Positions 1 through 64,000 of a DNA stretch of 64,000 nt are shown piece by piece (position 1 is the stretch's first letter; every line of letters begins with the position of its first letter). The position numbers and the translations under genes were made by a program. Where the stretch lies: positions 1 through 64,000 of the forward strand of contig NZ_BONI01000020.1 of assembly GCF_016862635.1 (NCBI RefSeq), in the 5' to 3' direction. The notes under the pieces are model-generated. The model had not been told where the DNA came from. It ran no database searches and was given only the letters and a program-made list of their open reading frames with translations. Origin of the DNA: Catellatospora coxensis. Its GTDB lineage: Bacteria > Actinomycetota > Actinomycetes > Mycobacteriales > Micromonosporaceae.

Positions 1-471
1 GCTTACCATGCGACCTGGCATCTGACCAGCAGGCCCGCAGATCATGTCCGCTTTCACGCGCCCGCCAGGGTGGCAGCGATGTTCGACTACCGCCGTCGCA
101 TGGCGGGCCGACTCGCGGAACAGATAATCGTTCTGCGCCGCGACCTTGTCGATGTTCCCAGCGCGCGTGCGGACCCGCAGTACTCGGTCACCGCCGCACA
201 TGGACTAATTGACGCATGGTGCGCCCGCGGCCTCGCCGAGGTCGTCGGCCAGGCGATTTGTCGCCGCCGATCCCGCCGCGTTACTCGACATCGCGACGCT
301 CGGCTGGTCGACCTGGTTGGCCGCCACGAAGGCGATCGGCACCTCCGCAAACGCGGAACCGACCGCGTGTCCTGGCGGCTGTACCCGCTCGGCGGAGCCG
401 TCGCTCGGCCGCTTATCCCCGAAACGGGGTCCGATTTCACCGGACCAGCCGAGCCCAGGTCCCGCTGGCAC
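1..471 (-). pseudogene. possible decayed gene fragment at the left edge
   Basis: On the minus strand one frame is open from about 471 to the window edge except for a single amber codon at 205-207. A new ATG follows it at 201. Below the stop the translation has a protein-like composition (for example NIDKVAAQNDYLFRE) and high GC at third positions. I recognise no family. It could be the remnant of a gene whose other end lies outside the window, or a chance open frame in high-GC DNA. No ribosome binding site supports either start. Confidence 0.2.
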
Positions 472-730
472 GGCCTACACACGAAGGGTGAACCCGTCGT
501 GACACCACGGGTCCGCGCAATCAGTCCGCAGTGCGTAGTCTGCCGTAGCGCACGCGTGGACACCATCGCACCATTCGGCCACGCCCTCGACGAAGGGCGG
601 ACAACGGCTGACCGAAATGTGGAGATGCGCACCGACCGCGCCAACAGAGAATCCTCATGCGGATTGTCCTGCCTCCGGGTTCGGACGACCGTGTCCGCGC
701 ACCATCCGGCACAGAGCAGGCAGGAGTGAG
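472..730. other. gene-free leader region of the defence operon
   Basis: No supportable gene is seen here. The only clear signal is the AGGAG ribosome binding site at about 720-724 that serves the ATG at 731. No convincing -35/-10 pair was found, although the operon promoter must lie in or before this stretch. Confidence 0.4.
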
Positions 731-3700
731 ATGACCTCTACGACTGATGTATCAGGCAAGACGGTTCGCCAGGTCGTCGAGGAGCAGTCAGACCGCGTCT
801 TGGAGACCTACCGCATCGACAACGGACTCATCCAGGAACACGCCAACGGTGAGCGTCGCATCAACCAGGGCGGGTACGGCGAACGTCAGATCTACGAATT
901 GGTGCAGAACGGCGCCGACGAGATGCGAACGCTCGACGACGGCGAGATCCGGGTGATCCTCACCGAGCACTACCTTTACTGCGCGAACACCGGCAACCCC
1001 ATGACGCCCGAAGGCGCGGACACGATCCTGCGGATGAGTGTCTCCCGCAAACGAGGCGGCCAGATCGGGCGGTTCGGTGTGGGCGTCAAGTCAGTGCTCA
1101 GCGTCAGCGACGCCCCCGAGTTCTACAGCTCCACCGGATCGTTCGGGTTCGACCGTGACTGGGCTGCCGAGCGCATTCGCGGGGTGGCCCCCGGCGTGGC
1201 TGAGACCCCCGTGCTGCGCCTGGCCCGCCCCATCGAAACGCAGCGGGCCAGAAACGAGGACAGGATCCTCGACGAACTGCTGGCGCGAGCCGTGACGGTG
1301 GTGCGGCTGCCACTCACGCCGGGCAGCGCCGAGCGGCTCGGAGCCGACCTGCGCAGCTTTCCGCCGGAGTTTCAGCTGTTCTCTCCGCACGTGGCGCACC
1401 TGCACCTGGAGGATCGCCGTCCGGGCCGAACGCTGCACCGGGTGATGTCGGCGAAGGCCAGTCAGACCCTGCACACGCTGCAGGGGCCGGGTGAGGACGG
1501 CAAGCAGACCACCTCGGTGTGGAACGTCTTCCGGCGTACGCATCAGCCCTCGGTGAACGCTCTGCGGAGCGCAGGCGAACTCCACGACCGCCCGGAGATC
1601 GATCTGGCGTGGGCTGTGCCGCAGGGAAGCGGCGGCGGTCGCGGCACCTTCTGGGCCTACTTCCCCACCAACTACGCAACCACGCTCCGCGGCCTGCTTA
1701 ACGCACCCTGGAAGACCGGCGAAGACCGACAGAACCTGTTCGATCACAACGCGTTCAACGACGAGCTGATCGAACAGGCCGCCAACCTCGTCGTCGAATC
1801 CCTGCCGCACCTCGTTCAGCCGGCAGACCCCGGCGCCTATCTGATGCTGTTGCCAGGACGAGGGCGCGAGGCTCCGCAGTGGGCTGACGAGAGACTGACC
1901 AACGCCGTCTGGAAGGCTGCCGCGTCACGCCCGTCGATCCCCGACCAAAATGGTGACCTGCGACGACCCGATCAGTTGAATCTGACGCCGGACGGCATGA
2001 TCGACGACTGGCTGACCATGTGGTCGGGTTATGACGGCCGCCCGATGGACTGGACGCACAAGTCCATCGAAAATCGCGAACGCCGGGCCAAGGCCAACCT
2101 TATCTTTGACAAGGCCGGGCGTCCCGAGGCCTCCGTGCGCGAGTGGCTCGAGGCGCTCGTGGCAGACGGCCGTCCCGAGGGCTCCGCGCGTGCGATCCTC
2201 ATCGTGGCGGCAATGGTTCGCTGCGGACACAGCCAGGCCGGGGACGCGCTACGGGCGCGGGTCATCCTCACCGAGTCATGTGGCATGGTGGCGGCGAAGG
2301 CTGGCGACGTCTTCCGCCGCAGCGATCAGGACGGACTCGACGACGACCTGGTGTATGTCGACCCGCAGGTGACCGAGCTGGATGTCGTCGCCGCCGCACT
2401 CAACGAACTCGGAGTACGTGAGGCCAACGCCGCCGGGCGACTGGCCGCCGTCCTGGACAAGGGGTTCGCCCGCTACTTCGAGCAGGAGTGGAACGACTTC
2501 TGGAAGCTGTGCCGCAGGGTCCCGGCGCAGGAGGCCGCTGACGCGATCCGCAGCCGTATCCCCGAATGGCGTCGTCAGATCAGGGTCCGCACGTTGGACG
2601 GCCGGTACCGCAGGCCCGTCGACTGCCTGCTGCCCGGACGTGTCGTCCCAGCTGACGGCAGCCGGGATAAGGGTGTCACTGTGGACTTAAGCACCCATGT
2701 GGCCGACCGCGCGCTGCTCACCTCGCTAGGCATGTCGGACGTCCCCGTTGCCGACATTGATCCACGTCAGGACGAGTGGTTCGACCAGTACCATGTTGCG
2801 TCCGTGGAGGCCATGTGCGCTGCGCTGCCCGCCGGCGTGCCCTATCCCAAGGCGTCCAACACCATGGTCGAGGGCGTCAATCCGGCCGGACCGCTCGGAC
2901 TGCTCCCGGCTCTTAGCGAGGAGGGGCGCTGCCTCTTCCTCAATCACCTGCCGCCCGGTGGGTTGGTGCGGGACTGGACCGCCCGGGCCAATCGCCAGAC
3001 GCAGCACGCGCAGGTCGACTCACCCTTGGTCTGGATGGCCAGGAAGTACGGACGCCTGCAGACCAACGAGGGATCGGTTGCCCTCAGGTCGGCAGTCGGG
3101 CCGTCGCTCATCGAGTACCGCGACATCCTGCCGGTGGCGCAGATCGATCGTGCCATCGCCGACCTGCTGGATCTGCCGGCGACGATCACCGACATCCCGG
3201 GCGCGCTCTGGGAGCAGCTCGTCACCAGGGTCGCCACCACGGAAGAGGACGCCGTACCCGGTCGGGCGTACGCCCTGGTCCTGCGGGCCGGTGCGGCGTG
3301 GCCCGGCGGTGACACCCGCTGCCGCGTCGGCGCGAAGTGGGGCACCCGCCCCGACGACCAGATCTGCGTCACCGCGAACCCGAACGAGTATCAGACACTC
3401 GTGCGGGAGAACGTGCCGGCGCTGCTCGCTCCGACCGCCTCCGACGTCGACGCCATGATCCAAACCTGGGGCATGCGGCGATACACCGAGATGGTCAGCC
3501 GTGAACTGCGAAAGGTCGAGGAGACGGAGCCGGTGGCGGTCGTCGCCGAGTTCGCGCATCTCCGCGTCCTGCGCGGGCGCAAGGCCGACGGCTGGACCTT
3601 CGTACAGTGCAGCGAACTCGACGAGGTCACGCGGACCCCGCTGGGCATGCGGACCCACCAGCTCGACATCGCCTCCCGCGACAACGTCATCTATGTCCGG

Positions 3701-5398
3701 CAAACCACGGACAAGGCCGCGTTGCTCGGTGGAATCTCCAGGGAGCTCGGCCTGCACCTGTCGACGGCAGAGATCAATATCGTCCTGCAGCGCGCGGAGG
3801 AGGCGCGAAACAATGACATCCTCAAAGCGGTCCGCGCCGCCCGGGACAACATCGGCAAGCTGCTGCTGCTGATCGGACGTGAGCAGCTGCAGTTCGGCCT
3901 GCCCGAGGGGGTCCTCGCCTGGGAGAGGACCAACAGTGGGCAGGAGCCCGACGATCGGCGGGTGGCCGAACTCGCGTTGCACGCCCACGGCGATGGAATC
4001 CTCCGCCACCACCGCAAGGACCTCGAGAAGCGCCATGAGGCGTTGAACGTCCGCTTCACCGGTGACACCAAGTCCCGCAGAGCGGTGGCCGACCTTGGAT
4101 TCCCGGACAACTACGCGGGCGTCGGGGAGGATCCGGTGGGGGCGACAGAACAGGTGCCGGGACCGACCCCGCACTTTCCCCTCCATGACTACCAGGAGAC
4201 GCTCGCCGCCCGCATGCACCGCATGCTTATGCAGCAGCCGCCGTCACGCGCGATGCTCAGCCTGCCGACCGGTGCCGGTAAGACCCGGGTCGCCGCCGAG
4301 GCGGTCATCCGATACATCAAGGAGCACGGCCAGCGGGGCGTGCCTGGCCCCGTCCTGTGGATCGCCCAGTCGGATGAGCTGTGTGAGCAGGCGGTGCAGA
4401 GCTGGCGCTACGTCTGGGAGAAGGTCGGTGCCGCCCGCACGCGGCTGACTATCAGCCGGTTCTGGAGCACCCGCGAGGCCACCCCGGTGACTGAGAACCC
4501 TCATCTGGTCGTCGCCACGATCGACAAACTGACCGCCAACCTCGATGATCCTGCGTACGCCTGGCTGCACATGCCCGCCCTCGTCATCGTCGACGAGGCG
4601 CACGGCTCGACCTCGCCGAGCTACACCCGGGTCTTCGAGAAGTTCGGACTCACGCAGCAGCCGCTGCGCACCGCCCGGCCGCTGATCGGCCTCACCGCTA
4701 CCCCCTTCCGGGGACGCAGTGAGGATGAGACCCGTAGGCTGGTCAACCGCTACGGCGCCACCAGGCTCGACGACAACCTCTTCGAAGGTGAGCCCTACCC
4801 GGCGCTGCAGAGGATGCGCGTGCTCGCCCACGTCGACCACCATGTCCTTGAGGGCGGCACGCTGCGGCTGACCGACGAGGAGATGTCGCACATGTCCCAG
4901 CTGCACGGCGGAACCCTGCCGCCAGCCGCGGAGCAGCGCCTCGCCGAGGATCACGTGCGCAACGGCGTGCTCCTCGAAGCGCTGTGCGAACTCGATCCAG
5001 ACTGGCCCGTGCTCGTGTTCGCCACCTCCGTCAATCACGCGCGGTTCCTGTCGGTCATGCTAAATGACCGGGGCGTGAGCTCCGCGGCAGTCGATGCGCA
5101 GACTCCGACAGCCCGACGACGTCAGATCATCGACCAGTTCGCACAGCGACGTATTCGGGTGCTGACCAACTACGGCGTCCTGCACCAGGGCTTCGACGCA
5201 CCCGCCACACGAGCCGTCGTCGTGGCCCGACCCACCTACAGCCCGAACGTCTACCAGCAGATGATCGGCCGTGGTCTGCGCGGCCAGGCCAACGGTGGCA
5301 AGGAACGCTGCCTGATCCTCAACGTGCGCGACAACATCGTCAACTACGGACAGCAGCTCGCGTTCACCGCCTTCGAGAAGATGTGGGGTGGCGAATGA
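731..5398 (+). CDS. GHKL (sacsin-like) ATPase fused to SF2 DEAD/DEAH helicase
   Basis: A 1,555-aa first gene of the defence operon. The N-terminal 250 residues carry a GHKL ATP-binding fold: the N box ELVQNGADE (56-64), a degenerate CANTGNP (84-90) and the glycine lid GQIGRFGVGVKSV (110-122). This resembles the Hsp90-like domain of sacsin-type proteins. A long middle region has no motif I recognise. The C-terminal 400 residues form an SF2 helicase: Walker A LPTGAGKT (1178-1185, Lys1184), DEAH (1288-1291), a GLTATP motif III, and VLHQGFDAP and QMIGRGLRG as motifs V and VI. The ATG at 731 was chosen because AGGAG lies just upstream; the in-frame extension to 617 has no such site. The stop overlaps the next start (ATGA), so translation is probably coupled. 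I infer a role in sensing or remodelling invading DNA. Confidence 0.88.
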   Translation: MTSTTDVSGKTVRQVVEEQSDRVLETYRIDNGLIQEHANGERRINQGGYGERQIYELVQNGADEMRTLDDGEIRVILTEHYLYCANTGNPMTPEGADTILRMSVSRKRGGQIGRFGVGVKSVLSVSDAPEFYSSTGSFGFDRDWAAERIRGVAPGVAETPVLRLARPIETQRARNEDRILDELLARAVTVVRLPLTPGSAERLGADLRSFPPEFQLFSPHVAHLHLEDRRPGRTLHRVMSAKASQTLHTLQGPGEDGKQTTSVWNVFRRTHQPSVNALRSAGELHDRPEIDLAWAVPQGSGGGRGTFWAYFPTNYATTLRGLLNAPWKTGEDRQNLFDHNAFNDELIEQAANLVVESLPHLVQPADPGAYLMLLPGRGREAPQWADERLTNAVWKAAASRPSIPDQNGDLRRPDQLNLTPDGMIDDWLTMWSGYDGRPMDWTHKSIENRERRAKANLIFDKAGRPEASVREWLEALVADGRPEGSARAILIVAAMVRCGHSQAGDALRARVILTESCGMVAAKAGDVFRRSDQDGLDDDLVYVDPQVTELDVVAAALNELGVREANAAGRLAAVLDKGFARYFEQEWNDFWKLCRRVPAQEAADAIRSRIPEWRRQIRVRTLDGRYRRPVDCLLPGRVVPADGSRDKGVTVDLSTHVADRALLTSLGMSDVPVADIDPRQDEWFDQYHVASVEAMCAALPAGVPYPKASNTMVEGVNPAGPLGLLPALSEEGRCLFLNHLPPGGLVRDWTARANRQTQHAQVDSPLVWMARKYGRLQTNEGSVALRSAVGPSLIEYRDILPVAQIDRAIADLLDLPATITDIPGALWEQLVTRVATTEEDAVPGRAYALVLRAGAAWPGGDTRCRVGAKWGTRPDDQICVTANPNEYQTLVRENVPALLAPTASDVDAMIQTWGMRRYTEMVSRELRKVEETEPVAVVAEFAHLRVLRGRKADGWTFVQCSELDEVTRTPLGMRTHQLDIASRDNVIYVRQTTDKAALLGGISRELGLHLSTAEINIVLQRAEEARNNDILKAVRAARDNIGKLLLLIGREQLQFGLPEGVLAWERTNSGQEPDDRRVAELALHAHGDGILRHHRKDLEKRHEALNVRFTGDTKSRRAVADLGFPDNYAGVGEDPVGATEQVPGPTPHFPLHDYQETLAARMHRMLMQQPPSRAMLSLPTGAGKTRVAAEAVIRYIKEHGQRGVPGPVLWIAQSDELCEQAVQSWRYVWEKVGAARTRLTISRFWSTREATPVTENPHLVVATIDKLTANLDDPAYAWLHMPALVIVDEAHGSTSPSYTRVFEKFGLTQQPLRTARPLIGLTATPFRGRSEDETRRLVNRYGATRLDDNLFEGEPYPALQRMRVLAHVDHHVLEGGTLRLTDEEMSHMSQLHGGTLPPAAEQRLAEDHVRNGVLLEALCELDPDWPVLVFATSVNHARFLSVMLNDRGVSSAAVDAQTPTARRRQIIDQFAQRRIRVLTNYGVLHQGFDAPATRAVVVARPTYSPNVYQQMIGRGLRGQANGGKERCLILNVRDNIVNYGQQLAFTAFEKMWGGE

Positions 5399-7242
5399 AC
5401 ACCGCAGGCGCCGTGACCGTGGCGCTGACGGCCGAGCAGCAGGAGGCTGTCCGGCAGCCCGCCGACACCCGGCTGCTGATCATTGCAGCGGCAGGCACCG
5501 GCAAGACTCACACCCTCGTCCGGCGCCTCGAATACCTACTCGAACACGATCTGACGGCCGACGAGATCCTGGTGTTGTCCTTCTCCCGGGCGGCGGTCGG
5601 TGAGCTCGCCACACGGGCCAGGGCCTCCGCGGGCAGCAGCCGGTTCGTCGTCGCGCGCACCTTTGACGCCTGGGCGCTCGACCTGCTCGTGCACACCCGG
5701 GCGGCAGAGGACTGGCACCACAGGTCGTTTGACGAGCGCATCACGGCCGCGACGGATGTGATCATCTCGGGTCAGGCCGACGAGTACACCGCACGCGTGC
5801 GGCATGTCCTTCTCGATGAGATCCAAGATCTGGAAGGCGACCGACGCGAGCTGGTTAAGTCGCTGCTGACCTGGCTGGACTGCGGATTTACCATCGTCGG
5901 GGACCCGGCACAGGCAATCTACGGATTCCAGGTACGCGACGCATCCCGTCCTGACGACGACGGGGACATGTTCACCTGGGCCCGGGAGACCTACCCCGAT
6001 GACCTGGTCGAACTGGCCCTCACCCGCGACTTTCGGGCACGGACGCCGCGGCCCGACGGCATCCTCCGATGCGGGGAGGCGCTGCGCACAGCCGGTGACA
6101 CCGGACCCGAGCTGGCGAAGCAGATCCGCGACGAGTTCGCGGGTGCCCTCGGTGCAGGACGGCTTGCTGACATCGTCCATGGCTTTACGCACTTCGATGG
6201 CACTACGGCGATTCTTTGTCGGACCAACGGGCAGGCTCTCAACGTATCGGCCGCACTGCACCGCGCCGGAGTTGACCATCGGCTGCAGCGGCGCGCCCAC
6301 GATGAGGTCAACCCGCGTTGGCTAGTACCGCTGTTTCGTCACCACCGTGGGCTAAGCGTCGATCGGGACGCCTTCGCCGAACACACGGGGTTGACCGGCG
6401 AGCCGCTCGACGTGGCGTGGCCAGCCCTATTGACGGTCTCCCGGACGGGGAACAACCGGCTCGACCTCGGCAGGCTTCGCGCGGTCGTGGCAGCTGGCAG
6501 GCTGCCGCGCGCCGTCTGCTTCACCGATACCGCCGCGCTCACCGTGTCGTCGATGCACCGGGCGAAGGGACTCGAATACGACCGGGTGTTCCTGCTCGAG
6601 GACACTGTGCCTGAGGACTCCGACGAGATGGAGCACGCCCGGCTGCTGTACATGGCCATGACCCGGTGTCGCGACGACTTCTATCGCCTGGATCCGCTGC
6701 CTCGGTCGAAGGTCTACGTCAAGACCTGCCGACACTCCGGGCGATGGGGGCGATACCAGTTCCAGTTCGCGGGCCGCCGGCTCGGGCTGGCGCTGTCGGG
6801 TGACGACGTCAGCTCCGACCGCCCCGCGGGCACCGAGGGCTTCATGGCAGACCCGCTGGAACTCCAGGAGTACCTCATACACGAGGTCAAGCCGGGAGAT
6901 CCGGTGGTGCTGACCGTACTCGACCATATGCCTGACGACGGCCTGGCGGTGCCCGCCTACACCGTCAACCACGGCGGCAGGCCCATCGGAGTTGTTTCGC
7001 ACAGCTTCCGAATGGATCTCGCCCGGTACATGTACCGCTCTCCGGCCCGCCTACCCGATGAGGCGAGCTGGCCGAGTGCCATGACCAACTGCTGGATCGA
7101 CGATGTCGAGGCCGTTGCCGGCGGGGAGGCGCAAGGGCGCCGCGTCGGTCTGGGCGAACATGGCGTCTGGCTGGCACCGAGGTTGACCGGGCTTAGCTCC
7201 TTCCGATACCACCGCAACGATACGGAGCACGACGATGAGTAA
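5395..7242 (+). CDS. UvrD/Rep-like SF1 helicase
   Basis: A 615-aa SF1A helicase. Visible motifs are Walker A AAAGTGKT (31-38), Walker B DEIQD (141-145), motif III GDPAQAIYGF, motif V VSSMHRAKGLEYDRVF and motif VI LLYMAMTRCR. Roughly 150 residues after motif VI are not a helicase domain I recognise. The start at 5395 overlaps the upstream stop as ATGA; an in-frame ATG at 5383 is also possible. The gene overlaps drmA by 8 bp (ATGAGTAA). UvrD-like helicases translocate 3' to 5' on single-stranded DNA. The tight coupling on both sides argues that it belongs to the same system as DrmA/DrmB. A UvrD-type helicase is not part of the standard DISARM gene set, so it may be a functional substitute or an add-on module. 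Confidence 0.88.
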   Translation: MNTAGAVTVALTAEQQEAVRQPADTRLLIIAAAGTGKTHTLVRRLEYLLEHDLTADEILVLSFSRAAVGELATRARASAGSSRFVVARTFDAWALDLLVHTRAAEDWHHRSFDERITAATDVIISGQADEYTARVRHVLLDEIQDLEGDRRELVKSLLTWLDCGFTIVGDPAQAIYGFQVRDASRPDDDGDMFTWARETYPDDLVELALTRDFRARTPRPDGILRCGEALRTAGDTGPELAKQIRDEFAGALGAGRLADIVHGFTHFDGTTAILCRTNGQALNVSAALHRAGVDHRLQRRAHDEVNPRWLVPLFRHHRGLSVDRDAFAEHTGLTGEPLDVAWPALLTVSRTGNNRLDLGRLRAVVAAGRLPRAVCFTDTAALTVSSMHRAKGLEYDRVFLLEDTVPEDSDEMEHARLLYMAMTRCRDDFYRLDPLPRSKVYVKTCRHSGRWGRYQFQFAGRRLGLALSGDDVSSDRPAGTEGFMADPLELQEYLIHEVKPGDPVVLTVLDHMPDDGLAVPAYTVNHGGRPIGVVSHSFRMDLARYMYRSPARLPDEASWPSAMTNCWIDDVEAVAGGEAQGRRVGLGEHGVWLAPRLTGLSSFRYHRNDTEHDDE

Positions 7243-10200
7243 GTTCGCCGAGCATCTCGGGTTCCGGGATGAGCTGACCGACCGTCTGATCCTCGACCTG
7301 CTCGGGCCCGTTGACGGCCCGAGCGAGATCCTCGCTGATCCACCGGTCAGCACGTATCTGACCGGCGTGCTGTTCCCGCAGCGTCGCACCGAGGACGCCG
7401 TGGACGACGCTGCGGAGGCCGACCTCGACCTGGCCGGGGCTCGGATGGAAAAGGACGAGCAGCCGGACACCGGCGTGTCCATGGCCAATCAGCAGAGCCC
7501 CTCCTCCATGGGCCTGACCTTCGCCGTCGACGTACGAGCGTGCACGGAGTTCATCGTGTCGGTCGGCACCGCGTCCTACGAACCGATCGACGAGGCAGGC
7601 AACCGCGTCGCGGCGGAGATGGAGGCAGCACGCTCGACTGACGACTCGCCCATCAGGTGGCGTCGATCGGAGGTCAAGCCGGCATCCGTACCGGTCGACG
7701 TGTCCCGTCCCGGTTCGAGCGCCGTCCAGGTTGTGCCGGGACTTGAGCTACGGGTGCTCGTGCGCGCCGTCGACGACGCGCAGCACACGTCGACCGTCAC
7801 CGTCAGCCTGGTTAACAACCACCAGAGTAAGGGACCGCTCCGCGATCCCTGGTGCTTCTTCCAGTGCGTACTGACGGTGGGCACCGCCAACGGGGTCGCG
7901 GCGATCGTGGAGCAGCCAGCCGCCTCCCTGAGCGACGACGAGGCACTGACCTCCGCCATGCTCTACCGCCACGCCCCCACCTTCGCCATCGGCCACGGCT
8001 GCGCGGCGGACTGGACCGGCACCGAGAATGACAAGGGCGATGGCACTCAGGGCCGACGGGCGGTCGCGGAGATCCGCTCCTCCTTCACCCCCAGCTTCGA
8101 CGTGCTCCTGTCGGAATCGAACCCCGAGATTGACGACGCGGGCCTCGGCATGAACGACTTCGCGGAGGGGACACCCGAGCAGGTGTTGCGCTCGCTAGTG
8201 TGGCTCGTCGAGGGCTACGGCGACTGGCTTCGCGGGCGCGAGGCCGAAGCCGCCGCGATGGCCTCCTCCCGCTACGGTGCCGTCGCGCTCGACCAGCTCA
8301 AGCAATGCCGCATCGCGTACGACCGGATGAACGCCGGTGTCGACCTCCTCGCCCGGGACCCGGACGTCATGCGTGCTTTCCGGCTGGCCAACAAGGCAAT
8401 GGCGGTGCAGCGTGCCCGCACCATGCTGATGAACGGGCACACCGCGACCCTCGACCTGTCCGCTGGCCGGTGGTACCCGTTCCAGATCGGGTTCATCCTC
8501 ATCTGCCTGGCCGGCATTGCCGACCCCGACCACGACGACCGCGGCGTGGCGGACCTGCTCTGGTTCCCTACCGGCGGTGGCAAGACCGAGGCGTACCTCG
8601 GACTGATCGCGCTCACCGTGTTCCTGCGCCGGATCCGTCACGAGGAGGCGGGAGGCGGCGTGACGGTGCTGATGCGATACACCCTCCGCCTGCTGACGCT
8701 TCAGCAGTTCGAACGCGCCGCGACGCTGATCTGCGCCATGGACGATATCCGGCGCGGTGACCCCACGCTCAAAGGCGGCGAGATCTCGATCGGTATGTGG
8801 GTGGGAGCCAGTGCGACACCCAACAACCTCGGCGACGCCGAGGCCGGCTTGAAGGACCTTCGGGATGGAAAGAAGTTGCGCGAGAAGAACCCGGTGCAGC
8901 TGCGTCGCTGTCCCTGGTGCGGCATCGACATGGACCATCTCAACTACCGCGTCAACCGCGCCGACCAGCGGCTCGACGTCGGCTGCGGCAGCGCCGACTG
9001 CGCCTTCGCCGACGGCCTGCCTGTCCACCTCGTCGACGATGCGATCTACCACCACCGCCCCACGTTGATCATCGCGACCGTGGACAAGTTCGCGCAGATC
9101 ACTTGGAAGGACGAGCCGGCGGCGCTGTTCAACCGAACCGGTGCGCCGGAGGGAACACCGCCGCCGGAGCTCATCATCCAGGACGAGCTGCACCTCATCT
9201 CCGGACCGCTGGGCACGCTGGTCGGCCTGTACGAGTCGGCGTTGGACATCGCGGCCTCCCGCCCCAAGGTGATCGCGTCCACCGCGACCATTCGGCGAGC
9301 CCGCGAGCAGGGCCAGGCCCTGTTCGACCGCGAAGTGCACCAGTTCCCGCCCGCCGGACTCGACGCCCGCCACTCCTGGTTCGCTGTGGAGGCGCCACCC
9401 GAGCGCAAGCCGTCACGCCGCTATGTCGGGCTCTTCGCACCAGGCACCAGCCAGGCCACGCTGCTGGTACGGGCCTACGCCGCCCTGCTGCACCACGCGT
9501 CGACCATCGACGGCAAGGACGAAATCCGCGACGCCTACTGGACACTGATCGGCTACTTCAACAGCCTGCGTCTGCTGGCCGCCGCGGAACTGCAGGTCAA
9601 CGACGACGTGGTGGGTCGCCTCAAGCGGCTGGCCGGCGACGACCGCCCACGTGAGGTGGAGACGACGGAGCTGACCAGTCGCGCCGACGCCAGTGACATC
9701 CCCGTTCGGCTCCGGCAGCTCGACGTCCGTTATCCTGATCCGGCGGCACTCGATGTGGTGCTTGCCACCAACATGATCTCGGTGGGCGTTGACGTCAACC
9801 GGCTCGGCCTCATGACGGTGACCGGGCAGCCTCAGACCACGGCGGAGTACATCCAGGCGACCAGCCGCGTCGGCCGGCGCTATCCGGGGCTGGTCATCGT
9901 TCTCTACAACGCGGCCCGTTCGCGGGACCGGTCCCACTACGAGAACTTCCGGTCCTACCACTCCGCGCTCTACCGGCAGGTCGAGTCCACGAGCGTCACA
10001 CCGTTCTCGTCGCGCGCCCGGGACCGGGGGCTGCACGCCGCGCTGATCGGTGCGGCCCGGCTGACCCTGCCGGCTGCCCGTGCCAATGCCGACGCCGCCA
10101 TGCTCGACGACTTCATGTCCGATCTTGAAGCACTGGCCGACCGTATCGTCGACCGTGTCGCCCGGGTGGCGCCGGATGAGCGGGACGCGACAGCCGAGCA

Positions 10201-10423
10201 CCTCACGAGGATCATCGACCGCTGGGCTGACATGGTCGACTGGAACCCCGAGCTCGTCTATCACAAGGCCAAATGGCCCAGTGACCCGAAAAGGCGGCCG
10301 GATCATGCCGCGCTGCTGCGCAACTTCGACGACGACGACCTGCCGTACTCGTTTCGCACCATGAACAGCCTGCGTGATGTTGACGTGGAAACCGACCTGA
10401 TGCCCCGGGAGGGCCGACGATGA
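7235..10423 (+). CDS. drmA: DrmA-type DISARM helicase
   Basis: A 1,062-aa helicase with the features of DISARM DrmA. These are Walker A FPTGGGKT (444-451, Lys450), followed by RYTLRLLTLQQFERA; a four-cysteine zinc site around CPWCG and CGSADC; the unusual Walker B DELH (650-653) in QDELHLISGPLG; STATIRRA; and the C-terminal signature NMISVGVDVNRLGLM with QATSRVGR and RSRDRSHYE. The N-terminal 400 residues lack a domain I can name. DrmA forms a complex with DrmB in known DISARM systems and acts on unmethylated incoming DNA. Start ATG 7235 lies within the end of the upstream helicase gene (8-bp overlap). Its stop overlaps the drmB start (ATGA). Confidence 0.93.
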   Translation: MSKFAEHLGFRDELTDRLILDLLGPVDGPSEILADPPVSTYLTGVLFPQRRTEDAVDDAAEADLDLAGARMEKDEQPDTGVSMANQQSPSSMGLTFAVDVRACTEFIVSVGTASYEPIDEAGNRVAAEMEAARSTDDSPIRWRRSEVKPASVPVDVSRPGSSAVQVVPGLELRVLVRAVDDAQHTSTVTVSLVNNHQSKGPLRDPWCFFQCVLTVGTANGVAAIVEQPAASLSDDEALTSAMLYRHAPTFAIGHGCAADWTGTENDKGDGTQGRRAVAEIRSSFTPSFDVLLSESNPEIDDAGLGMNDFAEGTPEQVLRSLVWLVEGYGDWLRGREAEAAAMASSRYGAVALDQLKQCRIAYDRMNAGVDLLARDPDVMRAFRLANKAMAVQRARTMLMNGHTATLDLSAGRWYPFQIGFILICLAGIADPDHDDRGVADLLWFPTGGGKTEAYLGLIALTVFLRRIRHEEAGGGVTVLMRYTLRLLTLQQFERAATLICAMDDIRRGDPTLKGGEISIGMWVGASATPNNLGDAEAGLKDLRDGKKLREKNPVQLRRCPWCGIDMDHLNYRVNRADQRLDVGCGSADCAFADGLPVHLVDDAIYHHRPTLIIATVDKFAQITWKDEPAALFNRTGAPEGTPPPELIIQDELHLISGPLGTLVGLYESALDIAASRPKVIASTATIRRAREQGQALFDREVHQFPPAGLDARHSWFAVEAPPERKPSRRYVGLFAPGTSQATLLVRAYAALLHHASTIDGKDEIRDAYWTLIGYFNSLRLLAAAELQVNDDVVGRLKRLAGDDRPREVETTELTSRADASDIPVRLRQLDVRYPDPAALDVVLATNMISVGVDVNRLGLMTVTGQPQTTAEYIQATSRVGRRYPGLVIVLYNAARSRDRSHYENFRSYHSALYRQVESTSVTPFSSRARDRGLHAALIGAARLTLPAARANADAAMLDDFMSDLEALADRIVDRVARVAPDERDATAEHLTRIIDRWADMVDWNPELVYHKAKWPSDPKRRPDHAALLRNFDDDDLPYSFRTMNSLRDVDVETDLMPREGRR

Positions 10424-12228
10424 GCACCCAGGGACGGCCGCGGCGCACTGCTGCCGGCACCTCCGCCGAAGCACCGAGCATCTCCACCATCGGCAAGGTG
10501 CGACGCGCCCAGCTGATCACCACGTATGGGGTCGGATCGATGATCGCCGTCGAGGACGCGTCGTACATCGTCGCGGGCCTCGACGACTGGAAGATCAACC
10601 ACGCCCAGCAGGTGCACGAGCCCCGCATCCAGCGAGCGCTCGGCGTCTCCCGCCTCTACCTTCCGCCGGCCGCCGACCGGCGGCATGCCGCGGCCCTGCG
10701 CAGGTTCCCCGACTTCTACTCGTGTCAGGGTTGTTCGCTGCTGCAGCCGTACGGCAGGTTCGGCGGCCGCGAGTCGACCTGCGCCTGCGGCGGAACGCTC
10801 ATTCCCTCCCGTTTCGTGGTCGCCTGCGACGACGGCCACATCGACGATTTCCCCTACTGGGCCTGGGCCCACCGGGGGACTACGCCTACCGGTCCCTGCA
10901 AGCGTGAGCTGCGGATGGTGACCTCCGGACGAACGGCATCACTGAAGTCGATAGAGATCGTCTGCGGATGTGGTGCCCGCGCCTCCATGGAGGGTGCATT
11001 CCGACGCAGCGAGCTGCTGAAGCTACGCATCACCTGTTCGGGGGCGCGCCCCTGGCTCGGTGCCGGCGCGAAGGTGGAAGGCTGCAAACGGCCTCCGCGC
11101 ACGCTGCAGCGCGGTTCCTCCGCCGCATGGTTCGGCGCGGTGCGCTCCTCGCTGGCGATCCCACCGTGGTCGACACGACTGCAGAAGCTGATCGACCCTC
11201 ATTTCGCCATGTGGGCTGGCGAGGAAGATGCGATCATCGCACGTCAGGCGGTCAGGGCAGGGTTGGTCAAGGAGAGTGAGAGCCCTCAGCCGATTATCGA
11301 CGCGGTCCGCCGACGCGAACAGCTCGAGAACCAGGAACAGTCCACCACCGAGATCGACCTCGACAACGAGCTCAAGTCCGAGGAGTTCGCGCAGCTGTGC
11401 GCGCCGACTCCCGCGGAGGAGGACGCTCCTGACTTCGAATGCAGGCCCGCCGCGGGGAATCCGCCCGGACCGGAGTTCGACCAGGTCATGTTGGTGACGC
11501 GGCTGCGCGAGGTCCGAGTGCTGCAGACCTTCAGCCGGGTCGAGCCGCTCACCGCGACGGACCCGACCTCCCGCCGCGGGGCGCTCTCGCAGAACTCGCT
11601 GAATTGGCTGCCAGCCATGGAGGTGGTCGGCGAGGGCGTCTTCCTGCGCCTGTCCGAGCAGGCCCTGCGGGCCTGGGAGAACGACTCCCGGGTACGCGAC
11701 CGGGCACGGCGGATCCGCGACAATCACCAGCATCTGCTGGACCGCCGGGCTGAGGCGGCGGGTAGGCCGACGACTCCGTCGACGGTCACCGCCCGATCGG
11801 TAATGATCCACACACTCGCTCACGCCTTGATCAACGAGTGGAGTCTCGATGCCGGGTACTCCGCCGCCGCCATGCGGGAGCGCCTCTACACCGGCGACGA
11901 CATGGCGGGGATCCTGATCTACACGGCCACGAGTGACTCGGCTGGCAGCCTCGGCGGCATCGTCCGGCAGGGCGAGCCCGAGCGGCTGTCGCGGACGGTC
12001 ACTGCGGCGCTCCGTCGTTCCGGGTGGTGCTCGGCCGATCCCCTGTGCATGGAGGCAGGGGCCGCCGGCGCGGACAGCCTGAACCTCGCCGCCTGTCACG
12101 TCTGCTCCCTGCTGCCCGAAACCAGCTGTGAGCACAACAACACCCTGCTCGACCGCGGTCTGCTGATCGGCTGGCCGGAACACCCGACCGCGGGACTCTT
12201 CAGCAGCTATCTGGAGGTCAATGCCTGA
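10420..12228 (+). CDS. drmB: DrmB, DUF1998-domain DISARM protein
   Basis: A 602-aa DrmB-like protein. The N-terminus has the family signature VRRAQLITTYGVGSMI (28-43). A cysteine cluster (C102, C105, C121, C123) precedes ACDDGHIDDFPYWAW. The C-terminal third is DUF1998: HTLAHALINEWSLDAGY, GILIYTATSDSAGSLGGI, then a cysteine-rich end with CSADPLC and CHVCSLLPETSC. In DISARM, DrmB binds DrmA and helps recognise DNA; the zinc sites are probably structural. The start overlaps the drmA stop as ATGA, so the stoichiometry of the two is likely coupled. The family call is secure from the motifs; the role in this particular locus is inferred. Confidence 0.93.
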   Translation: MSTQGRPRRTAAGTSAEAPSISTIGKVRRAQLITTYGVGSMIAVEDASYIVAGLDDWKINHAQQVHEPRIQRALGVSRLYLPPAADRRHAAALRRFPDFYSCQGCSLLQPYGRFGGRESTCACGGTLIPSRFVVACDDGHIDDFPYWAWAHRGTTPTGPCKRELRMVTSGRTASLKSIEIVCGCGARASMEGAFRRSELLKLRITCSGARPWLGAGAKVEGCKRPPRTLQRGSSAAWFGAVRSSLAIPPWSTRLQKLIDPHFAMWAGEEDAIIARQAVRAGLVKESESPQPIIDAVRRREQLENQEQSTTEIDLDNELKSEEFAQLCAPTPAEEDAPDFECRPAAGNPPGPEFDQVMLVTRLREVRVLQTFSRVEPLTATDPTSRRGALSQNSLNWLPAMEVVGEGVFLRLSEQALRAWENDSRVRDRARRIRDNHQHLLDRRAEAAGRPTTPSTVTARSVMIHTLAHALINEWSLDAGYSAAAMRERLYTGDDMAGILIYTATSDSAGSLGGIVRQGEPERLSRTVTAALRRSGWCSADPLCMEAGAAGADSLNLAACHVCSLLPETSCEHNNTLLDRGLLIGWPEHPTAGLFSSYLEVNA

Positions 12229-12271
12229 CCTGCGGGAGGACCGACGATTCGAAGGTGTGTACGAACGTCGG

Positions 12272-12301
12272 TTGAGACAGCATGCCCCGCCCGACTACAG
12301 T
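12272..12301 (+). promoter_or_regulatory. candidate promoter upstream of the methyltransferase
   Basis: In the 160-bp gap after drmB there is TTGAGA (12272-12277), an 18-bp spacer and TACAGT (12296-12301). This would let the methyltransferase be expressed apart from the helicase operon, which makes sense because host DNA must be protected first. It is a match by eye only. Confidence 0.35.
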
Positions 12302-12388
12302 GGGCGAGTTGATCTCGCGTAGCATGGTCGACCTCTCGGCCACGGGCGAAACTGCCGCGACACATAACGGAGATGGTGGAACAGGACG

Positions 12389-13579
12389 ATGGGAAGCCCT
12401 AGCCTTCACAGCGTGCCGAAACCGCCACTCCGAGTCGTCGATCTTTTCGCCGGGTGTGGGGGGTTGTCTCAGGGCTTCCGGCAGTCCGGGTTTTTCACCC
12501 CCGCTGCGGCCGTCGAGTTTGATCCGGCGGCCGCAGCGACCTACGGTGCGAACTTCGGCGCCGACCACATCTATTGTGGCGACATCACCGACTGGGTCAC
12601 CGGCACCCTTCCTGAGGCCGATGTCGTCGTCGGCGGCCCGCCCTGCCAGGGCTTCTCGAACCTGGGCAAGAAGGACGAGGACGACGAACGCAACCAGCTG
12701 TGGCGCCGTTACGTCGATGCGCTGGTGAAGATCAAACCTCGCGCGTTCCTCATGGAGAACGTCGACAGATTCTGGAAGTCGCGAGAGTTCCAAGATCTGT
12801 ACGCCGAGACCGCCCCCGGTGGCCGTCTTGAGGACTATCACATCGAAGTCGATCTGGTGCGTGCCACGGACTTCGGCTCCGCACAGCTGCGCAAGCGCGT
12901 GATTGTCATCGGCACCCGTCGGGACCTGCCGATCATCCCGATCCCGGAGGCATCCACCCCGAAGCACATGTGGCGGACGGTCAAGGATGCCCTTGCCGGC
13001 GTTCCGCCGACGGTGCCGCCGGATAGGGTGGAGCTGCCCGACCGCTCACTTGCCGACGGCACGCCAGGCTGGTTCACCGCCGAGGAGTTGCACATCACCC
13101 GCAGGTACGATCCGGTGATCTCGCTGCCGCGGTTCCACGCGATTCCGCCGGGCGGCAACCGGTTCGACCTGCCCGATCACCTCAAAGCCGACTGCTGGAA
13201 GAAGCACGAGACCGGCTCGGGGGATGTCATGGGACGGCTGCGCTGGGAACAGCCCTCCGTCACGATCCGCACCGAGTTCTTCAAGCCGGAGAAGGGTCGC
13301 TACCTGCACCCGGTGGAGCATCGTGCCATCACCCATTACGAGGCGGCGCGGCTGCAGGGCTTTCAGGACGACTTCAAGTGGTGCGGCACCAAGATTCAGA
13401 TCGCCCGCCAGATCGGCAACGCCGTGCCGGTGGAACTCGCCCAGGCACTCGCCGAGCACATCGGTGCCAGTCTCACCGGGCTGCCGTCCGCTCACGCACC
13501 ACGGTCACCACGCGTTGAGCAGCCTGCGCTGTTTGCTCATGTTCCCACACCCGCAGGGGCAGCCATCCCGACTCGATGA
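12389..13579 (+). CDS. C5-cytosine DNA methyltransferase (DrmMII-like)
   Basis: A 396-aa methyltransferase with the ordered C5-MTase motifs: I, DLFAGCGGLSQGF (18-30), for S-adenosylmethionine; IV, GGPPCQGFSN with catalytic Cys86; VI, MENV near 120; VIII, PSVTIRTE; IX/X, RLQGFQ and RQIGNAVP. The target-recognition region between VIII and IX is short, so a short recognition site is likely. It would protect host DNA from the DISARM-like proteins on its left, the Z1/MORC/Vsr proteins on its right, or both. Start ATG 12389 is preceded by a GGAACAGGA stretch. Its 3' end overlaps the convergent vsr gene by 107 bp. Confidence 0.93.
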   Translation: MGSPSLHSVPKPPLRVVDLFAGCGGLSQGFRQSGFFTPAAAVEFDPAAAATYGANFGADHIYCGDITDWVTGTLPEADVVVGGPPCQGFSNLGKKDEDDERNQLWRRYVDALVKIKPRAFLMENVDRFWKSREFQDLYAETAPGGRLEDYHIEVDLVRATDFGSAQLRKRVIVIGTRRDLPIIPIPEASTPKHMWRTVKDALAGVPPTVPPDRVELPDRSLADGTPGWFTAEELHITRRYDPVISLPRFHAIPPGGNRFDLPDHLKADCWKKHETGSGDVMGRLRWEQPSVTIRTEFFKPEKGRYLHPVEHRAITHYEAARLQGFQDDFKWCGTKIQIARQIGNAVPVELAQALAEHIGASLTGLPSAHAPRSPRVEQPALFAHVPTPAGAAIPTR

Positions 13580-13910
13580 GTCGCAGATCGGTCTCCTGAT
13601 CTCGCTGCCTCGTCCGCTGCACCTTCTCCGCCCAGAACGCGGCATTTGTCTTGGCCTTTGTGTGGTGCTCCGGGCAGCCGTGCCAGAAGCAGCCGTCAAG
13701 GAACACTGCCACCTTCGCCCGAGGGAACACCAGATCAGCGGTCCGCCGGACGCCCGGCAGCGGTCGCATGGACACCCGGTACCGCAAACCGAGAGCGTGT
13801 ACGGCCGAACGCAGCATCAGCTCCGGCCGCGTGTCGCGGCCCTTGTTGGCCTGCATGCATCGACGTACGGCCTCACTCGACGCCCAGCCGGCATCCTTCT
13901 CCTGCACCAC
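13473..13910 (-). CDS. vsr: very short patch repair (Vsr-like) endonuclease
   Basis: A 145-aa Vsr-type nuclease. It shows the N-terminal Vsr signature in the form MQANKGRDTRPELMLR (19-34), ADLVF with Asp59 at the catalytic aspartate position, and FLDGCFWHGCPEHH (70-83). In E. coli, Vsr nicks T:G mismatches that arise by deamination of 5-methylcytosine. In R-M-like loci Vsr relatives may be the restriction nuclease. The GTG at 13910 was chosen because an internal ATG would cut the conserved N-terminus; no strong ribosome binding site is seen. It runs convergent to the methyltransferase and shares 107 bp with it. The Z1 gene starts 132 bp away in the opposite direction. Confidence 0.88.
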   Translation of the reverse strand: MVQEKDAGWASSEAVRRCMQANKGRDTRPELMLRSAVHALGLRYRVSMRPLPGVRRTADLVFPRAKVAVFLDGCFWHGCPEHHTKAKTNAAFWAEKVQRTRQRDQETDLRLIESGWLPLRVWEHEQTAQAAQRVVTVVRERTAAR

Positions 13911-14042
13911 ATTTCGAGCGTAACGCCTGGCCCAAGATCTGATCGTGTCGCACTCACCGCCCGATCGGCTGAGCCTCCGCCGGGCAACATCCTTCGGTAA
14001 GCTCACGGCGCACCGACAGTAACCACCGGAAGGCCCCCAGAC

Positions 14043-16583
14043 GTGTCGACCGCCTTCGACCAGCAATATCAGGTGTTCCTGACGCTGGCTCAGCAGAACA
14101 CACCCGCTGCCGCGCGGGACATGCTGGAGACCCTTGCCCTGGATCCCGCCGTCATCGAACGCATCCTCGAACGATACGAGCGGGACGCCCTTGCGGTGCG
14201 CGATCTGCGGGAGCCGCGATCGGTGGTGCTGAACAACCGTTTCACCTGGTACACGGGCCCGCGCAAGGGCGATCGATGCTGGCCCGCGTTGCAGACGCTG
14301 CTGCACCGCGACGGATGGAACGAGTCGGCGCTGGAGTCACTCGACGACGCCTCGACCAAGATCCTGGCCCTGATGAGCCACCCCAGAGAGAAGGCCTTCG
14401 CCGTACGGGGCCTGGTCGTCGGATACGTGCAGTCCGGCAAGACCACCAACTTCACCTCGGTGCTCGCCAAGGCCGCCGACCGCGGCTACAAGTTGTTCAT
14501 CGTGTTGGCCGGCATCCACAACGGCCTGCGTCGGCAGACCCAGCTGCGGTTGCAGGAGCAGTTGGTCAGGCCGAACCCGTTGCTGTGGCATCAGCTCACC
14601 GACCCGGATCGTGACTTCTCGCCCCCGGCCAACGCCGCCGCGTTCTTCAACGACGCCAATCACCAGTACGTCCTGTGCGTGGTCAAGAAGAACCCCACCG
14701 TCCTGCGCAAGTTCACGCGTTGGCTCGACTCCGCGCGCGGATTCCTGGGCAACGCCCCGGCCCTCGTCATCGACGACGAGGCCGATCAGGCCACCGTGGC
14801 CACCAGGACGATCAACCCGCTGATCCGCGGGGTGCTGGACCGACTGCCCAAGGCCTGCTACGTCGGTTACACCGCCACGCCGTTCGCCAACCTGCTCATC
14901 GATCCGTCTGCGAAGGACCTCTATCCAGAACACTTCGTGGTCAACCTACCCCGCCCCGCCCGATACTTCGGCCCCGAGGTGATCTTCGGCAGGGAGGTGC
15001 AGGACCACGAGGACCCCGACGAGGTGCCCGCCGGCTACGACATGGTTCGCGTCGTACCCGATGACGACGTCGACCTGCTGCGCCCTGCCAAGGGCGAAGC
15101 CGAGGACTTCGCGCCGGTTATGACGGACAGCCTGCGTACCGCGGTGGCCTACTTCTGTATGGCCACCGCCGCCCGTACGGCGCGAGGCACCGGCAATCCA
15201 CACAGCACCATGCTCATCCACACCAGTGTGAGCACTTCGGTGCATCAGAGCTTCGACGTGCCGTTGCGACACCTGCTCCGGTCGCTTGCGCAGGAGGTGC
15301 TTGGCAACGACCTCGCCGACCTGCGCAGACTTTGGGAGAGCGAGTGCAGCCGCGTCTCGGCCGACGAGTTCGGAGAGAAGGCGGTCCCGTTCGACACGCT
15401 GCTGCCGTACCTGCCGGACGTCGTCGACCGCTGCCGCGTCATCATGGACAACTCCACCAGCAATGATCGTCTCGACTATGAGAGCGGCCCGGTCGTCGCC
15501 ATCGCGGTCGGCGGCAACACTCTGTCGCGCGGTCTGACGTTGGAGGGCCTGTGCGTCAGTTACTTCGTGCGCTCGGTGTCGGCCTATGACACCCTGCTGC
15601 AGATGGGTCGGTGGTTCGGCTTCCGTAACGGCTACGCCGACCTCCCGCGTATCTGGATGACGCGAGAGCTGCGCGAATGGTTCCGCCACCTCGCCTCCGT
15701 CGAGGCCGAGATGCGACGCGACATCGATGTCTACATGACCGAGGACAAAACACCACTCGACTTCGCCGTTCGCATCCGCACCCACCCCGCGCTGCTGGTC
15801 ACAGCGGCCGCCAAGATGAAGAGCGCGGTGAAGGCGGCCGCGGCCTACGGAGGTCAGCGGGTGCAGACACGCTACTTCCCGGTCGAGGACGCCGTATGGC
15901 TGCGGGAGAACCAGCAGCATGCGAGGCGCCTGGTCGAACTGGCCGCCACCCGCGGCTGCCGCATCGACCGCGACAACGCACGTGATCGTGTCCTGCTGCG
16001 CGACGTCCCCCACGAGCTGATCCTCGATTTCCTGGACGGCTATCAGTTCCACGACCGGTCGCAGGAGTGCGATTCAGCCCTGATCCGTGCTTACATCCGT
16101 AAGCGCAGCGAACAGCGCGCCCTGCGGCAGTGGAACATCGCCTTGATCGGCAATCCGACGTCGAATACCGAGGGCTTCGAATTCGCTCCGGGAATCGCCG
16201 TCGGTCGCGTGACCCGATCACGACTCGACCCCGACTCCCCAGTCGCGGACATCAAAACCCTGATGAGCCGGCGAGATGCCGCCGTTGACCTCACCGTCGA
16301 CCGCAGCGGCGAGCTCTCCGAGGATGCCATCAAGAAGCTTCGCCGCGCCCAACTGCCCGACCATGGGCTGCTGACCCTGTACGCGATCGACAGCCACTCG
16401 CCGACCAGGCGCCCGGATCGCCACGCGCTCCAGGCGGCCGACCACGTGATCGGCGTGGGGCTCGTGTTTCCCGAACCCCGGGAGTCCGACAGCGCGGTCG
16501 AGCGTGAGTACATCAGCGCCAACCTGGCGGGCCTGCACGTCGAGGAGGAAGACCTTGCCGGGCTGGAGACAGAGCAGAGCTGA
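14043..16583 (+). CDS. Z1-domain SF2-like helicase/ATPase
   Basis: An 846-aa Z1-domain protein. It contains Walker A GYVQSGKT (127-134, Lys133), Walker B VIDDEADQA (Asp244-Asp248), YTATPFANLLID, AVGGNTLSRGLTLEGL and the arginine-finger motif LLQMGRWFGFR. These are the hallmarks of the Z1 superfamily of SF2 helicases, known from restriction-type operons with MORC-like ATPases, Vsr nucleases and cytosine methylases. GTG 14043 follows a GAAGG sequence. A 116-bp gap separates it from the next gene, so that gene may have its own start signals. It is predicted to move along or remodel DNA; no nuclease motif is visible in it. Confidence 0.92.
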   Translation: MSTAFDQQYQVFLTLAQQNTPAAARDMLETLALDPAVIERILERYERDALAVRDLREPRSVVLNNRFTWYTGPRKGDRCWPALQTLLHRDGWNESALESLDDASTKILALMSHPREKAFAVRGLVVGYVQSGKTTNFTSVLAKAADRGYKLFIVLAGIHNGLRRQTQLRLQEQLVRPNPLLWHQLTDPDRDFSPPANAAAFFNDANHQYVLCVVKKNPTVLRKFTRWLDSARGFLGNAPALVIDDEADQATVATRTINPLIRGVLDRLPKACYVGYTATPFANLLIDPSAKDLYPEHFVVNLPRPARYFGPEVIFGREVQDHEDPDEVPAGYDMVRVVPDDDVDLLRPAKGEAEDFAPVMTDSLRTAVAYFCMATAARTARGTGNPHSTMLIHTSVSTSVHQSFDVPLRHLLRSLAQEVLGNDLADLRRLWESECSRVSADEFGEKAVPFDTLLPYLPDVVDRCRVIMDNSTSNDRLDYESGPVVAIAVGGNTLSRGLTLEGLCVSYFVRSVSAYDTLLQMGRWFGFRNGYADLPRIWMTRELREWFRHLASVEAEMRRDIDVYMTEDKTPLDFAVRIRTHPALLVTAAAKMKSAVKAAAAYGGQRVQTRYFPVEDAVWLRENQQHARRLVELAATRGCRIDRDNARDRVLLRDVPHELILDFLDGYQFHDRSQECDSALIRAYIRKRSEQRALRQWNIALIGNPTSNTEGFEFAPGIAVGRVTRSRLDPDSPVADIKTLMSRRDAAVDLTVDRSGELSEDAIKKLRRAQLPDHGLLTLYAIDSHSPTRRPDRHALQAADHVIGVGLVFPEPRESDSAVEREYISANLAGLHVEEEDLAGLETEQS

Positions 16584-16699
16584 CCACTCGTCCCGGCTCG
16601 CCCCCTTCGGCGACGGTCCCGCATGATGCACGGATCGAACGTCGCGAGCCCGCCCCACCAGCTCTCCCCAAGCCAGCCCTCTACCGCGAGGAGACCACG

Positions 16700-18667
16700 T
16701 TGACCGACATCGGTTGGCTCTCGCAGCCATACCCGCCGGAAGGCGCCACCGCGGCTGAGGGCATCCGCAACCAGCTCGGACGACCCGAGCTCGACCATCT
16801 CACGGTGTTGGTCCGCGAGGCGGCCCAGAACAGCTGGGACGCCCGAGCCGGCTCCGGCGCGGTCGACTTCCGCATCGATTTGTCCACGGTCAGCCCGGCG
16901 CACGCCGGCAACTGGCGGGACCTGCTGTTGCGCCACGCACCCCAACAGGATCAGCTTCCGCTCCGTAAGGCGATCACCAACTCCGTCATCCACACGCTGA
17001 CCGTGTCGGACCGGGGCACCACGGGCCTGGGCGGACCGACCCGTGCCGACGACGCGACCAGCAGCGTGCGGGACTTCGTCTCCTTCATCCGCAACGCCGG
17101 CGAGCCGCGGGACAAGGCCCTCGGTGGTGGCACCTACGGCTTCGGCAAGGGCATCTTCTATCTGCTCTCCAGGTCAGGCACCATCCTCGTACACACGCGC
17201 TGCCAGACGGAGACCGGATACCAGACCAGGCTGATCGGGTGCGCGCTGTGGCACAGCTACACCGCTCAGCATCCCACCGGACCGGTGCGGCACACCGGAC
17301 GGCACTGGTGGGGGCTGCGCGGAGCCGACGGCGTGGTAGAGCCGCTCGTCGATGAGGACGCGGTTAACGCCGCGAAACAACTTGGGCTGCAACAGTTCCG
17401 ACCGGACGAAACCGGCACGAGTATCGTCATCATCGACCCCTTGTACGACGAGCAGACACCGGGCGAAGCTGCGGACTACCTGGCGCAGACGATGTTGTGG
17501 CAGCTGTGGCCGAAGATGCTCGACACCCCGACCCGACCGGCCCCGATGCGCTTCGGCGTCAGTCACGACGGCGTTGAGGTTCCCGTGCCGGATCCGCGCT
17601 CGACCTCGCCGCTGGACATTTTCGTGGAGGCGTACGAAGCCTCCGTCCACCCGGATGCCACCAGGTTGTCCTGTTTCCGCCCTCGCCGTGAGCTCGGCAG
17701 CATCGGAATGGCGAGACGCCTCATGATGCCGCCGCCCGCCACCTCAGCCGCGACAACGGCGGGGGTGGACCAGGGCGTGCATCATGTCTGCCTGATGCGA
17801 CCGGCCGAGCTGGTCGTGCGCTACCTACCCGGTCCCAAACCGTTGTCCGACAAGGTTGGATACGCCGGGGTGTTTCGCGCTCACGTGTCCCTGGACGAGG
17901 TCTACGCCAAGGCCGAACCTCCGACGCACGACAACTGGATCGCCGACCAGCTTGACGGCGAGGAGCGGACCTTTATCCGTATGACGTTCCAGCGCATCCG
18001 GGAGACGCTCGACGAGTTCAACCAGGCTGGCACCTCGGTGCGCAGCAGCTCGACTGCTGTCCCGCTCGGCGCGGCCAGCAGCATGTTTTCCGGCCTCATC
18101 GCGGGGGTGTGGGGCGCTGGCGGCGCCACCGATTACGCCGGTGGACGACCCGTCGCCGTTCAGCCAGCCGCCGTGCCGGAGTCGCCGGACGGCGCTCCGG
18201 CCGGCTTCGAGGTCGGCGCACGCGATCCTGAGCCGGAGGAGCGGGGAGGAAGTCTGGACCGTTCCGGTGCCAACGACCACTGGGAACCCGCGGGCCCAGC
18301 GCTCCGTTCCACTCGATCGGTCGCACAGCGCCCGACACTTTCTTACGTCGGCGATGCCCTGCTCGATCACCTTGAAGGCGTTCCGGTGATCATCCAGACC
18401 TTCACCCTGCCGGTGTCTGGATCGCAGAGCGTACGAGCCGACCTGAACGTCGTCATCGCCGGCAGCGCCACACGCGAAACACAGGCGCCCGCCGCGGCCG
18501 ACATCCCGATCGTGCTCGGCTGGCGCAGCAACGACGGCCGCTTCATCAACAGCACCATTGCCGACCTGGAAGGCGGGGACGGCAGCATCTGGCAGGTCGT
18601 CGTGCGGCCCGCCGCCAACACGATCACCGAGATCGAGCTGCATGTCGCCGTCGGAGGTGCGCGATGA
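16700..18667 (+). CDS. MORC-like GHKL ATPase
   Basis: A 655-aa protein with an N-terminal GHKL ATPase fold: N box EAAQNSWDA (40-48), SDRGTTGL (103-110) as the D-x-G-x-x-G box, and GGGTYGFGKGIFYLL (142-156) as the ATP lid. The set matches the bacterial MORC/MutL-related ATPases of Z1-linked restriction systems. Residues 250-400 probably form the S5-like transducer. Residues around 430-540 are low in complexity and rich in Ala, Gly and Pro, suggesting a linker. The TTG start at 16700 is preceded by GAGGAG at the right distance. The stop overlaps the next start (ATGA). It is the second GHKL ATPase in the locus and is not closely similar by eye to the one at 731. Confidence 0.85.
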   Translation: MTDIGWLSQPYPPEGATAAEGIRNQLGRPELDHLTVLVREAAQNSWDARAGSGAVDFRIDLSTVSPAHAGNWRDLLLRHAPQQDQLPLRKAITNSVIHTLTVSDRGTTGLGGPTRADDATSSVRDFVSFIRNAGEPRDKALGGGTYGFGKGIFYLLSRSGTILVHTRCQTETGYQTRLIGCALWHSYTAQHPTGPVRHTGRHWWGLRGADGVVEPLVDEDAVNAAKQLGLQQFRPDETGTSIVIIDPLYDEQTPGEAADYLAQTMLWQLWPKMLDTPTRPAPMRFGVSHDGVEVPVPDPRSTSPLDIFVEAYEASVHPDATRLSCFRPRRELGSIGMARRLMMPPPATSAATTAGVDQGVHHVCLMRPAELVVRYLPGPKPLSDKVGYAGVFRAHVSLDEVYAKAEPPTHDNWIADQLDGEERTFIRMTFQRIRETLDEFNQAGTSVRSSSTAVPLGAASSMFSGLIAGVWGAGGATDYAGGRPVAVQPAAVPESPDGAPAGFEVGARDPEPEERGGSLDRSGANDHWEPAGPALRSTRSVAQRPTLSYVGDALLDHLEGVPVIIQTFTLPVSGSQSVRADLNVVIAGSATRETQAPAAADIPIVLGWRSNDGRFINSTIADLEGGDGSIWQVVVRPAANTITEIELHVAVGGAR

Positions 18668-19560
18668 GGCGTCAAATCTGGCCGTACCGCCGACCCTCGG
18701 CGGAGACCCTGTCCGCCGATACCTGGCAGCTCATCATCGACGAGGGCCCGACGGACCTGCCCGCTTCACTGCCGCACTGGGACTACCGGACCAACCTGTC
18801 CTTGAGCCGGCAGATCACCATCGACATGGACCTGCTCCGCAGCGAGGTCCGCCTGCCATCAGACGCCAAGGTTCAGGTCGCGGTGATCTGGACCGCCTCC
18901 GGATCGAACCTGCGCCAGTCGGCGGGGGCCGTGGCCATACACCGCGAGGGACGCCAGAAAGCAGACCTTGAGGTACAGCTTCCCGGCGAACTGCTGGGAG
19001 GCACCGTCACTCTGCGCACCCTGCTGACCGTCGCCGACCCCGGCACGGTAGAGGATCCGCTCGCACCGCGACTCAGCGGATCCATTCTGTGGTCCGACGA
19101 GCACAAGGTACGGCTACAGGGCGACGCGCCGCAGTTTCCCATCGCCATTGTCGACTTCTCCCGCACGACGTTTCCCGACAACGCCAGCTGGCACCTGGAA
19201 CTCGGCACCCAACTGGAAAGCGCCACCATGGGGACACTGCTGCTCTATATCAACGAACGCAGCAAGCCAACCGTGCAGGCGTTCCAGCGCGCGGCTGCGC
19301 CGAGGGCCGTCGACAAGGTGATCCTGGACGCCGTTTACGCGGACGTGGCTCGGCTGATGGTCGAGGCCGCGCTGCACCATCCCGATTTCACCGACGAATC
19401 GGCGTTCGACGAAGACAGCCTCGGTGAGACCTTTCAGAATCTGATTCACAGCCTGTTCCCCGGCCGCACCGTCGCAGACCTGCGCCAGTTGCGCGAGCAT
19501 TCGCCACACCGCCTCTCCACGCAGATCCAGGCGGCTGTTGGCGTATTTCAGGAGTCGTGA
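18664..19560 (+). CDS. uncharacterised protein coupled to the MORC-like ATPase
   Basis: A 298-aa protein I do not recognise. It is soluble, with no signal peptide or membrane segment. The first 200 residues look beta-rich (alternating hydrophobics, for example VQVAVIWTASGSN and GTVTLRTLLTVADPG). The last 90 look helical and contain ESAFDEDSLGETFQNLIHSLFPG. Overlaps of 4 bp upstream (ATGA) and 1 bp downstream (TGATG) show it is made together with its neighbours. It may be an adaptor for the GHKL ATPase; that is inference from position only. Confidence 0.75.
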   Translation: MRRQIWPYRRPSAETLSADTWQLIIDEGPTDLPASLPHWDYRTNLSLSRQITIDMDLLRSEVRLPSDAKVQVAVIWTASGSNLRQSAGAVAIHREGRQKADLEVQLPGELLGGTVTLRTLLTVADPGTVEDPLAPRLSGSILWSDEHKVRLQGDAPQFPIAIVDFSRTTFPDNASWHLELGTQLESATMGTLLLYINERSKPTVQAFQRAAAPRAVDKVILDAVYADVARLMVEAALHHPDFTDESAFDEDSLGETFQNLIHSLFPGRTVADLRQLREHSPHRLSTQIQAAVGVFQES

Positions 19561-20324
19561 TGGATCTTTTGTATCCGCGGTTGCTGCCAGCCAACGCTCG
19601 CATGATCCACGCGGAGCTGGAGCAGGTCTCGGTGTCGGACCTGGGTGGTCACTACAACCTCGAACATGTTGCAACGGTCTTCACGGCGACCGGAGGCGAT
19701 CGTGTATCGAAGCGCGTCCTCGGAGATCTCCGCACCGAACTCGTCACTGCAGCCAGGGAGAACGGGTTTCCTCATCCGCCATCGGTGCAGCAGCGCCTGT
19801 CGTTCGACAGCCGGGTCGGGCCAGCCCTCCACTCCTTGATGGATATGGTCCCGTCCGAGGCCGCGGCTGGCGACATCTGGGCCTTTATGGCGCTTGTTCT
19901 CGCACCGGATGTCGCCTACTGGAGGTTCAGACGGCCCGACGAGAAGTTCGACTCCGACCACGTTCTCGGAAGCGATGTCACCCGGCACGTCTTCGCGCGC
20001 CTGTGGTGGCGTGCGCACCTTCTACACGATCCGGCTGCAGGGCAACCGTACGCGTCATTCGATGTCGTTGGAGGGGCCGCGTTCGACCAGATCTTCGCAC
20101 GTCGACGTGCCCTGGGAGCAAGTCCTGTCTTGGTTAAAGCGATCGTTCGTGTCTGGGCCAGCGTCGACACTCACGGGGGCAATGAACGACGGCTTCTTCA
20201 GGATTTCCTCATGCGCCTTCTTCGGCTGGCTCCATTTGTGGCGTTTGAGTCCCTGACCCCCTCGCAACTCGACATCGAGCTTCAGCGAGTCGCCCGCGAC
20301 ACCATCTCGGCCGTCCGGACATAG
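19560..20324 (+). CDS. uncharacterised protein, perhaps DUF6339 family
   Basis: A 254-aa soluble protein, last gene of the Z1/MORC module. A central segment, AAAGDIWAFMALVLAPDVAYW followed by FARLWWRAHLLHD, resembles what I remember of DUF6339, a family found beside MTase and Z1 genes; I cannot confirm this without a search. No nuclease or ATPase motif is evident. The ATG at 19560 (TGATG overlap, AGGAG six bases upstream) is preferred over the GTG at 19557, which is too close to that site. Confidence 0.7.
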   Translation: MDLLYPRLLPANARMIHAELEQVSVSDLGGHYNLEHVATVFTATGGDRVSKRVLGDLRTELVTAARENGFPHPPSVQQRLSFDSRVGPALHSLMDMVPSEAAAGDIWAFMALVLAPDVAYWRFRRPDEKFDSDHVLGSDVTRHVFARLWWRAHLLHDPAAGQPYASFDVVGGAAFDQIFARRRALGASPVLVKAIVRVWASVDTHGGNERRLLQDFLMRLLRLAPFVAFESLTPSQLDIELQRVARDTISAVRT

Positions 20325-20446
20325 CACGAATCCGTGGACCGGGATGGGGCACTGCGAGTACCACTCGTGGGTGAGCCCGCCCAGCACTGCACGGTGCTAG
20401 ACGTAACAGATCATGGAGCGGTACTGGCGGCGGAGAGGATCAGTGA

Positions 20447-21301
20447 CTACTTCATGGAGTCGCTGGCAGGTCCGGCGGCTCGAGACTTCAGCTCATCGAA
20501 GAGTACCGGGGGAAGCAGTGTCGATGCAGGCACCTGTGGTGGGACATCCGTCGCGCTTGTCTCGTCTGCATGATGGCGTCCCGTCGATTCAGAGCCGCGC
20601 ACATCAACCGACAGTCCTGGCGGGAGCACTGGAAGCAAGAACCCTTCAGCCTCGATTAATCTCCGGTGCTGTCGGATGCGATCAAGACTGTAAGCGAGCT
20701 CTTGAACAGCGTGGTGGAGCAAAGTCGTTCGTCCTCGACGACTGTCCTCAAAGAGCCCGAGGTCGTCGCCATCGAGCGAGTCGTTCTCGGTGAGCCGCTT
20801 GATGCGGTCCTGGATCCGTCGGTGTTCCTGCACAAGAAGGCGATGGATGTCGTACAGCGCGATCGCTCGGCGCCCGTCCTGCCAGCCGGCATGAGAAAAG
20901 GTCTCGTAGTCAGGGTGTCGTGCGCCAAGGATCCAGCCGCGCCCTAGCCATGGCGGTACCTCTATGCCTGGGAGGACTTCCATCGCCTCCTGGAGACCGA
21001 TAGGGGTGACCAGCATGGTAGGAGGAATGTCGAGAGCCGCAGCCAAGATCAGAATTTCGGCTACGCCAACCGCGTCCCGCCGACCGGTCTCAAGGTTTGC
21101 GATGACCGTACGCGGGACCCTGAAGCCGAGATCGTCGGTCCTATCTGACAGCTGCTTTGCACTGAGACCTCGACGTAGTCGCCAGTACTTGATCTGTGAC
21201 GCAACGACGCGAGTAACGCGGGCCGCCCAGTCGGAGCCAGTCGACTCGGCATCCGCGCGACCCTGGGGCGAGGTCGGTGCCGCATCGTACGCTTGTTCCA
21301 T
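20447..21301 (-). CDS. XRE-family helix-turn-helix regulator
   Basis: A 284-aa protein with an N-terminal XRE helix-turn-helix at about residues 33-90: IKYWRLRRGLSAKQLSDR and VPRTVIANLETGRRDAV. The C-terminal two thirds contain long charged helices (around VQEHRRIQDRIKRL) and no enzymatic motif. It converges on the end of the defence operon and diverges from a small Cys/His protein gene. Such large XRE proteins paired with small genes are common in actinomycetes. It could control the island or be an unrelated regulator. The translated start is ATG 21301. Confidence 0.85.
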   Translation of the reverse strand: MEQAYDAAPTSPQGRADAESTGSDWAARVTRVVASQIKYWRLRRGLSAKQLSDRTDDLGFRVPRTVIANLETGRRDAVGVAEILILAAALDIPPTMLVTPIGLQEAMEVLPGIEVPPWLGRGWILGARHPDYETFSHAGWQDGRRAIALYDIHRLLVQEHRRIQDRIKRLTENDSLDGDDLGLFEDSRRGRTTLLHHAVQELAYSLDRIRQHRRLIEAEGFLLPVLPPGLSVDVRGSESTGRHHADETSATDVPPQVPASTLLPPVLFDELKSRAAGPASDSMK

Positions 21302-21445
21302 TCCGTTACCCGCTCGATGTTGTTAGCTGCGTCACGCCGCGTACAATATCATCTTCTGTTTCAACGCCTCAAGGGGCAGTTGTTGATCTATAAGCGTGCT
21401 GGCTGCGCAACCTCAACGGTTTTTGGCTCATAGCGACACAACTGA

Positions 21446-21475
21446 TTGGCGATCGACGGTCAGGTGCTCTAGACT
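21446..21475 (+). promoter_or_regulatory. candidate promoter for the 47-aa gene
   Basis: TTGGCG (21446-21451), an 18-bp spacer and TAGACT (21470-21475) form a plausible sigma-70-type promoter. A small hairpin CCCGC/GCGGG (21526-21540) lies in the leader just before the ribosome binding site. Confidence 0.4.
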
Positions 21476-21558
21476 GTGCGGGTGCTTCAGGGCACACCGG
21501 CATCAAGCCGGAGGTTTATTGATAACCCGCCCAACGCGGGAGAATAGGAGTACAGGTC

Positions 21559-21702
21559 GTGAAGACCTCTCCGTGGCACTCGATCAAGCAGTCGGTCCAC
21601 CACAACGAGACGCGGTGTACCGAGGGCAACAACATCGAGCGCGAGAACCGGCGCGACGGTACCGGCGGTAAGCCGCTCTGCAAGAACTGTGCCGAGATCT
21701 GA
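21559..21702 (+). CDS. small Cys/His-rich protein, 47 aa
   Basis: A short gene starting with GTG at 21559, with GGAG at 21547-21550. The product begins VKTSPWHSIKQSVHHNETRC and ends KPLCKNCAEI. Cys20, Cys41 and Cys44 with His14/His15 could bind zinc. The pattern CTEGNNIE...GTGGKPLC is one I recall as a conserved small actinobacterial protein of unknown function, often beside XRE-type regulators. A strong hairpin follows 16 bp after the stop, supporting a real transcript. Confidence 0.75.
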   Translation: MKTSPWHSIKQSVHHNETRCTEGNNIERENRRDGTGGKPLCKNCAEI

Positions 21703-21717
21703 CGAAGCCGCAAAGCA

Positions 21718-21772
21718 CAAGGCCCCGTTCGAACCGAGATGCTACGAACAACTCGGTGCGGCCGGGGCCTTG
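21718..21772 (+). terminator. hairpin terminator after the 47-aa gene
   Basis: CAAGGCCCCG (21718-21727) pairs perfectly with CGGGGCCTTG (21763-21772), with a second inner pairing CCGAG/CTCGG. There is no long T-run, as is usual in high-GC actinobacteria. Confidence 0.7.
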
Positions 21773-22085
21773 CCGTCTAGTATATGACCAATCTTGGCAA
21801 ATCACGTGCTACGTAGCGTTGAGTTTGCCGATCCGAGACATTTGCGGGACCACTATCTCGTCGGAAGTCTTCTCGCCGGTAGCGATGATGTCTCAGCGTG
21901 CTCGATGCTGGCTAACGTCGGCGGCACTCGCGTCGCGATGTCACCGCTGCCTCGCATGGAGCCGGCGGGTGGGCGCGACGAGGGCAACTTCCTCGGAAAG
22001 GGCGAGAACACCAGCGGGTCGGCACTGTGCGGATGCGCGTCCACCCCCTATGGCGATGTGAAGGTGCCCTTCCTTTCGGCGGGGT
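21773..22085. other. gene-free junction region at the island's right edge
   Basis: No convincing gene is seen. An open frame from 21794 shows no recognised motif and runs into the acyl-CoA dehydrogenase antisense. The region holds the half copy of repeat C at 22050-22073. Confidence 0.4.
22050..22073 (-). repeat. half copy of palindromic repeat C
   Basis: Read on the minus strand, 23 of 24 bases match the left arm plus loop of the complete element at 41126-41171. The second arm, which would lie on the island side (below 22050), is absent. Confidence 0.6.
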
Positions 22086-23984
22086 TCAGCGGGGTGGGAT
22101 GCGGCGGCGGGTGTCGGGGGCGGTGGACGGGCCGGGGGTCCAGGTGGAGACCCATTCGCCCTGGTCGGGGGGTGGGATGATGCCGGATTCCAGGGCGGTG
22201 TGGGTGCCGGCCAGGACCTGGCGGGCCAGGGCGACGTCGGCGGCGTCGGTGTTGTGCCAGAGGGCGTGTTCGAGGATGGCGATGCGGCCGCGGGACTGGT
22301 GGCAGAAGAGGTCCGCGAGTTCGATCTCCTCGGGACGGCCGGAGGCGGTGGCGCGGGAGCAGACCGCGGCGATGGCGAACAGCTCCGCGCCGATGTCGAC
22401 GACGCGGCCCAGGAAGCCCTGCCGGTGCTCCAGCCTGCCCTGCCAGCGGGCCATGCCCTGGAACGTGTTGCGGGCCAGGCGGCGGGCGGCGCGCTCGGCC
22501 CAGCGCACGTGCTTGGCCAGCCGGCCGAACTTCCGGTAGCCGCCGAAGGTGCCCCGGCCGACGGCCAGGGTGGGCAGCCAGCGGGCGTAGAAGCCGGTGG
22601 CGCGCAGCAGCGCCTTGCCCTTCGCGCCGATCGGCGATTTCGGGTCGATGAGGGCCCCGGCGACGGAGAGGTGCTGGTCGACGGCCTCGCGGGCGATGAA
22701 CAGGTGCATGATCTCGGTGGAGCCCTCGAAGATGCGGTTGATGCGCAGGTCGCGCAGGAGCTGCTCGACGCCGATCGCCTTCTCGCCGCGGGCGGCCAGC
22801 GAGTCGGCGCTCTCGTAGCCGCGCCCGCCCCGGATCTGCACCAGCTCGTCGGCGACCTGCCAGGCCAGCTCGGAGCCGTACAGCTTGACCAGCGCGGCTT
22901 CGATGCGGAAGTCGTTGCGGTCGTCGTCGGCGAGCATGCAGCACAGGTCGAGCATGGACTCCATGCCGTACGCCGTGGCCGCGATGAACGCGATCTTCGT
23001 GGCCACGGCCTCGTGCCGGCCGACCGGCCGTCCCCACTGGACACGCTGCTGGGACCACTGCCGGGCGACGCTCAGCGACCACTTGGCCGCGCCGACGCAC
23101 ATCGCGGGCAGGGACAGGCGGCCGGTGTTCAGGGTGCTCAGCGCGATCTTGAGGCCCTGGCCCTCGCCGCCGATGACGTTCTCGGCGGGCACGAACACGT
23201 CGTGGAAGCGGGTGACGCTGTTCTCCAGGCCGCGCAGGCCGAGGAAGGCGTTGCGGTTCTCGACGGTGACCCCCTCGGCGTCGCCCTCGACCACGAACGC
23301 GGTGATGCCGCCGCGGCGGCCCTCCGCCTTCGGCACCATCGCCATGACCACGAGCAGGGTCGCCACGGTGCCGTTGGTGGCCCACAGCTTGACCCCGTTC
23401 AGGCGGTAGCCGCCGTCGACCGGGGTGGCGGTCGCGCCCATGCGGGCCGGGTCGGAGCCGACGTCGGGTTCGGTGAGCAGGAACGCCGACACCTCGCCCG
23501 CGGCCAGCCTCGGCAGGAAGCGCTGCTTCTGCTCCTTGGTGCCGAACAGCTTGAGCGGCTGCGGCACGCCGATGGACTGGTGCGCCGACAGCAGCGCGCC
23601 GATCGCCGGGCTGACCGAGCCGGCCAGCGTGAGCGCGCGGCAGTAGTCGAGGTGGGACAGGCCGAGGCCGCCGTACGCGGGATCGATCTTCATGCCGAAC
23701 GCGCCGAGTTCGGCCAGGCCGTGGAAGACCTCGTCCGGGATGTGGGCGTCGCGCTCGATGGCGGCCCCGTCGACCTCGGTGCCTACGTACTCCCCCAGCT
23801 TGGCCAGGAACTGCTCGGCGTCGGGGTTCGGGGCGGGCCGGGGCCACGGGTGGATCAGGTCCATCCGCAGCCGGCCCAGGAACAACTGCTTGCCGAAACT
23901 GGGCTTGCGCCACTCGCTCTCGCGGGCGGCCTCGGCGACCTGCCGGGCCTGTTCCGCGCTCACCTCACGCTGCACCGTCGTCAT
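22086..23984 (-). CDS. acyl-CoA dehydrogenase family protein
   Basis: A 632-aa flavoprotein of the long-chain acyl-CoA dehydrogenase type. It shows LLTEPDVGSDPARMGATA for FAD/substrate binding, ALSTLNTGRLSLPA, QIRGGRGYE and the active-site region IFEGSTEIMHLF, with the Glu used as base in VLCAD-like enzymes. About 180 residues follow the catalytic core, like the C-terminal extension of VLCAD/ACAD9. It would oxidise acyl-CoA to trans-2-enoyl-CoA in fatty-acid breakdown. ATG 23984 has AGGGG eight bases upstream; a GTG at 23993 is the alternative. It is the first core gene beyond the island. Confidence 0.9.
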   Translation of the reverse strand: MTTVQREVSAEQARQVAEAARESEWRKPSFGKQLFLGRLRMDLIHPWPRPAPNPDAEQFLAKLGEYVGTEVDGAAIERDAHIPDEVFHGLAELGAFGMKIDPAYGGLGLSHLDYCRALTLAGSVSPAIGALLSAHQSIGVPQPLKLFGTKEQKQRFLPRLAAGEVSAFLLTEPDVGSDPARMGATATPVDGGYRLNGVKLWATNGTVATLLVVMAMVPKAEGRRGGITAFVVEGDAEGVTVENRNAFLGLRGLENSVTRFHDVFVPAENVIGGEGQGLKIALSTLNTGRLSLPAMCVGAAKWSLSVARQWSQQRVQWGRPVGRHEAVATKIAFIAATAYGMESMLDLCCMLADDDRNDFRIEAALVKLYGSELAWQVADELVQIRGGRGYESADSLAARGEKAIGVEQLLRDLRINRIFEGSTEIMHLFIAREAVDQHLSVAGALIDPKSPIGAKGKALLRATGFYARWLPTLAVGRGTFGGYRKFGRLAKHVRWAERAARRLARNTFQGMARWQGRLEHRQGFLGRVVDIGAELFAIAAVCSRATASGRPEEIELADLFCHQSRGRIAILEHALWHNTDAADVALARQVLAGTHTALESGIIPPPDQGEWVSTWTPGPSTAPDTRRRIPPR

Positions 23985-24137
23985 CGTCGACACCCCTGTC
24001 GTCCGGTCGAACGCGGGGTCGCCGGGGCCGCCTCATGAGCGCGCCGCGACGAGCCGTGTTCGGTGGTTTGCGCCCTGAAATCACGCTACTCCGCAGTACT
24101 ACCGAGCGGTAGCAGTTGGCAAACCGGCCGACAGTGG

Positions 24138-24911
24138 CTATTCGTACTGCTCCGCGGGAGCCTGGACCGCCCGCCACTCCAGCACCTCGATGAACGGGAT
24201 GCTGTCACCGTTGACCGGGTCGGTGCCCTGCTGGTCGGTGTACGTCCCGGTGATCTCCACCCAGCTGTCGGCGGGCAGCCCCGTGGGCACGCTGCCGTTC
24301 ATGCCGACCTTGATCGGGCGGGCGTCGGCCGCGCAGCAGGACAGGATCATGCGGGTGAGCAGCTGCCCGCCCTCGGGGTTGTCGGACAGGAAACCGGTGA
24401 CCCGGACCCGGCGCTCGCCGATGGACAGTCCCTTGTCGAAGATCGCCCGGGTGGCGTAGTCCAGCACGCTGATCTCGGCCGGGTCCCCGTCGGGCAGCGC
24501 CGGGAAGTCGGACACCTGCTGCGCCGACAGCGCGCTGCCCGCCTGGCCCGCCGCGTAGGAGCCGAGCGCGGGCGGGGCCACCAGCAGCAGGCCGAGCACC
24601 GGTGCGATGAGCAGCCAGCCGACCCGCGGCTCGCGGTGCCCCGCGTGGCCGTGGTCGTGGCCGGAACCGCCGTCGGCGACGCCGCCCTGGGTCGCCTCGG
24701 GGTGGTCGGCGCACTCGGTGTCCACCGCCGAGCCGTGGCGGAGGTCGTACCAGAGGGTCATCACGGCCGCGACCACCAGCAGCGCACCCGCGCCGATCAG
24801 GAACGGCTGCAGGCCCGCCTTGACGTAGCGCAGGTACATGTCGGTGAGGCTCGCCTTGAGGATCGCGCCGCCGAGCAGCAGCATGACCACGCCCTGGGCC
24901 TGACGGTTCAC
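24138..24911 (-). CDS. TIGR03943-type membrane/periplasmic protein
   Basis: A 257-aa protein with two N-terminal membrane segments (GVVMLLLGGAILKASL; FLIGAGALLVVAAVMTLW). A His/Asp-rich loop (SGHDHGHAGH) suggests metal binding. A third hydrophobic segment precedes a C-terminal domain with RVRVTGFL and RMILSCCAADA. This is the pattern of the TIGR03943 family that accompanies YraQ-like permeases. It starts at GTG 24911, overlapping the permease stop (GTGA), so the pair is one unit. Confidence 0.82.
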   Translation of the reverse strand: MNRQAQGVVMLLLGGAILKASLTDMYLRYVKAGLQPFLIGAGALLVVAAVMTLWYDLRHGSAVDTECADHPEATQGGVADGGSGHDHGHAGHREPRVGWLLIAPVLGLLLVAPPALGSYAAGQAGSALSAQQVSDFPALPDGDPAEISVLDYATRAIFDKGLSIGERRVRVTGFLSDNPEGGQLLTRMILSCCAADARPIKVGMNGSVPTGLPADSWVEITGTYTDQQGTDPVNGDSIPFIEVLEWRAVQAPAEQYE

Positions 24912-25927
24912 AGCAGCACCATCCCGACTCCGGCGGCGACCAGCACCGCCATCACGAACGTGGCCGGGGCGAAGCGCATCGCGAAGCGGCGGCCGAACAC
25001 CCCGGCCTGCATGGAGATCAGCTTCAGGTCGACCATCGGGCCGACGACCAGGAACGCCAGCCGCGCGGTGAGCGAGAACTGGCTCAGCGACGCGGCGACG
25101 AACGCGTCCGCCTCGGAGCAGATCGACAGCAGCACGGCCAGCGCCGCGAGCGCCAGCACGGACAGCACGGGCTGGTCGGCGACGGCCTGCAGCACCGACT
25201 CGGGCACCAGCACGTTGATGGTGGCCGCGGCCATCGCGCCGAGCACCAGGAAGCCGCCCGCGTGCACGATGTCGTGGCGGCAGGCCGCCCAGAACGCCCG
25301 CCAGCGGGACAGGTCGTCCAGCTCGGGCCGGTGCGGCAGCCTGATCCACTCCTGCTTGCCCAGGCGCAGCCAGAGCCAGCCCATCACCGTCGCCACGATG
25401 ACGCTGGCGACGCCGCGGGCGACGACCATCTCCGGGTTGTTCGGGAAGGCGACCGCGGTGGCGGTCAGCACGATCGGGTTGATCGCGGGCGCGGCCAGCA
25501 GGAACGCCAGCGCGGCGGCCGGCGTGACACCGCGCCGGATCAGCGAACCGGCGATCGGCACCGAGCCGCACTCGCAGCCGGGCAGCACCACCCCGGCGCA
25601 GCTCGCCACCGGCACCGCCAGGGCCGGGTGCTTGGGCAGCGCCTTGGACCAGAACGAGCGCGGCACGAACACCGCGATCACCGCCGACAGCGCGACGCCG
25701 AACACCAGGAACGGCATGGCCTGCACCATCACCGAGACGAACACGGTGGTCCAGGTCTGCAGCAGCGGTGTGGAGATCGCGGCCGCGATCGGCTCCCGGA
25801 AGATCAGCAGCGCGATGAGCAGCACCGCCAGCACCTCGACGGAGCCGATCCGGCCGCCGAGCAGCGGGGCGCGCCCGGCAGGCGGCGACGGGGGCGTCGC
25901 GGGCGGGCGTTGATCGACGGAGGTCAC
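24908..25927 (-). CDS. permease of the YraQ/UPF0718 family
   Basis: A 339-aa membrane protein with about eight hydrophobic segments. It carries the paired family motifs LPGCECGSVPIAGSLIRRG and LLSICSEADAFVAASLSQF, and LAAPAINPIVL. Relatives include arsenic permease ArsP; the substrate here is unknown. GTG 25927 is preceded by GAAGGA at a good distance; a GTG at 25966 upstream lacks one. Coupled by a 4-bp overlap to the TIGR03943 gene. It is divergent from the riboswitch-controlled transporter. Confidence 0.85.
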   Translation of the reverse strand: MTSVDQRPPATPPSPPAGRAPLLGGRIGSVEVLAVLLIALLIFREPIAAAISTPLLQTWTTVFVSVMVQAMPFLVFGVALSAVIAVFVPRSFWSKALPKHPALAVPVASCAGVVLPGCECGSVPIAGSLIRRGVTPAAALAFLLAAPAINPIVLTATAVAFPNNPEMVVARGVASVIVATVMGWLWLRLGKQEWIRLPHRPELDDLSRWRAFWAACRHDIVHAGGFLVLGAMAAATINVLVPESVLQAVADQPVLSVLALAALAVLLSICSEADAFVAASLSQFSLTARLAFLVVGPMVDLKLISMQAGVFGRRFAMRFAPATFVMAVLVAAGVGMVLL

Positions 25928-26045
25928 GGGGATCCTTCGCGGTATCGGGGGTGTGCCGACCGGCACAGGTTACCGGGCGTGCGTTCGGTGTTAGCCTTTC
26001 CGGCACAAGCGCCGCTGTCCAGCGGCCTCATATGAACAAGTAACG

Positions 26046-26127
<82 letters not shown>

Positions 26128-26240
26128 CGGTCAACACCTCACCGCCACGCCTGCTTTCGTGATACCCCCGAAAAGGGATGTCACGGGCGCGGCGTGTGCA
26201 CTTCTCCTCGTTCGTACCCTCAACGGACCAGGAGTTATTC

Positions 26241-26825
26241 ATGAACAACTATCGCTGGCGGACGGTCGACATCGTCGTCGCCTCGATCCTCGCCGTCGCC
26301 TTCGGCGTCGTCTTCTGGGCCTGGGGCCTGCTGTGGAACGGCCCGGCCGGGGCGATCTTCGGCTCGACGTTCCCGCCGGCCGCGGCCGCCATCTACGGCG
26401 TATGGCTGCTGCCCGCCGTGCTCGCCCCGCTGATCATCCGCAAGCCGGGCGCGGCGATCTACACCGAGCTGGTCGCCGCGATCGTGTCGGCGCTGCTCGG
26501 CACCTCGTGGGGCATCAGCGTGCTCTGGTACGGCCTGGCCCAGGGCGCGGCCGGCGAGCTGGGCTTCCTGCTCGGCGCGTACCGCCGCTGGAACCTCGGT
26601 CAGTCGCTGGTCGCGGCCGCGTTCGCGGGAGCCACCGCGGCCGGGCTCGACCTGTACTACTACTACGGCGACTGGACGTTCGACTGGAAGGTCGCCTACG
26701 TCGCCATCGTCGTGGCCAGCACGCTGCTGTTCGCGGGCGTCGGCGGGTATTACCTGACCAGGTCCCTGGCCGGCACCGGCGTGCTGGACCGGTTCCCGTC
26801 CGGCCGCAGCCGCGACCTGGTCTGA
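26241..26825 (+). CDS. ykoE: ECF transporter S component, YkoE family
   Basis: A 194-aa membrane protein with five or six hydrophobic helices, starting RWRTVDIVVASILAVAFG, typical of YkoE. It is the substrate-binding subunit of an energy-coupling-factor transporter, predicted to take up thiamine or its HMP precursor because a TPP riboswitch precedes it. ATG 26241 has GGAG six bases upstream. Its TGA overlaps the next ATG (TGATG). Confidence 0.92.
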   Translation: MNNYRWRTVDIVVASILAVAFGVVFWAWGLLWNGPAGAIFGSTFPPAAAAIYGVWLLPAVLAPLIIRKPGAAIYTELVAAIVSALLGTSWGISVLWYGLAQGAAGELGFLLGAYRRWNLGQSLVAAAFAGATAAGLDLYYYYGDWTFDWKVAYVAIVVASTLLFAGVGGYYLTRSLAGTGVLDRFPSGRSRDLV

Positions 26826-28165
26826 TGATCGAGCTCGAGGGGTACGGGTGGCGGCACGCCGGCCGCCGCGCGTGGGCGGTGCGCGGGGTCGACCTGCGCA
26901 TCGAGCGCGGCGAGCGGGTGCTGCTGCTCGGCCCCTCGGGCGCGGGCAAGTCCACGCTGCTGCACGCCCTGGCCGGGCTGCTCCCCGAGGACTCCGGCGA
27001 AGCCGAGGGCGGGTGCAAGGTCGACACCGGGCGGGTCGGCATCGTCTTCCAGGACCCGCAGTCGCAGCTGGTGATGTCGCGAGCCGGCGACGAGGTGGCG
27101 TTCGGCCTGGAGAACCTGGCCTGGCCGCCCGCCCGGGTCTGGCCCCGGGTGGACGAGGTGCTGGGCGAGGTCGGCTTCGGCTACGAGCGCGACCGGGCCA
27201 CCGACGCCCTGTCCGGCGGTGAGCAGCAGCGCCTGGTGCTGGCCGGGGCCCTGGCCCCGCGCCCTGAGCTGCTGCTGCTCGACGAGCCCACGGCCAATCT
27301 GGACCCGGCCGGGGCCGCGCTGGTCCGCCGGGCGCTGCGCGACGCCGTCGACGCCGACACCACCGTCGTGCTCATCGAGCACCGCATCGCCGAGGTGCTG
27401 GACCTGGTCACCCGGGTGGTCGTGCTGGAGCCCGGCGGCGGGGTCCGCGACGACGTGCCGCCGCGCCTGCTGGCCGGCCCACTCGGCGCCGAGCTGGCCG
27501 CGGCCGGGGTCTGGGTGCCCGGCCACCCCGCTCCCCCGCGCCACGCCGCGAACCCGCCCGGCGACGTCCTGCTCACCGCCCACGACCTGCGGGTACGGCA
27601 CCTGTCCTACCCCGACGTTACGGTCCGCGCCGGTGCGGCGCTCGCCGTGACCGGCCCCAACGGGTGCGGCAAGTCCACCCTCGCGCTGGCCCTCGGCGGC
27701 CTGCTCAAACCGGCCGCGGGCGAGGTACGCAGCCCCGACGGGCCGCCGCACCGGTGGCGGGCCCGAGCGCTGGCGGGCCGGATCGGCTCGGTGTTCCAGA
27801 ACCCGGAGCAGCAGTTCGTGACCACCACCGTGCGCGACGAGCTGGCGCTGGGCGGCACCGCCCCGGGCCGGGTCGACGAGCTGCTCACCCGGCTGCGCCT
27901 GGACCACCTGGCCGGGGCGAACCCGTTCACCCTCTCCGGCGGCGAGGCCCGGCGGCTGTCGGTGGCCACCGCGCTGGCCGCCCGTCCCCGGCTGCTGATC
28001 CTCGACGAGCCCACCTTCGGCCAGGACCGGCGTACCTGGATCGAGCTGGTCGACCTGCTCGCCGCGCTGCGCGACGACGGCCACGGCATCGTCACCGTCA
28101 CCCACGACCCCGACGTCGTCAGCGCCCTCGCCGACCGCACCCTCGACCTGGGACAGCACTCATGA
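26825..28165 (+). CDS. ykoD: ECF transporter duplicated ATPase, YkoD family
   Basis: A 446-aa protein made of two ABC ATPase domains in tandem. The first has GPSGAGKST, LSGGEQQRL and LLLLDEPTANLD; the second has GPNGCGKST, LSGGEARRL and LLILDEPTFGQD. Both sites look intact, although the second lacks the usual D-loop Leu-Asp. It energises import through the YkoE and YkoC partners. The start is the ATG at 26825, overlapping the ykoE stop by one base. Confidence 0.93.
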   Translation: MIELEGYGWRHAGRRAWAVRGVDLRIERGERVLLLGPSGAGKSTLLHALAGLLPEDSGEAEGGCKVDTGRVGIVFQDPQSQLVMSRAGDEVAFGLENLAWPPARVWPRVDEVLGEVGFGYERDRATDALSGGEQQRLVLAGALAPRPELLLLDEPTANLDPAGAALVRRALRDAVDADTTVVLIEHRIAEVLDLVTRVVVLEPGGGVRDDVPPRLLAGPLGAELAAAGVWVPGHPAPPRHAANPPGDVLLTAHDLRVRHLSYPDVTVRAGAALAVTGPNGCGKSTLALALGGLLKPAAGEVRSPDGPPHRWRARALAGRIGSVFQNPEQQFVTTTVRDELALGGTAPGRVDELLTRLRLDHLAGANPFTLSGGEARRLSVATALAARPRLLILDEPTFGQDRRTWIELVDLLAALRDDGHGIVTVTHDPDVVSALADRTLDLGQHS

Positions 28166-28218
28166 CCGCCACCGTCGCCATGCTGCTCGACCGCGCGCCC
28201 GGACGGAGCATGCCGTGA
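28162..28218 (+). other. 18-codon frame between ykoD and ykoC
   Basis: An ATG overlapping the ykoD stop (ATGA) opens an 18-aa frame, MTATVAMLLDRAPGRSMP, whose stop overlaps the ykoC GTG (GTGA). It may act as a translational relay or be the frameshifted start of ykoC. No family is recognised. Confidence 0.3.
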
Positions 28219-28994
28219 CCCTGCCCGCCGCCACCGCGCTGCAACGCAGCGACGCGCTGCTCGCGCGGCGTGCGCCGGTCGCGAAGATCGTCGCGTTGGC
28301 GCTGTTCACCACCGCCGCGCTGTTCACCCGGGATGTGGCGGCGCTCGGGTTCGCGCTGGTGGTGACGTTCGCCGTCGCGCCGTTGTTCGGGATCACGCCG
28401 TGGGGGCTGCTGCGGCGCGGCTGGCCCGCGCTGCTCGGTGCGGCGACCGTGGTGCTGTCGCTGGCGCTGTTCGCCGCGGACCGGTCCGGCACCGTGCTGG
28501 TGGACTTCGGGCCGGTCGTGATCACGACGACGGTGCTCGGCAACGCGCTGTCGCTGGCGCTGCGGCTGCTGGCCATCGCGCTGCCCAGCATCCTGGTGTT
28601 CAGCACCACCGACCCGACCGACCTGGCCGACTCGCTGATCCAGCACGCCCGGGTCTCGCCCCGGTTCGCGATCGGCGCGCTGGCCGCGTTCCGGCTGGTC
28701 GGGCTGCTCGGCGCGGAGTGGCAGACGATCGCGATGGCCCGCCGGGCCCGCGGCATCGATGCCGGGCGCAACCCGCTGCGCTGGCTGCGGCTGTTCGCGA
28801 GCACCGCGTTCGGGCTGCTGGTCGGGGCGATCCGGCGGGGCACCCGGCTGGCCGTGGCGATGGACGCCCGCGGTTTCGACTCCGGCCTGCCCCGCTCCGT
28901 GGCCCGCCCGATGCCGTGGCGCATCGCAGACTGGCTCCTGGTCGCGGCCGGCGCGCTGCTCGCGCTGGCGATCCAGCTCATCGCCCACCGCTGA
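28215..28994 (+). CDS. ykoC: ECF transporter T component, YkoC family
   Basis: A 259-aa membrane protein with four or five hydrophobic helices and the coupling-helix signature MARRARGID plus AVAMDARGFDS, both typical of ECF T components (paired Ala-Arg-Gly motifs). It links the S component to the ATPases. The GTG at 28215 overlaps the stop of a tiny 18-codon frame (ATG 28162) that itself overlaps the ykoD stop. Translation may pass through this mini-frame, or a frameshift may have split a longer N-terminus. Confidence 0.9.
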   Translation: MTLPAATALQRSDALLARRAPVAKIVALALFTTAALFTRDVAALGFALVVTFAVAPLFGITPWGLLRRGWPALLGAATVVLSLALFAADRSGTVLVDFGPVVITTTVLGNALSLALRLLAIALPSILVFSTTDPTDLADSLIQHARVSPRFAIGALAAFRLVGLLGAEWQTIAMARRARGIDAGRNPLRWLRLFASTAFGLLVGAIRRGTRLAVAMDARGFDSGLPRSVARPMPWRIADWLLVAAGALLALAIQLIAHR

Positions 28995-29033
28995 CCGCGC
29001 CCGCGCCGCCCGCCGGGCGGGCAAGGTCATCGG

Positions 29034-29090
29034 ACTTGCCTGGCACCTGTGCGTATCAAGGACGCGGATACCCACAGGTGCCAGGCAAGT
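29034..29090. repeat. palindromic repeat A, copy 1
   Basis: Arms ACTTGCCTGGCACCTGTG (29034-29051) and its exact complement (29073-29090), with weaker pairing out to about 29026 and 29100. The loop holds GCGTATC, shared with the other two copies. It sits between the convergent ykoC and uppS genes and could also end transcription. Confidence 0.85.
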
Positions 29091-29097
29091 CGGACGA

Positions 29098-29910
29098 TCA
29101 AGAGGCGGGGGGTGGGGCGACCGGGTTGGGCAGGGCGCCGCCGAAGCGGCGGTCGCGCTGGGCGTAGAGCTCGCAGGCGTACCAGAGGTGGCGGCGGTCG
29201 AAGTCGGGCCACAGCGTGTCCAGGTAGACGTGCTCGGCGTACGCGGACTGCCAGATCAGGTAGTTGCTGGTGCGCTGCTCGCCCGACGGGCGCAGGAACA
29301 GGTCCACGTCCGGCACCTCGGGGTGGTAGAGGTACTTCGCGAACGTCTTCTCGTTGATCTTGTCGGCCTTGAGGCGGCCCTCGGCCACGTCCCGGGCGAT
29401 CGCGGCCGCCGCGTCGGCGATCTCGGCCTGGCCGCCGTAGTTCACGCAGAACTGCAGGGTGAGCTTGGTGTTGTGGCGGCTCATCTGCTCGGCCGTCTCC
29501 AGCTCGTCGATGACGCTCTTCCACAGCCGCCCGCGCCGGCCCGACCACACGATGCGTACGCCCAGGTCGTTGAGCATGTCGCGGCGGCGGCGGATGACGT
29601 CGCGGTTGAAGCCCATCAGGAAGCGGACCTCCTCCGGCGAGCGCTTCCAGTTCTCCGTGGAGAAGGCGTACGCCGACAGGTACGGCACGCCGATCTCCAG
29701 CGCCCCCTCGATGGTGTCGAACAGGGAGAACTCGCCGCGCTTGTGGCCCTCGGTGCGGGGCAGCCCTCGCTCCTTGGCCCAGCGGCCGTTGCCGTCCATG
29801 ACGATGGCGATGTGCTTGGGCAGCGCCTCACCGGGCAGCTTGGGCGGGGTCGCGCCGGACGGGTGCGGCGTCGGCGCCTTCGGCTCCCGAGCCTGCCGGA
29901 TTCTGATCAA
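29098..29910 (-). CDS. uppS: isoprenyl transferase (undecaprenyl diphosphate synthase)
   Basis: A 270-aa cis-prenyltransferase. It contains the signature [29 protein letters not shown] and the C-terminal [21 protein letters not shown] and YLDTLWPDF. It condenses isopentenyl diphosphate units into the lipid carrier for cell-wall synthesis. The TTG at 29910 was chosen because GGGGAG precedes it; in-frame GTG codons at 29931 and 29940 are alternatives. It lies downstream of recO, the usual actinobacterial order. Confidence 0.93.
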
Positions 29911-29964
29911 GGCGCTCCCCTGTCTGTTCACGGTCGCCACCGGCGATCCGGCCAGGTCCGGCGC

Positions 29965-30720
29965 TCAGCCCGGTTCCCGGCGATCAACCAACGGCAGAGA
30001 GCGTAGCTGCCGCTCCAGGTGCCACTGCAAATGCGCCGCCACGAAACCCGCACACTCGCGCTGCACCGGCGGCTCGGACTTCTCCGCCGCCGGCCAGTCC
30101 CCTTCCAGCAGGGCCGACATCAGATCGAGGGTGGCCGGGTCGGGATGGGCGGCGCCGGGCGGGCGGCAGTTCAGGCAGGTGACCCCACCGGCGGGTACGG
30201 AGAACGCCCGGTGCGGCCCCGCCTCCCCGCACACCGCGCAGTCCCGCAGCGCCGGGGCCCAGCCGGCCTGCGACATGGCCCGCAGCAGGTACGCGTCGAG
30301 CACCAGCGGGCCGGGGCGCAATCCCTCCGCGAGCGCCCGCAGCGCGCCCAGGGTGAGCTGGTAGAGCCGCAGCGCGGGCTCCCGCTCGACCGGGGTCAGC
30401 CGCTCGGCCAGCTCCACGATCGCGCTGGCCGCCGTGTAGCGCGGGTAGTCGGTCAGGAAGCGGCGGCCGAACAGGTCGCGGCCCTCGACCTGGGTGACGG
30501 TGTCCAGCGAGCTGCCCTCGCTGCACTGCACGTCCACGTGCCCGAACGGCTCCAGCCGCGCGCCGAAGCGCGACGTGGTGCGGCGTACCCCCTTGGCGAC
30601 CGCGCGCACCCGCCCGTGCTGCCGCGTCAGCAGCGTCACGATCCGATCGGCCTCACCGAGCTTCTGCACCCGCAACACGATCGCGTCATCGCGATAAAGC
30701 GGTCGGCGCATCCCCGGCAT
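29965..30720 (-). CDS. recO: DNA repair protein RecO
   Basis: A 251-aa RecO with the N-terminal OB-fold signature YRDDAIVLRVQKLGEADRIVTLLTR, and a zinc-type cysteine pair CAVCG and CLNC in the middle. It loads RecA onto SSB-coated single strands in the RecFOR pathway. ATG 30720 is used; ATG 30711 is possible. It lies between era and uppS as in other actinobacteria. Confidence 0.93.
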   Translation of the reverse strand: MPGMRRPLYRDDAIVLRVQKLGEADRIVTLLTRQHGRVRAVAKGVRRTTSRFGARLEPFGHVDVQCSEGSSLDTVTQVEGRDLFGRRFLTDYPRYTAASAIVELAERLTPVEREPALRLYQLTLGALRALAEGLRPGPLVLDAYLLRAMSQAGWAPALRDCAVCGEAGPHRAFSVPAGGVTCLNCRPPGAAHPDPATLDLMSALLEGDWPAAEKSEPPVQRECAGFVAAHLQWHLERQLRSLPLVDRREPG

Positions 30721-30763
30721 GCCGACGACCCTACCGCCACCCGCCGACGCCCACCCCCTGCCG

Positions 30764-30827
30764 CAACTTGAAGACTTGCGCCTATCGACGCGCCCCGATG
30801 CCGCGACTCCTTAAGAGTTGCGCGGGA
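30764..30827. repeat. imperfect palindrome between era and recO
   Basis: CGCAACTTGAAGACTTGCG on the left faces a complement of CGCAACTCTTAAGGAGTCGCG on the right; pairing is incomplete. It resembles a dispersed intergenic repeat, but no second copy is seen in this window. Confidence 0.35.
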
Positions 30828-30835
30828 GGGTGCGG

Positions 30836-31723
30836 CTAGAAGCCGAGGCGGCGGAGCTGGCGGGGGTCGCGTTGCCAGTCTTTGGCTACGCGGACGTGGA
30901 GGTCTAGGTAGATCTTGGTGCCGAGGAGTTCCTGGATGTCGGCTCGGGCTTTGGTGCCGACTTCTTTGAGGCGGGAGCCGCGGGCACCGATCATGATGGC
31001 CTTCTGGCTCTGCCGCTCGACGTAGACGTCGGCGTACACCTTGGTCAGGCCGTCCTCGGGGATGATCTCCTCGACCAGCACGGCGATCGAGTGCGGCAGC
31101 TCGTCGCGTACGCCCTCCAGGGCCGCTTCGCGGATCATCTCGGCGATCAGCACGTGCTCGGGCTCGTCGGTGAGCATGCTGTCCGGGTAGAGCTGTGGCG
31201 ACTTCGGCAGGTGCCCGACCATCACGTCGACCAGCGTGTCGAGCTGGGAGTTGGCGACCGCGCTGACCGGCACCACGTCGGCGAACTCGCCGAGCGCGTT
31301 GACCGCGAGCAGCTGCTCGGCCAGGGTCTTCTTGTCCACCAGGTCGGTCTTGGTGACCACGGCGACGACCGTCGCCTTGAGCCCGGCGATCTCCCCGGCG
31401 ATGAAGGTGTCGCCCTTGCCGACGGGCTCGTTGGCGGGAATGCACAGGCCGATCACGTCGACCTCGCTCCAGGTCGCCCGGACCAGGTCGTTGAGGCGCT
31501 CGCCCAGCAGGGTGCGCGGGCGGTGCAGCCCGGGGGTGTCCACCAGCACCAGCTGCGCTTCGGGGCGGTGCAGCACGGCGCGGATGACGTGCCGCGTGGT
31601 CTGCGGTTTGTTCGACGTGATCGCGATCTTCTGCCCGACGATCGCGTTCGTCAGAGTCGACTTGCCCGCGTTCGGCCGCCCGACAAAGCAGGCGAACCCG
31701 GCACGGTATGAGTTATCCGCCAC
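30836..31723 (-). CDS. era: GTPase Era
   Basis: A 295-aa GTPase with G1 GRPNAGKST, the switch region SNKPQTTRH, G3 DTPGLH and G4 TKTD, and a C-terminal KH RNA-binding domain around IMIGARGSRLKEVGTKAR. It helps assemble the 30S ribosomal subunit by binding 16S rRNA. The start is GTG 31723. It is normally next to the cdd-corC-ybeY genes, which here lie 10 kb away. Confidence 0.95.
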   Translation of the reverse strand: MADNSYRAGFACFVGRPNAGKSTLTNAIVGQKIAITSNKPQTTRHVIRAVLHRPEAQLVLVDTPGLHRPRTLLGERLNDLVRATWSEVDVIGLCIPANEPVGKGDTFIAGEIAGLKATVVAVVTKTDLVDKKTLAEQLLAVNALGEFADVVPVSAVANSQLDTLVDVMVGHLPKSPQLYPDSMLTDEPEHVLIAEMIREAALEGVRDELPHSIAVLVEEIIPEDGLTKVYADVYVERQSQKAIMIGARGSRLKEVGTKARADIQELLGTKIYLDLHVRVAKDWQRDPRQLRRLGF

Positions 31724-31738
31724 CTGCTCAACCTACCG

Positions 31739-32950
31739 TCAGGGCAGGAAGGCAGGCTCATCGGCGTACCCCCGGCGGCCGGCGGGCTGCTCGGCCACGA
31801 GCGCGGCGAACAGCTCGTCGACCGGGGTCTGCAGCAGGTCGGCCAGCGGGACCAGGGTCGTCGCACCGTCGGCGTACGCCCCGAACAGCTCGCCGACCAG
31901 CCGGGCGGGCTGCCGCGGCGCCTGCGCCGCGCCGAGCCGGGCCAGCAGGGCCGACCGCCCGGCGGGGCCGTGCTGGCAGCGGGCCGCCGTCCACAGGCTC
32001 AGCTCGGCCGCGCGGGCGGCGTCGAGCAGCCCGAGCCCGCGCAGCCGGGCGGCCATCGCCCCGGCCGAGACGCCGAACGCGCCGACCAGCTCGGCGAACG
32101 CGGCGTCGGTGACCAGGGCCCACGGCTGCGCCGGCTCGGCGGTCGGGGCCGGAGTCCGCTGCTCGGCGCACGCGGGGTCGGTGACCGGCCGCGCGGCCGC
32201 CGCGCGCAGCTCGGCCGTGGGCATGAGGAACGCGGTGGCGAAGGCGTCGGCCCGCTGCTCCAGCACCGCGCGCTGCCGGCCGGGCGCGAGGTGCTGGTCG
32301 AGCAGTGGCTGCACGGCGTCCCCGGCCAGCACGTGGCCGAGCGCGTGCGCGATCGCGAAGCGCTGCCGGGTGAACTGGCTCGTGAGGTCGGTCAGCACCA
32401 GCCGGCCGTGCGCGGACTGCCAGGCCAGCGCGTCCGCGCCACCGGGCAGCGGAGTGACCGCGACGTCCACCGCGAAGACCTGCTCGACGACGGCCGCGAG
32501 GCCGGCGGTGGACAGCGTGCCCAGGCTCGGCACCCCGGCGTCGCGTACCGCGGCGACGGCCTGTTCCGCCAAGGCGCGGCCCGCCGCGGCGGGCGGCCCC
32601 GCGGGCGGCTCGGGCAGAGTCGGCAGGGCCGGGCGGCGGCCGAGCAGGCGCAGCCGCTCGTACGCCGTGGCGTAGCGGTCGACCAGGGCGCGGATCTCGT
32701 CACCGGCGTTCGGCTCCGCCCCGGGCAGGGCGGGTTCACGGGTGCGGCCGGTGAGCAGCCAGTCCACGCTGACGTCGCCGGCGTCGGCGATGAGGGCCAG
32801 TTCCAGCGAGGTGAAGCGGCGCACCGCGTTGAGCGACTTGGACAGCTTGTCGGCGCTGATGCCGACCAGCTCACTGAAGGCGGCCTGGCTCGGCGACACG
32901 CGGGTGATCACCGAACGGACGCGGTCGATCACGCCTTCATCCATGGCCAT
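31739..32950 (-). CDS. HTH regulator with degenerate ImmA/IrrE-like peptidase domain
   Basis: A 403-aa protein. Residues 5-65 form a helix-turn-helix (SQAAFSELVGISADKLSKSL). After a Pro/Ala-rich linker, residues 125-260 resemble the ImmA/IrrE metallopeptidase fold, with RQRFAIAHALGHVLAGD and, later, EQRADAFATAFLMPT. The zinc motif reads HALGH (202-206) where active enzymes have HExxH, so the catalytic Glu is Ala203. The second-half ligand Glu in EQRADAFA is retained. It may bind a ligand or partner without cleaving it. ATG 32950 is used; ATG 32944 is equally possible. It sits beside era at one end of the inserted segment. Confidence 0.8.
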   Translation of the reverse strand: MAMDEGVIDRVRSVITRVSPSQAAFSELVGISADKLSKSLNAVRRFTSLELALIADAGDVSVDWLLTGRTREPALPGAEPNAGDEIRALVDRYATAYERLRLLGRRPALPTLPEPPAGPPAAAGRALAEQAVAAVRDAGVPSLGTLSTAGLAAVVEQVFAVDVAVTPLPGGADALAWQSAHGRLVLTDLTSQFTRQRFAIAHALGHVLAGDAVQPLLDQHLAPGRQRAVLEQRADAFATAFLMPTAELRAAAARPVTDPACAEQRTPAPTAEPAQPWALVTDAAFAELVGAFGVSAGAMAARLRGLGLLDAARAAELSLWTAARCQHGPAGRSALLARLGAAQAPRQPARLVGELFGAYADGATTLVPLADLLQTPVDELFAALVAEQPAGRRGYADEPAFLP

Positions 32951-33055
32951 CACCGTAATGAGGGGTCGCGATAATCGCAACGGCCGTCAGGACGGTTGAC
33001 ACACCCCGCCCCCGGGGTCGCTGCCGGGCACCCCGGCTCCGGTACGGTGATCCCC

Positions 33056-33889
33056 GTGGAGCTGCTGCACTCGGGCAAGGTCAGGGACGTCTACCGCGAC
33101 GGCGAGGACATCGTTCTGGTGGCGTCGGACCGGCTCTCGGTCTACGACGTCATCCTGCCGACGCCGGTGCCGGACAAGGGCCGGGTGCTCACCCAGCTCT
33201 CGCTGTGGTGGTTCGAGCAGCTCAAGGACATCGTGCCGAACCACGTCATCTCCGGCGACGACGTGCCCGCCGAGTTCGCCGGGCGGGCGGTGCGCTGCCG
33301 CTCGCTGAGCATGGTGCCGGTGGAGTGCGTGGCGCGCGGTTACCTGACCGGCGGCGGGCTCAAGGAGTACCAGGCGGGCGGCTCGGTGTCCGGGGTCGTG
33401 CTGCCGGCGGGGCTGACCGAGGCGTCGCGGCTGGACGAGCCGGTGTTCACCCCGTCCACCAAGGCTCCGGTCGGCGAGAAGGACATGCCGATGTCGTACG
33501 CCGAGGTGGCCGACAAGGTCGGCGCGGACACCGCCGAGCGGCTGCGCGAGATCACGCTGGCCGTGTACGCCCGGGGGCGGGACATCGCCGCCGAACGGGG
33601 CATCATCCTGGCCGACACGAAGATCGAGCTGGGCTGGGCGGCCGACGGCACGCTGATGCTGGGCGACGAGGTGCTCACCCCCGACTCCTCGCGGTTCTGG
33701 CCCGCCGACGGGTACGCCCCCGGCCGGGTGCAGCCGAGTTTCGACAAGCAGTTCGTGCGGGACTGGGCGGTCGGCACCGGCTGGGACAAGACGCCGCCCG
33801 CACCCGAGGTGCCCGAGGACATCATCGCGGCCACCCGGGCCCGCTACATCGAGGCGTACGAGCGGCTGACGGGCCTGGCCTGGTCCTGA
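33056..33889 (+). CDS. purC: SAICAR synthase (phosphoribosylaminoimidazole-succinocarboxamide synthase)
   Basis: A 277-aa purine biosynthesis enzyme. The N-terminus ELLHSGKVRDVY, then DRLSVYDVILP, VECVARGYLTGGGLKEY and the C-terminal DEVLTPDSSRFWP with PSFDKQFVRDW are characteristic. It joins aspartate to CAIR using ATP. The GTG at 33056 aligns with the family start; a GTG at 33047 is also in frame. Confidence 0.95.
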   Translation: MELLHSGKVRDVYRDGEDIVLVASDRLSVYDVILPTPVPDKGRVLTQLSLWWFEQLKDIVPNHVISGDDVPAEFAGRAVRCRSLSMVPVECVARGYLTGGGLKEYQAGGSVSGVVLPAGLTEASRLDEPVFTPSTKAPVGEKDMPMSYAEVADKVGADTAERLREITLAVYARGRDIAAERGIILADTKIELGWAADGTLMLGDEVLTPDSSRFWPADGYAPGRVQPSFDKQFVRDWAVGTGWDKTPPAPEVPEDIIAATRARYIEAYERLTGLAWS

Positions 33890-33956
33890 GCCGACGGCCG
33901 CCGGGCTGCCCGGCTCCGCAACTGCCCGGCGCGCCGCCGGTCCTGACACGCTCGGC

Positions 33957-34064
33957 ATGTCCCATGCCTGCCTGCTCGCGGCGGTGCTGCGGGTGCCGCT
34001 GATGACCACGGAACCGGCGCTGGCCGGCAAGATCCTGGGCGCCGACCTGCTACGCGAGGTGTGA
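33957..34064 (+). pseudogene. short remnant, perhaps of a PIN-domain toxin
   Basis: A 35-codon frame encoding LLAAVLRVPLMTTEPALAGK, which resembles the C-terminal end of PIN-type (VapC) proteins, where a hydrophobic helix precedes a PLxTxDxxLA motif. There is no ribosome binding site and nothing N-terminal in the preceding bases. It could equally be chance. Confidence 0.2.
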
Positions 34065-34133
34065 ACCCGAACGGGTTTCCGTTTTTTGTCGCATTTCTTC
34101 ACATTAGCGCCATATCACACCGATCATAGATAC

Positions 34134-35423
34134 ATGCGTTCTCTGTTCGGCGTGTCGCTTGTCATGTCATCTGTCTTGCTCGGCGTGCCGGCACCCGCTA
34201 CGGCCGGTGCCGATGCGGGCGTGGGGCCGCCGATACCGCAGGTCGTGTCCGCGGACCCGGTGGACTGGACCCCGCACGTCACCGACGGGCAGGTCTGGGC
34301 GATGGCCCTGATCGGCGACACCGTCGTGGTGGGCGGCGACTTCACCAGCACCGCCGACGCCCGCCGCCAGGCGCCGGTGAACCGCCGCCACCTGATGGCG
34401 TTCCGCCTGTCCGACGGCCAGATCACCGACTTCAGCCCGGAGCTGGACGGGCCGGTCTACGCGCTGGCCGAGGGCCCCGACGGCAGCCTGCTGGTGGGCG
34501 GCGACTTCACCAAGGTCAACGGCCGGCACCGCCGCTCGCTGGCCCGCCTCGACCTGGCCACCGGCCGGCTGCACCGCAGCTTCTACGCGCCGGTCGACGG
34601 CGACGTGCGTACCCTGGCCGTGTCCGGCGGCGAGCTGTACGTCGGCGGCTACTACCGCTCCGTCAGCGGCGTGCCCCGCGCCGGGCTGGCCCGCGTCGAC
34701 GCGCTGTCCGGCCGGCTCGACGAGGGCTTCGACGCGGGCCTGGCCGAAGCCGTCGAGAACTATCCGCGTGCGGAGGCGATGAGCCTGTCCCCGGACGGCG
34801 CCCGGCTCGTCGTGATCGGGAACTTCTCCCGGGTGCAGGGCCTGGACCGCCAGCAGCTGGTCAGCCTGGACGTGACCGGCCCGCGGGCCGTGGTCAGCGA
34901 CTGGTCCACCGCCTTCTACGGCGTCGACCGCTGCGACGCCCGCTTCGACAGCTACGTGCGCGGCATCGACCACTCGCCCGACGGCTCCTACTTCGTGGTG
35001 GTCACCACCGGCCACGACTCCGGGCCGGACCTGCCCTGCACCACGGCCGCGCGGTTCGAGACCGCCGGCGGCGGCGAGCACGTCCCGACCTGGATCAACC
35101 ACACCGGCGGCCACTCGCTCTACGCCGTGGCGGCCACCGGCCCGGCGGTGTACGTCGGCGGGCACCAGCTCTGGCAGGACAACACGTACGGGCAGAAGAC
35201 GAAGGGCCCCGGCGCGGTGGACCGGCCCGGCATCGCCGCGCTCGACCCGGTGACCGGCCGGGCCCTGGACTGGAACCCCACCCGCAGCCGCGGCCAGGGC
35301 GTACGAGCCTTCGTGACCTGCCCGCAGGGCCTGCTGGTCGGCTCCGACACCGACGAGCTGGCCCGGGAGTACCACGCCCGCGTCGGCCTGTTCCCGTACC
35401 CGGCGCTGCCCGCGCCCGCCTGA
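34134..35423 (+). CDS. secreted beta-propeller (delta-60 type repeat) protein
   Basis: A 429-aa exported protein. The first 29 residues look like a signal peptide (SLFGVSLVMSSVLLGVPAPATA). The rest is a series of repeats containing VVVGGDFT, LLVGGDFTKVNGRHRRSLAR, LYVGGYYRSVSG and VYVGGHQLW, each with an LARLD-type strand, as in delta-60/propeller proteins. Cys pairs near residues 280 and 310 could form a disulfide. The function is unknown, probably binding at the cell surface. ATG 34134 is chosen because the signal peptide begins there; no ribosome binding site is seen, which fits a leaderless mRNA. Confidence 0.8.
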   Translation: MRSLFGVSLVMSSVLLGVPAPATAGADAGVGPPIPQVVSADPVDWTPHVTDGQVWAMALIGDTVVVGGDFTSTADARRQAPVNRRHLMAFRLSDGQITDFSPELDGPVYALAEGPDGSLLVGGDFTKVNGRHRRSLARLDLATGRLHRSFYAPVDGDVRTLAVSGGELYVGGYYRSVSGVPRAGLARVDALSGRLDEGFDAGLAEAVENYPRAEAMSLSPDGARLVVIGNFSRVQGLDRQQLVSLDVTGPRAVVSDWSTAFYGVDRCDARFDSYVRGIDHSPDGSYFVVVTTGHDSGPDLPCTTAARFETAGGGEHVPTWINHTGGHSLYAVAATGPAVYVGGHQLWQDNTYGQKTKGPGAVDRPGIAALDPVTGRALDWNPTRSRGQGVRAFVTCPQGLLVGSDTDELAREYHARVGLFPYPALPAPA

Positions 35424-35509
35424 CCCGGCCCGACGGGACGGGGCCCGTGTCCGCCGCGTGGGTCGGCGGGCACGGGCCCCGAGTTCGCGCACCTCAGTGC
35501 CGTACGACC

Positions 35510-36796
35510 TCAGCGGAATGCGTTGGCGATGTCATCCCAGAGGCCGATCAGGGCGCTCACGAAGGACGGACCGGGCTCGGCGGGACGCGGCCGGTGCCCC
35601 GGGCCGACCGGCGGCTCCGGCTCAGCCGAGGGCTCGACCGGCGGAGCGGAGGGGTCCACGATCGGCTCGACCGGCGGCGCGGACGGGTCCACGATGGGGT
35701 CCACCGGCGGCGCCGACGGGTCCACGATGGGATCGGCGGGCGGCGCGGTCGGGTCCACGATCGGCTCCGCCGACGGCGACGGCACGGCCGTCGGGTCGAC
35801 GATCGGCGGCTCCACCGGGCCCGCCGACGGCTCCACGATGGGCTCGAAGGGGTCCACCGGCGGCGCGGACGGGTCCACGATCGGCTCCGCCGACGGCGAC
35901 GGCACGGCCGTGGGGTCCGTGATCGGCGGCTCCACCGGGTCGGTGGAGGGTTCCACCGTCGGCGTCAGGGCCTTGACCCGCAGTCCCGTGCCCTTGGCCG
36001 GCTTGGCCTCCGCCGACGGCGGGCCCGAAGGCTCCGGGGCCACGGAAGGTCCGTCGGACGGCGCGCCGGAGGGAGCCGCCGAAGGTGCATCGGACGGGTC
36101 CGGCGCGGCGGTGCCCGACGGGTCCGGATCGGGCGACGCCGACGGCCCGGGGCTGGCCGCGCCGGGGTCCACCGAAGCGGACGGGTCCGGCGAAGGCTCG
36201 CCGGACGGCGGGGTGGACGGGTCCGGGTCGGCCGACGCGGACGGATCCGGCGCGGGCGAACCGGACGGGTCCGGCGCGACCGGCGGCAGGACCGTGCCCT
36301 CGGCCGGGCAGGTGCGGGCCAGCACGAACAGCGGCGCGGTGCCGGTGATCTCGGCCTTCGCGCCGGTGAGGGTCCAGCCCTCCGGCACCGCCATCCAGGC
36401 CTTGCTGGTGTTCGCCCGCAGCACGATGCCGCCGCCCTCGGCGGGCACGACCGCGCTGGCCTCGGTGCCCTCGGGGGTGCTGAACGTGGCGGTGACGCTG
36501 ACGAAGTCGCCGGTCTTGGCGTGGTCACCGGGCAGTTTGAACACCCAGACGTCCTGACCGGACAGCGGCCCGCCGCCGAAGGCCGGGTCGCAGACGTGGT
36601 TCTCGAACGCCGCCGCGGTGAAGCCGAGGCTTTCCGGCAGGATGTCGACGGGCGCGTTCGCCCACGCCTTCGCGGGCTGCCCGCCGAGGTCGGTCCCCGC
36701 GAACACCAGCGCCATCCCGAAGGTCAGCACCGCCATCCCGCAGGCGGCGAGTGGCCGGTGTCCGGGCCGGATGAGTCGGAAGTTGAGACGTCGCAT
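35510..36796 (-). CDS. exported Pro/Asp/Ser-rich repeat protein
   Basis: A 428-aa protein. A basic N-terminus and one hydrophobic segment (PLAACGMAVLTFGMALVFAG) suggest secretion or membrane anchoring. Residues about 50-170 form a small globular domain with two cysteines (CDPAFGGG; ARTCPAEG). The remainder is low-complexity: PDPS units, then tandem IVDPSAPPVDP-type repeats, ending in a helical tail SFVSALIGLWDDIANAFR. It is likely a wall-spanning stalk. ATG 36796 has GGAGG five bases upstream. Third-position bias in the repeats is strongly C/G. No sortase LPxTG motif is present. Confidence 0.8.
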   Translation of the reverse strand: MRRLNFRLIRPGHRPLAACGMAVLTFGMALVFAGTDLGGQPAKAWANAPVDILPESLGFTAAAFENHVCDPAFGGGPLSGQDVWVFKLPGDHAKTGDFVSVTATFSTPEGTEASAVVPAEGGGIVLRANTSKAWMAVPEGWTLTGAKAEITGTAPLFVLARTCPAEGTVLPPVAPDPSGSPAPDPSASADPDPSTPPSGEPSPDPSASVDPGAASPGPSASPDPDPSGTAAPDPSDAPSAAPSGAPSDGPSVAPEPSGPPSAEAKPAKGTGLRVKALTPTVEPSTDPVEPPITDPTAVPSPSAEPIVDPSAPPVDPFEPIVEPSAGPVEPPIVDPTAVPSPSAEPIVDPTAPPADPIVDPSAPPVDPIVDPSAPPVEPIVDPSAPPVEPSAEPEPPVGPGHRPRPAEPGPSFVSALIGLWDDIANAFR

Positions 36797-36889
36797 GCAT
36801 ACCTCCACTGAGCTCGACGCAGCCCAGGGACTACCCACCGCGATTTGCCTCAAACCGGACTAATCAGGTTTTTTGGGAAAAATGGGAGA

Positions 36890-37915
36890 TCAGTGCAGCG
36901 TGCTGGCCCGCCCGGTGCTGTCACGTACCACCAGCTCAGCGGGGGCGGGCACGAGCCGCCCGCCCGGCTCGTCGTCGAGCAGCAGCCGCATGGCCCGCGC
37001 GCCGATGTCGGCCAGCTCCAGCCGCACCGTGGTCAGCGCCGGGGTGAGGTCGGTGGCGACCGGCAGGTCGTCGAAACCCGCCACGGAGATCTGCTCCGGC
37101 ACGGGGCGGCCCAGCTCGCGCAGGGCGGCCAGCGCGCCCGCCGCCATCAGGTCGTTCAGCGCGAAGATCGCGGTCAGCCCAGGGTGGTCGCGCAGCAGCT
37201 CGTGGGTCGCGGCACGGCCGCCCTCGCGGGTGAAGTCGGCGTGGACCAGCGCCGGCCCGGTCACCACGGAGGTGAAACCGGCCAGCCGCTGGGCGACCGT
37301 GGCCAGGCCGGCCGGACCGGTGACCACCCCGATCTCGCGGTGCCCCAGGCCGACCAGGTGCTCGGCGACGAGGCGGCCACCGCCGTACTGGTCGGGTTCG
37401 ACGGTGTCGATGCCGGCGCCGTGCGCGCCGATCGCGGCCACCCGGCCGCCCGACTCCGTGAACGCCGCCACCTCCTCGGCGAACGGCTCGCCGACGAACG
37501 CCGAACCGGCCAGCAGCACCGCGCGGGCCCGCTGCGCGCGCAGCCGGGCCAGGTAGTCGCGCTCCAGCCCGGGGTCGCGGAAGGTGTTCGCCACCAGCAC
37601 CATCAGGTCGTGCTCGCGGGCCACGTCCATCGCGCCGGCCGCGATCGCGGCGAAGTACGGGTCGGCGATGTCGTGCACCAGCACCCCGACGACCGTGCTG
37701 CGGGAGCGGGCCAGCGACTGCGCCGGGGCGTGCGCGACGTAGCGCAGCTCGGCGGCCGCGGTGGTGACCCGTTCGGCGAGCGCCTCGGCCACCCTGCGGC
37801 CGCCGCTGCCGTGCAGCACCCGGGACGCGGTGGCCAGCGAGACACCGGCCGCCGTGGCGACCTGCTGCAGCGTGACGGCGCCGCCGGGCGCTCTGGTTGA
37901 CGAGGTTCGAGGCAT
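36890..37915 (-). CDS. LacI-family transcriptional regulator
   Basis: A 341-aa repressor. The N-terminal helix-turn-helix (VTLQQVATAAGVSLATASRVL) is followed by the hinge AQSLARSRS and the periplasmic-binding-like effector domain (VGVLVHDIADPYFAAIA; ALNDLMAAGAL; SVAGFDDLPVA). It is divergent from a three-gene carbohydrate operon, and the palindrome between them is its likely operator. The inducer is unknown, probably a sugar or sugar acid. Confidence 0.93.
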   Translation of the reverse strand: MPRTSSTRAPGGAVTLQQVATAAGVSLATASRVLHGSGGRRVAEALAERVTTAAAELRYVAHAPAQSLARSRSTVVGVLVHDIADPYFAAIAAGAMDVAREHDLMVLVANTFRDPGLERDYLARLRAQRARAVLLAGSAFVGEPFAEEVAAFTESGGRVAAIGAHGAGIDTVEPDQYGGGRLVAEHLVGLGHREIGVVTGPAGLATVAQRLAGFTSVVTGPALVHADFTREGGRAATHELLRDHPGLTAIFALNDLMAAGALAALRELGRPVPEQISVAGFDDLPVATDLTPALTTVRLELADIGARAMRLLLDDEPGGRLVPAPAELVVRDSTGRASTLH

Positions 37916-37940
37916 GGGCGTAGGGTACCGCCTCGCAGGC

Positions 37941-37954
37941 GGAAAGCGCTTTCC
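37941..37954. promoter_or_regulatory. LacI-type operator
   Basis: GGAAAGCGCTTTCC is a perfect 14-bp palindrome with the central CG expected for LacI-family operators. It lies 26 bp from the repressor start and 95 bp before the oxidoreductase gene, so it could control both directions. Confidence 0.8.
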
Positions 37955-38048
37955 ACCCCCGCCCTCGCCGCAGCTCCTCCGAGACGCGGCCTCCCCGATC
38001 CCGACAGGTCGTGCTCGCATCACGACCTGCCAGACGAGAGGTACGAGC

Positions 38049-39194
38049 ATGGACCGCAGAACTGTCGGCATCGTCATGAACGGTGTCACCGGCCGAATGG
38101 GCTACCGCCAGCACCTGGTGCGGTCCATCCTGGCCATCCGCGAGCAGGGGGGCCTCACCCTCGCCGACGGCACGGTGGTGTGGCCGGAGCCGGTGCTCGT
38201 CGGCCGCAACGCCGCGAAGCTGGAGCAGCTCGCCGAACAGCACGGGCTCACCCGCTACACCACCGACCTGGCCGCGGCCCTGGCCGACGACAGCAACGAG
38301 ATCTACTTCGACGCGCAGGTGACCACCGCTCGCGTCGCCGCGCTGCGCCAGGCCATCGCCGCGGGCAAGCACATCTACACCGAGAAGCCGACCGCCGAGT
38401 CGCTGGCCGACGCCGTCGCGCTGGCCGACGAGGCGCGGGCCGCGGGCATCAAGCACGGCGTGGTCGCCGACAAGCTCTACCTGCCCGGTCTGCTGAAGTT
38501 GCGCCGCCTGGTCGAGTCGGGCTTCTTCGGCCGCATCCTGTCGGTGCGCGTCGAGTTCGGCTACTGGGTGTTCGAGGGCGACTGGCAGGCCGCGCAGCGG
38601 CCGAGCTGGAACTACCGGTCCGAGGACGGCGGCGGCATCATCCTGGACATGTTCCCGCACTGGCGGTACGTGCTCGACCACGTGATCGCCCCGGTGCGCT
38701 CGGTCTACGCGCAGATGGCCACACACATCCCGCAGCGCTGGGACGAGCAGGGCGACGCCTACCCGGCCACCGCCGACGACGCCGCGTACGCCGTGCTGGA
38801 GCTGGAGGGCGGCATCGTCGCCTCCGTCAACAGTTCCTGGACCACCCGGGTGGACCGCACCGAGCTGGTGACGTTCCACGTCGACGGCACCGAGGGCAGC
38901 GCCGTGGCGGGCCTGCGCAACTGCCGCGTCCAGCACCGGGCCACCACCCCGAAGCCGGTGTGGAACCCGGACCTGCCGGTCAGCCACGACTTCCGCGACC
39001 AGTGGACCGAGCTGCCGGAGAACGACGTGTACGACAACGGCTTCAAGCGGCAGTGGGAGGAGTTCCTGGCGTACGTGGTCGCCGACGCGCCGTACGGCCA
39101 CGACCTCTACGCGGGCGCCCGCGGCGTGCAGCTGGCCGAGCTGGGCCTGCAGTCGGCCCGCGAGGGCCGCAAGATCCTGGTCGGTGACCTGTGA
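38049..39194 (+). CDS. Gfo/Idh/MocA-family oxidoreductase
   Basis: A 381-aa NAD(P)-dependent dehydrogenase. The N-terminus GIVMNGVTGRMGYRQHLVRS is a nucleotide-binding strand-helix. The family motif appears as HIYTEKPTAES (Glu-Lys-Pro), and the Asp/His region as GGGIILDMFPHWRYVLDHV. It probably oxidises a sugar or cyclitol. ATG 38049 has GAGAGG upstream. Its stop overlaps the next start (GTGA). Confidence 0.9.
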   Translation: MDRRTVGIVMNGVTGRMGYRQHLVRSILAIREQGGLTLADGTVVWPEPVLVGRNAAKLEQLAEQHGLTRYTTDLAAALADDSNEIYFDAQVTTARVAALRQAIAAGKHIYTEKPTAESLADAVALADEARAAGIKHGVVADKLYLPGLLKLRRLVESGFFGRILSVRVEFGYWVFEGDWQAAQRPSWNYRSEDGGGIILDMFPHWRYVLDHVIAPVRSVYAQMATHIPQRWDEQGDAYPATADDAAYAVLELEGGIVASVNSSWTTRVDRTELVTFHVDGTEGSAVAGLRNCRVQHRATTPKPVWNPDLPVSHDFRDQWTELPENDVYDNGFKRQWEEFLAYVVADAPYGHDLYAGARGVQLAELGLQSAREGRKILVGDL

Positions 39195-40312
39195 ACACGC
39201 CCGCGACCGAACCCGACGCCACCGGGCACGGCCGCCCGGGCAAGGCCGCCCCGCGCAGCCGGGTCTTCTACGCGGCGGCGCACGTCGTGGCCGACCCGGC
39301 CGCCGACAACGGTGCGGGCCGCCCCGCGGTCGTCGACTGGGACGCCACCATGCGGTTCCGGCACCACCTGTGGTCGCTGGGGCTGGGCATCGCCGACGCG
39401 ATGGACACCGCGCAGCGTGGCATGGGCCTGGACTGGGCCGCCACCACGGAGCTGATCCGCCGCAGCGGCGCGGAGGCCAGGTCCGTCGGTGGGCGGCTGG
39501 CCTGCGGCGCGGGCACCGACCAGCTCGCGCCCGGCGCGCACAGCCTGGCCGCGATCGAGGCGGCGTACGCCGAGCAGCTCGACGTGGTGCAGGAGTCGGG
39601 CGCGAAGGTCATCCTGATGGCGTCGCGGGCGCTGGCCGCGGCCGCCACGGGTCCGGCCGACTACCACGCCGTCTACGGCAAGCTGCTGGCGCAGGCCGAG
39701 CAGCCGGTGATCCTGCACTGGCTGGGCGACATGTTCGACCCGGCGCTGGCCGGCTACTGGGGCGCGGCCGACCTGGACGCGGCGACCGAGAGCGCGCTGG
39801 AGCTGATCCACGCCAACGCCTCCAAGATCGACGGCATCAAGGTGTCGCTGCTCGACGAGGCCCGCGAGGTCGCGATCCGGCGGCGGCTGCCCGAGGGCGT
39901 ACGCCTCTACACCGGCGACGACTTCAACTACCCGCAGCTGATCGCAGGTGACGACGTCGGTTACTCGGACGCCCTGCTGGGCATCTTCGACGCCATCGCG
40001 GTCCCCGCCGCGAAGGCCCTGGAGCTGCTGGACGCGGGCGACACCGCCGGGTTCCGCGCGGTCCTCGACCCGACCGTGCCGCTGGCCAAGCACATCTTCG
40101 GCACGCCGACCTACCACTACAAGACCGGCATCGTGTTCCTGGCCTGGCTCAACGGCCACCAGGACCGCTTCGTCATGGTGGGCGGGCAGGAGCACTCGCG
40201 CTCCCGGGACCACCTGCTGGAGCTGCACCGCCTGGCGGGGGAGGCGGGCGTGCTCGACGATCCCGATCTGGCCGCCGACCGGCTCGCGCGCTACCTGGAC
40301 GGCGCGGCATGA
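39191..40312 (+). CDS. DUF993 family protein (dihydrodipicolinate synthase-like aldolase)
   Basis: A 373-aa TIM-barrel protein matching the DUF993 group, often named dihydrodipicolinate synthase family. Visible segments include MRFRHHLWSLGLGIADAMDTAQRG and VILHWLGDMFDPALAGYWG. The likely Schiff-base Lys is in KIDGIKVSLLD, and GVRLYTGDDFNYP follows. It probably cleaves a keto-acid made by its neighbours. It overlaps both flanking genes by 4 bp (GTGA, ATGA). Confidence 0.85.
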   Translation: MNTPATEPDATGHGRPGKAAPRSRVFYAAAHVVADPAADNGAGRPAVVDWDATMRFRHHLWSLGLGIADAMDTAQRGMGLDWAATTELIRRSGAEARSVGGRLACGAGTDQLAPGAHSLAAIEAAYAEQLDVVQESGAKVILMASRALAAAATGPADYHAVYGKLLAQAEQPVILHWLGDMFDPALAGYWGAADLDAATESALELIHANASKIDGIKVSLLDEAREVAIRRRLPEGVRLYTGDDFNYPQLIAGDDVGYSDALLGIFDAIAVPAAKALELLDAGDTAGFRAVLDPTVPLAKHIFGTPTYHYKTGIVFLAWLNGHQDRFVMVGGQEHSRSRDHLLELHRLAGEAGVLDDPDLAADRLARYLDGAA

Positions 40313-41118
40313 GGCTGTCGCTGAACACCGCCACCATCAAGAAGGCGACCCTGGCCCAGGCCGCCCGGCTGTGCGCCGAGAACGGCATCACCGGCATCGG
40401 CCCGTGGCGGGACGTGGTCGAGACGGCGGGCGGGGCGAAGGCCGCCCGGCGGCTGCTCGACGAGTACGGGCTGACCGTCACCAGCCTGTGCCGGGGCGGC
40501 TTCGTCACCACCGGCTCGGCGGGGTCGCTGGAAGACAACCGGCGCGCCATCGAGGAGGCGGCCGAGCTCGGCACGCCCGAACTCGTGCTGGTCGTCGGCG
40601 GGCTGGCCGAGGGTTCGAAGGATCTGCCCGCGGCCCGCGCCAACGTGGCCCGGGCCCTGGAACAGCTCGTGCCGTATGCGAGCGGCCACGGCGTACGCCT
40701 GGCGATCGAGCCGCTGCACCCGATGTTCTGCGCCGACCGGGCGGTGGTGTCCACCCTCGGCCAGGCCCTGGACCTGGCCGAGGCGTTCGCCCCGCACGAG
40801 GTCGGCGTCGTGGTCGACACCTACCACGTGTGGTGGGACCCGGAGCTGTTCGGCCAGATCAGCCGGGCCGAGGGCCGCATATCGGCGTACCAGGTCTGCG
40901 ACTGGGTCGTCCCGCTGCCCGCCGACATGCTGCTCGGCCGGGGCCACGTCGGCGACGGCCACATCGACTTCGCCCCGATCACCGACGCGGTCCGCCGCGC
41001 CGGCTACACCGGCCACGTCGAGGTCGAGATCTTCAACCAGACGATCTGGGACACCGACCCCGCCGAAACGGTGAAGACGGTGGTGGACCGCCACCTCACC
41101 CACCTCGGCCCCGTCTGA
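40309..41118 (+). CDS. sugar phosphate isomerase/epimerase (xylose isomerase-like barrel)
   Basis: A 269-aa TIM-barrel enzyme. Metal-site segments are LAIEPLHPMFCADRAVVS, VGVVVDTYHVWWDPELF, GHVGDGHIDF and GHVEVEIFNQ, supplying the Glu, Asp, His and Glu ligands of this family. It is last in the LacI-controlled operon and overlaps the DUF993 gene (ATGA). It is followed by repeat C, which can form a terminator. Confidence 0.9.
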   Translation: MRLSLNTATIKKATLAQAARLCAENGITGIGPWRDVVETAGGAKAARRLLDEYGLTVTSLCRGGFVTTGSAGSLEDNRRAIEEAAELGTPELVLVVGGLAEGSKDLPAARANVARALEQLVPYASGHGVRLAIEPLHPMFCADRAVVSTLGQALDLAEAFAPHEVGVVVDTYHVWWDPELFGQISRAEGRISAYQVCDWVVPLPADMLLGRGHVGDGHIDFAPITDAVRRAGYTGHVEVEIFNQTIWDTDPAETVKTVVDRHLTHLGPV

Positions 41119-41125
41119 GAACAGA

Positions 41126-41171
41126 GGAAGGGCGCCTTCACATCGCCATGCGTTGTAGAAGGCGCCCTTCC
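41126..41171. repeat. palindromic repeat C, complete copy; possible bidirectional terminator
   Basis: GGAAGGGCGCCTTC (41126-41139) and GAAGGCGCCCTTCC (41158-41171) pair perfectly around an 18-base loop. It lies between two convergent gene ends, 8 and 11 bp from the stops, so it can end transcription both ways. Half of the same element is at 22050-22073. Confidence 0.8.
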
Positions 41172-41181
41172 CTGACGTCTG

Positions 41182-41535
41182 TCAGGCGGTGCCTGCGGCG
41201 GCGATACTGCCGTCGGGGGTGGCGAGGTAGACCGGGATGCCGGTCGTGACGTCGCGGACCGCGGCCAGGTCCTGGCCGTCGACCTTCGACGCCTCGGTGA
41301 CCACCAGGGCCGCCTCCAACGTGCTCGCGCCCGCGGCCACCGCGGAGGCCACCGCGAGCCGCAGCGCCGACACCGAGAACGACGGCAGGTTGATGCTCAC
41401 GCCGGTGTACGTGCGCCCGTCGCCGTCACGCACCGCCGCGCCCTCGATCGCGCCGATCCGGGCGCGGGCCGAGCGGGCCATGGTGAGCAGCTTGCGGTCC
41501 TCGGCCGAGACGGATTCGAGGGTGACGTCAGACAT
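41182..41535 (-). CDS. cytidine deaminase-like protein lacking catalytic residues
   Basis: A 117-aa protein with the cytidine deaminase outline (TMARSARARIGAIEGAAV; DGRTYTGVSINLPSFSVSALRLAVASAVAAG). The zinc His/Cys-Ala-Glu motif expected after the GVSIN strand reads VSALR, and no PCxxC is present. It is therefore probably inactive as a deaminase. Its position after corC, where actinobacteria usually carry cdd, supports the family call. It overlaps corC by 8 bp. Confidence 0.8.
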   Translation of the reverse strand: MSDVTLESVSAEDRKLLTMARSARARIGAIEGAAVRDGDGRTYTGVSINLPSFSVSALRLAVASAVAAGASTLEAALVVTEASKVDGQDLAAVRDVTTGIPVYLATPDGSIAAAGTA

Positions 41536-42844
41536 CTGCCATGTGCCTTTCGGAGGGGGTCGTCTCGTCGGCCGGCTCCTCGCGGGTCACCAGCACCGTG
41601 TCGATGTGGTTGCGCCGACCGGTGGTGCCCTCGGCGACCAGGGTCAGCCCGCCCACGGACACCCGCGCGCCGGGGATCGGCACCCGGCCCAGCGCCTGGG
41701 CGAGCAGGCCGGCGACGGTCTCCACCTCGTCGGCGGGCAGCTCGACGTCGAACAGCTCGCCGAGGTCCTCGATGGGCAGCCGCCCGGTCACCCGCACCGC
41801 GCCGTCCGCCAGCCGCTCGACCGGGGGCCGCTCGACGTCGTACTCGTCGGTGATCTCGCCGACGATCTCCTCGAGGATGTCCTCGATGGTGATCAGGCCG
41901 GCGGTGCCGCCGTACTCGTCGATGACGATGGCGAGGTGGGTGCGGGCGGCCTGCATCTCCGACAGCAGGTCGTCGACGGGCTTGAACTCGGGCACGAACG
42001 CCGCGACCCGCATCAGGTGCTCGACCGGCGTCGCCGCGCCGCCCTCCTGCACCTGGCGGGCCATGTCCTTGAGGTACACCACGCCGAGCACGTCGTCGAC
42101 GGACTCGCCGATGACCGGCACCCGGGAGAAGCCGGAGCGCAGGGCCAGCGCGAGCGCCTGCTCGGCGGTCTTGGTCGACTCCACCCAGACCATCTCGGTG
42201 CGCGGCACCATGACCTCGCGGGCGATGGTGTCGCCCAGCGCGAACACGGAGTGGATCATCTCGCGCTCGCCGTGCTCCACGACGCCGCGCTGCTCGGCGA
42301 GGTCGACCAGTTCCCGCAGCTCCACCTGGGTGCTGGCGAACGGGCCCTCGCGGAAGCCCTTGCCCGGGGTGACCGCGTTACCAATGATGATCAGCAGGCT
42401 GGCCAGCGGGCCGAGCACCCGGCCGAGCCAGCGGAGCACGGGCGCGGTGTAGCGGCCCACCTCGTACGCGTGCTGACGGCCGATCGTGCGCGGGGCCACG
42501 CCCACCACCACGAAGCTGATCACGCTCATCGCGCCGGCGGTGACCAGCGCGGCCGTCCAGCCGGGCCCGAACGTGTCCACGGCGACCAGGGCCACCAGTG
42601 TGGTGGCGGTCAGCTCGCACAGCAGCCGCAGCAGCAGGAGCAGGTTGATGTGACGTACCGCGTCGGCCGCCACCGCCTGCAGCGCCGCCGCGCCGCGTAG
42701 GCCTTCCCGGTTCAGTTCCGCCGCGCGGGCGGGAGAGATCACGGCGAGGGCCGATTCGGTCATCGCGAACAGCCCCGCCAGCACCACCAGACCGGCCGCG
42801 GACCAGAGCAGCGGCGCGTCGGGCAGGCCGCCCAGCTCGGTCAC
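41528..42844 (-). CDS. CNNM/CorC-type (hemolysin C family) membrane protein
   Basis: A 438-aa protein. The N-terminal half is a DUF21/CNNM membrane domain with about four hydrophobic segments (LFAMTESALAVIS; MSVISFVVVGVAPRTIG). Two CBS domains follow (GDTIAREVMVPRTEMVWV; HLAIVIDEYGGTAGLITIEDILEEIVGEI), then a CorC_HlyC transporter-associated domain. The family is linked to magnesium/cobalt export. GTG start 42844. It overlaps the cdd-like gene and lies 40 bp from ybeY. Confidence 0.93.
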   Translation of the reverse strand: MTELGGLPDAPLLWSAAGLVVLAGLFAMTESALAVISPARAAELNREGLRGAAALQAVAADAVRHINLLLLLRLLCELTATTLVALVAVDTFGPGWTAALVTAGAMSVISFVVVGVAPRTIGRQHAYEVGRYTAPVLRWLGRVLGPLASLLIIIGNAVTPGKGFREGPFASTQVELRELVDLAEQRGVVEHGEREMIHSVFALGDTIAREVMVPRTEMVWVESTKTAEQALALALRSGFSRVPVIGESVDDVLGVVYLKDMARQVQEGGAATPVEHLMRVAAFVPEFKPVDDLLSEMQAARTHLAIVIDEYGGTAGLITIEDILEEIVGEITDEYDVERPPVERLADGAVRVTGRLPIEDLGELFDVELPADEVETVAGLLAQALGRVPIPGARVSVGGLTLVAEGTTGRRNHIDTVLVTREEPADETTPSERHMADV

Positions 42845-42884
42845 CGCACTGCCCCGCCAAGAGTCGGGACGGTATGGGCAGGAT

Positions 42885-43436
42885 TCATGATCCGCTCGCC
42901 CCGCCCGCTGCCCGAGCCTGCCAGCTGTCCAGGAGTTTGCCCTGCAGGGCGAACATCTCCCGCTCCTCCTCCGGCTCGGCGTGGTCGTAGCCGAGCAGAT
43001 GCAGCACGCCGTGGATGGTGAGCATGCTCAGCTCGTCCGCGGTGCTGTAGTCACCGTGCAGCCCGGGGGCGGGCGCATCCGGCACGCTATCACCGGTGCG
43101 CATGCGCGGGTCGGCGGAGCCGTACCGCAGCGCCTGCGCCGCGGCCACCTCCGGGCAGAGCACGATGTCGCCGAGCAGCGACGGCTGCCCGCCGGAGGAC
43201 TCCGACGGGCCGTGGTCGATGGTGTCCTCGTCCATCGGGAAGGCCAGCACGTCCGTGGGGCCGTCCTTGTCCATCCAGCGGTGGTTCAGCTCCGCCATGT
43301 AGTCGGAGTCGACCAGCAGCACCGACAGCTCGGCGAGCGGGTTGACCCCCATCTGGACCAGGGCGTGCCGGGCGACGGCGACGATGTTGTCCGCGTCGAC
43401 GTCGATTCCGGACTCGTTGGCGATCTCGATAGACAC
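42885..43436 (-). CDS. ybeY: endoribonuclease YbeY
   Basis: A 183-aa metalloprotein with the zinc motif [11 protein letters not shown] and the segments [21 protein letters not shown] and [16 protein letters not shown]. It processes 16S rRNA 3' ends and takes part in ribosome quality control. A loop between the two motifs (about residues 80-130) is longer than usual. GTG start 43436 with GAAGAG upstream. It follows phoH closely. Confidence 0.95.
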
Positions 43437-43453
43437 TCTTCAATCCCTAATCG

Positions 43454-44497
<1,044 letters not shown>

Positions 44498-44639
44498 AAG
44501 TCGGCCGACCGGCCTTCCGCCACCCGCTCTCCGCACTCACCGGACCGGCTAGGTCGCCGCCCGCTTGGTCCCATCGTAGTCACCGATCCCACCATCGCCG
44601 CCAGTGGTTATGACGGCGTGCCCGAATCCGGACTCGGGT

Positions 44640-46013
44640 TCATTGGCTCACCCATACGCCGTCGAAGGTCTCCTGGCGCCGGGTGAAGCGGTAGGTCGCC
44701 CAGTGCATCCGGACCACCTCGCCGGCCGCGTCGCGGGTCAGCCGCAGGCGCTCGCCCACCTCCCGGCCCGACACGGTACGCAGCACGTCCGGCTCGCCGG
44801 GCAGCGCCGCGAAGACGGCCGGGGGCGCGTCGGCCGGGTCGTCCGCGCCGCGGCCGGTCAGCACGCCGCCCTCCCAGCGGAACACGTACTCGTAGCCCTC
44901 GCCCCACCAGCGGCCCAGCACGCCGCGCAGGTGCACGGGCGCGGGCTCGCCCGGGGTCCACGGCGCGACGTCGACCGGGTCGGCGGCCAGCGCCTCCTCG
45001 ATCAGCCGGTGCGGCAGGTCGAGGATCGCCGAGGCGGTGCCGGAGGAGGCCAGCACGGCCGCGGCCATACCCCCGGGATTGCCGGGGCCGCCATGCCGGC
45101 CGCACGCCGCGGCAAGGAAGCCCGGCATCGCGCCGTTGTGGCCGACGTGCAGCACGCGGCCCTCGCGGGGCCACAGCATCAGGCCCAGGCCGACGCCCGA
45201 GCCCCACAGCGTCTCGTTGCGCGGCGTGAGCGGCCAGCGCGCCTCGGCGAGGGTGTCCGCGGCCAGCACCGCGCCGTCCGGGTCCACCGACGCCGGGTCG
45301 GTCAGGAACGCCGCCCAGCGGGCCTGGTCGGCCGCGGTGCTCCACAGCTGCGCGGCCGGGCTCACCGCGCCGAAGTCGGTCGGCGGCTCGGGCCGGGCAT
45401 GGTCGGAGTACTCGTCGACCAGGTAACCCGTCGCGGCGTGCGCGGGCGCGCCGTACGTGGTGGCGGACAGGTTCAGCGGGCGGCAGACGCGCTCCTCGAC
45501 CAGGTCCCACCAGTCGCCGCCGAGCCTCCGCGCGGCCAGGTGGCCCAGCAGCGCGAAGCCCAGGTTCGAGTAGTGGAAGCGGCGCGCCGGCGGGTGGATC
45601 GCCTCGGTGCGGGCCAGGTCGTCGAGCAGGCCCGGCAGGTCCGGCGGGCTCAGCGTGTCCCACACGTCGCCGACCGGCTCACGCTGCAGGCCCGCGGTGT
45701 GCGACAGCAGCCGCCGGATGGTCAGCCCGCCGTGCGCGGGCACCTTGAGGTGCGCGCCCAGCGGGTCGTCCAGGTCCAGCAGGCCCGCGTCGCGGCACTG
45801 CAGCACCAGCACCGCGGTGAAGGTCTTCGTGATCGACCCGATCCGGAACGGGGTGTCGGCATCCAGCGGCGCGCCGGGGTTGCCGGACCCGCCCACCTGG
45901 AAGGTCCACAGCGGACGGTCGTCGCGTCGCAGCGCCACGCTGAGGGCGGGCACCCGGGCCTCGGCCTGTACGGCGCGGACCAGGCGTTCGAGAGTGCGGT
46001 TCAGGTCTGCCAC
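44640..46013 (-). CDS. serine hydrolase, beta-lactamase class C family
   Basis: A 457-aa protein. The active-site SxxK is in FRIGSITKTFTAV and the second motif is YSN (FHYSNLGFALLG). There is no signal peptide, so a cytoplasmic esterase or peptidase is more likely than a true beta-lactamase. The C-terminal 100 residues form a beta domain (GYEYVFRWEGGVL). GTG start 46013. It lies between the HIT gene and phoH. Confidence 0.88.
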   Translation of the reverse strand: MADLNRTLERLVRAVQAEARVPALSVALRRDDRPLWTFQVGGSGNPGAPLDADTPFRIGSITKTFTAVLVLQCRDAGLLDLDDPLGAHLKVPAHGGLTIRRLLSHTAGLQREPVGDVWDTLSPPDLPGLLDDLARTEAIHPPARRFHYSNLGFALLGHLAARRLGGDWWDLVEERVCRPLNLSATTYGAPAHAATGYLVDEYSDHARPEPPTDFGAVSPAAQLWSTAADQARWAAFLTDPASVDPDGAVLAADTLAEARWPLTPRNETLWGSGVGLGLMLWPREGRVLHVGHNGAMPGFLAAACGRHGGPGNPGGMAAAVLASSGTASAILDLPHRLIEEALAADPVDVAPWTPGEPAPVHLRGVLGRWWGEGYEYVFRWEGGVLTGRGADDPADAPPAVFAALPGEPDVLRTVSGREVGERLRLTRDAAGEVVRMHWATYRFTRRQETFDGVWVSQ

Positions 46014-46023
46014 GGCGGCGAGA

Positions 46024-46377
46024 CTACCCGGTGAGATCGCCGTCCATGTCGACGCCGCCGAGCACGTGCGCGTGGGCGTGGAACACGGTCTGCCCCACCG
46101 ACGCGCCCGTATTGAAGATCACCCGGAAGCCCGTGCCGTCCAGCCCCTCGGCGGCGGCCACGTCGGCGACGGTGGCCAGCACCTCGCCGGCCAGCACGGC
46201 ATCGCCCACGGCCAGCGTCGCGACGTCGGCGTAGTGCTCCTTCGGGATCACCAGCACGTGGGTGGGGGCCTTCGGCGCGATGTCCCGGAAGGCGAGGGTG
46301 CGCTCGGTCTCGGCGACCACCGTCGCGGGGATCTCCCCCACCACGATGCGGCAGAACAGGCAGTCGGCAACGGTCAC
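46024..46377 (-). CDS. HIT family (HINT-type) nucleotide hydrolase
   Basis: A 117-aa protein with CLFCRIVVGEIPATVV at the N-terminus and the histidine triad HAHAHVLGG near the end. Relatives split purine phosphoramidates. GTG 46377 best matches the family start; ATG 46398 would add seven residues. The SDR gene begins 23 bp away on the other strand, so both mRNAs may be leaderless. Confidence 0.92.
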   Translation of the reverse strand: MTVADCLFCRIVVGEIPATVVAETERTLAFRDIAPKAPTHVLVIPKEHYADVATLAVGDAVLAGEVLATVADVAAAEGLDGTGFRVIFNTGASVGQTVFHAHAHVLGGVDMDGDLTG

Positions 46378-46400
46378 GAGACAGATCGTAGGCTCCATCC

Positions 46401-47165
46401 ATGTCCGATTCACGAGCGGTGCTGGTGACCGGGGCGTCGCGTGGCGTCGGCCGGGCCGTGGCCGCCGCGTTCGCCGCCCGCGGCGACCGCGTCGCGATCC
46501 ACCACCGCGACTCCGCCGACCTCGCCGAGTCGCTGCGGGCCGAGCTGCCCGGTCAAGGGCATGCGGTGGTACGCGCGGACCTCGCCGACCCGGCCGCCGT
46601 CGCCACCATGGTCGACGCCGCCGCCGAGGCGCTGGGCGGGCTCGACGTGCTGGTCAACAACGCCGGGCAGGCGTACCCGCACCCGATCACCGGGGTCACC
46701 TACGCGGAATGGCAGGAGCTGTGGGCGCGCACGCTCGCGGTGAACCTGACCGGCCCGGCGAACGTCACCTACTGCGCGGTCCGGCACATGCTGCACCGCC
46801 CGCCGGGCTCCCCGCCCGCCCGCGTGATCAACGTCGGCTCCCGCGGGGCCTACCGCGGCGAACCCGGCCAGCCCGCGTACGGCGCGGCCAAGGCCGGCCT
46901 GCACGCCATGGGCCAGTCCCTGGCCGTCGCGCTGGCCCCGTACCGCATCGGCGTCGCCACCGTCGCCCCCGGGTACGTCCAGGAGGACGCGACCAACGCC
47001 GCCTACAAGGTCCCCCGCGGCGCCGAGCACGCCGCCCAGAGCCCGTTCGGCCGGGTCGCCCGCCCCGAGGAGATCGCCGCCGCCGTCCTCTGGCTGGCCG
47101 ACCCCGCCGCCGAATGGGCCTCCGGCGCCGTCCTCGACCTCAACGGCGCCTCCCACCTCCGCTGA
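46401..47165 (+). CDS. short-chain dehydrogenase/reductase
   Basis: A 254-aa SDR. It shows the cofactor motif TGASRGVGRA, NNAG, and the active site with Ser in NVGSRGA and YGAAK (Tyr-x-x-x-Lys). It is similar in layout to FabG-type reductases; the substrate is unknown. ATG 46401 has no clear ribosome binding site. Repeat A copy 2 follows the stop. Confidence 0.92.
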   Translation: MSDSRAVLVTGASRGVGRAVAAAFAARGDRVAIHHRDSADLAESLRAELPGQGHAVVRADLADPAAVATMVDAAAEALGGLDVLVNNAGQAYPHPITGVTYAEWQELWARTLAVNLTGPANVTYCAVRHMLHRPPGSPPARVINVGSRGAYRGEPGQPAYGAAKAGLHAMGQSLAVALAPYRIGVATVAPGYVQEDATNAAYKVPRGAEHAAQSPFGRVARPEEIAAAVLWLADPAAEWASGAVLDLNGASHLR

Positions 47166-47176
47166 CCGGCCACCAA

Positions 47177-47253
47177 GATCATCCGACTTGCCCGGCAGGC
47201 GTGTGTATCTTGAGCTCGCTTTCACACAGGTGCCTGGCAAGTCGAGCGATCAT
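47177..47253. repeat. palindromic repeat A, copy 2
   Basis: Left arm GATCATCCGACTTGCC and right arm GGCAAGTCGAGCGATCAT, imperfectly paired. The inner GTGTATCTTGA matches copy 3. It is located 12 bp after the SDR stop. Confidence 0.8.
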
Positions 47254-47357
47254 GGCGGACGCGCCGCGGCGCTCAGGTCATGGCGGTGGCCGGACGCGGC
47301 TGTTGCGTCCGTGGGTGCAGAGCAAGCAAATGGGTGCAGAGCAAAGTCACTCGGGGG

Positions 47358-48101
47358 TCACCAGCGGTGCAGGCGGGTGGCGAGCACGCTGAGGGCCGCG
47401 ACGCCGGCCGTCGAGGTGCGCAACACGTTCTCGCCCAGGCGCACCGCCACCGCACCGACGGCGAGGAACGCCGTGATCTCGGCATCGTCGATGCCGCCCT
47501 CGGGACCGACGACCAGCACGATCTCCCCCGCGGCGGGCAGCTCGACCTGGGACAGCCGCTCGGTCGCCTCCTCGTGCAGCACGAACGCGGCCGCAGCGGC
47601 CGAAAGGCGCTGGGTGAGCTGTTTCGTGGACAGGTCGGGGTCACCGCCGACGACCGGCAGGAACGTACGGCGGGCCTGCTTGGCGGCCTCGCGGGCCACC
47701 GCCGCCCACTTCTCGCGGGACTTCGCGCCCCGGTCGCCGCGCCACTGGGCGACGCTGCGGGACGCGGCCCAGGGCAGGATCTCGTCGACGCCGACCTCGG
47801 TCATCGCCTGCACTGCCAGCTCACCCCGGTCGCCCTTGGCGATGCCCTGGGCGACGGTCAGGCGCGGGTCGGGCGCGTGGGCGTACCGCAGCTCGGTCAC
47901 GGTGAGGTCGAGCGTGCCCTTGCCGACGGCCTGCACCACCGCCGACGCCGTGCCACCCCGCCCGTCGGCGAGCAGCAGCGCCTCACCCACCCGCAACCGC
48001 TGCACGGTCGCGGCATGGTGGCCCTCCATCCCACCGAGCGTGTAGACCCGCCCCGAAGGCAACTCGTCGACCAGGAACAGCGGCGCACTCACGGCAGACA
48101 C
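47358..48101 (-). CDS. rsmE: 16S rRNA (uracil1498-N3)-methyltransferase
   Basis: A 247-aa SPOUT methyltransferase. It contains VVGPEGGIDDAEI and LGENVLRTSTA, the knotted S-adenosylmethionine site typical of RsmE, and an N-terminal PUA-like part. It modifies 16S rRNA in the small subunit. It lies downstream of dnaJ, as in many bacteria. ATG/GTG start at 48101. Confidence 0.95.
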   Translation of the reverse strand: MSAVSAPLFLVDELPSGRVYTLGGMEGHHAATVQRLRVGEALLLADGRGGTASAVVQAVGKGTLDLTVTELRYAHAPDPRLTVAQGIAKGDRGELAVQAMTEVGVDEILPWAASRSVAQWRGDRGAKSREKWAAVAREAAKQARRTFLPVVGGDPDLSTKQLTQRLSAAAAAFVLHEEATERLSQVELPAAGEIVLVVGPEGGIDDAEITAFLAVGAVAVRLGENVLRTSTAGVAALSVLATRLHRW

Positions 48102-48111
48102 CCTCCAACGG

Positions 48112-48168
48112 TGATCATGAACTTATGGCACCGACACGCCGTCGAACCGTGCCATAAGTTCATGATCA
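48112..48168. repeat. palindromic repeat B, copy 1
   Basis: TGATCATGAACTTATGGCAC (48112-48131) is repeated as its exact complement at 48149-48168, with a 17-base loop. The flank ACGCGGCGGGGCGG is nearly the same as the flank of the element at 61740-61920. It lies between dnaJ and rsmE. Confidence 0.9.
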
Positions 48169-48191
48169 ACGCGGCGGGGCGGAGAGGGCCG

Positions 48192-49322
48192 TCAGTGGCC
48201 GTTGAAGGCGTCGCGGACTCGGGAGAAGAAGCCGCCCTGCTTGGAGAGTTCGGCGACCTCCTCGCCGCGGGCGCGGGCGAACTCGCGGAGCATGCGTTCC
48301 TGCTCGCCGTCGAGGCGGGTGGGGGTGCGGACGTCGAGGTGCACGAAGAGGTCGCCGCGGCCGGTGCCGCGCAGGTGCGGGACGCCCTTGGCGCGGATGC
48401 GCAGGGTCGAGTTCGGCTGGGTGCCGGGTTTGACCTCGACCTGCTCCTCGGAGTCCAGGGTCTTGATGGTGAGGCGGGTGCCCAGGGCGGCGGCGGTCAT
48501 CGGGACGGTGACCTTGCAGTGCAGGTCGTCGCCCTTGCGCGCGTACACGTCGTGGGCCCGCTCGTGGATCTCCACGTACAGGTCGCCGGACGGGCCGCCG
48601 CCGGGGCCGACCTCGCCCTGGTTGGCCAGCCGGATGCGCATGCCGTCCTCGACGCCGGCCGGGATCTTCACGGTGAGGCTGCGCCGGGTGCGGACGCGGC
48701 CGTCGCCGGCGCAGGTCGGGCACGGGTGCGGGATGGTGGTGCCGAAGCCCTGGCAGGCGTTGCACGGGCGGGACGACACGACCTGGCCCAGGAAGGTGCG
48801 CTGGACCGACTGCACCTCGCCGCGGCCGCCACAGGTGTCGCAGGTCTGCGGGTGGGTGCCGGCGGCCGTGCCCGCGCCGGAGCAGGTGGTGCACAGCACG
48901 GCGGTGTCCACGGTGATCGGCGCCTCGACGCCGAACGCGGTCTCGAACAGGTCGAGGTCCAGCCGCAGGATCGCGTCCGCGCCCGGCCGGGTACGCGGGC
49001 GCGGGCCGCGCGAGCCGCCGCCGCCGAAGAAGGCGTCCATGATGTCCTGGAAGCCCACGAACGGGCCGCCGCCGGGGCCGCCCGGACCCGCGCCGCCTCC
49101 GCCCGGCGCGAGCGGGTCGCCGCCCAGGTCCACCATGCGCCGCTTCTGGTCGTCGGAGAGGACCTCGTAGGCGTTGTTGATGTCCTTGAACTTCTCCGCC
49201 GCGGCCGGGTCCGGGTTGACGTCCGGGTGGTACTGACGGGCGAGCTTGCGGTAAGCCCGCTTGATGTCGTCGGCGTCGGCGTCCTTGGGAACGCCGAGAA
49301 TGCCGTAGTAGTCCTTGGCCAC
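48192..49322 (-). CDS. dnaJ: molecular chaperone DnaJ
   Basis: A 376-aa type I J-protein. The J domain has [20 protein letters not shown] and the HPD motif in YHPDVNPD. It is followed by a Gly-rich linker. Four CxxCxGxG zinc repeats ([32 protein letters not shown]) and the C-terminal substrate domain complete it. It stimulates the DnaK ATPase. Located 42 bp after hrcA, so under the CIRCE operator. GTG start. Confidence 0.96.
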
Positions 49323-49364
49323 GCTGTCCTCAAGCCTCGTTCAGCAACAACAGGAAATTCGGAA

Positions 49365-50387
49365 TCAATGTCCCAGCATCTCGCCCACGTAACGCGCGAC
49401 GGCGCGAACGGTGGCGATGGTGCCGGGGTAGTCCATGCGGGTCGGGCCGACGATGCCCATCCCGCCGACGACGGTCGCGCCCGGACCGTAGCCCGTGCTG
49501 ACCACCGAGGTGGCCCGCAGGTCGACGACCTCGTTCTCGTCGCCGATGCGCACCCGGGCCGCGCCCGACTTCACCTCGTCGAAGAGCTTGAGCAGGATGA
49601 CCTCCTCCTCCAGCGCCTCCAGGATCGGCCGCAGCGCGCCGGTGGTCAGGTCCAGCGGGCCCATCCGGGCCAGGTTGGAGGTGCCGGCCAGCGCGAGGCG
49701 CTCCTCGTGCCGCTCGACCAGGGTCTCCAGCAGGACGCTGACCAGCGTGCTCATGGTTGCCTTGGCCTGCGGCTCGGCCCGCTCGACCAGGCCCTGCACC
49801 AGCGGCGGGGTGTCCACCAGCTTGACGCCGACCAGGGTCGCGTTGAGGGTGCGGCGCAGGTCGGTGATCTCGTCCGGCTCGACCGGGCCGGGCAGCTCGA
49901 CGACCCGCTGCTCGACGCGGCCGGTGTCGGTGATCATGACGAGCAGCAGCCGGGTGGTGGAGACCGGGACCAGTTCCAGATGGCGTACGGAGGAGCGGGT
50001 CAGGCTCGGGTACTGCACCACGGCGACCTGGCGGGTGAGCTGCGCGAGCAGCCGCACCGCGCGGTGCACCACGTCGTCGAGGTCGACCGCGCCGACCAGG
50101 AAGCGCTCGATCGCCCGGCGCTCGGCCGGGGAGAGCGGCTTGACCCGGGACAGCCGGTCGACGAACAGGCGGTAGCCCCGGTCGGTGGGCACCCGGCCGG
50201 CCGAGGTGTGCGGCTGGCGGATGAAACCCTCCTCCTCCAGCACGGCCATGTCGTTGCGCACGGTCGCCGGCGACACGCCCAGGGCGTGCCGCTCGACCAG
50301 CGCCTTGCTCCCCACCGGCTCCTGCGTCGCGACGTAGTCCTCGACGATGGCACGCAGCACTTCGAGCTTGCGGTCATCCAGACCCAT
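49365..50387 (-). CDS. hrcA: heat-inducible transcription repressor HrcA
   Basis: A 340-aa repressor with the winged-helix start [23 protein letters not shown] (first 20 residues shown as [20 protein letters not shown]), followed by [18 protein letters not shown] and [13 protein letters not shown]. It represses heat-shock genes by binding CIRCE. ATG 50387 has GGGAGG upstream. The CIRCE element lies 13 bp before the start, implying autoregulation of hrcA-dnaJ. Confidence 0.95.
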
Positions 50388-50400
50388 ACGCACCTCCCGG

Positions 50401-50427
50401 CTGGCACTCGTCGTGAGTGAGTGCCAG
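50401..50427. promoter_or_regulatory. CIRCE operator
   Basis: CTGGCACTC (50401-50409), a 9-bp spacer and GAGTGCCAG (50419-50427) form a perfect inverted repeat matching the HrcA-binding CIRCE consensus (TTAGCACTC-N9-GAGTGCTAA) except at the outer bases. Confidence 0.95.
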
Positions 50428-50602
50428 TCTACGTGGGCCGCCACCCGGACGGCATAGGCGTGGTGACGGGGTCGACACCGCACGGCGGCGACACCCGGCG
50501 CGGAGATCGGCAAAGTGGACAGCGGGTAAACTCAGCCGATCAGCTCGCAGTGTGTCGCCTATCGGTCACGGGTGTTGACTGGCGCCGATTGATCCACAGA
50601 CC

Positions 50603-50608
50603 TAGCCT
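50603..50608 (+). promoter_or_regulatory. candidate -10 box of a leaderless mRNA
   Basis: TAGCCT lies seven bases before the ATG at 50616, and no ribosome binding site is present. This is the arrangement of leaderless transcripts in actinobacteria. Confidence 0.4.
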
Positions 50609-50615
50609 GTCGGGC

Positions 50616-51116
50616 ATGAGTGAACCCACCCCGCCCGGCTCCTCCGAGCCGCCGGTTCCTTCGGCCCCCTCCTACGAGCCGCCGGCCCCGGCAGCGCCGC
50701 CGTCGGCCCCCGCGTCTCCCCCGCCGTCCGCCCCCGGCGGCTACACCCCTCCGCCCGGCATCGGCGGTCCCGCCCCGGTCGGCTACGCCAACCCGGACGA
50801 CAAGACCTGGGCCCTGGTCGCCCACTTCGGTGGCGCGCTGACCTGGTTCGTCGCCCCACTGGTCGCGCTGCTCGTCAAGGGCAACGAGTCCCCCACGGTC
50901 AAGGCGCACGCGACCGCCGCGCTGAACTTCCAGATCCTCTGGGGCGTCATCAGCATCGTGAGCCTCTGCGTCGGCAGCTGCCTCAGCTGGCTGATCCTGC
51001 CCATGGTGCTGTTCTTCGTGCCGCTGTTCCCGCTGATCATGGGCGTGATGGCCGGTGTCAAGGCCAACAACGGCGAGCTGCCGAAGTACCCGCTGACCAT
51101 GAACCTGATCAAGTAA
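50616..51116 (+). CDS. DUF4870 membrane protein
   Basis: A 166-aa protein. The first 55 residues are Pro/Ala/Ser-rich. The DUF4870 part follows, starting DDKTWALVAHFGGALTWFVAPLVALLVKG with three membrane helices (first 20: DDKTWALVAHFGGALTWFVA). SPTVKAHATAALNFQILW is the family signature. Function unknown. It starts at ATG 50616, convergent with hemW five bases after its stop. Confidence 0.88.
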   Translation: MSEPTPPGSSEPPVPSAPSYEPPAPAAPPSAPASPPPSAPGGYTPPPGIGGPAPVGYANPDDKTWALVAHFGGALTWFVAPLVALLVKGNESPTVKAHATAALNFQILWGVISIVSLCVGSCLSWLILPMVLFFVPLFPLIMGVMAGVKANNGELPKYPLTMNLIK

Positions 51117-51122
51117 GCCGGG

Positions 51123-52337
51123 TCACCAGGCCAGCAAGGAGTGGACCACCGCGTCCGCGAGGAGACGGCCGCGCAGCGTCAGCGCCGCGCGGCCGTCCGC
51201 GTACGCGGAGGGCTCCAGCAGCCCGTCGGCCAGCGCCTGCCGGGCCGCGACGCGCCCGGCCTCGTCCAGCACGTCCAGCGGCAGGCCCTCGACCAGGCGC
51301 AGCCGTAGCAGCACGTCCTCGGTATGGCGCTGCTCGCTCGTGAGGATCTCCCGGCCCAGTCCCGGGGACAGGCCCTCGGCCAGCCGGGCGGCGTACCGCG
51401 CCGGGTGTTTGACGTTCCACCAGCGCACGCCGCCGACGTGGCTGTGCGCGCCGGGCCCGAGGCCCCACCAGTCGCCGCCGCGCCAGTAGAGCAGGTTGTG
51501 CGCGCACCGGGCGGCCTCGTCGGCGGCCCAGTTGGAGACCTCGTACCAGTTCAGCCCGGCGGCGCTCAGCGCCGCCTCGGCCGCGAGGTAGCGGTCGGCG
51601 GCCACGTCGTCGTCCGGGGAGGCCAGCTCCCCGCGCCGGATCCGGGCCGACAGGCGGGTGCCGTCCTCCACGATCAGGGCGTACGCGCTGACGTGGTCCA
51701 CCCCCGCGCCGACCACCGCGGCCAGCGAGGCGGCGAAGTCGTCCTCGGTCTCCCCCGGCGTCCCGTAGATCAGGTCCAGGTTGACGTGCTCGAACCCGGC
51801 CTCCCGCGCCTCGATCGCGGCGGCCGGGGCGCGCCCGGCGGTGTGCTTGCGGTCCAGGATGCGCAGCACCCCGGGCGCGGCCGACTGCATGCCCAGCGAG
51901 ATCCGGGTGAACCCGGCGGCGCGCAGCTCGCGCAGCGAAGCCGGGTCGACCGACTCGGGGTTGGCCTCGGTGGTCACCTCCGCGCCGGCGGCGAGCCCCC
52001 ACGTGCCGTCGATCGCCTCCAGCATCCGGCCGAGCTGGGCCGGTTTGAGCAGGGTGGGCGTGCCACCGCCGACGAAGACGGTGTCGACGCGCGGCGGGGC
52101 GGGCAGCACCTTCGCGGCCAGCGACAGCTCGGCGAGCACCGCCTCGACGTAGCCCTCGGTGTCCGCGCCGCCCAGCTCGGAGGCGGTGTAGGTGTTGAAG
52201 TCGCAGTAGCCGCAGCGGCTGGCGCAGAACGGCACGTGCAGGTACACGCCGAAGCCGCGCCCGCCGACGTCGGCCAGGGCGGACTCGGGCAGGACGCCGG
52301 TGTCGGGTACGGGTTCACCGTCGGGAAGCTGGGCCAC
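51123..52337 (-). CDS. hemW: radical SAM heme chaperone HemW
   Basis: A 404-aa radical SAM protein. The iron-sulfur motif is HVPFCASRCGYCDF (Cys-x3-Cys-x2-Cys). VFVGGGTPTLL, TTEANPES and LDLIYGTPGET are typical of HemW rather than oxygen-independent HemN. It delivers heme to target proteins. GTG start 52337; divergent from the enoyl-CoA hydratase gene. Confidence 0.94.
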   Translation of the reverse strand: MAQLPDGEPVPDTGVLPESALADVGGRGFGVYLHVPFCASRCGYCDFNTYTASELGGADTEGYVEAVLAELSLAAKVLPAPPRVDTVFVGGGTPTLLKPAQLGRMLEAIDGTWGLAAGAEVTTEANPESVDPASLRELRAAGFTRISLGMQSAAPGVLRILDRKHTAGRAPAAAIEAREAGFEHVNLDLIYGTPGETEDDFAASLAAVVGAGVDHVSAYALIVEDGTRLSARIRRGELASPDDDVAADRYLAAEAALSAAGLNWYEVSNWAADEAARCAHNLLYWRGGDWWGLGPGAHSHVGGVRWWNVKHPARYAARLAEGLSPGLGREILTSEQRHTEDVLLRLRLVEGLPLDVLDEAGRVAARQALADGLLEPSAYADGRAALTLRGRLLADAVVHSLLAW

Positions 52338-52354
52338 GGCTCTAGTCTGCCCTC

Positions 52355-53173
52355 ATGTCCTCACCTGACTCCCACCTCGTCCGGGTCACCCACGCCCGCG
52401 GCGTAACGACGATCACCCTCGACAGCCCGCACAACCGCAACGCGCTGTCGCACCGGCTGATGACCGAGCTGCTGGCGGCGCTGGCCGAGGCGAACGCCGA
52501 CGACCGGGTGCGGGTGGTCGTGCTGGACCACACCGGGCCGGTGTTCTGCTCCGGCGCCGACCTGGCCGAGACGGCCGCCGCGGCGAAGTCGGGGCAGATG
52601 CCGGCCGCGCTGCTGGGTGACGTGCTGGGCGCGGTGGCCCGGTCGGCCAAGCCCGTGGTGGCCGTCGTCCGGGGACCGGCCCGGGCCGGTGGGCTGGGCC
52701 TGATCGCCGCGGCCGATCTCGCGGTGTGCGCGGCGGGGGCCACGTTCGCGTTCACCGAGGTGCGGCTGGGGGTGGTGCCCGCGCTCATCTCCGCGACGGT
52801 GCTGCCCCGGCTGGCCCCGCGTGCCGCCGCGGAGCTGTACCTGACCGGCGACGTCTTCGACGGCCCGCGCGCCGCCGCGATCGGGCTGGTCACCGCGACC
52901 GCGCCGGACGACGACGTGGACGCTGTCGTCGCGCGCTGGTGCGCCGGCCTGGTCCGGGGCGCGCCCGCCTCGCTGGCGACGGCGAAGGAACTGCTGCGCC
53001 GCCGCCCCGAGCCGGAGCTGGACGCCGAGCTGGCGTACCTGTCGGAGGTCTCGCTGCGCTTCTTCGGCTCGGCCGAGGGCCGGGAAGGAGTCGCCGCATT
53101 CCGGGAGAAACGGGATGCCGCTTGGGTTCCGCGGTCCGAGGAGGACGGTGCCGCGGCGGCGACCACCCCGTAG
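52355..53173 (+). CDS. enoyl-CoA hydratase/isomerase family protein
   Basis: A 272-aa crotonase-fold protein. Oxyanion-hole segments are FCSGADLAE and the region around RGPARAGGLGLIAAADL, and the catalytic-region sequence is FTEVRLGVVPALIS. The Glu-145-type residue appears as part of TEVRLG. It hydrates or isomerises enoyl-CoA; the substrate is unclear. The start is ATG 52355, only 17 bp from the divergent hemW start. Confidence 0.9.
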   Translation: MSSPDSHLVRVTHARGVTTITLDSPHNRNALSHRLMTELLAALAEANADDRVRVVVLDHTGPVFCSGADLAETAAAAKSGQMPAALLGDVLGAVARSAKPVVAVVRGPARAGGLGLIAAADLAVCAAGATFAFTEVRLGVVPALISATVLPRLAPRAAAELYLTGDVFDGPRAAAIGLVTATAPDDDVDAVVARWCAGLVRGAPASLATAKELLRRRPEPELDAELAYLSEVSLRFFGSAEGREGVAAFREKRDAAWVPRSEEDGAAAATTP

Positions 53174-53270
53174 GGTGGCCTGAACGAGCCTGCGGCGGGG
53201 GCGGGCGGCTTGCGGACCTTCACGTGTCCGGACAGCCGTCCGCCCTCGCGCACATGTCGAGGAGGCCGCC

Positions 53271-54143
53271 GTGAAGGGCAAGCATGCGCTGACCGTCCTG
53301 GTGATCCTCGCCGTGGTGTTCGGCGTCGGCGGCTACCTCGCCCGGCAGCAGATCGACGGCAAGCTCGAGATCCCGATCCCCCGGCTCGGCGCGCCCGAGT
53401 GCGTGGCCCGCGCCGACGGCGAGGTGCGCCTGGACCCGGAGCAGATGGCCAACGCCGCGACCATCGCCGCCGTGGGCATCAGCCGCAACGTGCCCGACCG
53501 CGCGGTGATCGTCGCGCTGGCCACCGCCCTGCAGGAGTCGAAGCTGCGCAACCTGGAGCATCTCGGCGACGGCAACGACCACGACTCGCTCGGCCTGTTC
53601 CAGCAGCGGCCCAGCCAGGGCTGGGGCACCGCGAAGCAGATCATGGACCCCCGGCACGCCGCGAAGCGCTTCTACACCAGCCTGCTGAAGGTCAAGGGCT
53701 GGCAGAAGATGCGGGTCACCGACGCCGCCCAGCGGGTGCAGCGCTCGGCCTACCCGGAGGCCTACGAGAAGTGGGCCGATGAGGCGACCGTGCTGGCCAA
53801 GGTGCTGACTGGGCAGCAGGCCGGCGGTGTGACCTGCGACACGTACAGCGACGAGCCGCCGGCCGACGCCGCGACCGCGAAGGCGCTGGCCGACCGGATC
53901 AAGGCCGACTTCGGCACCACCAAGGCCAAGGGCGTCACCGCCGAGGGCGCGGCACTGCGCGTGCCGGCCGCGAACAGCAAGGCGGGCTGGCAGTTCGCGC
54001 ACTGGCTGGTTGCTCAGGCCCCGATCACCGGGGTCACCCGGGTGTCGTTCGCCGACCAGCAGTGGTCCGCCGGTGACCGCGCGTGGTCGAGCACCGAGAA
54101 AGTGGCCGAACAGGTGGTGGCCGAGGCCGTCGCGGGCGGGTGA
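53271..54143 (+). CDS. membrane-anchored lysozyme-like protein
   Basis: A 290-aa exported protein. The N-terminal helix ALTVLVILAVVFGVGGYLA anchors it to the membrane or is a signal. Residues 60-170 contain IVALATALQESKLRNLEHL and DSLGLFQQRPSQGWGT, which recall the soluble lytic transglycosylase/lysozyme fold of actinobacterial cell-wall proteins, with Glu as candidate catalytic residue. The C-terminal domain is unassigned (one Cys). GTG 53271 has GAGGAGG upstream. Confidence 0.8.
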   Translation: MKGKHALTVLVILAVVFGVGGYLARQQIDGKLEIPIPRLGAPECVARADGEVRLDPEQMANAATIAAVGISRNVPDRAVIVALATALQESKLRNLEHLGDGNDHDSLGLFQQRPSQGWGTAKQIMDPRHAAKRFYTSLLKVKGWQKMRVTDAAQRVQRSAYPEAYEKWADEATVLAKVLTGQQAGGVTCDTYSDEPPADAATAKALADRIKADFGTTKAKGVTAEGAALRVPAANSKAGWQFAHWLVAQAPITGVTRVSFADQQWSAGDRAWSSTEKVAEQVVAEAVAGG

Positions 54144-54316
54144 CCCTGGTGGCAGGCCGGTCCGACGAGCCCCGCGCGACGACGCCGCTCGGGAACGCGA
54201 GTTAGTATCGGCACTCGTTCGCGAAGGTTGCTCATCCCGGCACGCCACCCCCCAAGTCGCGCGCCCCGATCCTGCCTTCGACTGTGCCCAAGTCTGGAAG
54301 GACGCAAGGGGAGGAC

Positions 54317-55243
54317 ATGACCATCACCTCTCAGGAGCCGGCGACGGACTACGCGCCGCTCACCGACGCCGAGCGCAAGGAATTCCACGAGAACGGGTAC
54401 AAGCACCTCCCCGGTGTCGTCAGCCCCGAGATCGTGGCGGAACTCCAGGCCGAGGCCGACCGCCTGTACGGCGAGAACAAGAACACCGGTCACATCGACA
54501 AGACCGGCTCGCTGCACCTGCTCGGCGCGGTCAGCCACAGCCCGGCCTTCGCCCGGATGCTCGACTACTCCCCGACCTTCCGCTGGGTCTGGGGTCTGGC
54601 CGGCTGGAACATCTACTCCCAGCACAACCACCTCGACGTCAACCCGCCTTACGAGGAGGACGAGACGCCGCGCTGGGAGTGGCACCAGGACGGCTGGCGG
54701 CAGAACTCCGACGCGGAGTACTACGCCCCGTACTACGGCGACATCCCGCGGCCGATGCTGTCGATCAAGGTCGCCATCGTGCTCAGCGACATCTCGGAGC
54801 CGGGCCGGGGCCAGACCCTGTGCATCCCCGGTTCGCACCTGAACAACCACATGTACCGGCCGACCGACCCGACCGAGATCGCCAAGGGTCCGGAGGGCGC
54901 GGTGCCGTGGCTGGCCAAGCCCGGTGACGCGTTCATCTTCGACCGCCGCCTGTGGCACTCGCGCTCGCGCAACCGCTCGGACGTGACGCGCAAGATGCTC
55001 TTCATGAGCTACACCTACCGCTGGATCCGCCCGGTCGACGACATGCCGATCGACCGCGAGTCCGCGTGGTACGCCGGCCTCACCCCGGTGCAGCGCCAGC
55101 TCATCGGCGAGGCGTTCGGCAACCTGAAGGTGCAGAACATGTGGGGCGTCGGCGAGGGCGGCTGGATCGACGACACGATCCCGCTGCGCGCCGAGCTCAA
55201 GGAGCGCGGCCTGCTGGACCGCAACGTCCCCTGGCTGCGCTGA
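54317..55243 (+). CDS. phytanoyl-CoA dioxygenase family protein
   Basis: A 308-aa iron/2-oxoglutarate-type oxygenase. The metal motif HxD is in WEWHQDGW. A distal His is in RRLWHSRSRNRS, where the following Arg would bind 2-oxoglutarate. FHENGYKHLPGVVSPEIV is the usual N-terminal segment. The substrate is unknown; relatives hydroxylate small molecules such as ectoine. ATG 54317 has GGGGAGG upstream. It stands alone and ends at a strong terminator. Confidence 0.88.
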   Translation: MTITSQEPATDYAPLTDAERKEFHENGYKHLPGVVSPEIVAELQAEADRLYGENKNTGHIDKTGSLHLLGAVSHSPAFARMLDYSPTFRWVWGLAGWNIYSQHNHLDVNPPYEEDETPRWEWHQDGWRQNSDAEYYAPYYGDIPRPMLSIKVAIVLSDISEPGRGQTLCIPGSHLNNHMYRPTDPTEIAKGPEGAVPWLAKPGDAFIFDRRLWHSRSRNRSDVTRKMLFMSYTYRWIRPVDDMPIDRESAWYAGLTPVQRQLIGEAFGNLKVQNMWGVGEGGWIDDTIPLRAELKERGLLDRNVPWLR

Positions 55244-55277
55244 GCACACGGCGTCAGCCGAGCAGCGACTGAACGGA

Positions 55278-55316
55278 CAGTGAGGCCGGGCCGCATCACG
55301 CGGCCCGGCCTCACTG
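55278..55316. terminator. bidirectional terminator hairpin
   Basis: A perfect 17-bp stem (CAGTGAGGCCGGGCCGC and its complement) with a 5-base loop ATCAC, between two convergent genes. Confidence 0.85.
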
Positions 55317-55330
55317 CTGCTGACGGGCGG

Positions 55331-56239
55331 TCAGTCCAGGATCTTCTGCCCGCCGCTGACGCACTGGCCGGCGACGAACGCCGAGCTGTTGATCGGCACC
55401 GCAGGGCCGAGCTGGCCGAGCAGGCCGGACGACGCGCAGGTCTGCAGCGGCAGGATGTCCAGGACCTGGTTGCTGAACAGCGGGAGCACCGCCGGGTTCT
55501 TGCGCTTCTGGATGGTGCTGTTGCTGTTGTAGCAGTCACCCAGCACGGTGGTCGGCGACTGCACGGCCGCGGCCACCCCGGCGATCGACGCGGTCGAACC
55601 GCAGACCTGGACCGCCGCGGCGTTCACGACCGAGCCGCTGAGCAGCGACACCAGGCTTTGCGGCCCTTCCTGCGCGCTGTCCTTGGGCGCGGCGATGAAC
55701 GTGTTGGCGTTGGAGCAGTCGCCCACCACGGTGGCGGGTGAGGCGATCGCGGCCGTGACGCCGGCGATGGCCGCGTTCGAGCCGCAGACCTGGATCGGCA
55801 GCGCGTTCACCGAGGTGTCGTCCAGGATCGAGATGACCCCCTGCACCTGGTTCTGCCGGATCAGGACGTTGCCGTTGGCACAGTCGCCCAGCACGGTGTT
55901 CGGGGAGCGGAGCGCGACCGCGGCCGATACGACCTGAGCCGACGCGGAGCCGCACGCCTGCCACGCGCCGGTGGTCAGCGCGCTGCCGTTGGCGATGGAG
56001 ATCAGCGGCTGGCGCACCTCCCGCTGGGGGCCGCGAGCGACGTCCTTCACTGTCTTCACGGCAGCGAGCGCCTGCCCCGCGGCCTGCTGCACCGCGGCCT
56101 GCTTCAAGGTGGTCGCGGCGGTCCTGACGGGATCCGCATGCGCCGGTCCGGCCGCGGGCGCGGCGGTCGCCGCGGAACCCATCACCGCCACCGTAGCGAG
56201 CGCTCCGGCCGCGACGACCCCGGCCTTTCCTATCTGCAT
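55331..56239 (-). CDS. secreted chaplin-like repeat protein 1
   Basis: A 302-aa exported protein with a signal peptide (AGVVAAGALATVAVMGSAA). It then contains four units of about 75 residues, each with a core like VCGSNAAIAGVTAAI followed by SPATVVGDCSNANTF; the last is degenerate (CASSGLLGQL...GQC). Each unit has two cysteines, which recalls chaplins (CGN...NxC) but is not the classical chaplin sequence. It may form or coat surface structures. ATG 56239 has AAGGAG five bases upstream. It is a tandem paralogue of the next gene. Confidence 0.78.
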   Translation of the reverse strand: MQIGKAGVVAAGALATVAVMGSAATAAPAAGPAHADPVRTAATTLKQAAVQQAAGQALAAVKTVKDVARGPQREVRQPLISIANGSALTTGAWQACGSASAQVVSAAVALRSPNTVLGDCANGNVLIRQNQVQGVISILDDTSVNALPIQVCGSNAAIAGVTAAIASPATVVGDCSNANTFIAAPKDSAQEGPQSLVSLLSGSVVNAAAVQVCGSTASIAGVAAAVQSPTTVLGDCYNSNSTIQKRKNPAVLPLFSNQVLDILPLQTCASSGLLGQLGPAVPINSSAFVAGQCVSGGQKILD

Positions 56240-56380
56240 CGTCACTCCTTGTAGGATTTCTGGCCGCCGGCGCCCGAGTCGCAGGCACACGTCAGCGCGG
56301 CATGAGTTGTCGTTGGCGAGCATTCGAAGGGGCGAGTCGCGCTGGCGCGACCCGCCCCGTCTGCCGTGCCGGTTCAGCGA

Positions 56381-57532
56381 CTAGTCGATGACCGTGTTGG
56401 CGTTGTAGCAGCTGCCGATGACGGTGTTCGGCGAGGTGATCGGAACCGCCGCGGCGATGATGTTCGCGCTGGTCGAGCCGCAGGACTGCAGCGGGAGCAC
56501 GTTCAGCGAGGTGTTGTCCAGGGCGGCGATGACACCCTTGGGGTCGTCCTTGCTGATCTTCACGTTGGCGTTCTTGCAGTCACCGATGACGGTGTTCGGC
56601 GAGGTGATCGGGATCGCCACGCTGAGCACGTCGGGCGAGGTCGAGCCACAGGCCTGGGCCGTGATCAGCTGCACGGCGGTGCCGTTCAGCGCGGAGATCA
56701 GGCTGACGGAGTCCTGGTCCCACGGCGCGTCCCAGCCGCCGCCGCGCGCCTGCGGGGCGACGCGGGCGTTGGCGCCACGGTTGGCCCACGCGCTGCGGTT
56801 CTTCAGCGCGGAGACCTTCTTGACCAGGGCCTGACGGGCCTTGTCCATCGCCAGGGACTGGCCCATCGGCATGGCCTCGGTGCGGGCCGACTCCTGCCAG
56901 TGGTCGTCGTCGTCCCAGTCGTCGGCGCCGTTGATCTCGATGTTGCTGTTCTGGCAGTCACCGATGACCGTGTTCGGCGAGGTGATCGGCACGGTGATGC
57001 CGACGATCTGGCCGTCGGTCGAGCCGCAGGACTGGATCGACGCGATGTTGACCGCGGAGTCGTTGCCGACGCCGAGGATCGCCGCCTGCTTGTCGGTCTG
57101 CTTGATCTTGACGTTGGCGTTGGCGCACGCGATGTCGTTCTTGTGGCCGTAGCCGTCGTCGTGACCGAAGCCCGAGACCACGGTGTTCGGCGAGGTGATC
57201 GGCACCGAGATGCCCACCACGTTGCCGCTGGTGGAGCCACACTGCTGGAGGGCGGCCACGTTGACGACCGTACCGTTGAGCAGCGCGACGACCGACGCCG
57301 AGTCGATGTCCCACGGCGCGTCCCAGCCGTTGTTGTCGAAGCCGCCGCCGCGGGCGAGCTTCAGCTGGTTGGCCCCGACCTGGCGCATCGAGGTGGTCTT
57401 GCCCTCGGTGGAGGTGCTGGCCTGGGTCAGCGCAGAGGCGTCCGTGCTGGGCGCCGCAGCGGCAGGAGCCCCCATGATCGCCACTGTAGCGAGAGCGCCC
57501 GTGGCGACGGCTCCGGCCTTCTTCATCTGCAT
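56381..57532 (-). CDS. secreted chaplin-like repeat protein 2
   Basis: A 383-aa exported protein with a signal peptide (AGAVATGALATVAIMGAPA). It has four repeat cores of the form CGSTSGNVVGISVPITSPNT then VIGDCxNxN. The first has an insertion (GFGHDDGYGHKND), and an acidic stretch ADDWDDDDHW splits the protein in two halves. Each half begins with WDAPWDxDS, so it looks like an internal duplication of a two-repeat block. The start region (AAGGAGTGACGATGCAGAT) is the same as in the downstream paralogue. Confidence 0.78.
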   Translation of the reverse strand: MQMKKAGAVATGALATVAIMGAPAAAAPSTDASALTQASTSTEGKTTSMRQVGANQLKLARGGGFDNNGWDAPWDIDSASVVALLNGTVVNVAALQQCGSTSGNVVGISVPITSPNTVVSGFGHDDGYGHKNDIACANANVKIKQTDKQAAILGVGNDSAVNIASIQSCGSTDGQIVGITVPITSPNTVIGDCQNSNIEINGADDWDDDDHWQESARTEAMPMGQSLAMDKARQALVKKVSALKNRSAWANRGANARVAPQARGGGWDAPWDQDSVSLISALNGTAVQLITAQACGSTSPDVLSVAIPITSPNTVIGDCKNANVKISKDDPKGVIAALDNTSLNVLPLQSCGSTSANIIAAAVPITSPNTVIGSCYNANTVID

Positions 57533-57719
57533 CGTCACTCCTTGTGCGACTTTGGAACCTGCTATGCCCTCATATCGGGCGAAAGCGGCAAAACACTGCA
57601 CTTGGGGTAACGATGGGTAGATTGCCCAGTTACTACGGCTCCAGGCCTTTTGTCAGCAGATCTTGGCCGACCGACCACCCCCGCCAACCGAACAGCCATA
57701 ACCCACACGGGCGACCCCT

Positions 57720-57800
57720 CATGATCGCCCGACTTGCCGGGAAAACGTGCGTATCTTGACCGGCCATTCGCCCACCTGCCAGGCAAGTCGGGCGATCATG
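57720..57800. repeat. palindromic repeat A, copy 3
   Basis: The arms CATGATCGCCCGACTTGCC (57720-57738) and its exact complement (57782-57800) form a perfect 19-bp inverted repeat. The inner GTGCGTATCTTGA links it to copies 1 and 2. Confidence 0.9.
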
Positions 57801-57838
57801 CGCACCCCGCCGACCATCGGCCCGAGACCGCGCCGCCC

Positions 57839-57907
57839 GGCACGGCACGGCCTGACGCGGCGTGGCACGGCACGGCACGGCACCTGGCGTAGCGCGGCGC
57901 GGCGCGG
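57839..57907. repeat. GGCAC/GGCGC simple repeat tract
   Basis: Short runs of GGCAC (three and four units) and GGCGC lie in a GC-rich stretch between repeat A copy 3 and the NUDIX gene. No gene is seen here. Confidence 0.6.
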
Positions 57908-57947
57908 TGATGCGGTTTCGGGGAAACTGCACCGAATGGGGGTGGGA

Positions 57948-58450
57948 TCAGAGGGCGGGGAGGAGGGTGGCGGCGTCGCGGAGGGCGCGGTCCATGGTGG
58001 TGAAGGCCATCGGTGGCGGGTCGCCCAGGGGGAGCCAGGCGGCTTCCGACGACTCGTCGGGGTCCAGGCGCAGGTGGGCGCCGACGGGCAGGGTGGCGAG
58101 GAAGAAGCAGTCCAGCACGGGCAGGCGCTCGCCCTGGAACTCGTAGTCGCCGACGTACATGCCGACGAACGCGCCCAGCTCGATGTCGACGCCCAGCTCC
58201 TCGCGGGCCTCCCGGCGGGCCGCGTCGGCAGGCTCCTCCCAGGCGTCGCAGAAGCCGCCCGGCGTCTCCCACAGCCCTTCGCGGGGCGGCCGCGAGCGGC
58301 GCAGCGCCAGGAAGCGCCCGGCGCCGTCGAGCACGATCAGGCTCGCCGTCGGGCGAGCGTTGAGGTACTGCTCGTACCCGCAGCTCCCGCAGACGGACGG
58401 CGGCGCGGCCGGAAGGGCCGCGCCGCAGCGGAAGCAGTGTCCCGCGAACG

Positions 58451-58454
<4 letters not shown>
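57948..58454 (-). CDS. NUDIX hydrolase with N-terminal zinc ribbon
   Basis: A 168-aa protein. Cysteines in CFRCG and CGSCG form a zinc ribbon (residues 7-26). The Nudix box is [20 protein letters not shown] followed by ELGV. The layout is like NADH pyrophosphatase-type enzymes; substrate unknown. Its GTG start overlaps the lepA stop (GTGA), so it is translated with lepA. Confidence 0.92.
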
Positions 58455-60322
<1,868 letters not shown>

Positions 60323-60484
60323 GGTGATCCGTTCTATAGGGCGTGAGGCGCGGAAAGCGGGTCGCTGGCGACGGGCCGCGTTCGGCGTGAGGCGGTTTTT
60401 GCCGCCCCTATGATCCCACGCCCGCCGACCGTGCCGAAGCGGGCTTCAACGTTACCGCCGCCGGCGCTCCGGCGGCGGCCTCGT

Positions 60485-61069
60485 TCAGCAGCGGCAGCCC
60501 TCGTTCGCGGGCCAGCCCAGCACCAGCGCGCTCAGCCGGGGCAGCCGGTGCCGCATCTGGTCGTCGTCCTCGAAGTCCCAGTCCTCGCCCGCGATCGGCG
60601 CCTTCGCGACCTCGGGCAGCACCAGCTCCGCCCCGGCGACCTCGCGGAACGCGTCGGCGGCCGCGTACCCGACCAGCTCGGCGAAGATCGCGCTGTCGTC
60701 GTCCCACTCCACGGCCTCAACCACGGACGGGTGCCCGGCCAGCGAGTCCGGGTCGGCCAGCGCCGCCTCGTACCACTTGCGGCCCGCCGCGATCAGCCCG
60801 CTGCGGAAGTCGACGAACGCGTCGTCGGAGCACCCGCCGCCGATCAGGTGCGCGGCGCCCCACAGGTCGTAGCGGTCGGCCGCGGCCCGCAACTCCTCGA
60901 ACCGCGTCGCGAACCCGGCGATGTCCGCCAGGCTCAGCGCCGACAGCCGCGCGGTCAGCGCCTTCGCCAGCCCGGTGCCGTCCTCGCCGATGTCACCCTC
61001 GACGTCCGTACGCGCCTGCTCGATCAGAGCCCAGAACCGCTCGATGTCCACGACAACACAGTCTGCCAT
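60485..61069 (-). CDS. DUF4240 family protein
   Basis: A 194-aa protein matching DUF4240: [14 protein letters not shown] at the start, [38 protein letters not shown] and [14 protein letters not shown]. It is a widespread actinobacterial protein of unknown function. The C-terminus is acidic and ends in EGCRC. ATG start 61069. Confidence 0.9.
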
Positions 61070-61389
61070 CCGGACCGCGCCCGCCCTCGATCTACGAACG
61101 GGTGTCGCGTCCCGTCACCCGATATGGTCGCCGGACCCGGCCACCGCCGGGGCCCATGGCAAGATCACTGCTCCGGACGAGAAGTGCGGTCCGCCTTCAC
61201 TTCCCGCCCGCAAACAGTGATCGTCGCAGCTGCGCTACGCTGTCCGGGCAGGGCACCGCGACGGGTGTCACGTCGGCCCGTTTTGGCCGACACCCAGGCC
61301 ACCTGGTAACCTGGCACGTCGCGGCTGGTGCTTCGTTGCGCCGGCCCATCCGAACCAATCACCCGAAACGAGCAGGACGAGGCTGTCGC
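61070..61389. other. intergenic region before rpsT, with candidate promoters
   Basis: No gene is seen. TTGGCC (61283-61288), an 18-bp spacer and TAACCT (61307-61312) form a candidate rpsT promoter; a TACGCT at about 61236 could be another -10. A GAGG at 61377-61380 is the likely ribosome binding site for the GTG at 61390. Confidence 0.4.
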
Positions 61390-61656
61390 GTGGCGAACAT
61401 CAAGTCCCAGATCAAGCGCAACCGGCAGAACGAGAAGGCCCGGCTGCGCAACAAGTCGGTCAAGTCGTCGCTGAAGACCGCTGTCCGCAAGTTCCACGAG
61501 GCGACCGTCGCCGGTGACGTCGAGAACGCCACCGCGCTGCTGCGCGACGCCTCGCGCAAGCTGGACAAGGCCGTCAGCAAGGGCGTGATCCACAAGAACC
61601 AGGCGGCAAACCGCAAGTCGTCGATCGCCAAGAAGCTGGCTTCGCTCTCTGCCTGA
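61390..61656 (+). CDS. rpsT: 30S ribosomal protein S20
   Basis: An 88-aa basic protein beginning [20 protein letters not shown], the typical S20 start, and ending with [15 protein letters not shown]. It binds 16S rRNA early in 30S assembly. GTG 61390. An in-frame extension upstream has no family match. A terminator hairpin follows. Confidence 0.97.
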
Positions 61657-61697
61657 TCGTCGCAGCGTGCCCTCCCGGCACCGCCAAGACATCACCT

Positions 61698-61730
61698 GAT
61701 GCCCGGCCCCCCATCGGGGAGCCGGGCATC
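61698..61730 (+). terminator. terminator after rpsT
   Basis: GATGCCCGGC (61698-61707) and GCCGGGCATC (61721-61730) pair perfectly, with CCCC/GGGG extending the stem. Confidence 0.8.
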
Positions 61731-61739
61731 GGTGTCTCC

Positions 61740-61920
61740 CCACCCCCGCCCCACCGCGTTGATCATGAACTTATGGCACGGGTCAGCGGCGTGTCCGAGG
61801 CACAACTTCATGATCGATGGCGACCCGTCGGCCGCACGTCGGATGACCATGAAGTTGTGGACATGACTCGCCGTCGAGCCGTGCCATAAGTTCATGATCA
61901 ACGCGGTGGGGCGGGGGTGG
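61740..61920. repeat. palindromic repeat B, nested double copy (cruciform)
   Basis: The outermost 41 bases (61740-61780) are the exact complement of 61880-61920. Inside, CACAACTTCATG (61801-61812) is complementary to CATGAAGTTGTG (61848-61859). Each half contains one B-type unit (ATCATGAACTTATGGCAC and a partial second arm), so two copies face each other. It lies between the rpsT terminator and the next gene. Confidence 0.9.
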
Positions 61921-61939
61921 CAGTGCGAGGGGGCGCGGG

Positions 61940-62668
61940 CTACTCGTAGCGGTAGGCGGCGGACTGGCGGGCGCGCTGCTCGGCGGTGCTGAGCCAGGGC
62001 TCGTCGGCGTCCGAGGCGGCCGTCGCCGACGGTGCTGGTGCCGGTGCGCCGTACCCGGTCGGGCCTGCGTATGTGTCCTGGCCGGGGTAGCTCGTCCGGT
62101 CGGCGTAGGGGTCCTGCTGCTGCTGGCCGTAGCCGCCCTGCTCGCCGTAGCCGGTGGGGCCGGAGTAGGGGTCCGGGATGTCGTTGCCGGTCCCGTTTCG
62201 CGGGCTAGACGGGTCCTGGTGGGTCGGGCGGGTCGGGAACGGGTCGCGGTCGTCATCGGTGGGGCGCTCCGCGCGGCGGGGCGGTCGGGTGCCCTCGGCC
62301 GGGGCGGCCACTCGCAGCCGTACGGTCGGCTGGGCGAGGGCCCGTCGCGCGGCGGACTTCGGCCGGGTCGCCTGGCCGCGGGACCGGGTGGTCGCACCAC
62401 CGGACCGGGTCGTCGCACCCGCGATGACGTCGTTGAGTTTCACCATCACCGCCACCGACACGGGCAGCACGGCGACCGCCCACCAGCCGGTCAGCTCGGC
62501 CAGGGACAGCAGCACGGCCAGCGCCACGGTGCCCTCGAAGTACAGGAAGCACAGCAGGCTGCTCGGGCGCACGTACTGCAGGCCCAGCACCCGGGCGTAG
62601 AGCGGCCGGTTGCGCGCCTCCTCGGGGCTGATGCCCCCGGCGCGCCGGGAACGGATACCCGCTGTCAT
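61940..62668 (-). CDS. actinobacterial membrane protein with disordered Gly/Tyr/Gln-rich tail
   Basis: A 242-aa protein. Two hydrophobic helices (LLCFLYFEGTVALAVLLSL; WWAVAVLPVSVAVMVKLND) precede a basic linker and a long low-complexity tail with YGEQGGYGQQQQDPYAD and YPGQDTYAGPTGYG, ending SAAYRYE. I recognise it as the conserved membrane protein usually beside holA; its function is unknown. Its ATG overlaps the holA stop (ATGA). Confidence 0.8.
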   Translation of the reverse strand: MTAGIRSRRAGGISPEEARNRPLYARVLGLQYVRPSSLLCFLYFEGTVALAVLLSLAELTGWWAVAVLPVSVAVMVKLNDVIAGATTRSGGATTRSRGQATRPKSAARRALAQPTVRLRVAAPAEGTRPPRRAERPTDDDRDPFPTRPTHQDPSSPRNGTGNDIPDPYSGPTGYGEQGGYGQQQQDPYADRTSYPGQDTYAGPTGYGAPAPAPSATAASDADEPWLSTAEQRARQSAAYRYE

Positions 62669-63648
62669 CGCCCGCCTCCCGCCTGCTTGGCCTGCGCGAA
62701 CGCCACGATGGCGCGTTCGAGCGCGTAGTCGCGGTCCTCCTCGCCGCCCTTCACGGCGGCGTTGCAGTCGGCGGCCGCCCGCATCGCGAGCACCAGCGCG
62801 TCCGGGGTCCAGCCGCGCGCCTGCCGCTGCGCCTTCTCGATCTTCCAGGCGGGCATGCCGAGCGTCGAGGCCAGCTGGTACGCGTTGCCGCGCCCCGCCG
62901 AGGCGACCCGCGCCACGGTGCGTACGCCGTCGGCCAGCGCGTCCGCGATCGGCACCGGGTCCACGCCGCTGTGCCGGGCCCAGCGCAGCGCCTCCAGCGC
63001 AGCGGGCACGTCCCCGGCGACCGCGGCGTCGGCGACGGCGAACCCGCTCACCTCGGCCTTGCCCCGGTAGTAACGCGCCACCGTGGCCTGGTCGATCCGG
63101 CCGCCGGTGTCGGCCATCAACTGCGAGCAGGCCGCCGCGAGTTCGCGCAGGTCGTTGCCGACGGCCTCGATCAGAGTCTCGGCGGCGTCGGTCGCGCAGC
63201 GCCCGCCGAGCCGGCGCACCTCGCCGGTGACGAAGTCCACCCGGTCACGGTGCTTGCTCAGCTTCGCCGCGGGCACCACGGACGCGCCCGCCTTGGTCAG
63301 CGAGTCCGCCAGCGCCTTGTTCTTGGCACCGCCGGCGTGCGCGACGACCAGGGTCACGTCCGGGTCGGGCGACTTCGCGTAGTCGAGCAGCACCGCCGAC
63401 ACGTCCTTCTTGGCGTCCTGCCCGGCACGCAGCACCACCACCCGGACCCCGCCGAACAGCGACGGGCTGAGCAGCTCGGCGAGCTCGCCGACGAGCATCG
63501 TGCCGGCCTCCACCTCGCGGACCTCGGCCGACGGGTCGACGGCACGCGCCTGCGCGGCCGCGTCGGCGATCGCGCGCGCCACCAGAAGCTCCTCGTCGCC
63601 CAGCACGAGGACCACGGGTGTCAGGACGGGGGACGGAACCTGGCTCAC
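62665..63648 (-). CDS. holA: DNA polymerase III subunit delta
   Basis: A 327-aa protein with LVLGDEELLVARAI at the N-terminus and the AAA+ fold of the clamp loader. Other family segments are GVRVVVLRAGQDAKK, ETLIEAVGNDLRELAAACSQL and TLGMPAWKIEKAQRQARGW. It loads the sliding clamp. The GTG at 63648 is preferred over GTG 63651 and an upstream extension, but which one is used is not clear. Confidence 0.93.
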   Translation of the reverse strand: MSQVPSPVLTPVVLVLGDEELLVARAIADAAAQARAVDPSAEVREVEAGTMLVGELAELLSPSLFGGVRVVVLRAGQDAKKDVSAVLLDYAKSPDPDVTLVVAHAGGAKNKALADSLTKAGASVVPAAKLSKHRDRVDFVTGEVRRLGGRCATDAAETLIEAVGNDLRELAAACSQLMADTGGRIDQATVARYYRGKAEVSGFAVADAAVAGDVPAALEALRWARHSGVDPVPIADALADGVRTVARVASAGRGNAYQLASTLGMPAWKIEKAQRQARGWTPDALVLAMRAAADCNAAVKGGEEDRDYALERAIVAFAQAKQAGGGR

Positions 63649-63691
63649 CACCTCGCTATCGTCGCACGTGCGAACTGGCACCCGCCCGCCG

Positions 63692-64000
63692 TCACTCCAA
63701 CGGGCGCGTCGGGAGAACGACGGAAAGCTTGCCCGCGTCGAGCACCACCGCGAGGTCGCCGCTGACGTCGGTGCGCTGCACCAGCGCGCCCCGCCCCGAC
63801 AGCCGTGCCAGCACCGAGCCGCTCGGATGCCCGTAGTCGTTGCCCTCCCCCACGCTGACCAGGGCGATCCGCGGAGCGACGGCGTCCAGGAAGGACGGTT
63901 CCTGAAACGCGCTGCCGTGGTGGGCGACCTTCAGCACGGCAGCGGACACGTCCACGCCCGCCGCCAGCAGCGCATGCTGCCGCTCTGTCTCGGCGTCGCC
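63692..64000 (-). CDS. comEC: ComEC/Rec2 competence protein, C-terminal part
   Basis: The frame runs off the right edge; only the last 102 codons are inside. It shows GDAETERQHALLAAGVDVSA followed by VLKVAHHGSAFQEP and SVGEGNDYGHPS, the end of the metallo-beta-lactamase-like domain found in ComEC channels. Its place just before holA is the usual order. The 5' end is missing only because of the window. Confidence 0.9.
   Translation of the reverse strand, partial: GDAETERQHALLAAGVDVSAAVLKVAHHGSAFQEPSFLDAVAPRIALVSVGEGNDYGHPSGSVLARLSGRGALVQRTDVSGDLAVVLDAGKLSVVLPTRPLE

What the first reader, a model, noticed from the sequence alone, without database searches (positions are those of the whole stretch)
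731..20324. Composite defence locus joining a DISARM-like core to a Z1/MORC/Vsr restriction module around one cytosine methylase
The sequence shows DrmA and DrmB together with a C5-methylase (DISARM class 2 core), and on the other side Vsr, Z1 helicase and a MORC-like ATPase (the Iyer/Aravind restriction type). drmC (PLD nuclease) and drmE are not seen. The gene order places the methylase between the two modules. This suggests either one hybrid system or two cooperating ones that share self/non-self marking. I know both parents but not this combination as a named system.
Basis: partly seen in the sequence, partly recalled or inferred. Interest (0 to 1): 0.9.

Follow-up and report, generated by a model that had tools for sequence, protein, structure and literature searches.

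The report
DISARM core paired with MORC-type module
A ten-gene anti-virus region of an actinomycete joins the core of one known DNA-defence system to a second, restriction-like module around one DNA-marking enzyme; the first half has its own regular partner in many related bacteria, and this genome carries an unusual version of that partnership.

Summary
The genes named are real. Left: Hsp90/sacsin-like ATPase + RadD-like helicase, UvrD, DrmA, DrmB; no drmC or drmE found. Middle: C5-methylase and Vsr (minus strand). Right: Z1, GHKL+S5 (MORC-like) ATPase, a 298-aa protein, DUF6339.

The halves are not one fixed hybrid. Nearest relatives of each half lack the other nearby, the Z1 pairing needs five changes on the DrmA tree, and the right half matches a published putative defence system, minus its DUF4420 nuclease.

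But the left half is not indifferent to MORC modules. In 397 genomes of the order, DUF6339 occurs in 8 of 21 genomes with the left core, within 16 kb of DrmA, against 0 of 46 other DrmA genomes and 16 of 376 genomes without the core. In 24 of 40 public loci a divergent ATPase-I-DUF6339 trio adjoins the core, with a C5-methylase beside the trio in 23 of 24; with one more locus they are 25 of 26 rows of a DrmA clade next to the window. I read it as a DISARM variant whose regular partner is a MORC trio plus one C5-methylase; here the trio was exchanged for the Z1 type. I found no description in the library searched. Function is inferred.

The parts
731..5398 (+). Gene A: Hsp90/sacsin-like GHKL ATPase (N) fused to RadD-like SF2 helicase (C), 1555 aa
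   Evidence: P_loop_sacsin 64.6 bits (cut-off 50) and a RadD match below its cut-off; RadD 6jde E 5e-18; model of residues 1-1180, mean pLDDT 84, Foldseek TRAP1/Hsp90 E 9e-6, sacsin 6e-5
5395..7242 (+). Gene B: UvrD-like SF1 helicase (GajB-like); frame open from GTG 5383
   Evidence: Pfam UvrD-helicase 96 bits; GajB models
7235..10423 (+). Gene C: DrmA, YprA-family helicase
   Evidence: NCBIfam DISARM_DrmAS over cut-off; 7s9v
10420..12228 (+). Gene D: DrmB (DUF1998/MZB)
   Evidence: DrmB_fam over cut-off; MZB 33.1 bits; 7s9v_B
12389..13579 (+). Gene E: C5-cytosine DNA methylase
   Evidence: Pfam DNA_methylase; best PADLOC models DruM2 and MTase_II; 65% to the methylase beside Z1 in L051
13473..13901 (-). 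Gene F: Vsr mismatch endonuclease; start codon uncertain; overlaps gene E tail to tail
   Evidence: Pfam Vsr 71.3 bits; frame read
14043..16583 (+). Gene G: Z1 SF2 helicase (MzaC-like), motif DTLLQMGRWFG
   Evidence: Pfam Z1; PADLOC MzaC 331 bits; motif as in Iyer 2008
16700..18667 (+). Gene H: MORC/paraMORC-like GHKL+S5 ATPase; TTG start by comparison with homologues
   Evidence: GHKL motif patterns; weak PDC-M33A match; fold match to GHKL+S5 ATPases, low TM-scores
18664..19560 (+). Gene I: 298-aa protein of unknown fold
   Evidence: tblastn match after H in 20 of 20 Z1 stretches; no significant family
19557..20324 (+). Gene J: DUF6339 protein
   Evidence: Pfam PF19866 42.6 bits, cut-off 23.2; tblastn match after I in 20 of 20 Z1 stretches

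Best explanation
The locus is a DISARM-type restriction system of a subtype whose core is gene A - UvrD - DrmA - DrmB and whose regular partners are one C5-methylase and a MORC-like ATPase / gene I / DUF6339 trio. In this genome the usual divergent trio is not seen and a Z1-type trio, with its methylase, Vsr and Z1, stands downstream instead; that module's own PD-(D/E)XK nuclease (DUF4420) is absent. Inferred working: the methylase marks host DNA; DrmAB, gated as in solved DISARM, loads on unmethylated DNA with a 5' single strand and translocates; gene A, UvrD and Z1 unwind or remodel; the MORC-like ATPase clamps or loops DNA and gates the effector; Vsr repairs T:G mismatches left by deaminated 5-methylcytosine and is not the effector. 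The effector nuclease is unidentified: drmC and DUF4420 are both missing, so a host nuclease or an unrecognised domain in I, J or the UvrD C-terminus would be needed. Shown: gene content, order, linkage counts, phylogeny, GHKL motif patterns in A and H. Inferred: every biochemical step and that both halves use one methylase.
For: A is found in 21 of 397 genomes, 22 places, each on the contig of a DrmA or, in one case, cut by a contig end. DUF6339 in 8 of 21 of these versus 16 of 376 other genomes (Fisher p 6e-6) and 0 of 46 other DrmA genomes (p 3e-5), each within 16 kb of DrmA. 27 of 40 genomes behind public loci have exactly one DUF6339; 24 are beside the core as part of a divergent trio, with a C5-methylase match in the DUF6339-side stretch of 23 of 24. 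The 25 trio rows need 2 changes on the DrmA tree and fill all but one place of a clade (SH-aLRT 92); window plus L091 are its sister (99). The own genome has one DUF6339 and one DrmA match. No methylase or divergent trio in the 730 bases upstream of A.
Against: The closest DrmA (L091, 69%) has no trio in its flank and no DUF6339 in its genome; it carries a kinase, an N6-methylase and a UvrD instead. 13 of 40 core genomes have no DUF6339 match, so the trio is not obligatory. One of the 8 order genomes (G139) is under the family's cut-off, and in G230 the trio lies about 14 kb from drmB beside a ResIII-type helicase of its own, so it may be a mere neighbour. The closest Z1 modules of the order sample are in genomes without a DrmA match. 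Window H, I, J belong to the Z1 type (H 50% to L051, 24% to the divergent type), so a functional swap is a guess. The Fisher tests treat genomes as independent. The contig edge hides the left flank.
Confidence: 0.5

Rival explanations
1. Two independent systems that happen to be neighbours in a defence island: a DISARM variant and a Z1/MORC restriction system, each able to work alone. The middle methylase belongs to the Z1 module; the DISARM part uses another methylase or none.
For: Nearest relatives of each half lack the other nearby; two genomes of one genus (G069, G076) carry the Z1 module and the DISARM core separately at what looks like one hotspot, judged by eye from near-identical flanking proteins. 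Methylase and Vsr are 65% and 68% identical to those of the Z1-only locus L051. Z1 pairings differ in orientation: downstream on the same strand in the window, G067, G139, G221, G225; divergent in G324, G319, G197. The genome-level association is weaker for Z1 alone (7 of 21 vs 48 of 376, p 0.016).
Against: Linkage is higher for this DrmA subtype (8 of 21 vs 0 of 46 for DUF6339), which general island clustering does not predict; 24 trio loci keep one divergent arrangement, in a clade spanning several families.
Confidence: 0.35
2. A DISARM variant in working order beside a decaying Z1 module. The Z1 system lost its DUF4420 nuclease and only its methylase, Vsr and perhaps the trio still serve, the methylase acting as DrmMII for the DISARM core.
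For: DUF4420 found in 19 of 22 Z1-trio loci compared, absent in the window; no match in the own genome while the same search found it in 5 of 9 other genomes, including 4 where it was known. L108 has core + Vsr + C5-methylase and no DUF6339 match in its genome.
Against: Z1, H, I and J are full-length, with H/I and I/J reading frames overlapping and GHKL motif patterns in H. G067 also lacks DUF4420 and is also paired with DrmA, but the third case, G385, has no DrmA match and what looks by eye like a broken remnant.
Confidence: 0.15

Closest known systems
DISARM (Ofir 2018, recalled; Bravo 2022, PMC9142583, passages read)
   Same: DrmA and DrmB over curated cut-offs, a C5-methylase in the locus, closest solved structure is DrmAB
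   Different: No drmC, drmD or drmE found; adds a sacsin-like ATPase/RadD helicase and UvrD in front of drmA; associates with MORC-like trios
Putative Z1 / PD-(D/E)XK / C5-methylase defence system, Type I (Miller et al. 2022, PMC9523054)
   Same: Z1 protein, cytosine methylase, three additional genes, association with repair endonucleases, as its text describes
   Different: The core PD-(D/E)XK protein is missing here and a DISARM core stands in front; that its three extra genes are H-I-J is inferred, as I could not see its figure, and its text writes DUF4220 where I find DUF4420
Third type of MORC/paraMORC restriction operon (Iyer et al. 2008, PMC2292703)
   Same: SFII helicase with DThhQXuRhFG motif, GHKL+S5 ATPase, cytosine methylase, Vsr
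   Different: No RE-fold nuclease gene recognised in the window; DrmA/DrmB are not mentioned in the parts read
Mza (mzaABCDE)
   Same: Z1 protein resembles MzaC; related loci carry a MzaD-like DUF4420 protein
   Different: No AIPR-type MzaE or MzaD hit here; MzaC NCBIfam score 407 against cut-off 1500
ARMADA Type II (Bell et al. 2025, PMC12458937)
   Same: YprA-family helicase with a GajB-like UvrD; ARMADA-II-like genes follow this core in G178, G262 and G328
   Different: DrmA/DrmB split and DISARM-like; no BrxHII-like or PglX-like gene of its own in the window

Membership tests
DISARM | DrmA helicase | tested here: met
   982 bits, cut-off 950
DISARM | DrmB DUF1998 protein adjacent to DrmA | tested here: met
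   474 bits, cut-off 240; frames overlap
DISARM | Linked methylase (DrmMI or DrmMII) | tested here: met
   C5-methylase 160 bases after drmB; it scores higher on DruM2 and MTase_II models than on DrmMII
DISARM | PLD nuclease DrmC (typical, but reported non-essential, PMC9142583 passages) | tested here: not met
   No DrmC among the hits listed for ten proteins (best 25 per protein); Vsr was not in that call
DISARM | drmD or drmE of named classes | tested here: not met
   None among the hits listed (best 25 per protein); a DrmD-like gene occurs after this core in another genome
Miller 2022 Type I | Z1 protein and C5-methylase | tested here: met
Miller 2022 Type I | PD-(D/E)XK core protein | tested here: not met
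   No match in the locus or the genome, with working positive controls
Iyer 2008 MORC/paraMORC type-3 operon | GHKL+S5 ATPase beside Z1-type helicase | tested here: met
   Motif patterns and fold, Z1 motif
Iyer 2008 MORC/paraMORC type-3 operon | RE-fold nuclease gene | tested here: not met
   No DUF4420; an unrecognised RE fold in I or J is not excluded
Iyer 2008 MORC family proper | GhXhhpXXRhl motif in the S5 domain | not tested
   Not searched; I call gene H MORC-like only
ARMADA Type II | BrxHII-like helicase + PglX-like methylase + fused YprA helicase | tested here: not met
   Not among the window proteins; only a 16-bit BrxHI|BrxHII match of gene A's helicase part
Any of these as a working anti-phage system | Protection against phage | not testable with these tools
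   No experiment possible

The most novel reading that the evidence does not exclude
Actinobacteria carry a distinct immune system in which a DISARM DrmAB motor, a sacsin/Hsp90-like ATPase-helicase, UvrD and a MORC ATPase trio act as one machine on a single C5-methylase mark, with the MORC trio exchangeable between lineages; the window is a natural exchange in which a Z1-type trio replaced the resident one and lost its own nuclease because the DISARM side supplies the attack.
Probability: 0.3. Interest if true: 0.8.

Novelty: new variant of a known kind. Interest (0 to 1): 0.6.

Why it matters
The molecular role of bacterial MORCs is called poorly understood in a passage read (PMC8011034), and DISARM's nuclease DrmC is reported as non-essential, leaving open what cuts the DNA (PMC9142583 passages). 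A conserved locus in cultured Streptomyces that pairs DrmAB with a MORC-like trio and one methylase makes both questions testable: does the MORC-like ATPase gate a DISARM motor, and what cuts the DNA? It also suggests that DISARM and MORC-type restriction modules exchange parts.

Tried and rejected
Rejected: a fixed DISARM-Z1 hybrid (five changes on the tree; halves mostly apart). Rejected: Vsr as the restriction nuclease by default; it lies tail to tail with the methylase and accompanies C5-methylases in both kinds of locus, but this was not tested. Considered: loss of DUF4420 as a mark of fusion with DISARM; only 2 of 3 cases fit (window, G067; G385 has no DrmA match), and 4 of the 6 DrmA-linked Z1 loci compared keep it, so I do not claim it.

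No result: profile searches of J and I against solved structures gave nothing significant. I versus its counterpart in the divergent trio: P 6e-4, probability 29%, suggestive only. The H model is poor beyond residue 310. Rfam found nothing. Repeats gave no clear island ends. The promoter scan around the methylase gave one weak site. I, J and full-length A were not folded.

Limits: in the order searches with proteins at most two first-look candidates per genome were scored, so those counts are lower bounds. PF19866 misses divergent J proteins: of the 25 genomes with a close Z1 (E below 1e-170) it found J in 19. Of the other six, G319, G355 and G301 have J by tblastn (L069, L067, L070); G197, G270 and G384 were not looked at. 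Counting all six as having J gives 8 of 21 vs 22 of 376 (p 4e-5) and 8 of 21 vs 2 of 46 (p 9e-4). L091's genome has two DUF4420 matches elsewhere; it was not searched for Z1. The tree is a quick one with SH-aLRT support and a midpoint root; L042 (G319) and L041 (G197), L037 (G230) and L049 (G293) were labelled 'none seen' on it although Z1 or DUF6339 lies nearby, which could add changes.
Full report
What is there. The window is base 1-64000 of contig C20 of a 9.35 Mb genome. It is of the same family as G319, whose contig length and position equal those of the Micromonospora trifolii record found, so probably Micromonosporaceae. From 731 to 20324 lie nine plus-strand genes and one minus-strand gene, at about 65-68% G+C against 68-76% beyond 22 kb. 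Genes A-B-C-D overlap head to tail, as do H-I-J: two tight gene groups with a methylase, an antisense Vsr and Z1 between. The named genes are confirmed by curated models: DrmA, DrmB, C5-methylase, Z1, DUF6339, Vsr. The first two genes, not named in the reason given, are an Hsp90/sacsin-like ATPase fused to a RadD-like helicase and a UvrD helicase.

The left four genes are a unit. DrmA was found at E 1e-50 or better in 67 of 397 genomes of the order. The first 900 residues of gene A were found in 21 of 397 genomes, 22 places: by coordinates 20 places lie within about 8 kb of a DrmA, one (G067) about 30 kb away on the same contig, and one (G221) is a fragment on another contig while the rest of A opens the DrmA contig. 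In the stretches drawn, UvrD stands between A and DrmA. All 21 genomes are among the 67. Gene A thus separates this DrmA subtype from the other 46 DrmA genomes.

The right genes are a unit. Z1 was found in 55 of 397 genomes. In all 20 stretches around close Z1 relatives, H, I and J follow Z1. Between Z1 and H a DUF4420 nuclease was found in 19 of 22 loci compared, window included; it is missing in the window and G067, and what looks by eye like a broken remnant is left in G385. A search with working positive controls finds no DUF4420 in the own genome. This right half fits the third operon type of Iyer et al. 2008 (PMC2292703; abstract and two of three parts of the introduction read) and, as far as its text tells, the putative Type I defence system of Miller et al. 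2022 (PMC9523054; one section and passages read).

Are the halves together more often than chance? Mostly they are apart: of 55 Z1 genomes 8 have Z1 within 20 kb of any DrmA, 6 of them of the A type; of 21 A-type genomes 15 have no Z1 that near. The four closest Z1 relatives of the order sample (61-63%) are in genomes with no DrmA match; the closest DrmA relative (L091, 69%) has no Z1 within 10 kb. In one genus the two halves sit separately at what looks like the same hotspot (G069 and G076). Yet the rate is higher for A-type DrmA than for other DrmA (6 of 21 vs 2 of 46, p 0.009).

The stronger signal is DUF6339. Over the 67 DrmA genomes it was found in 8, all A-type: 8 of 21 versus 0 of 46; one of the eight, G139, is below the family's cut-off but is supported by tblastn. 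Over all 397 genomes: 24, i.e. 8 of 21 A-type and 16 of 376 others, p 6e-6. All eight lie within 16 kb of DrmA by coordinates. Three of the eight (G076, G230, G293) have no Z1 match, so DUF6339, not Z1, is the common partner. The weakest case is G230, where the trio has a ResIII-type helicase of its own beside it. The model misses some J proteins; counting all six close-Z1 genomes without a hit as having J, the figures are 8 of 21 vs 22 of 376 and 8 of 21 vs 2 of 46 (p 4e-5 and 9e-4). These tests treat genomes as independent.

The public scan with the DrmA alignment returned 80 loci (more existed). In 24 of them (L092-L096, L098-L107, L109-L114, L121, L125, L129) a MORC-like gene stands divergently just upstream of A. 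I searched the genomes of 40 of the 80 loci (the 39 with gene A in the stretch, plus L122) for DUF6339: 27 have exactly one. In 23 of the 24 the DUF6339 stretch overlaps the DrmA locus by sequence, the 24th (L093) adjoins it by coordinates; L122 is a Z1-type case that overlaps too; for L097 and L119 it is not adjacent. A C5-methylase match lies in the DUF6339-side stretch of 23 of the 24; the exception, L112, has one after drmB. So the usual order is methylase > < J < I < H | A > UvrD > DrmA > DrmB >, sometimes with Vsr. The one divergent H tested (L071) carries an N-terminal HTH domain.

On the DrmA tree (59 rows) the 25 divergent-trio rows (the 24 plus G076) need two changes: they are 25 of the 26 rows of a clade (SH-aLRT 92), the other being L097. 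The window and L091 are sister to it (99). The Z1-trio label needs five changes for five rows, as many as it has rows, so repeated gain is the simplest account; fewer gains with more losses are not excluded.

Working model. By homology to solved DrmAB (PMC9142583, passages read), DrmAB is held off by a trigger loop, binds DNA with a 5' overhang, and its ATPase is stimulated more by unmethylated than by 5-methylcytosine DNA. That fits a C5-methylase as the self mark. MORC-like ATPases were proposed to loop DNA between recognition and cleavage (PMC2292703). Both GHKL ATPases here keep their motif patterns. No nuclease other than Vsr was recognised; Vsr most plausibly is the repair partner of the methylase. 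These steps are inference.

Is the methylase shared? It is the only one seen in the locus; the 730 visible bases upstream of A hold neither a methylase nor a divergent trio, and the genome has no second DUF6339 match. Sequence affinity ties the methylase to Z1 loci (65% to L051), but similar methylases also stand beside the core alone (61% in L127). Sharing is plausible, not shown; the contig edge leaves room for another methylase, and the genome was not searched for other C5-methylases.

In print? Searches of the held library listed no paper that, in what I read of it, describes gene A-UvrD-DrmA-DrmB or its link to a MORC trio; most listed papers were seen as titles and abstract beginnings only. 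The preprint on YprA helicases (PMC12458937; abstract, first of three parts of the results, figure legends and passages read) mentions many uncharacterised DISARM-like classes without naming this one in what I read; its supplement could not be read here.

Verdict: observation confirmed; hybrid interpretation partly supported and re-read as a DISARM variant with an exchangeable MORC trio.

Noticed in passing
L033, L036, L117, L119, L120, L123, L133 after drmB: A DrmD/BrxHII-like helicase and a large N6-methylase follow this core (in L036 after Vsr and two methylases), and in G178, G262 and G328 also a YprA-like helicase with MZB domain and a UvrD: the gene order of ARMADA Type II behind a DISARM core (one representative of each gene was scanned).
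   Followed up: partly
L091:15149-21031: In the closest relative (Paractinoplanes maris) the core is followed by a Ser/Thr kinase with TPRs, an N6-methylase and a UvrD, instead of a trio.
   Followed up: partly
L031 and L051: Two genomes of one genus carry the DISARM core and the Z1 module beside the same flanking genes, with Vsr next to a regulator-like gene in both (judged by eye from protein starts).
   Followed up: partly
L063:10926-12295: A ParA-like ATPase gene (label by eye) and a small gene on the opposite strand lie between drmB and Z1 in G067.
   Followed up: no
L038:13031-16144: In G067 the UvrD protein has an extra N-terminal stretch of about 430 aa of unknown nature.
   Followed up: no
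L054, about 4836-5433: G385 has only what looks like a broken remnant of DUF4420 between Z1 and H.
   Followed up: partly
window 20447-21301, minus strand: HTH-domain regulator just beyond the locus, in a stretch of low G+C (about 60%) before the higher-G+C region.
   Followed up: no
L199 (Tsukamurella plasmid): A plasmid copy of UvrD-DrmA-DrmB followed by genes in ARMADA-like order, with a C5-methylase gene and a 464-aa gene where gene A would stand (annotations as given).
   Followed up: no
L045 and L059: Z1 modules of G221 and G324 with DUF4420 89% identical stand beside clearly different A-type DrmA genes and in different orientation.
   Followed up: no
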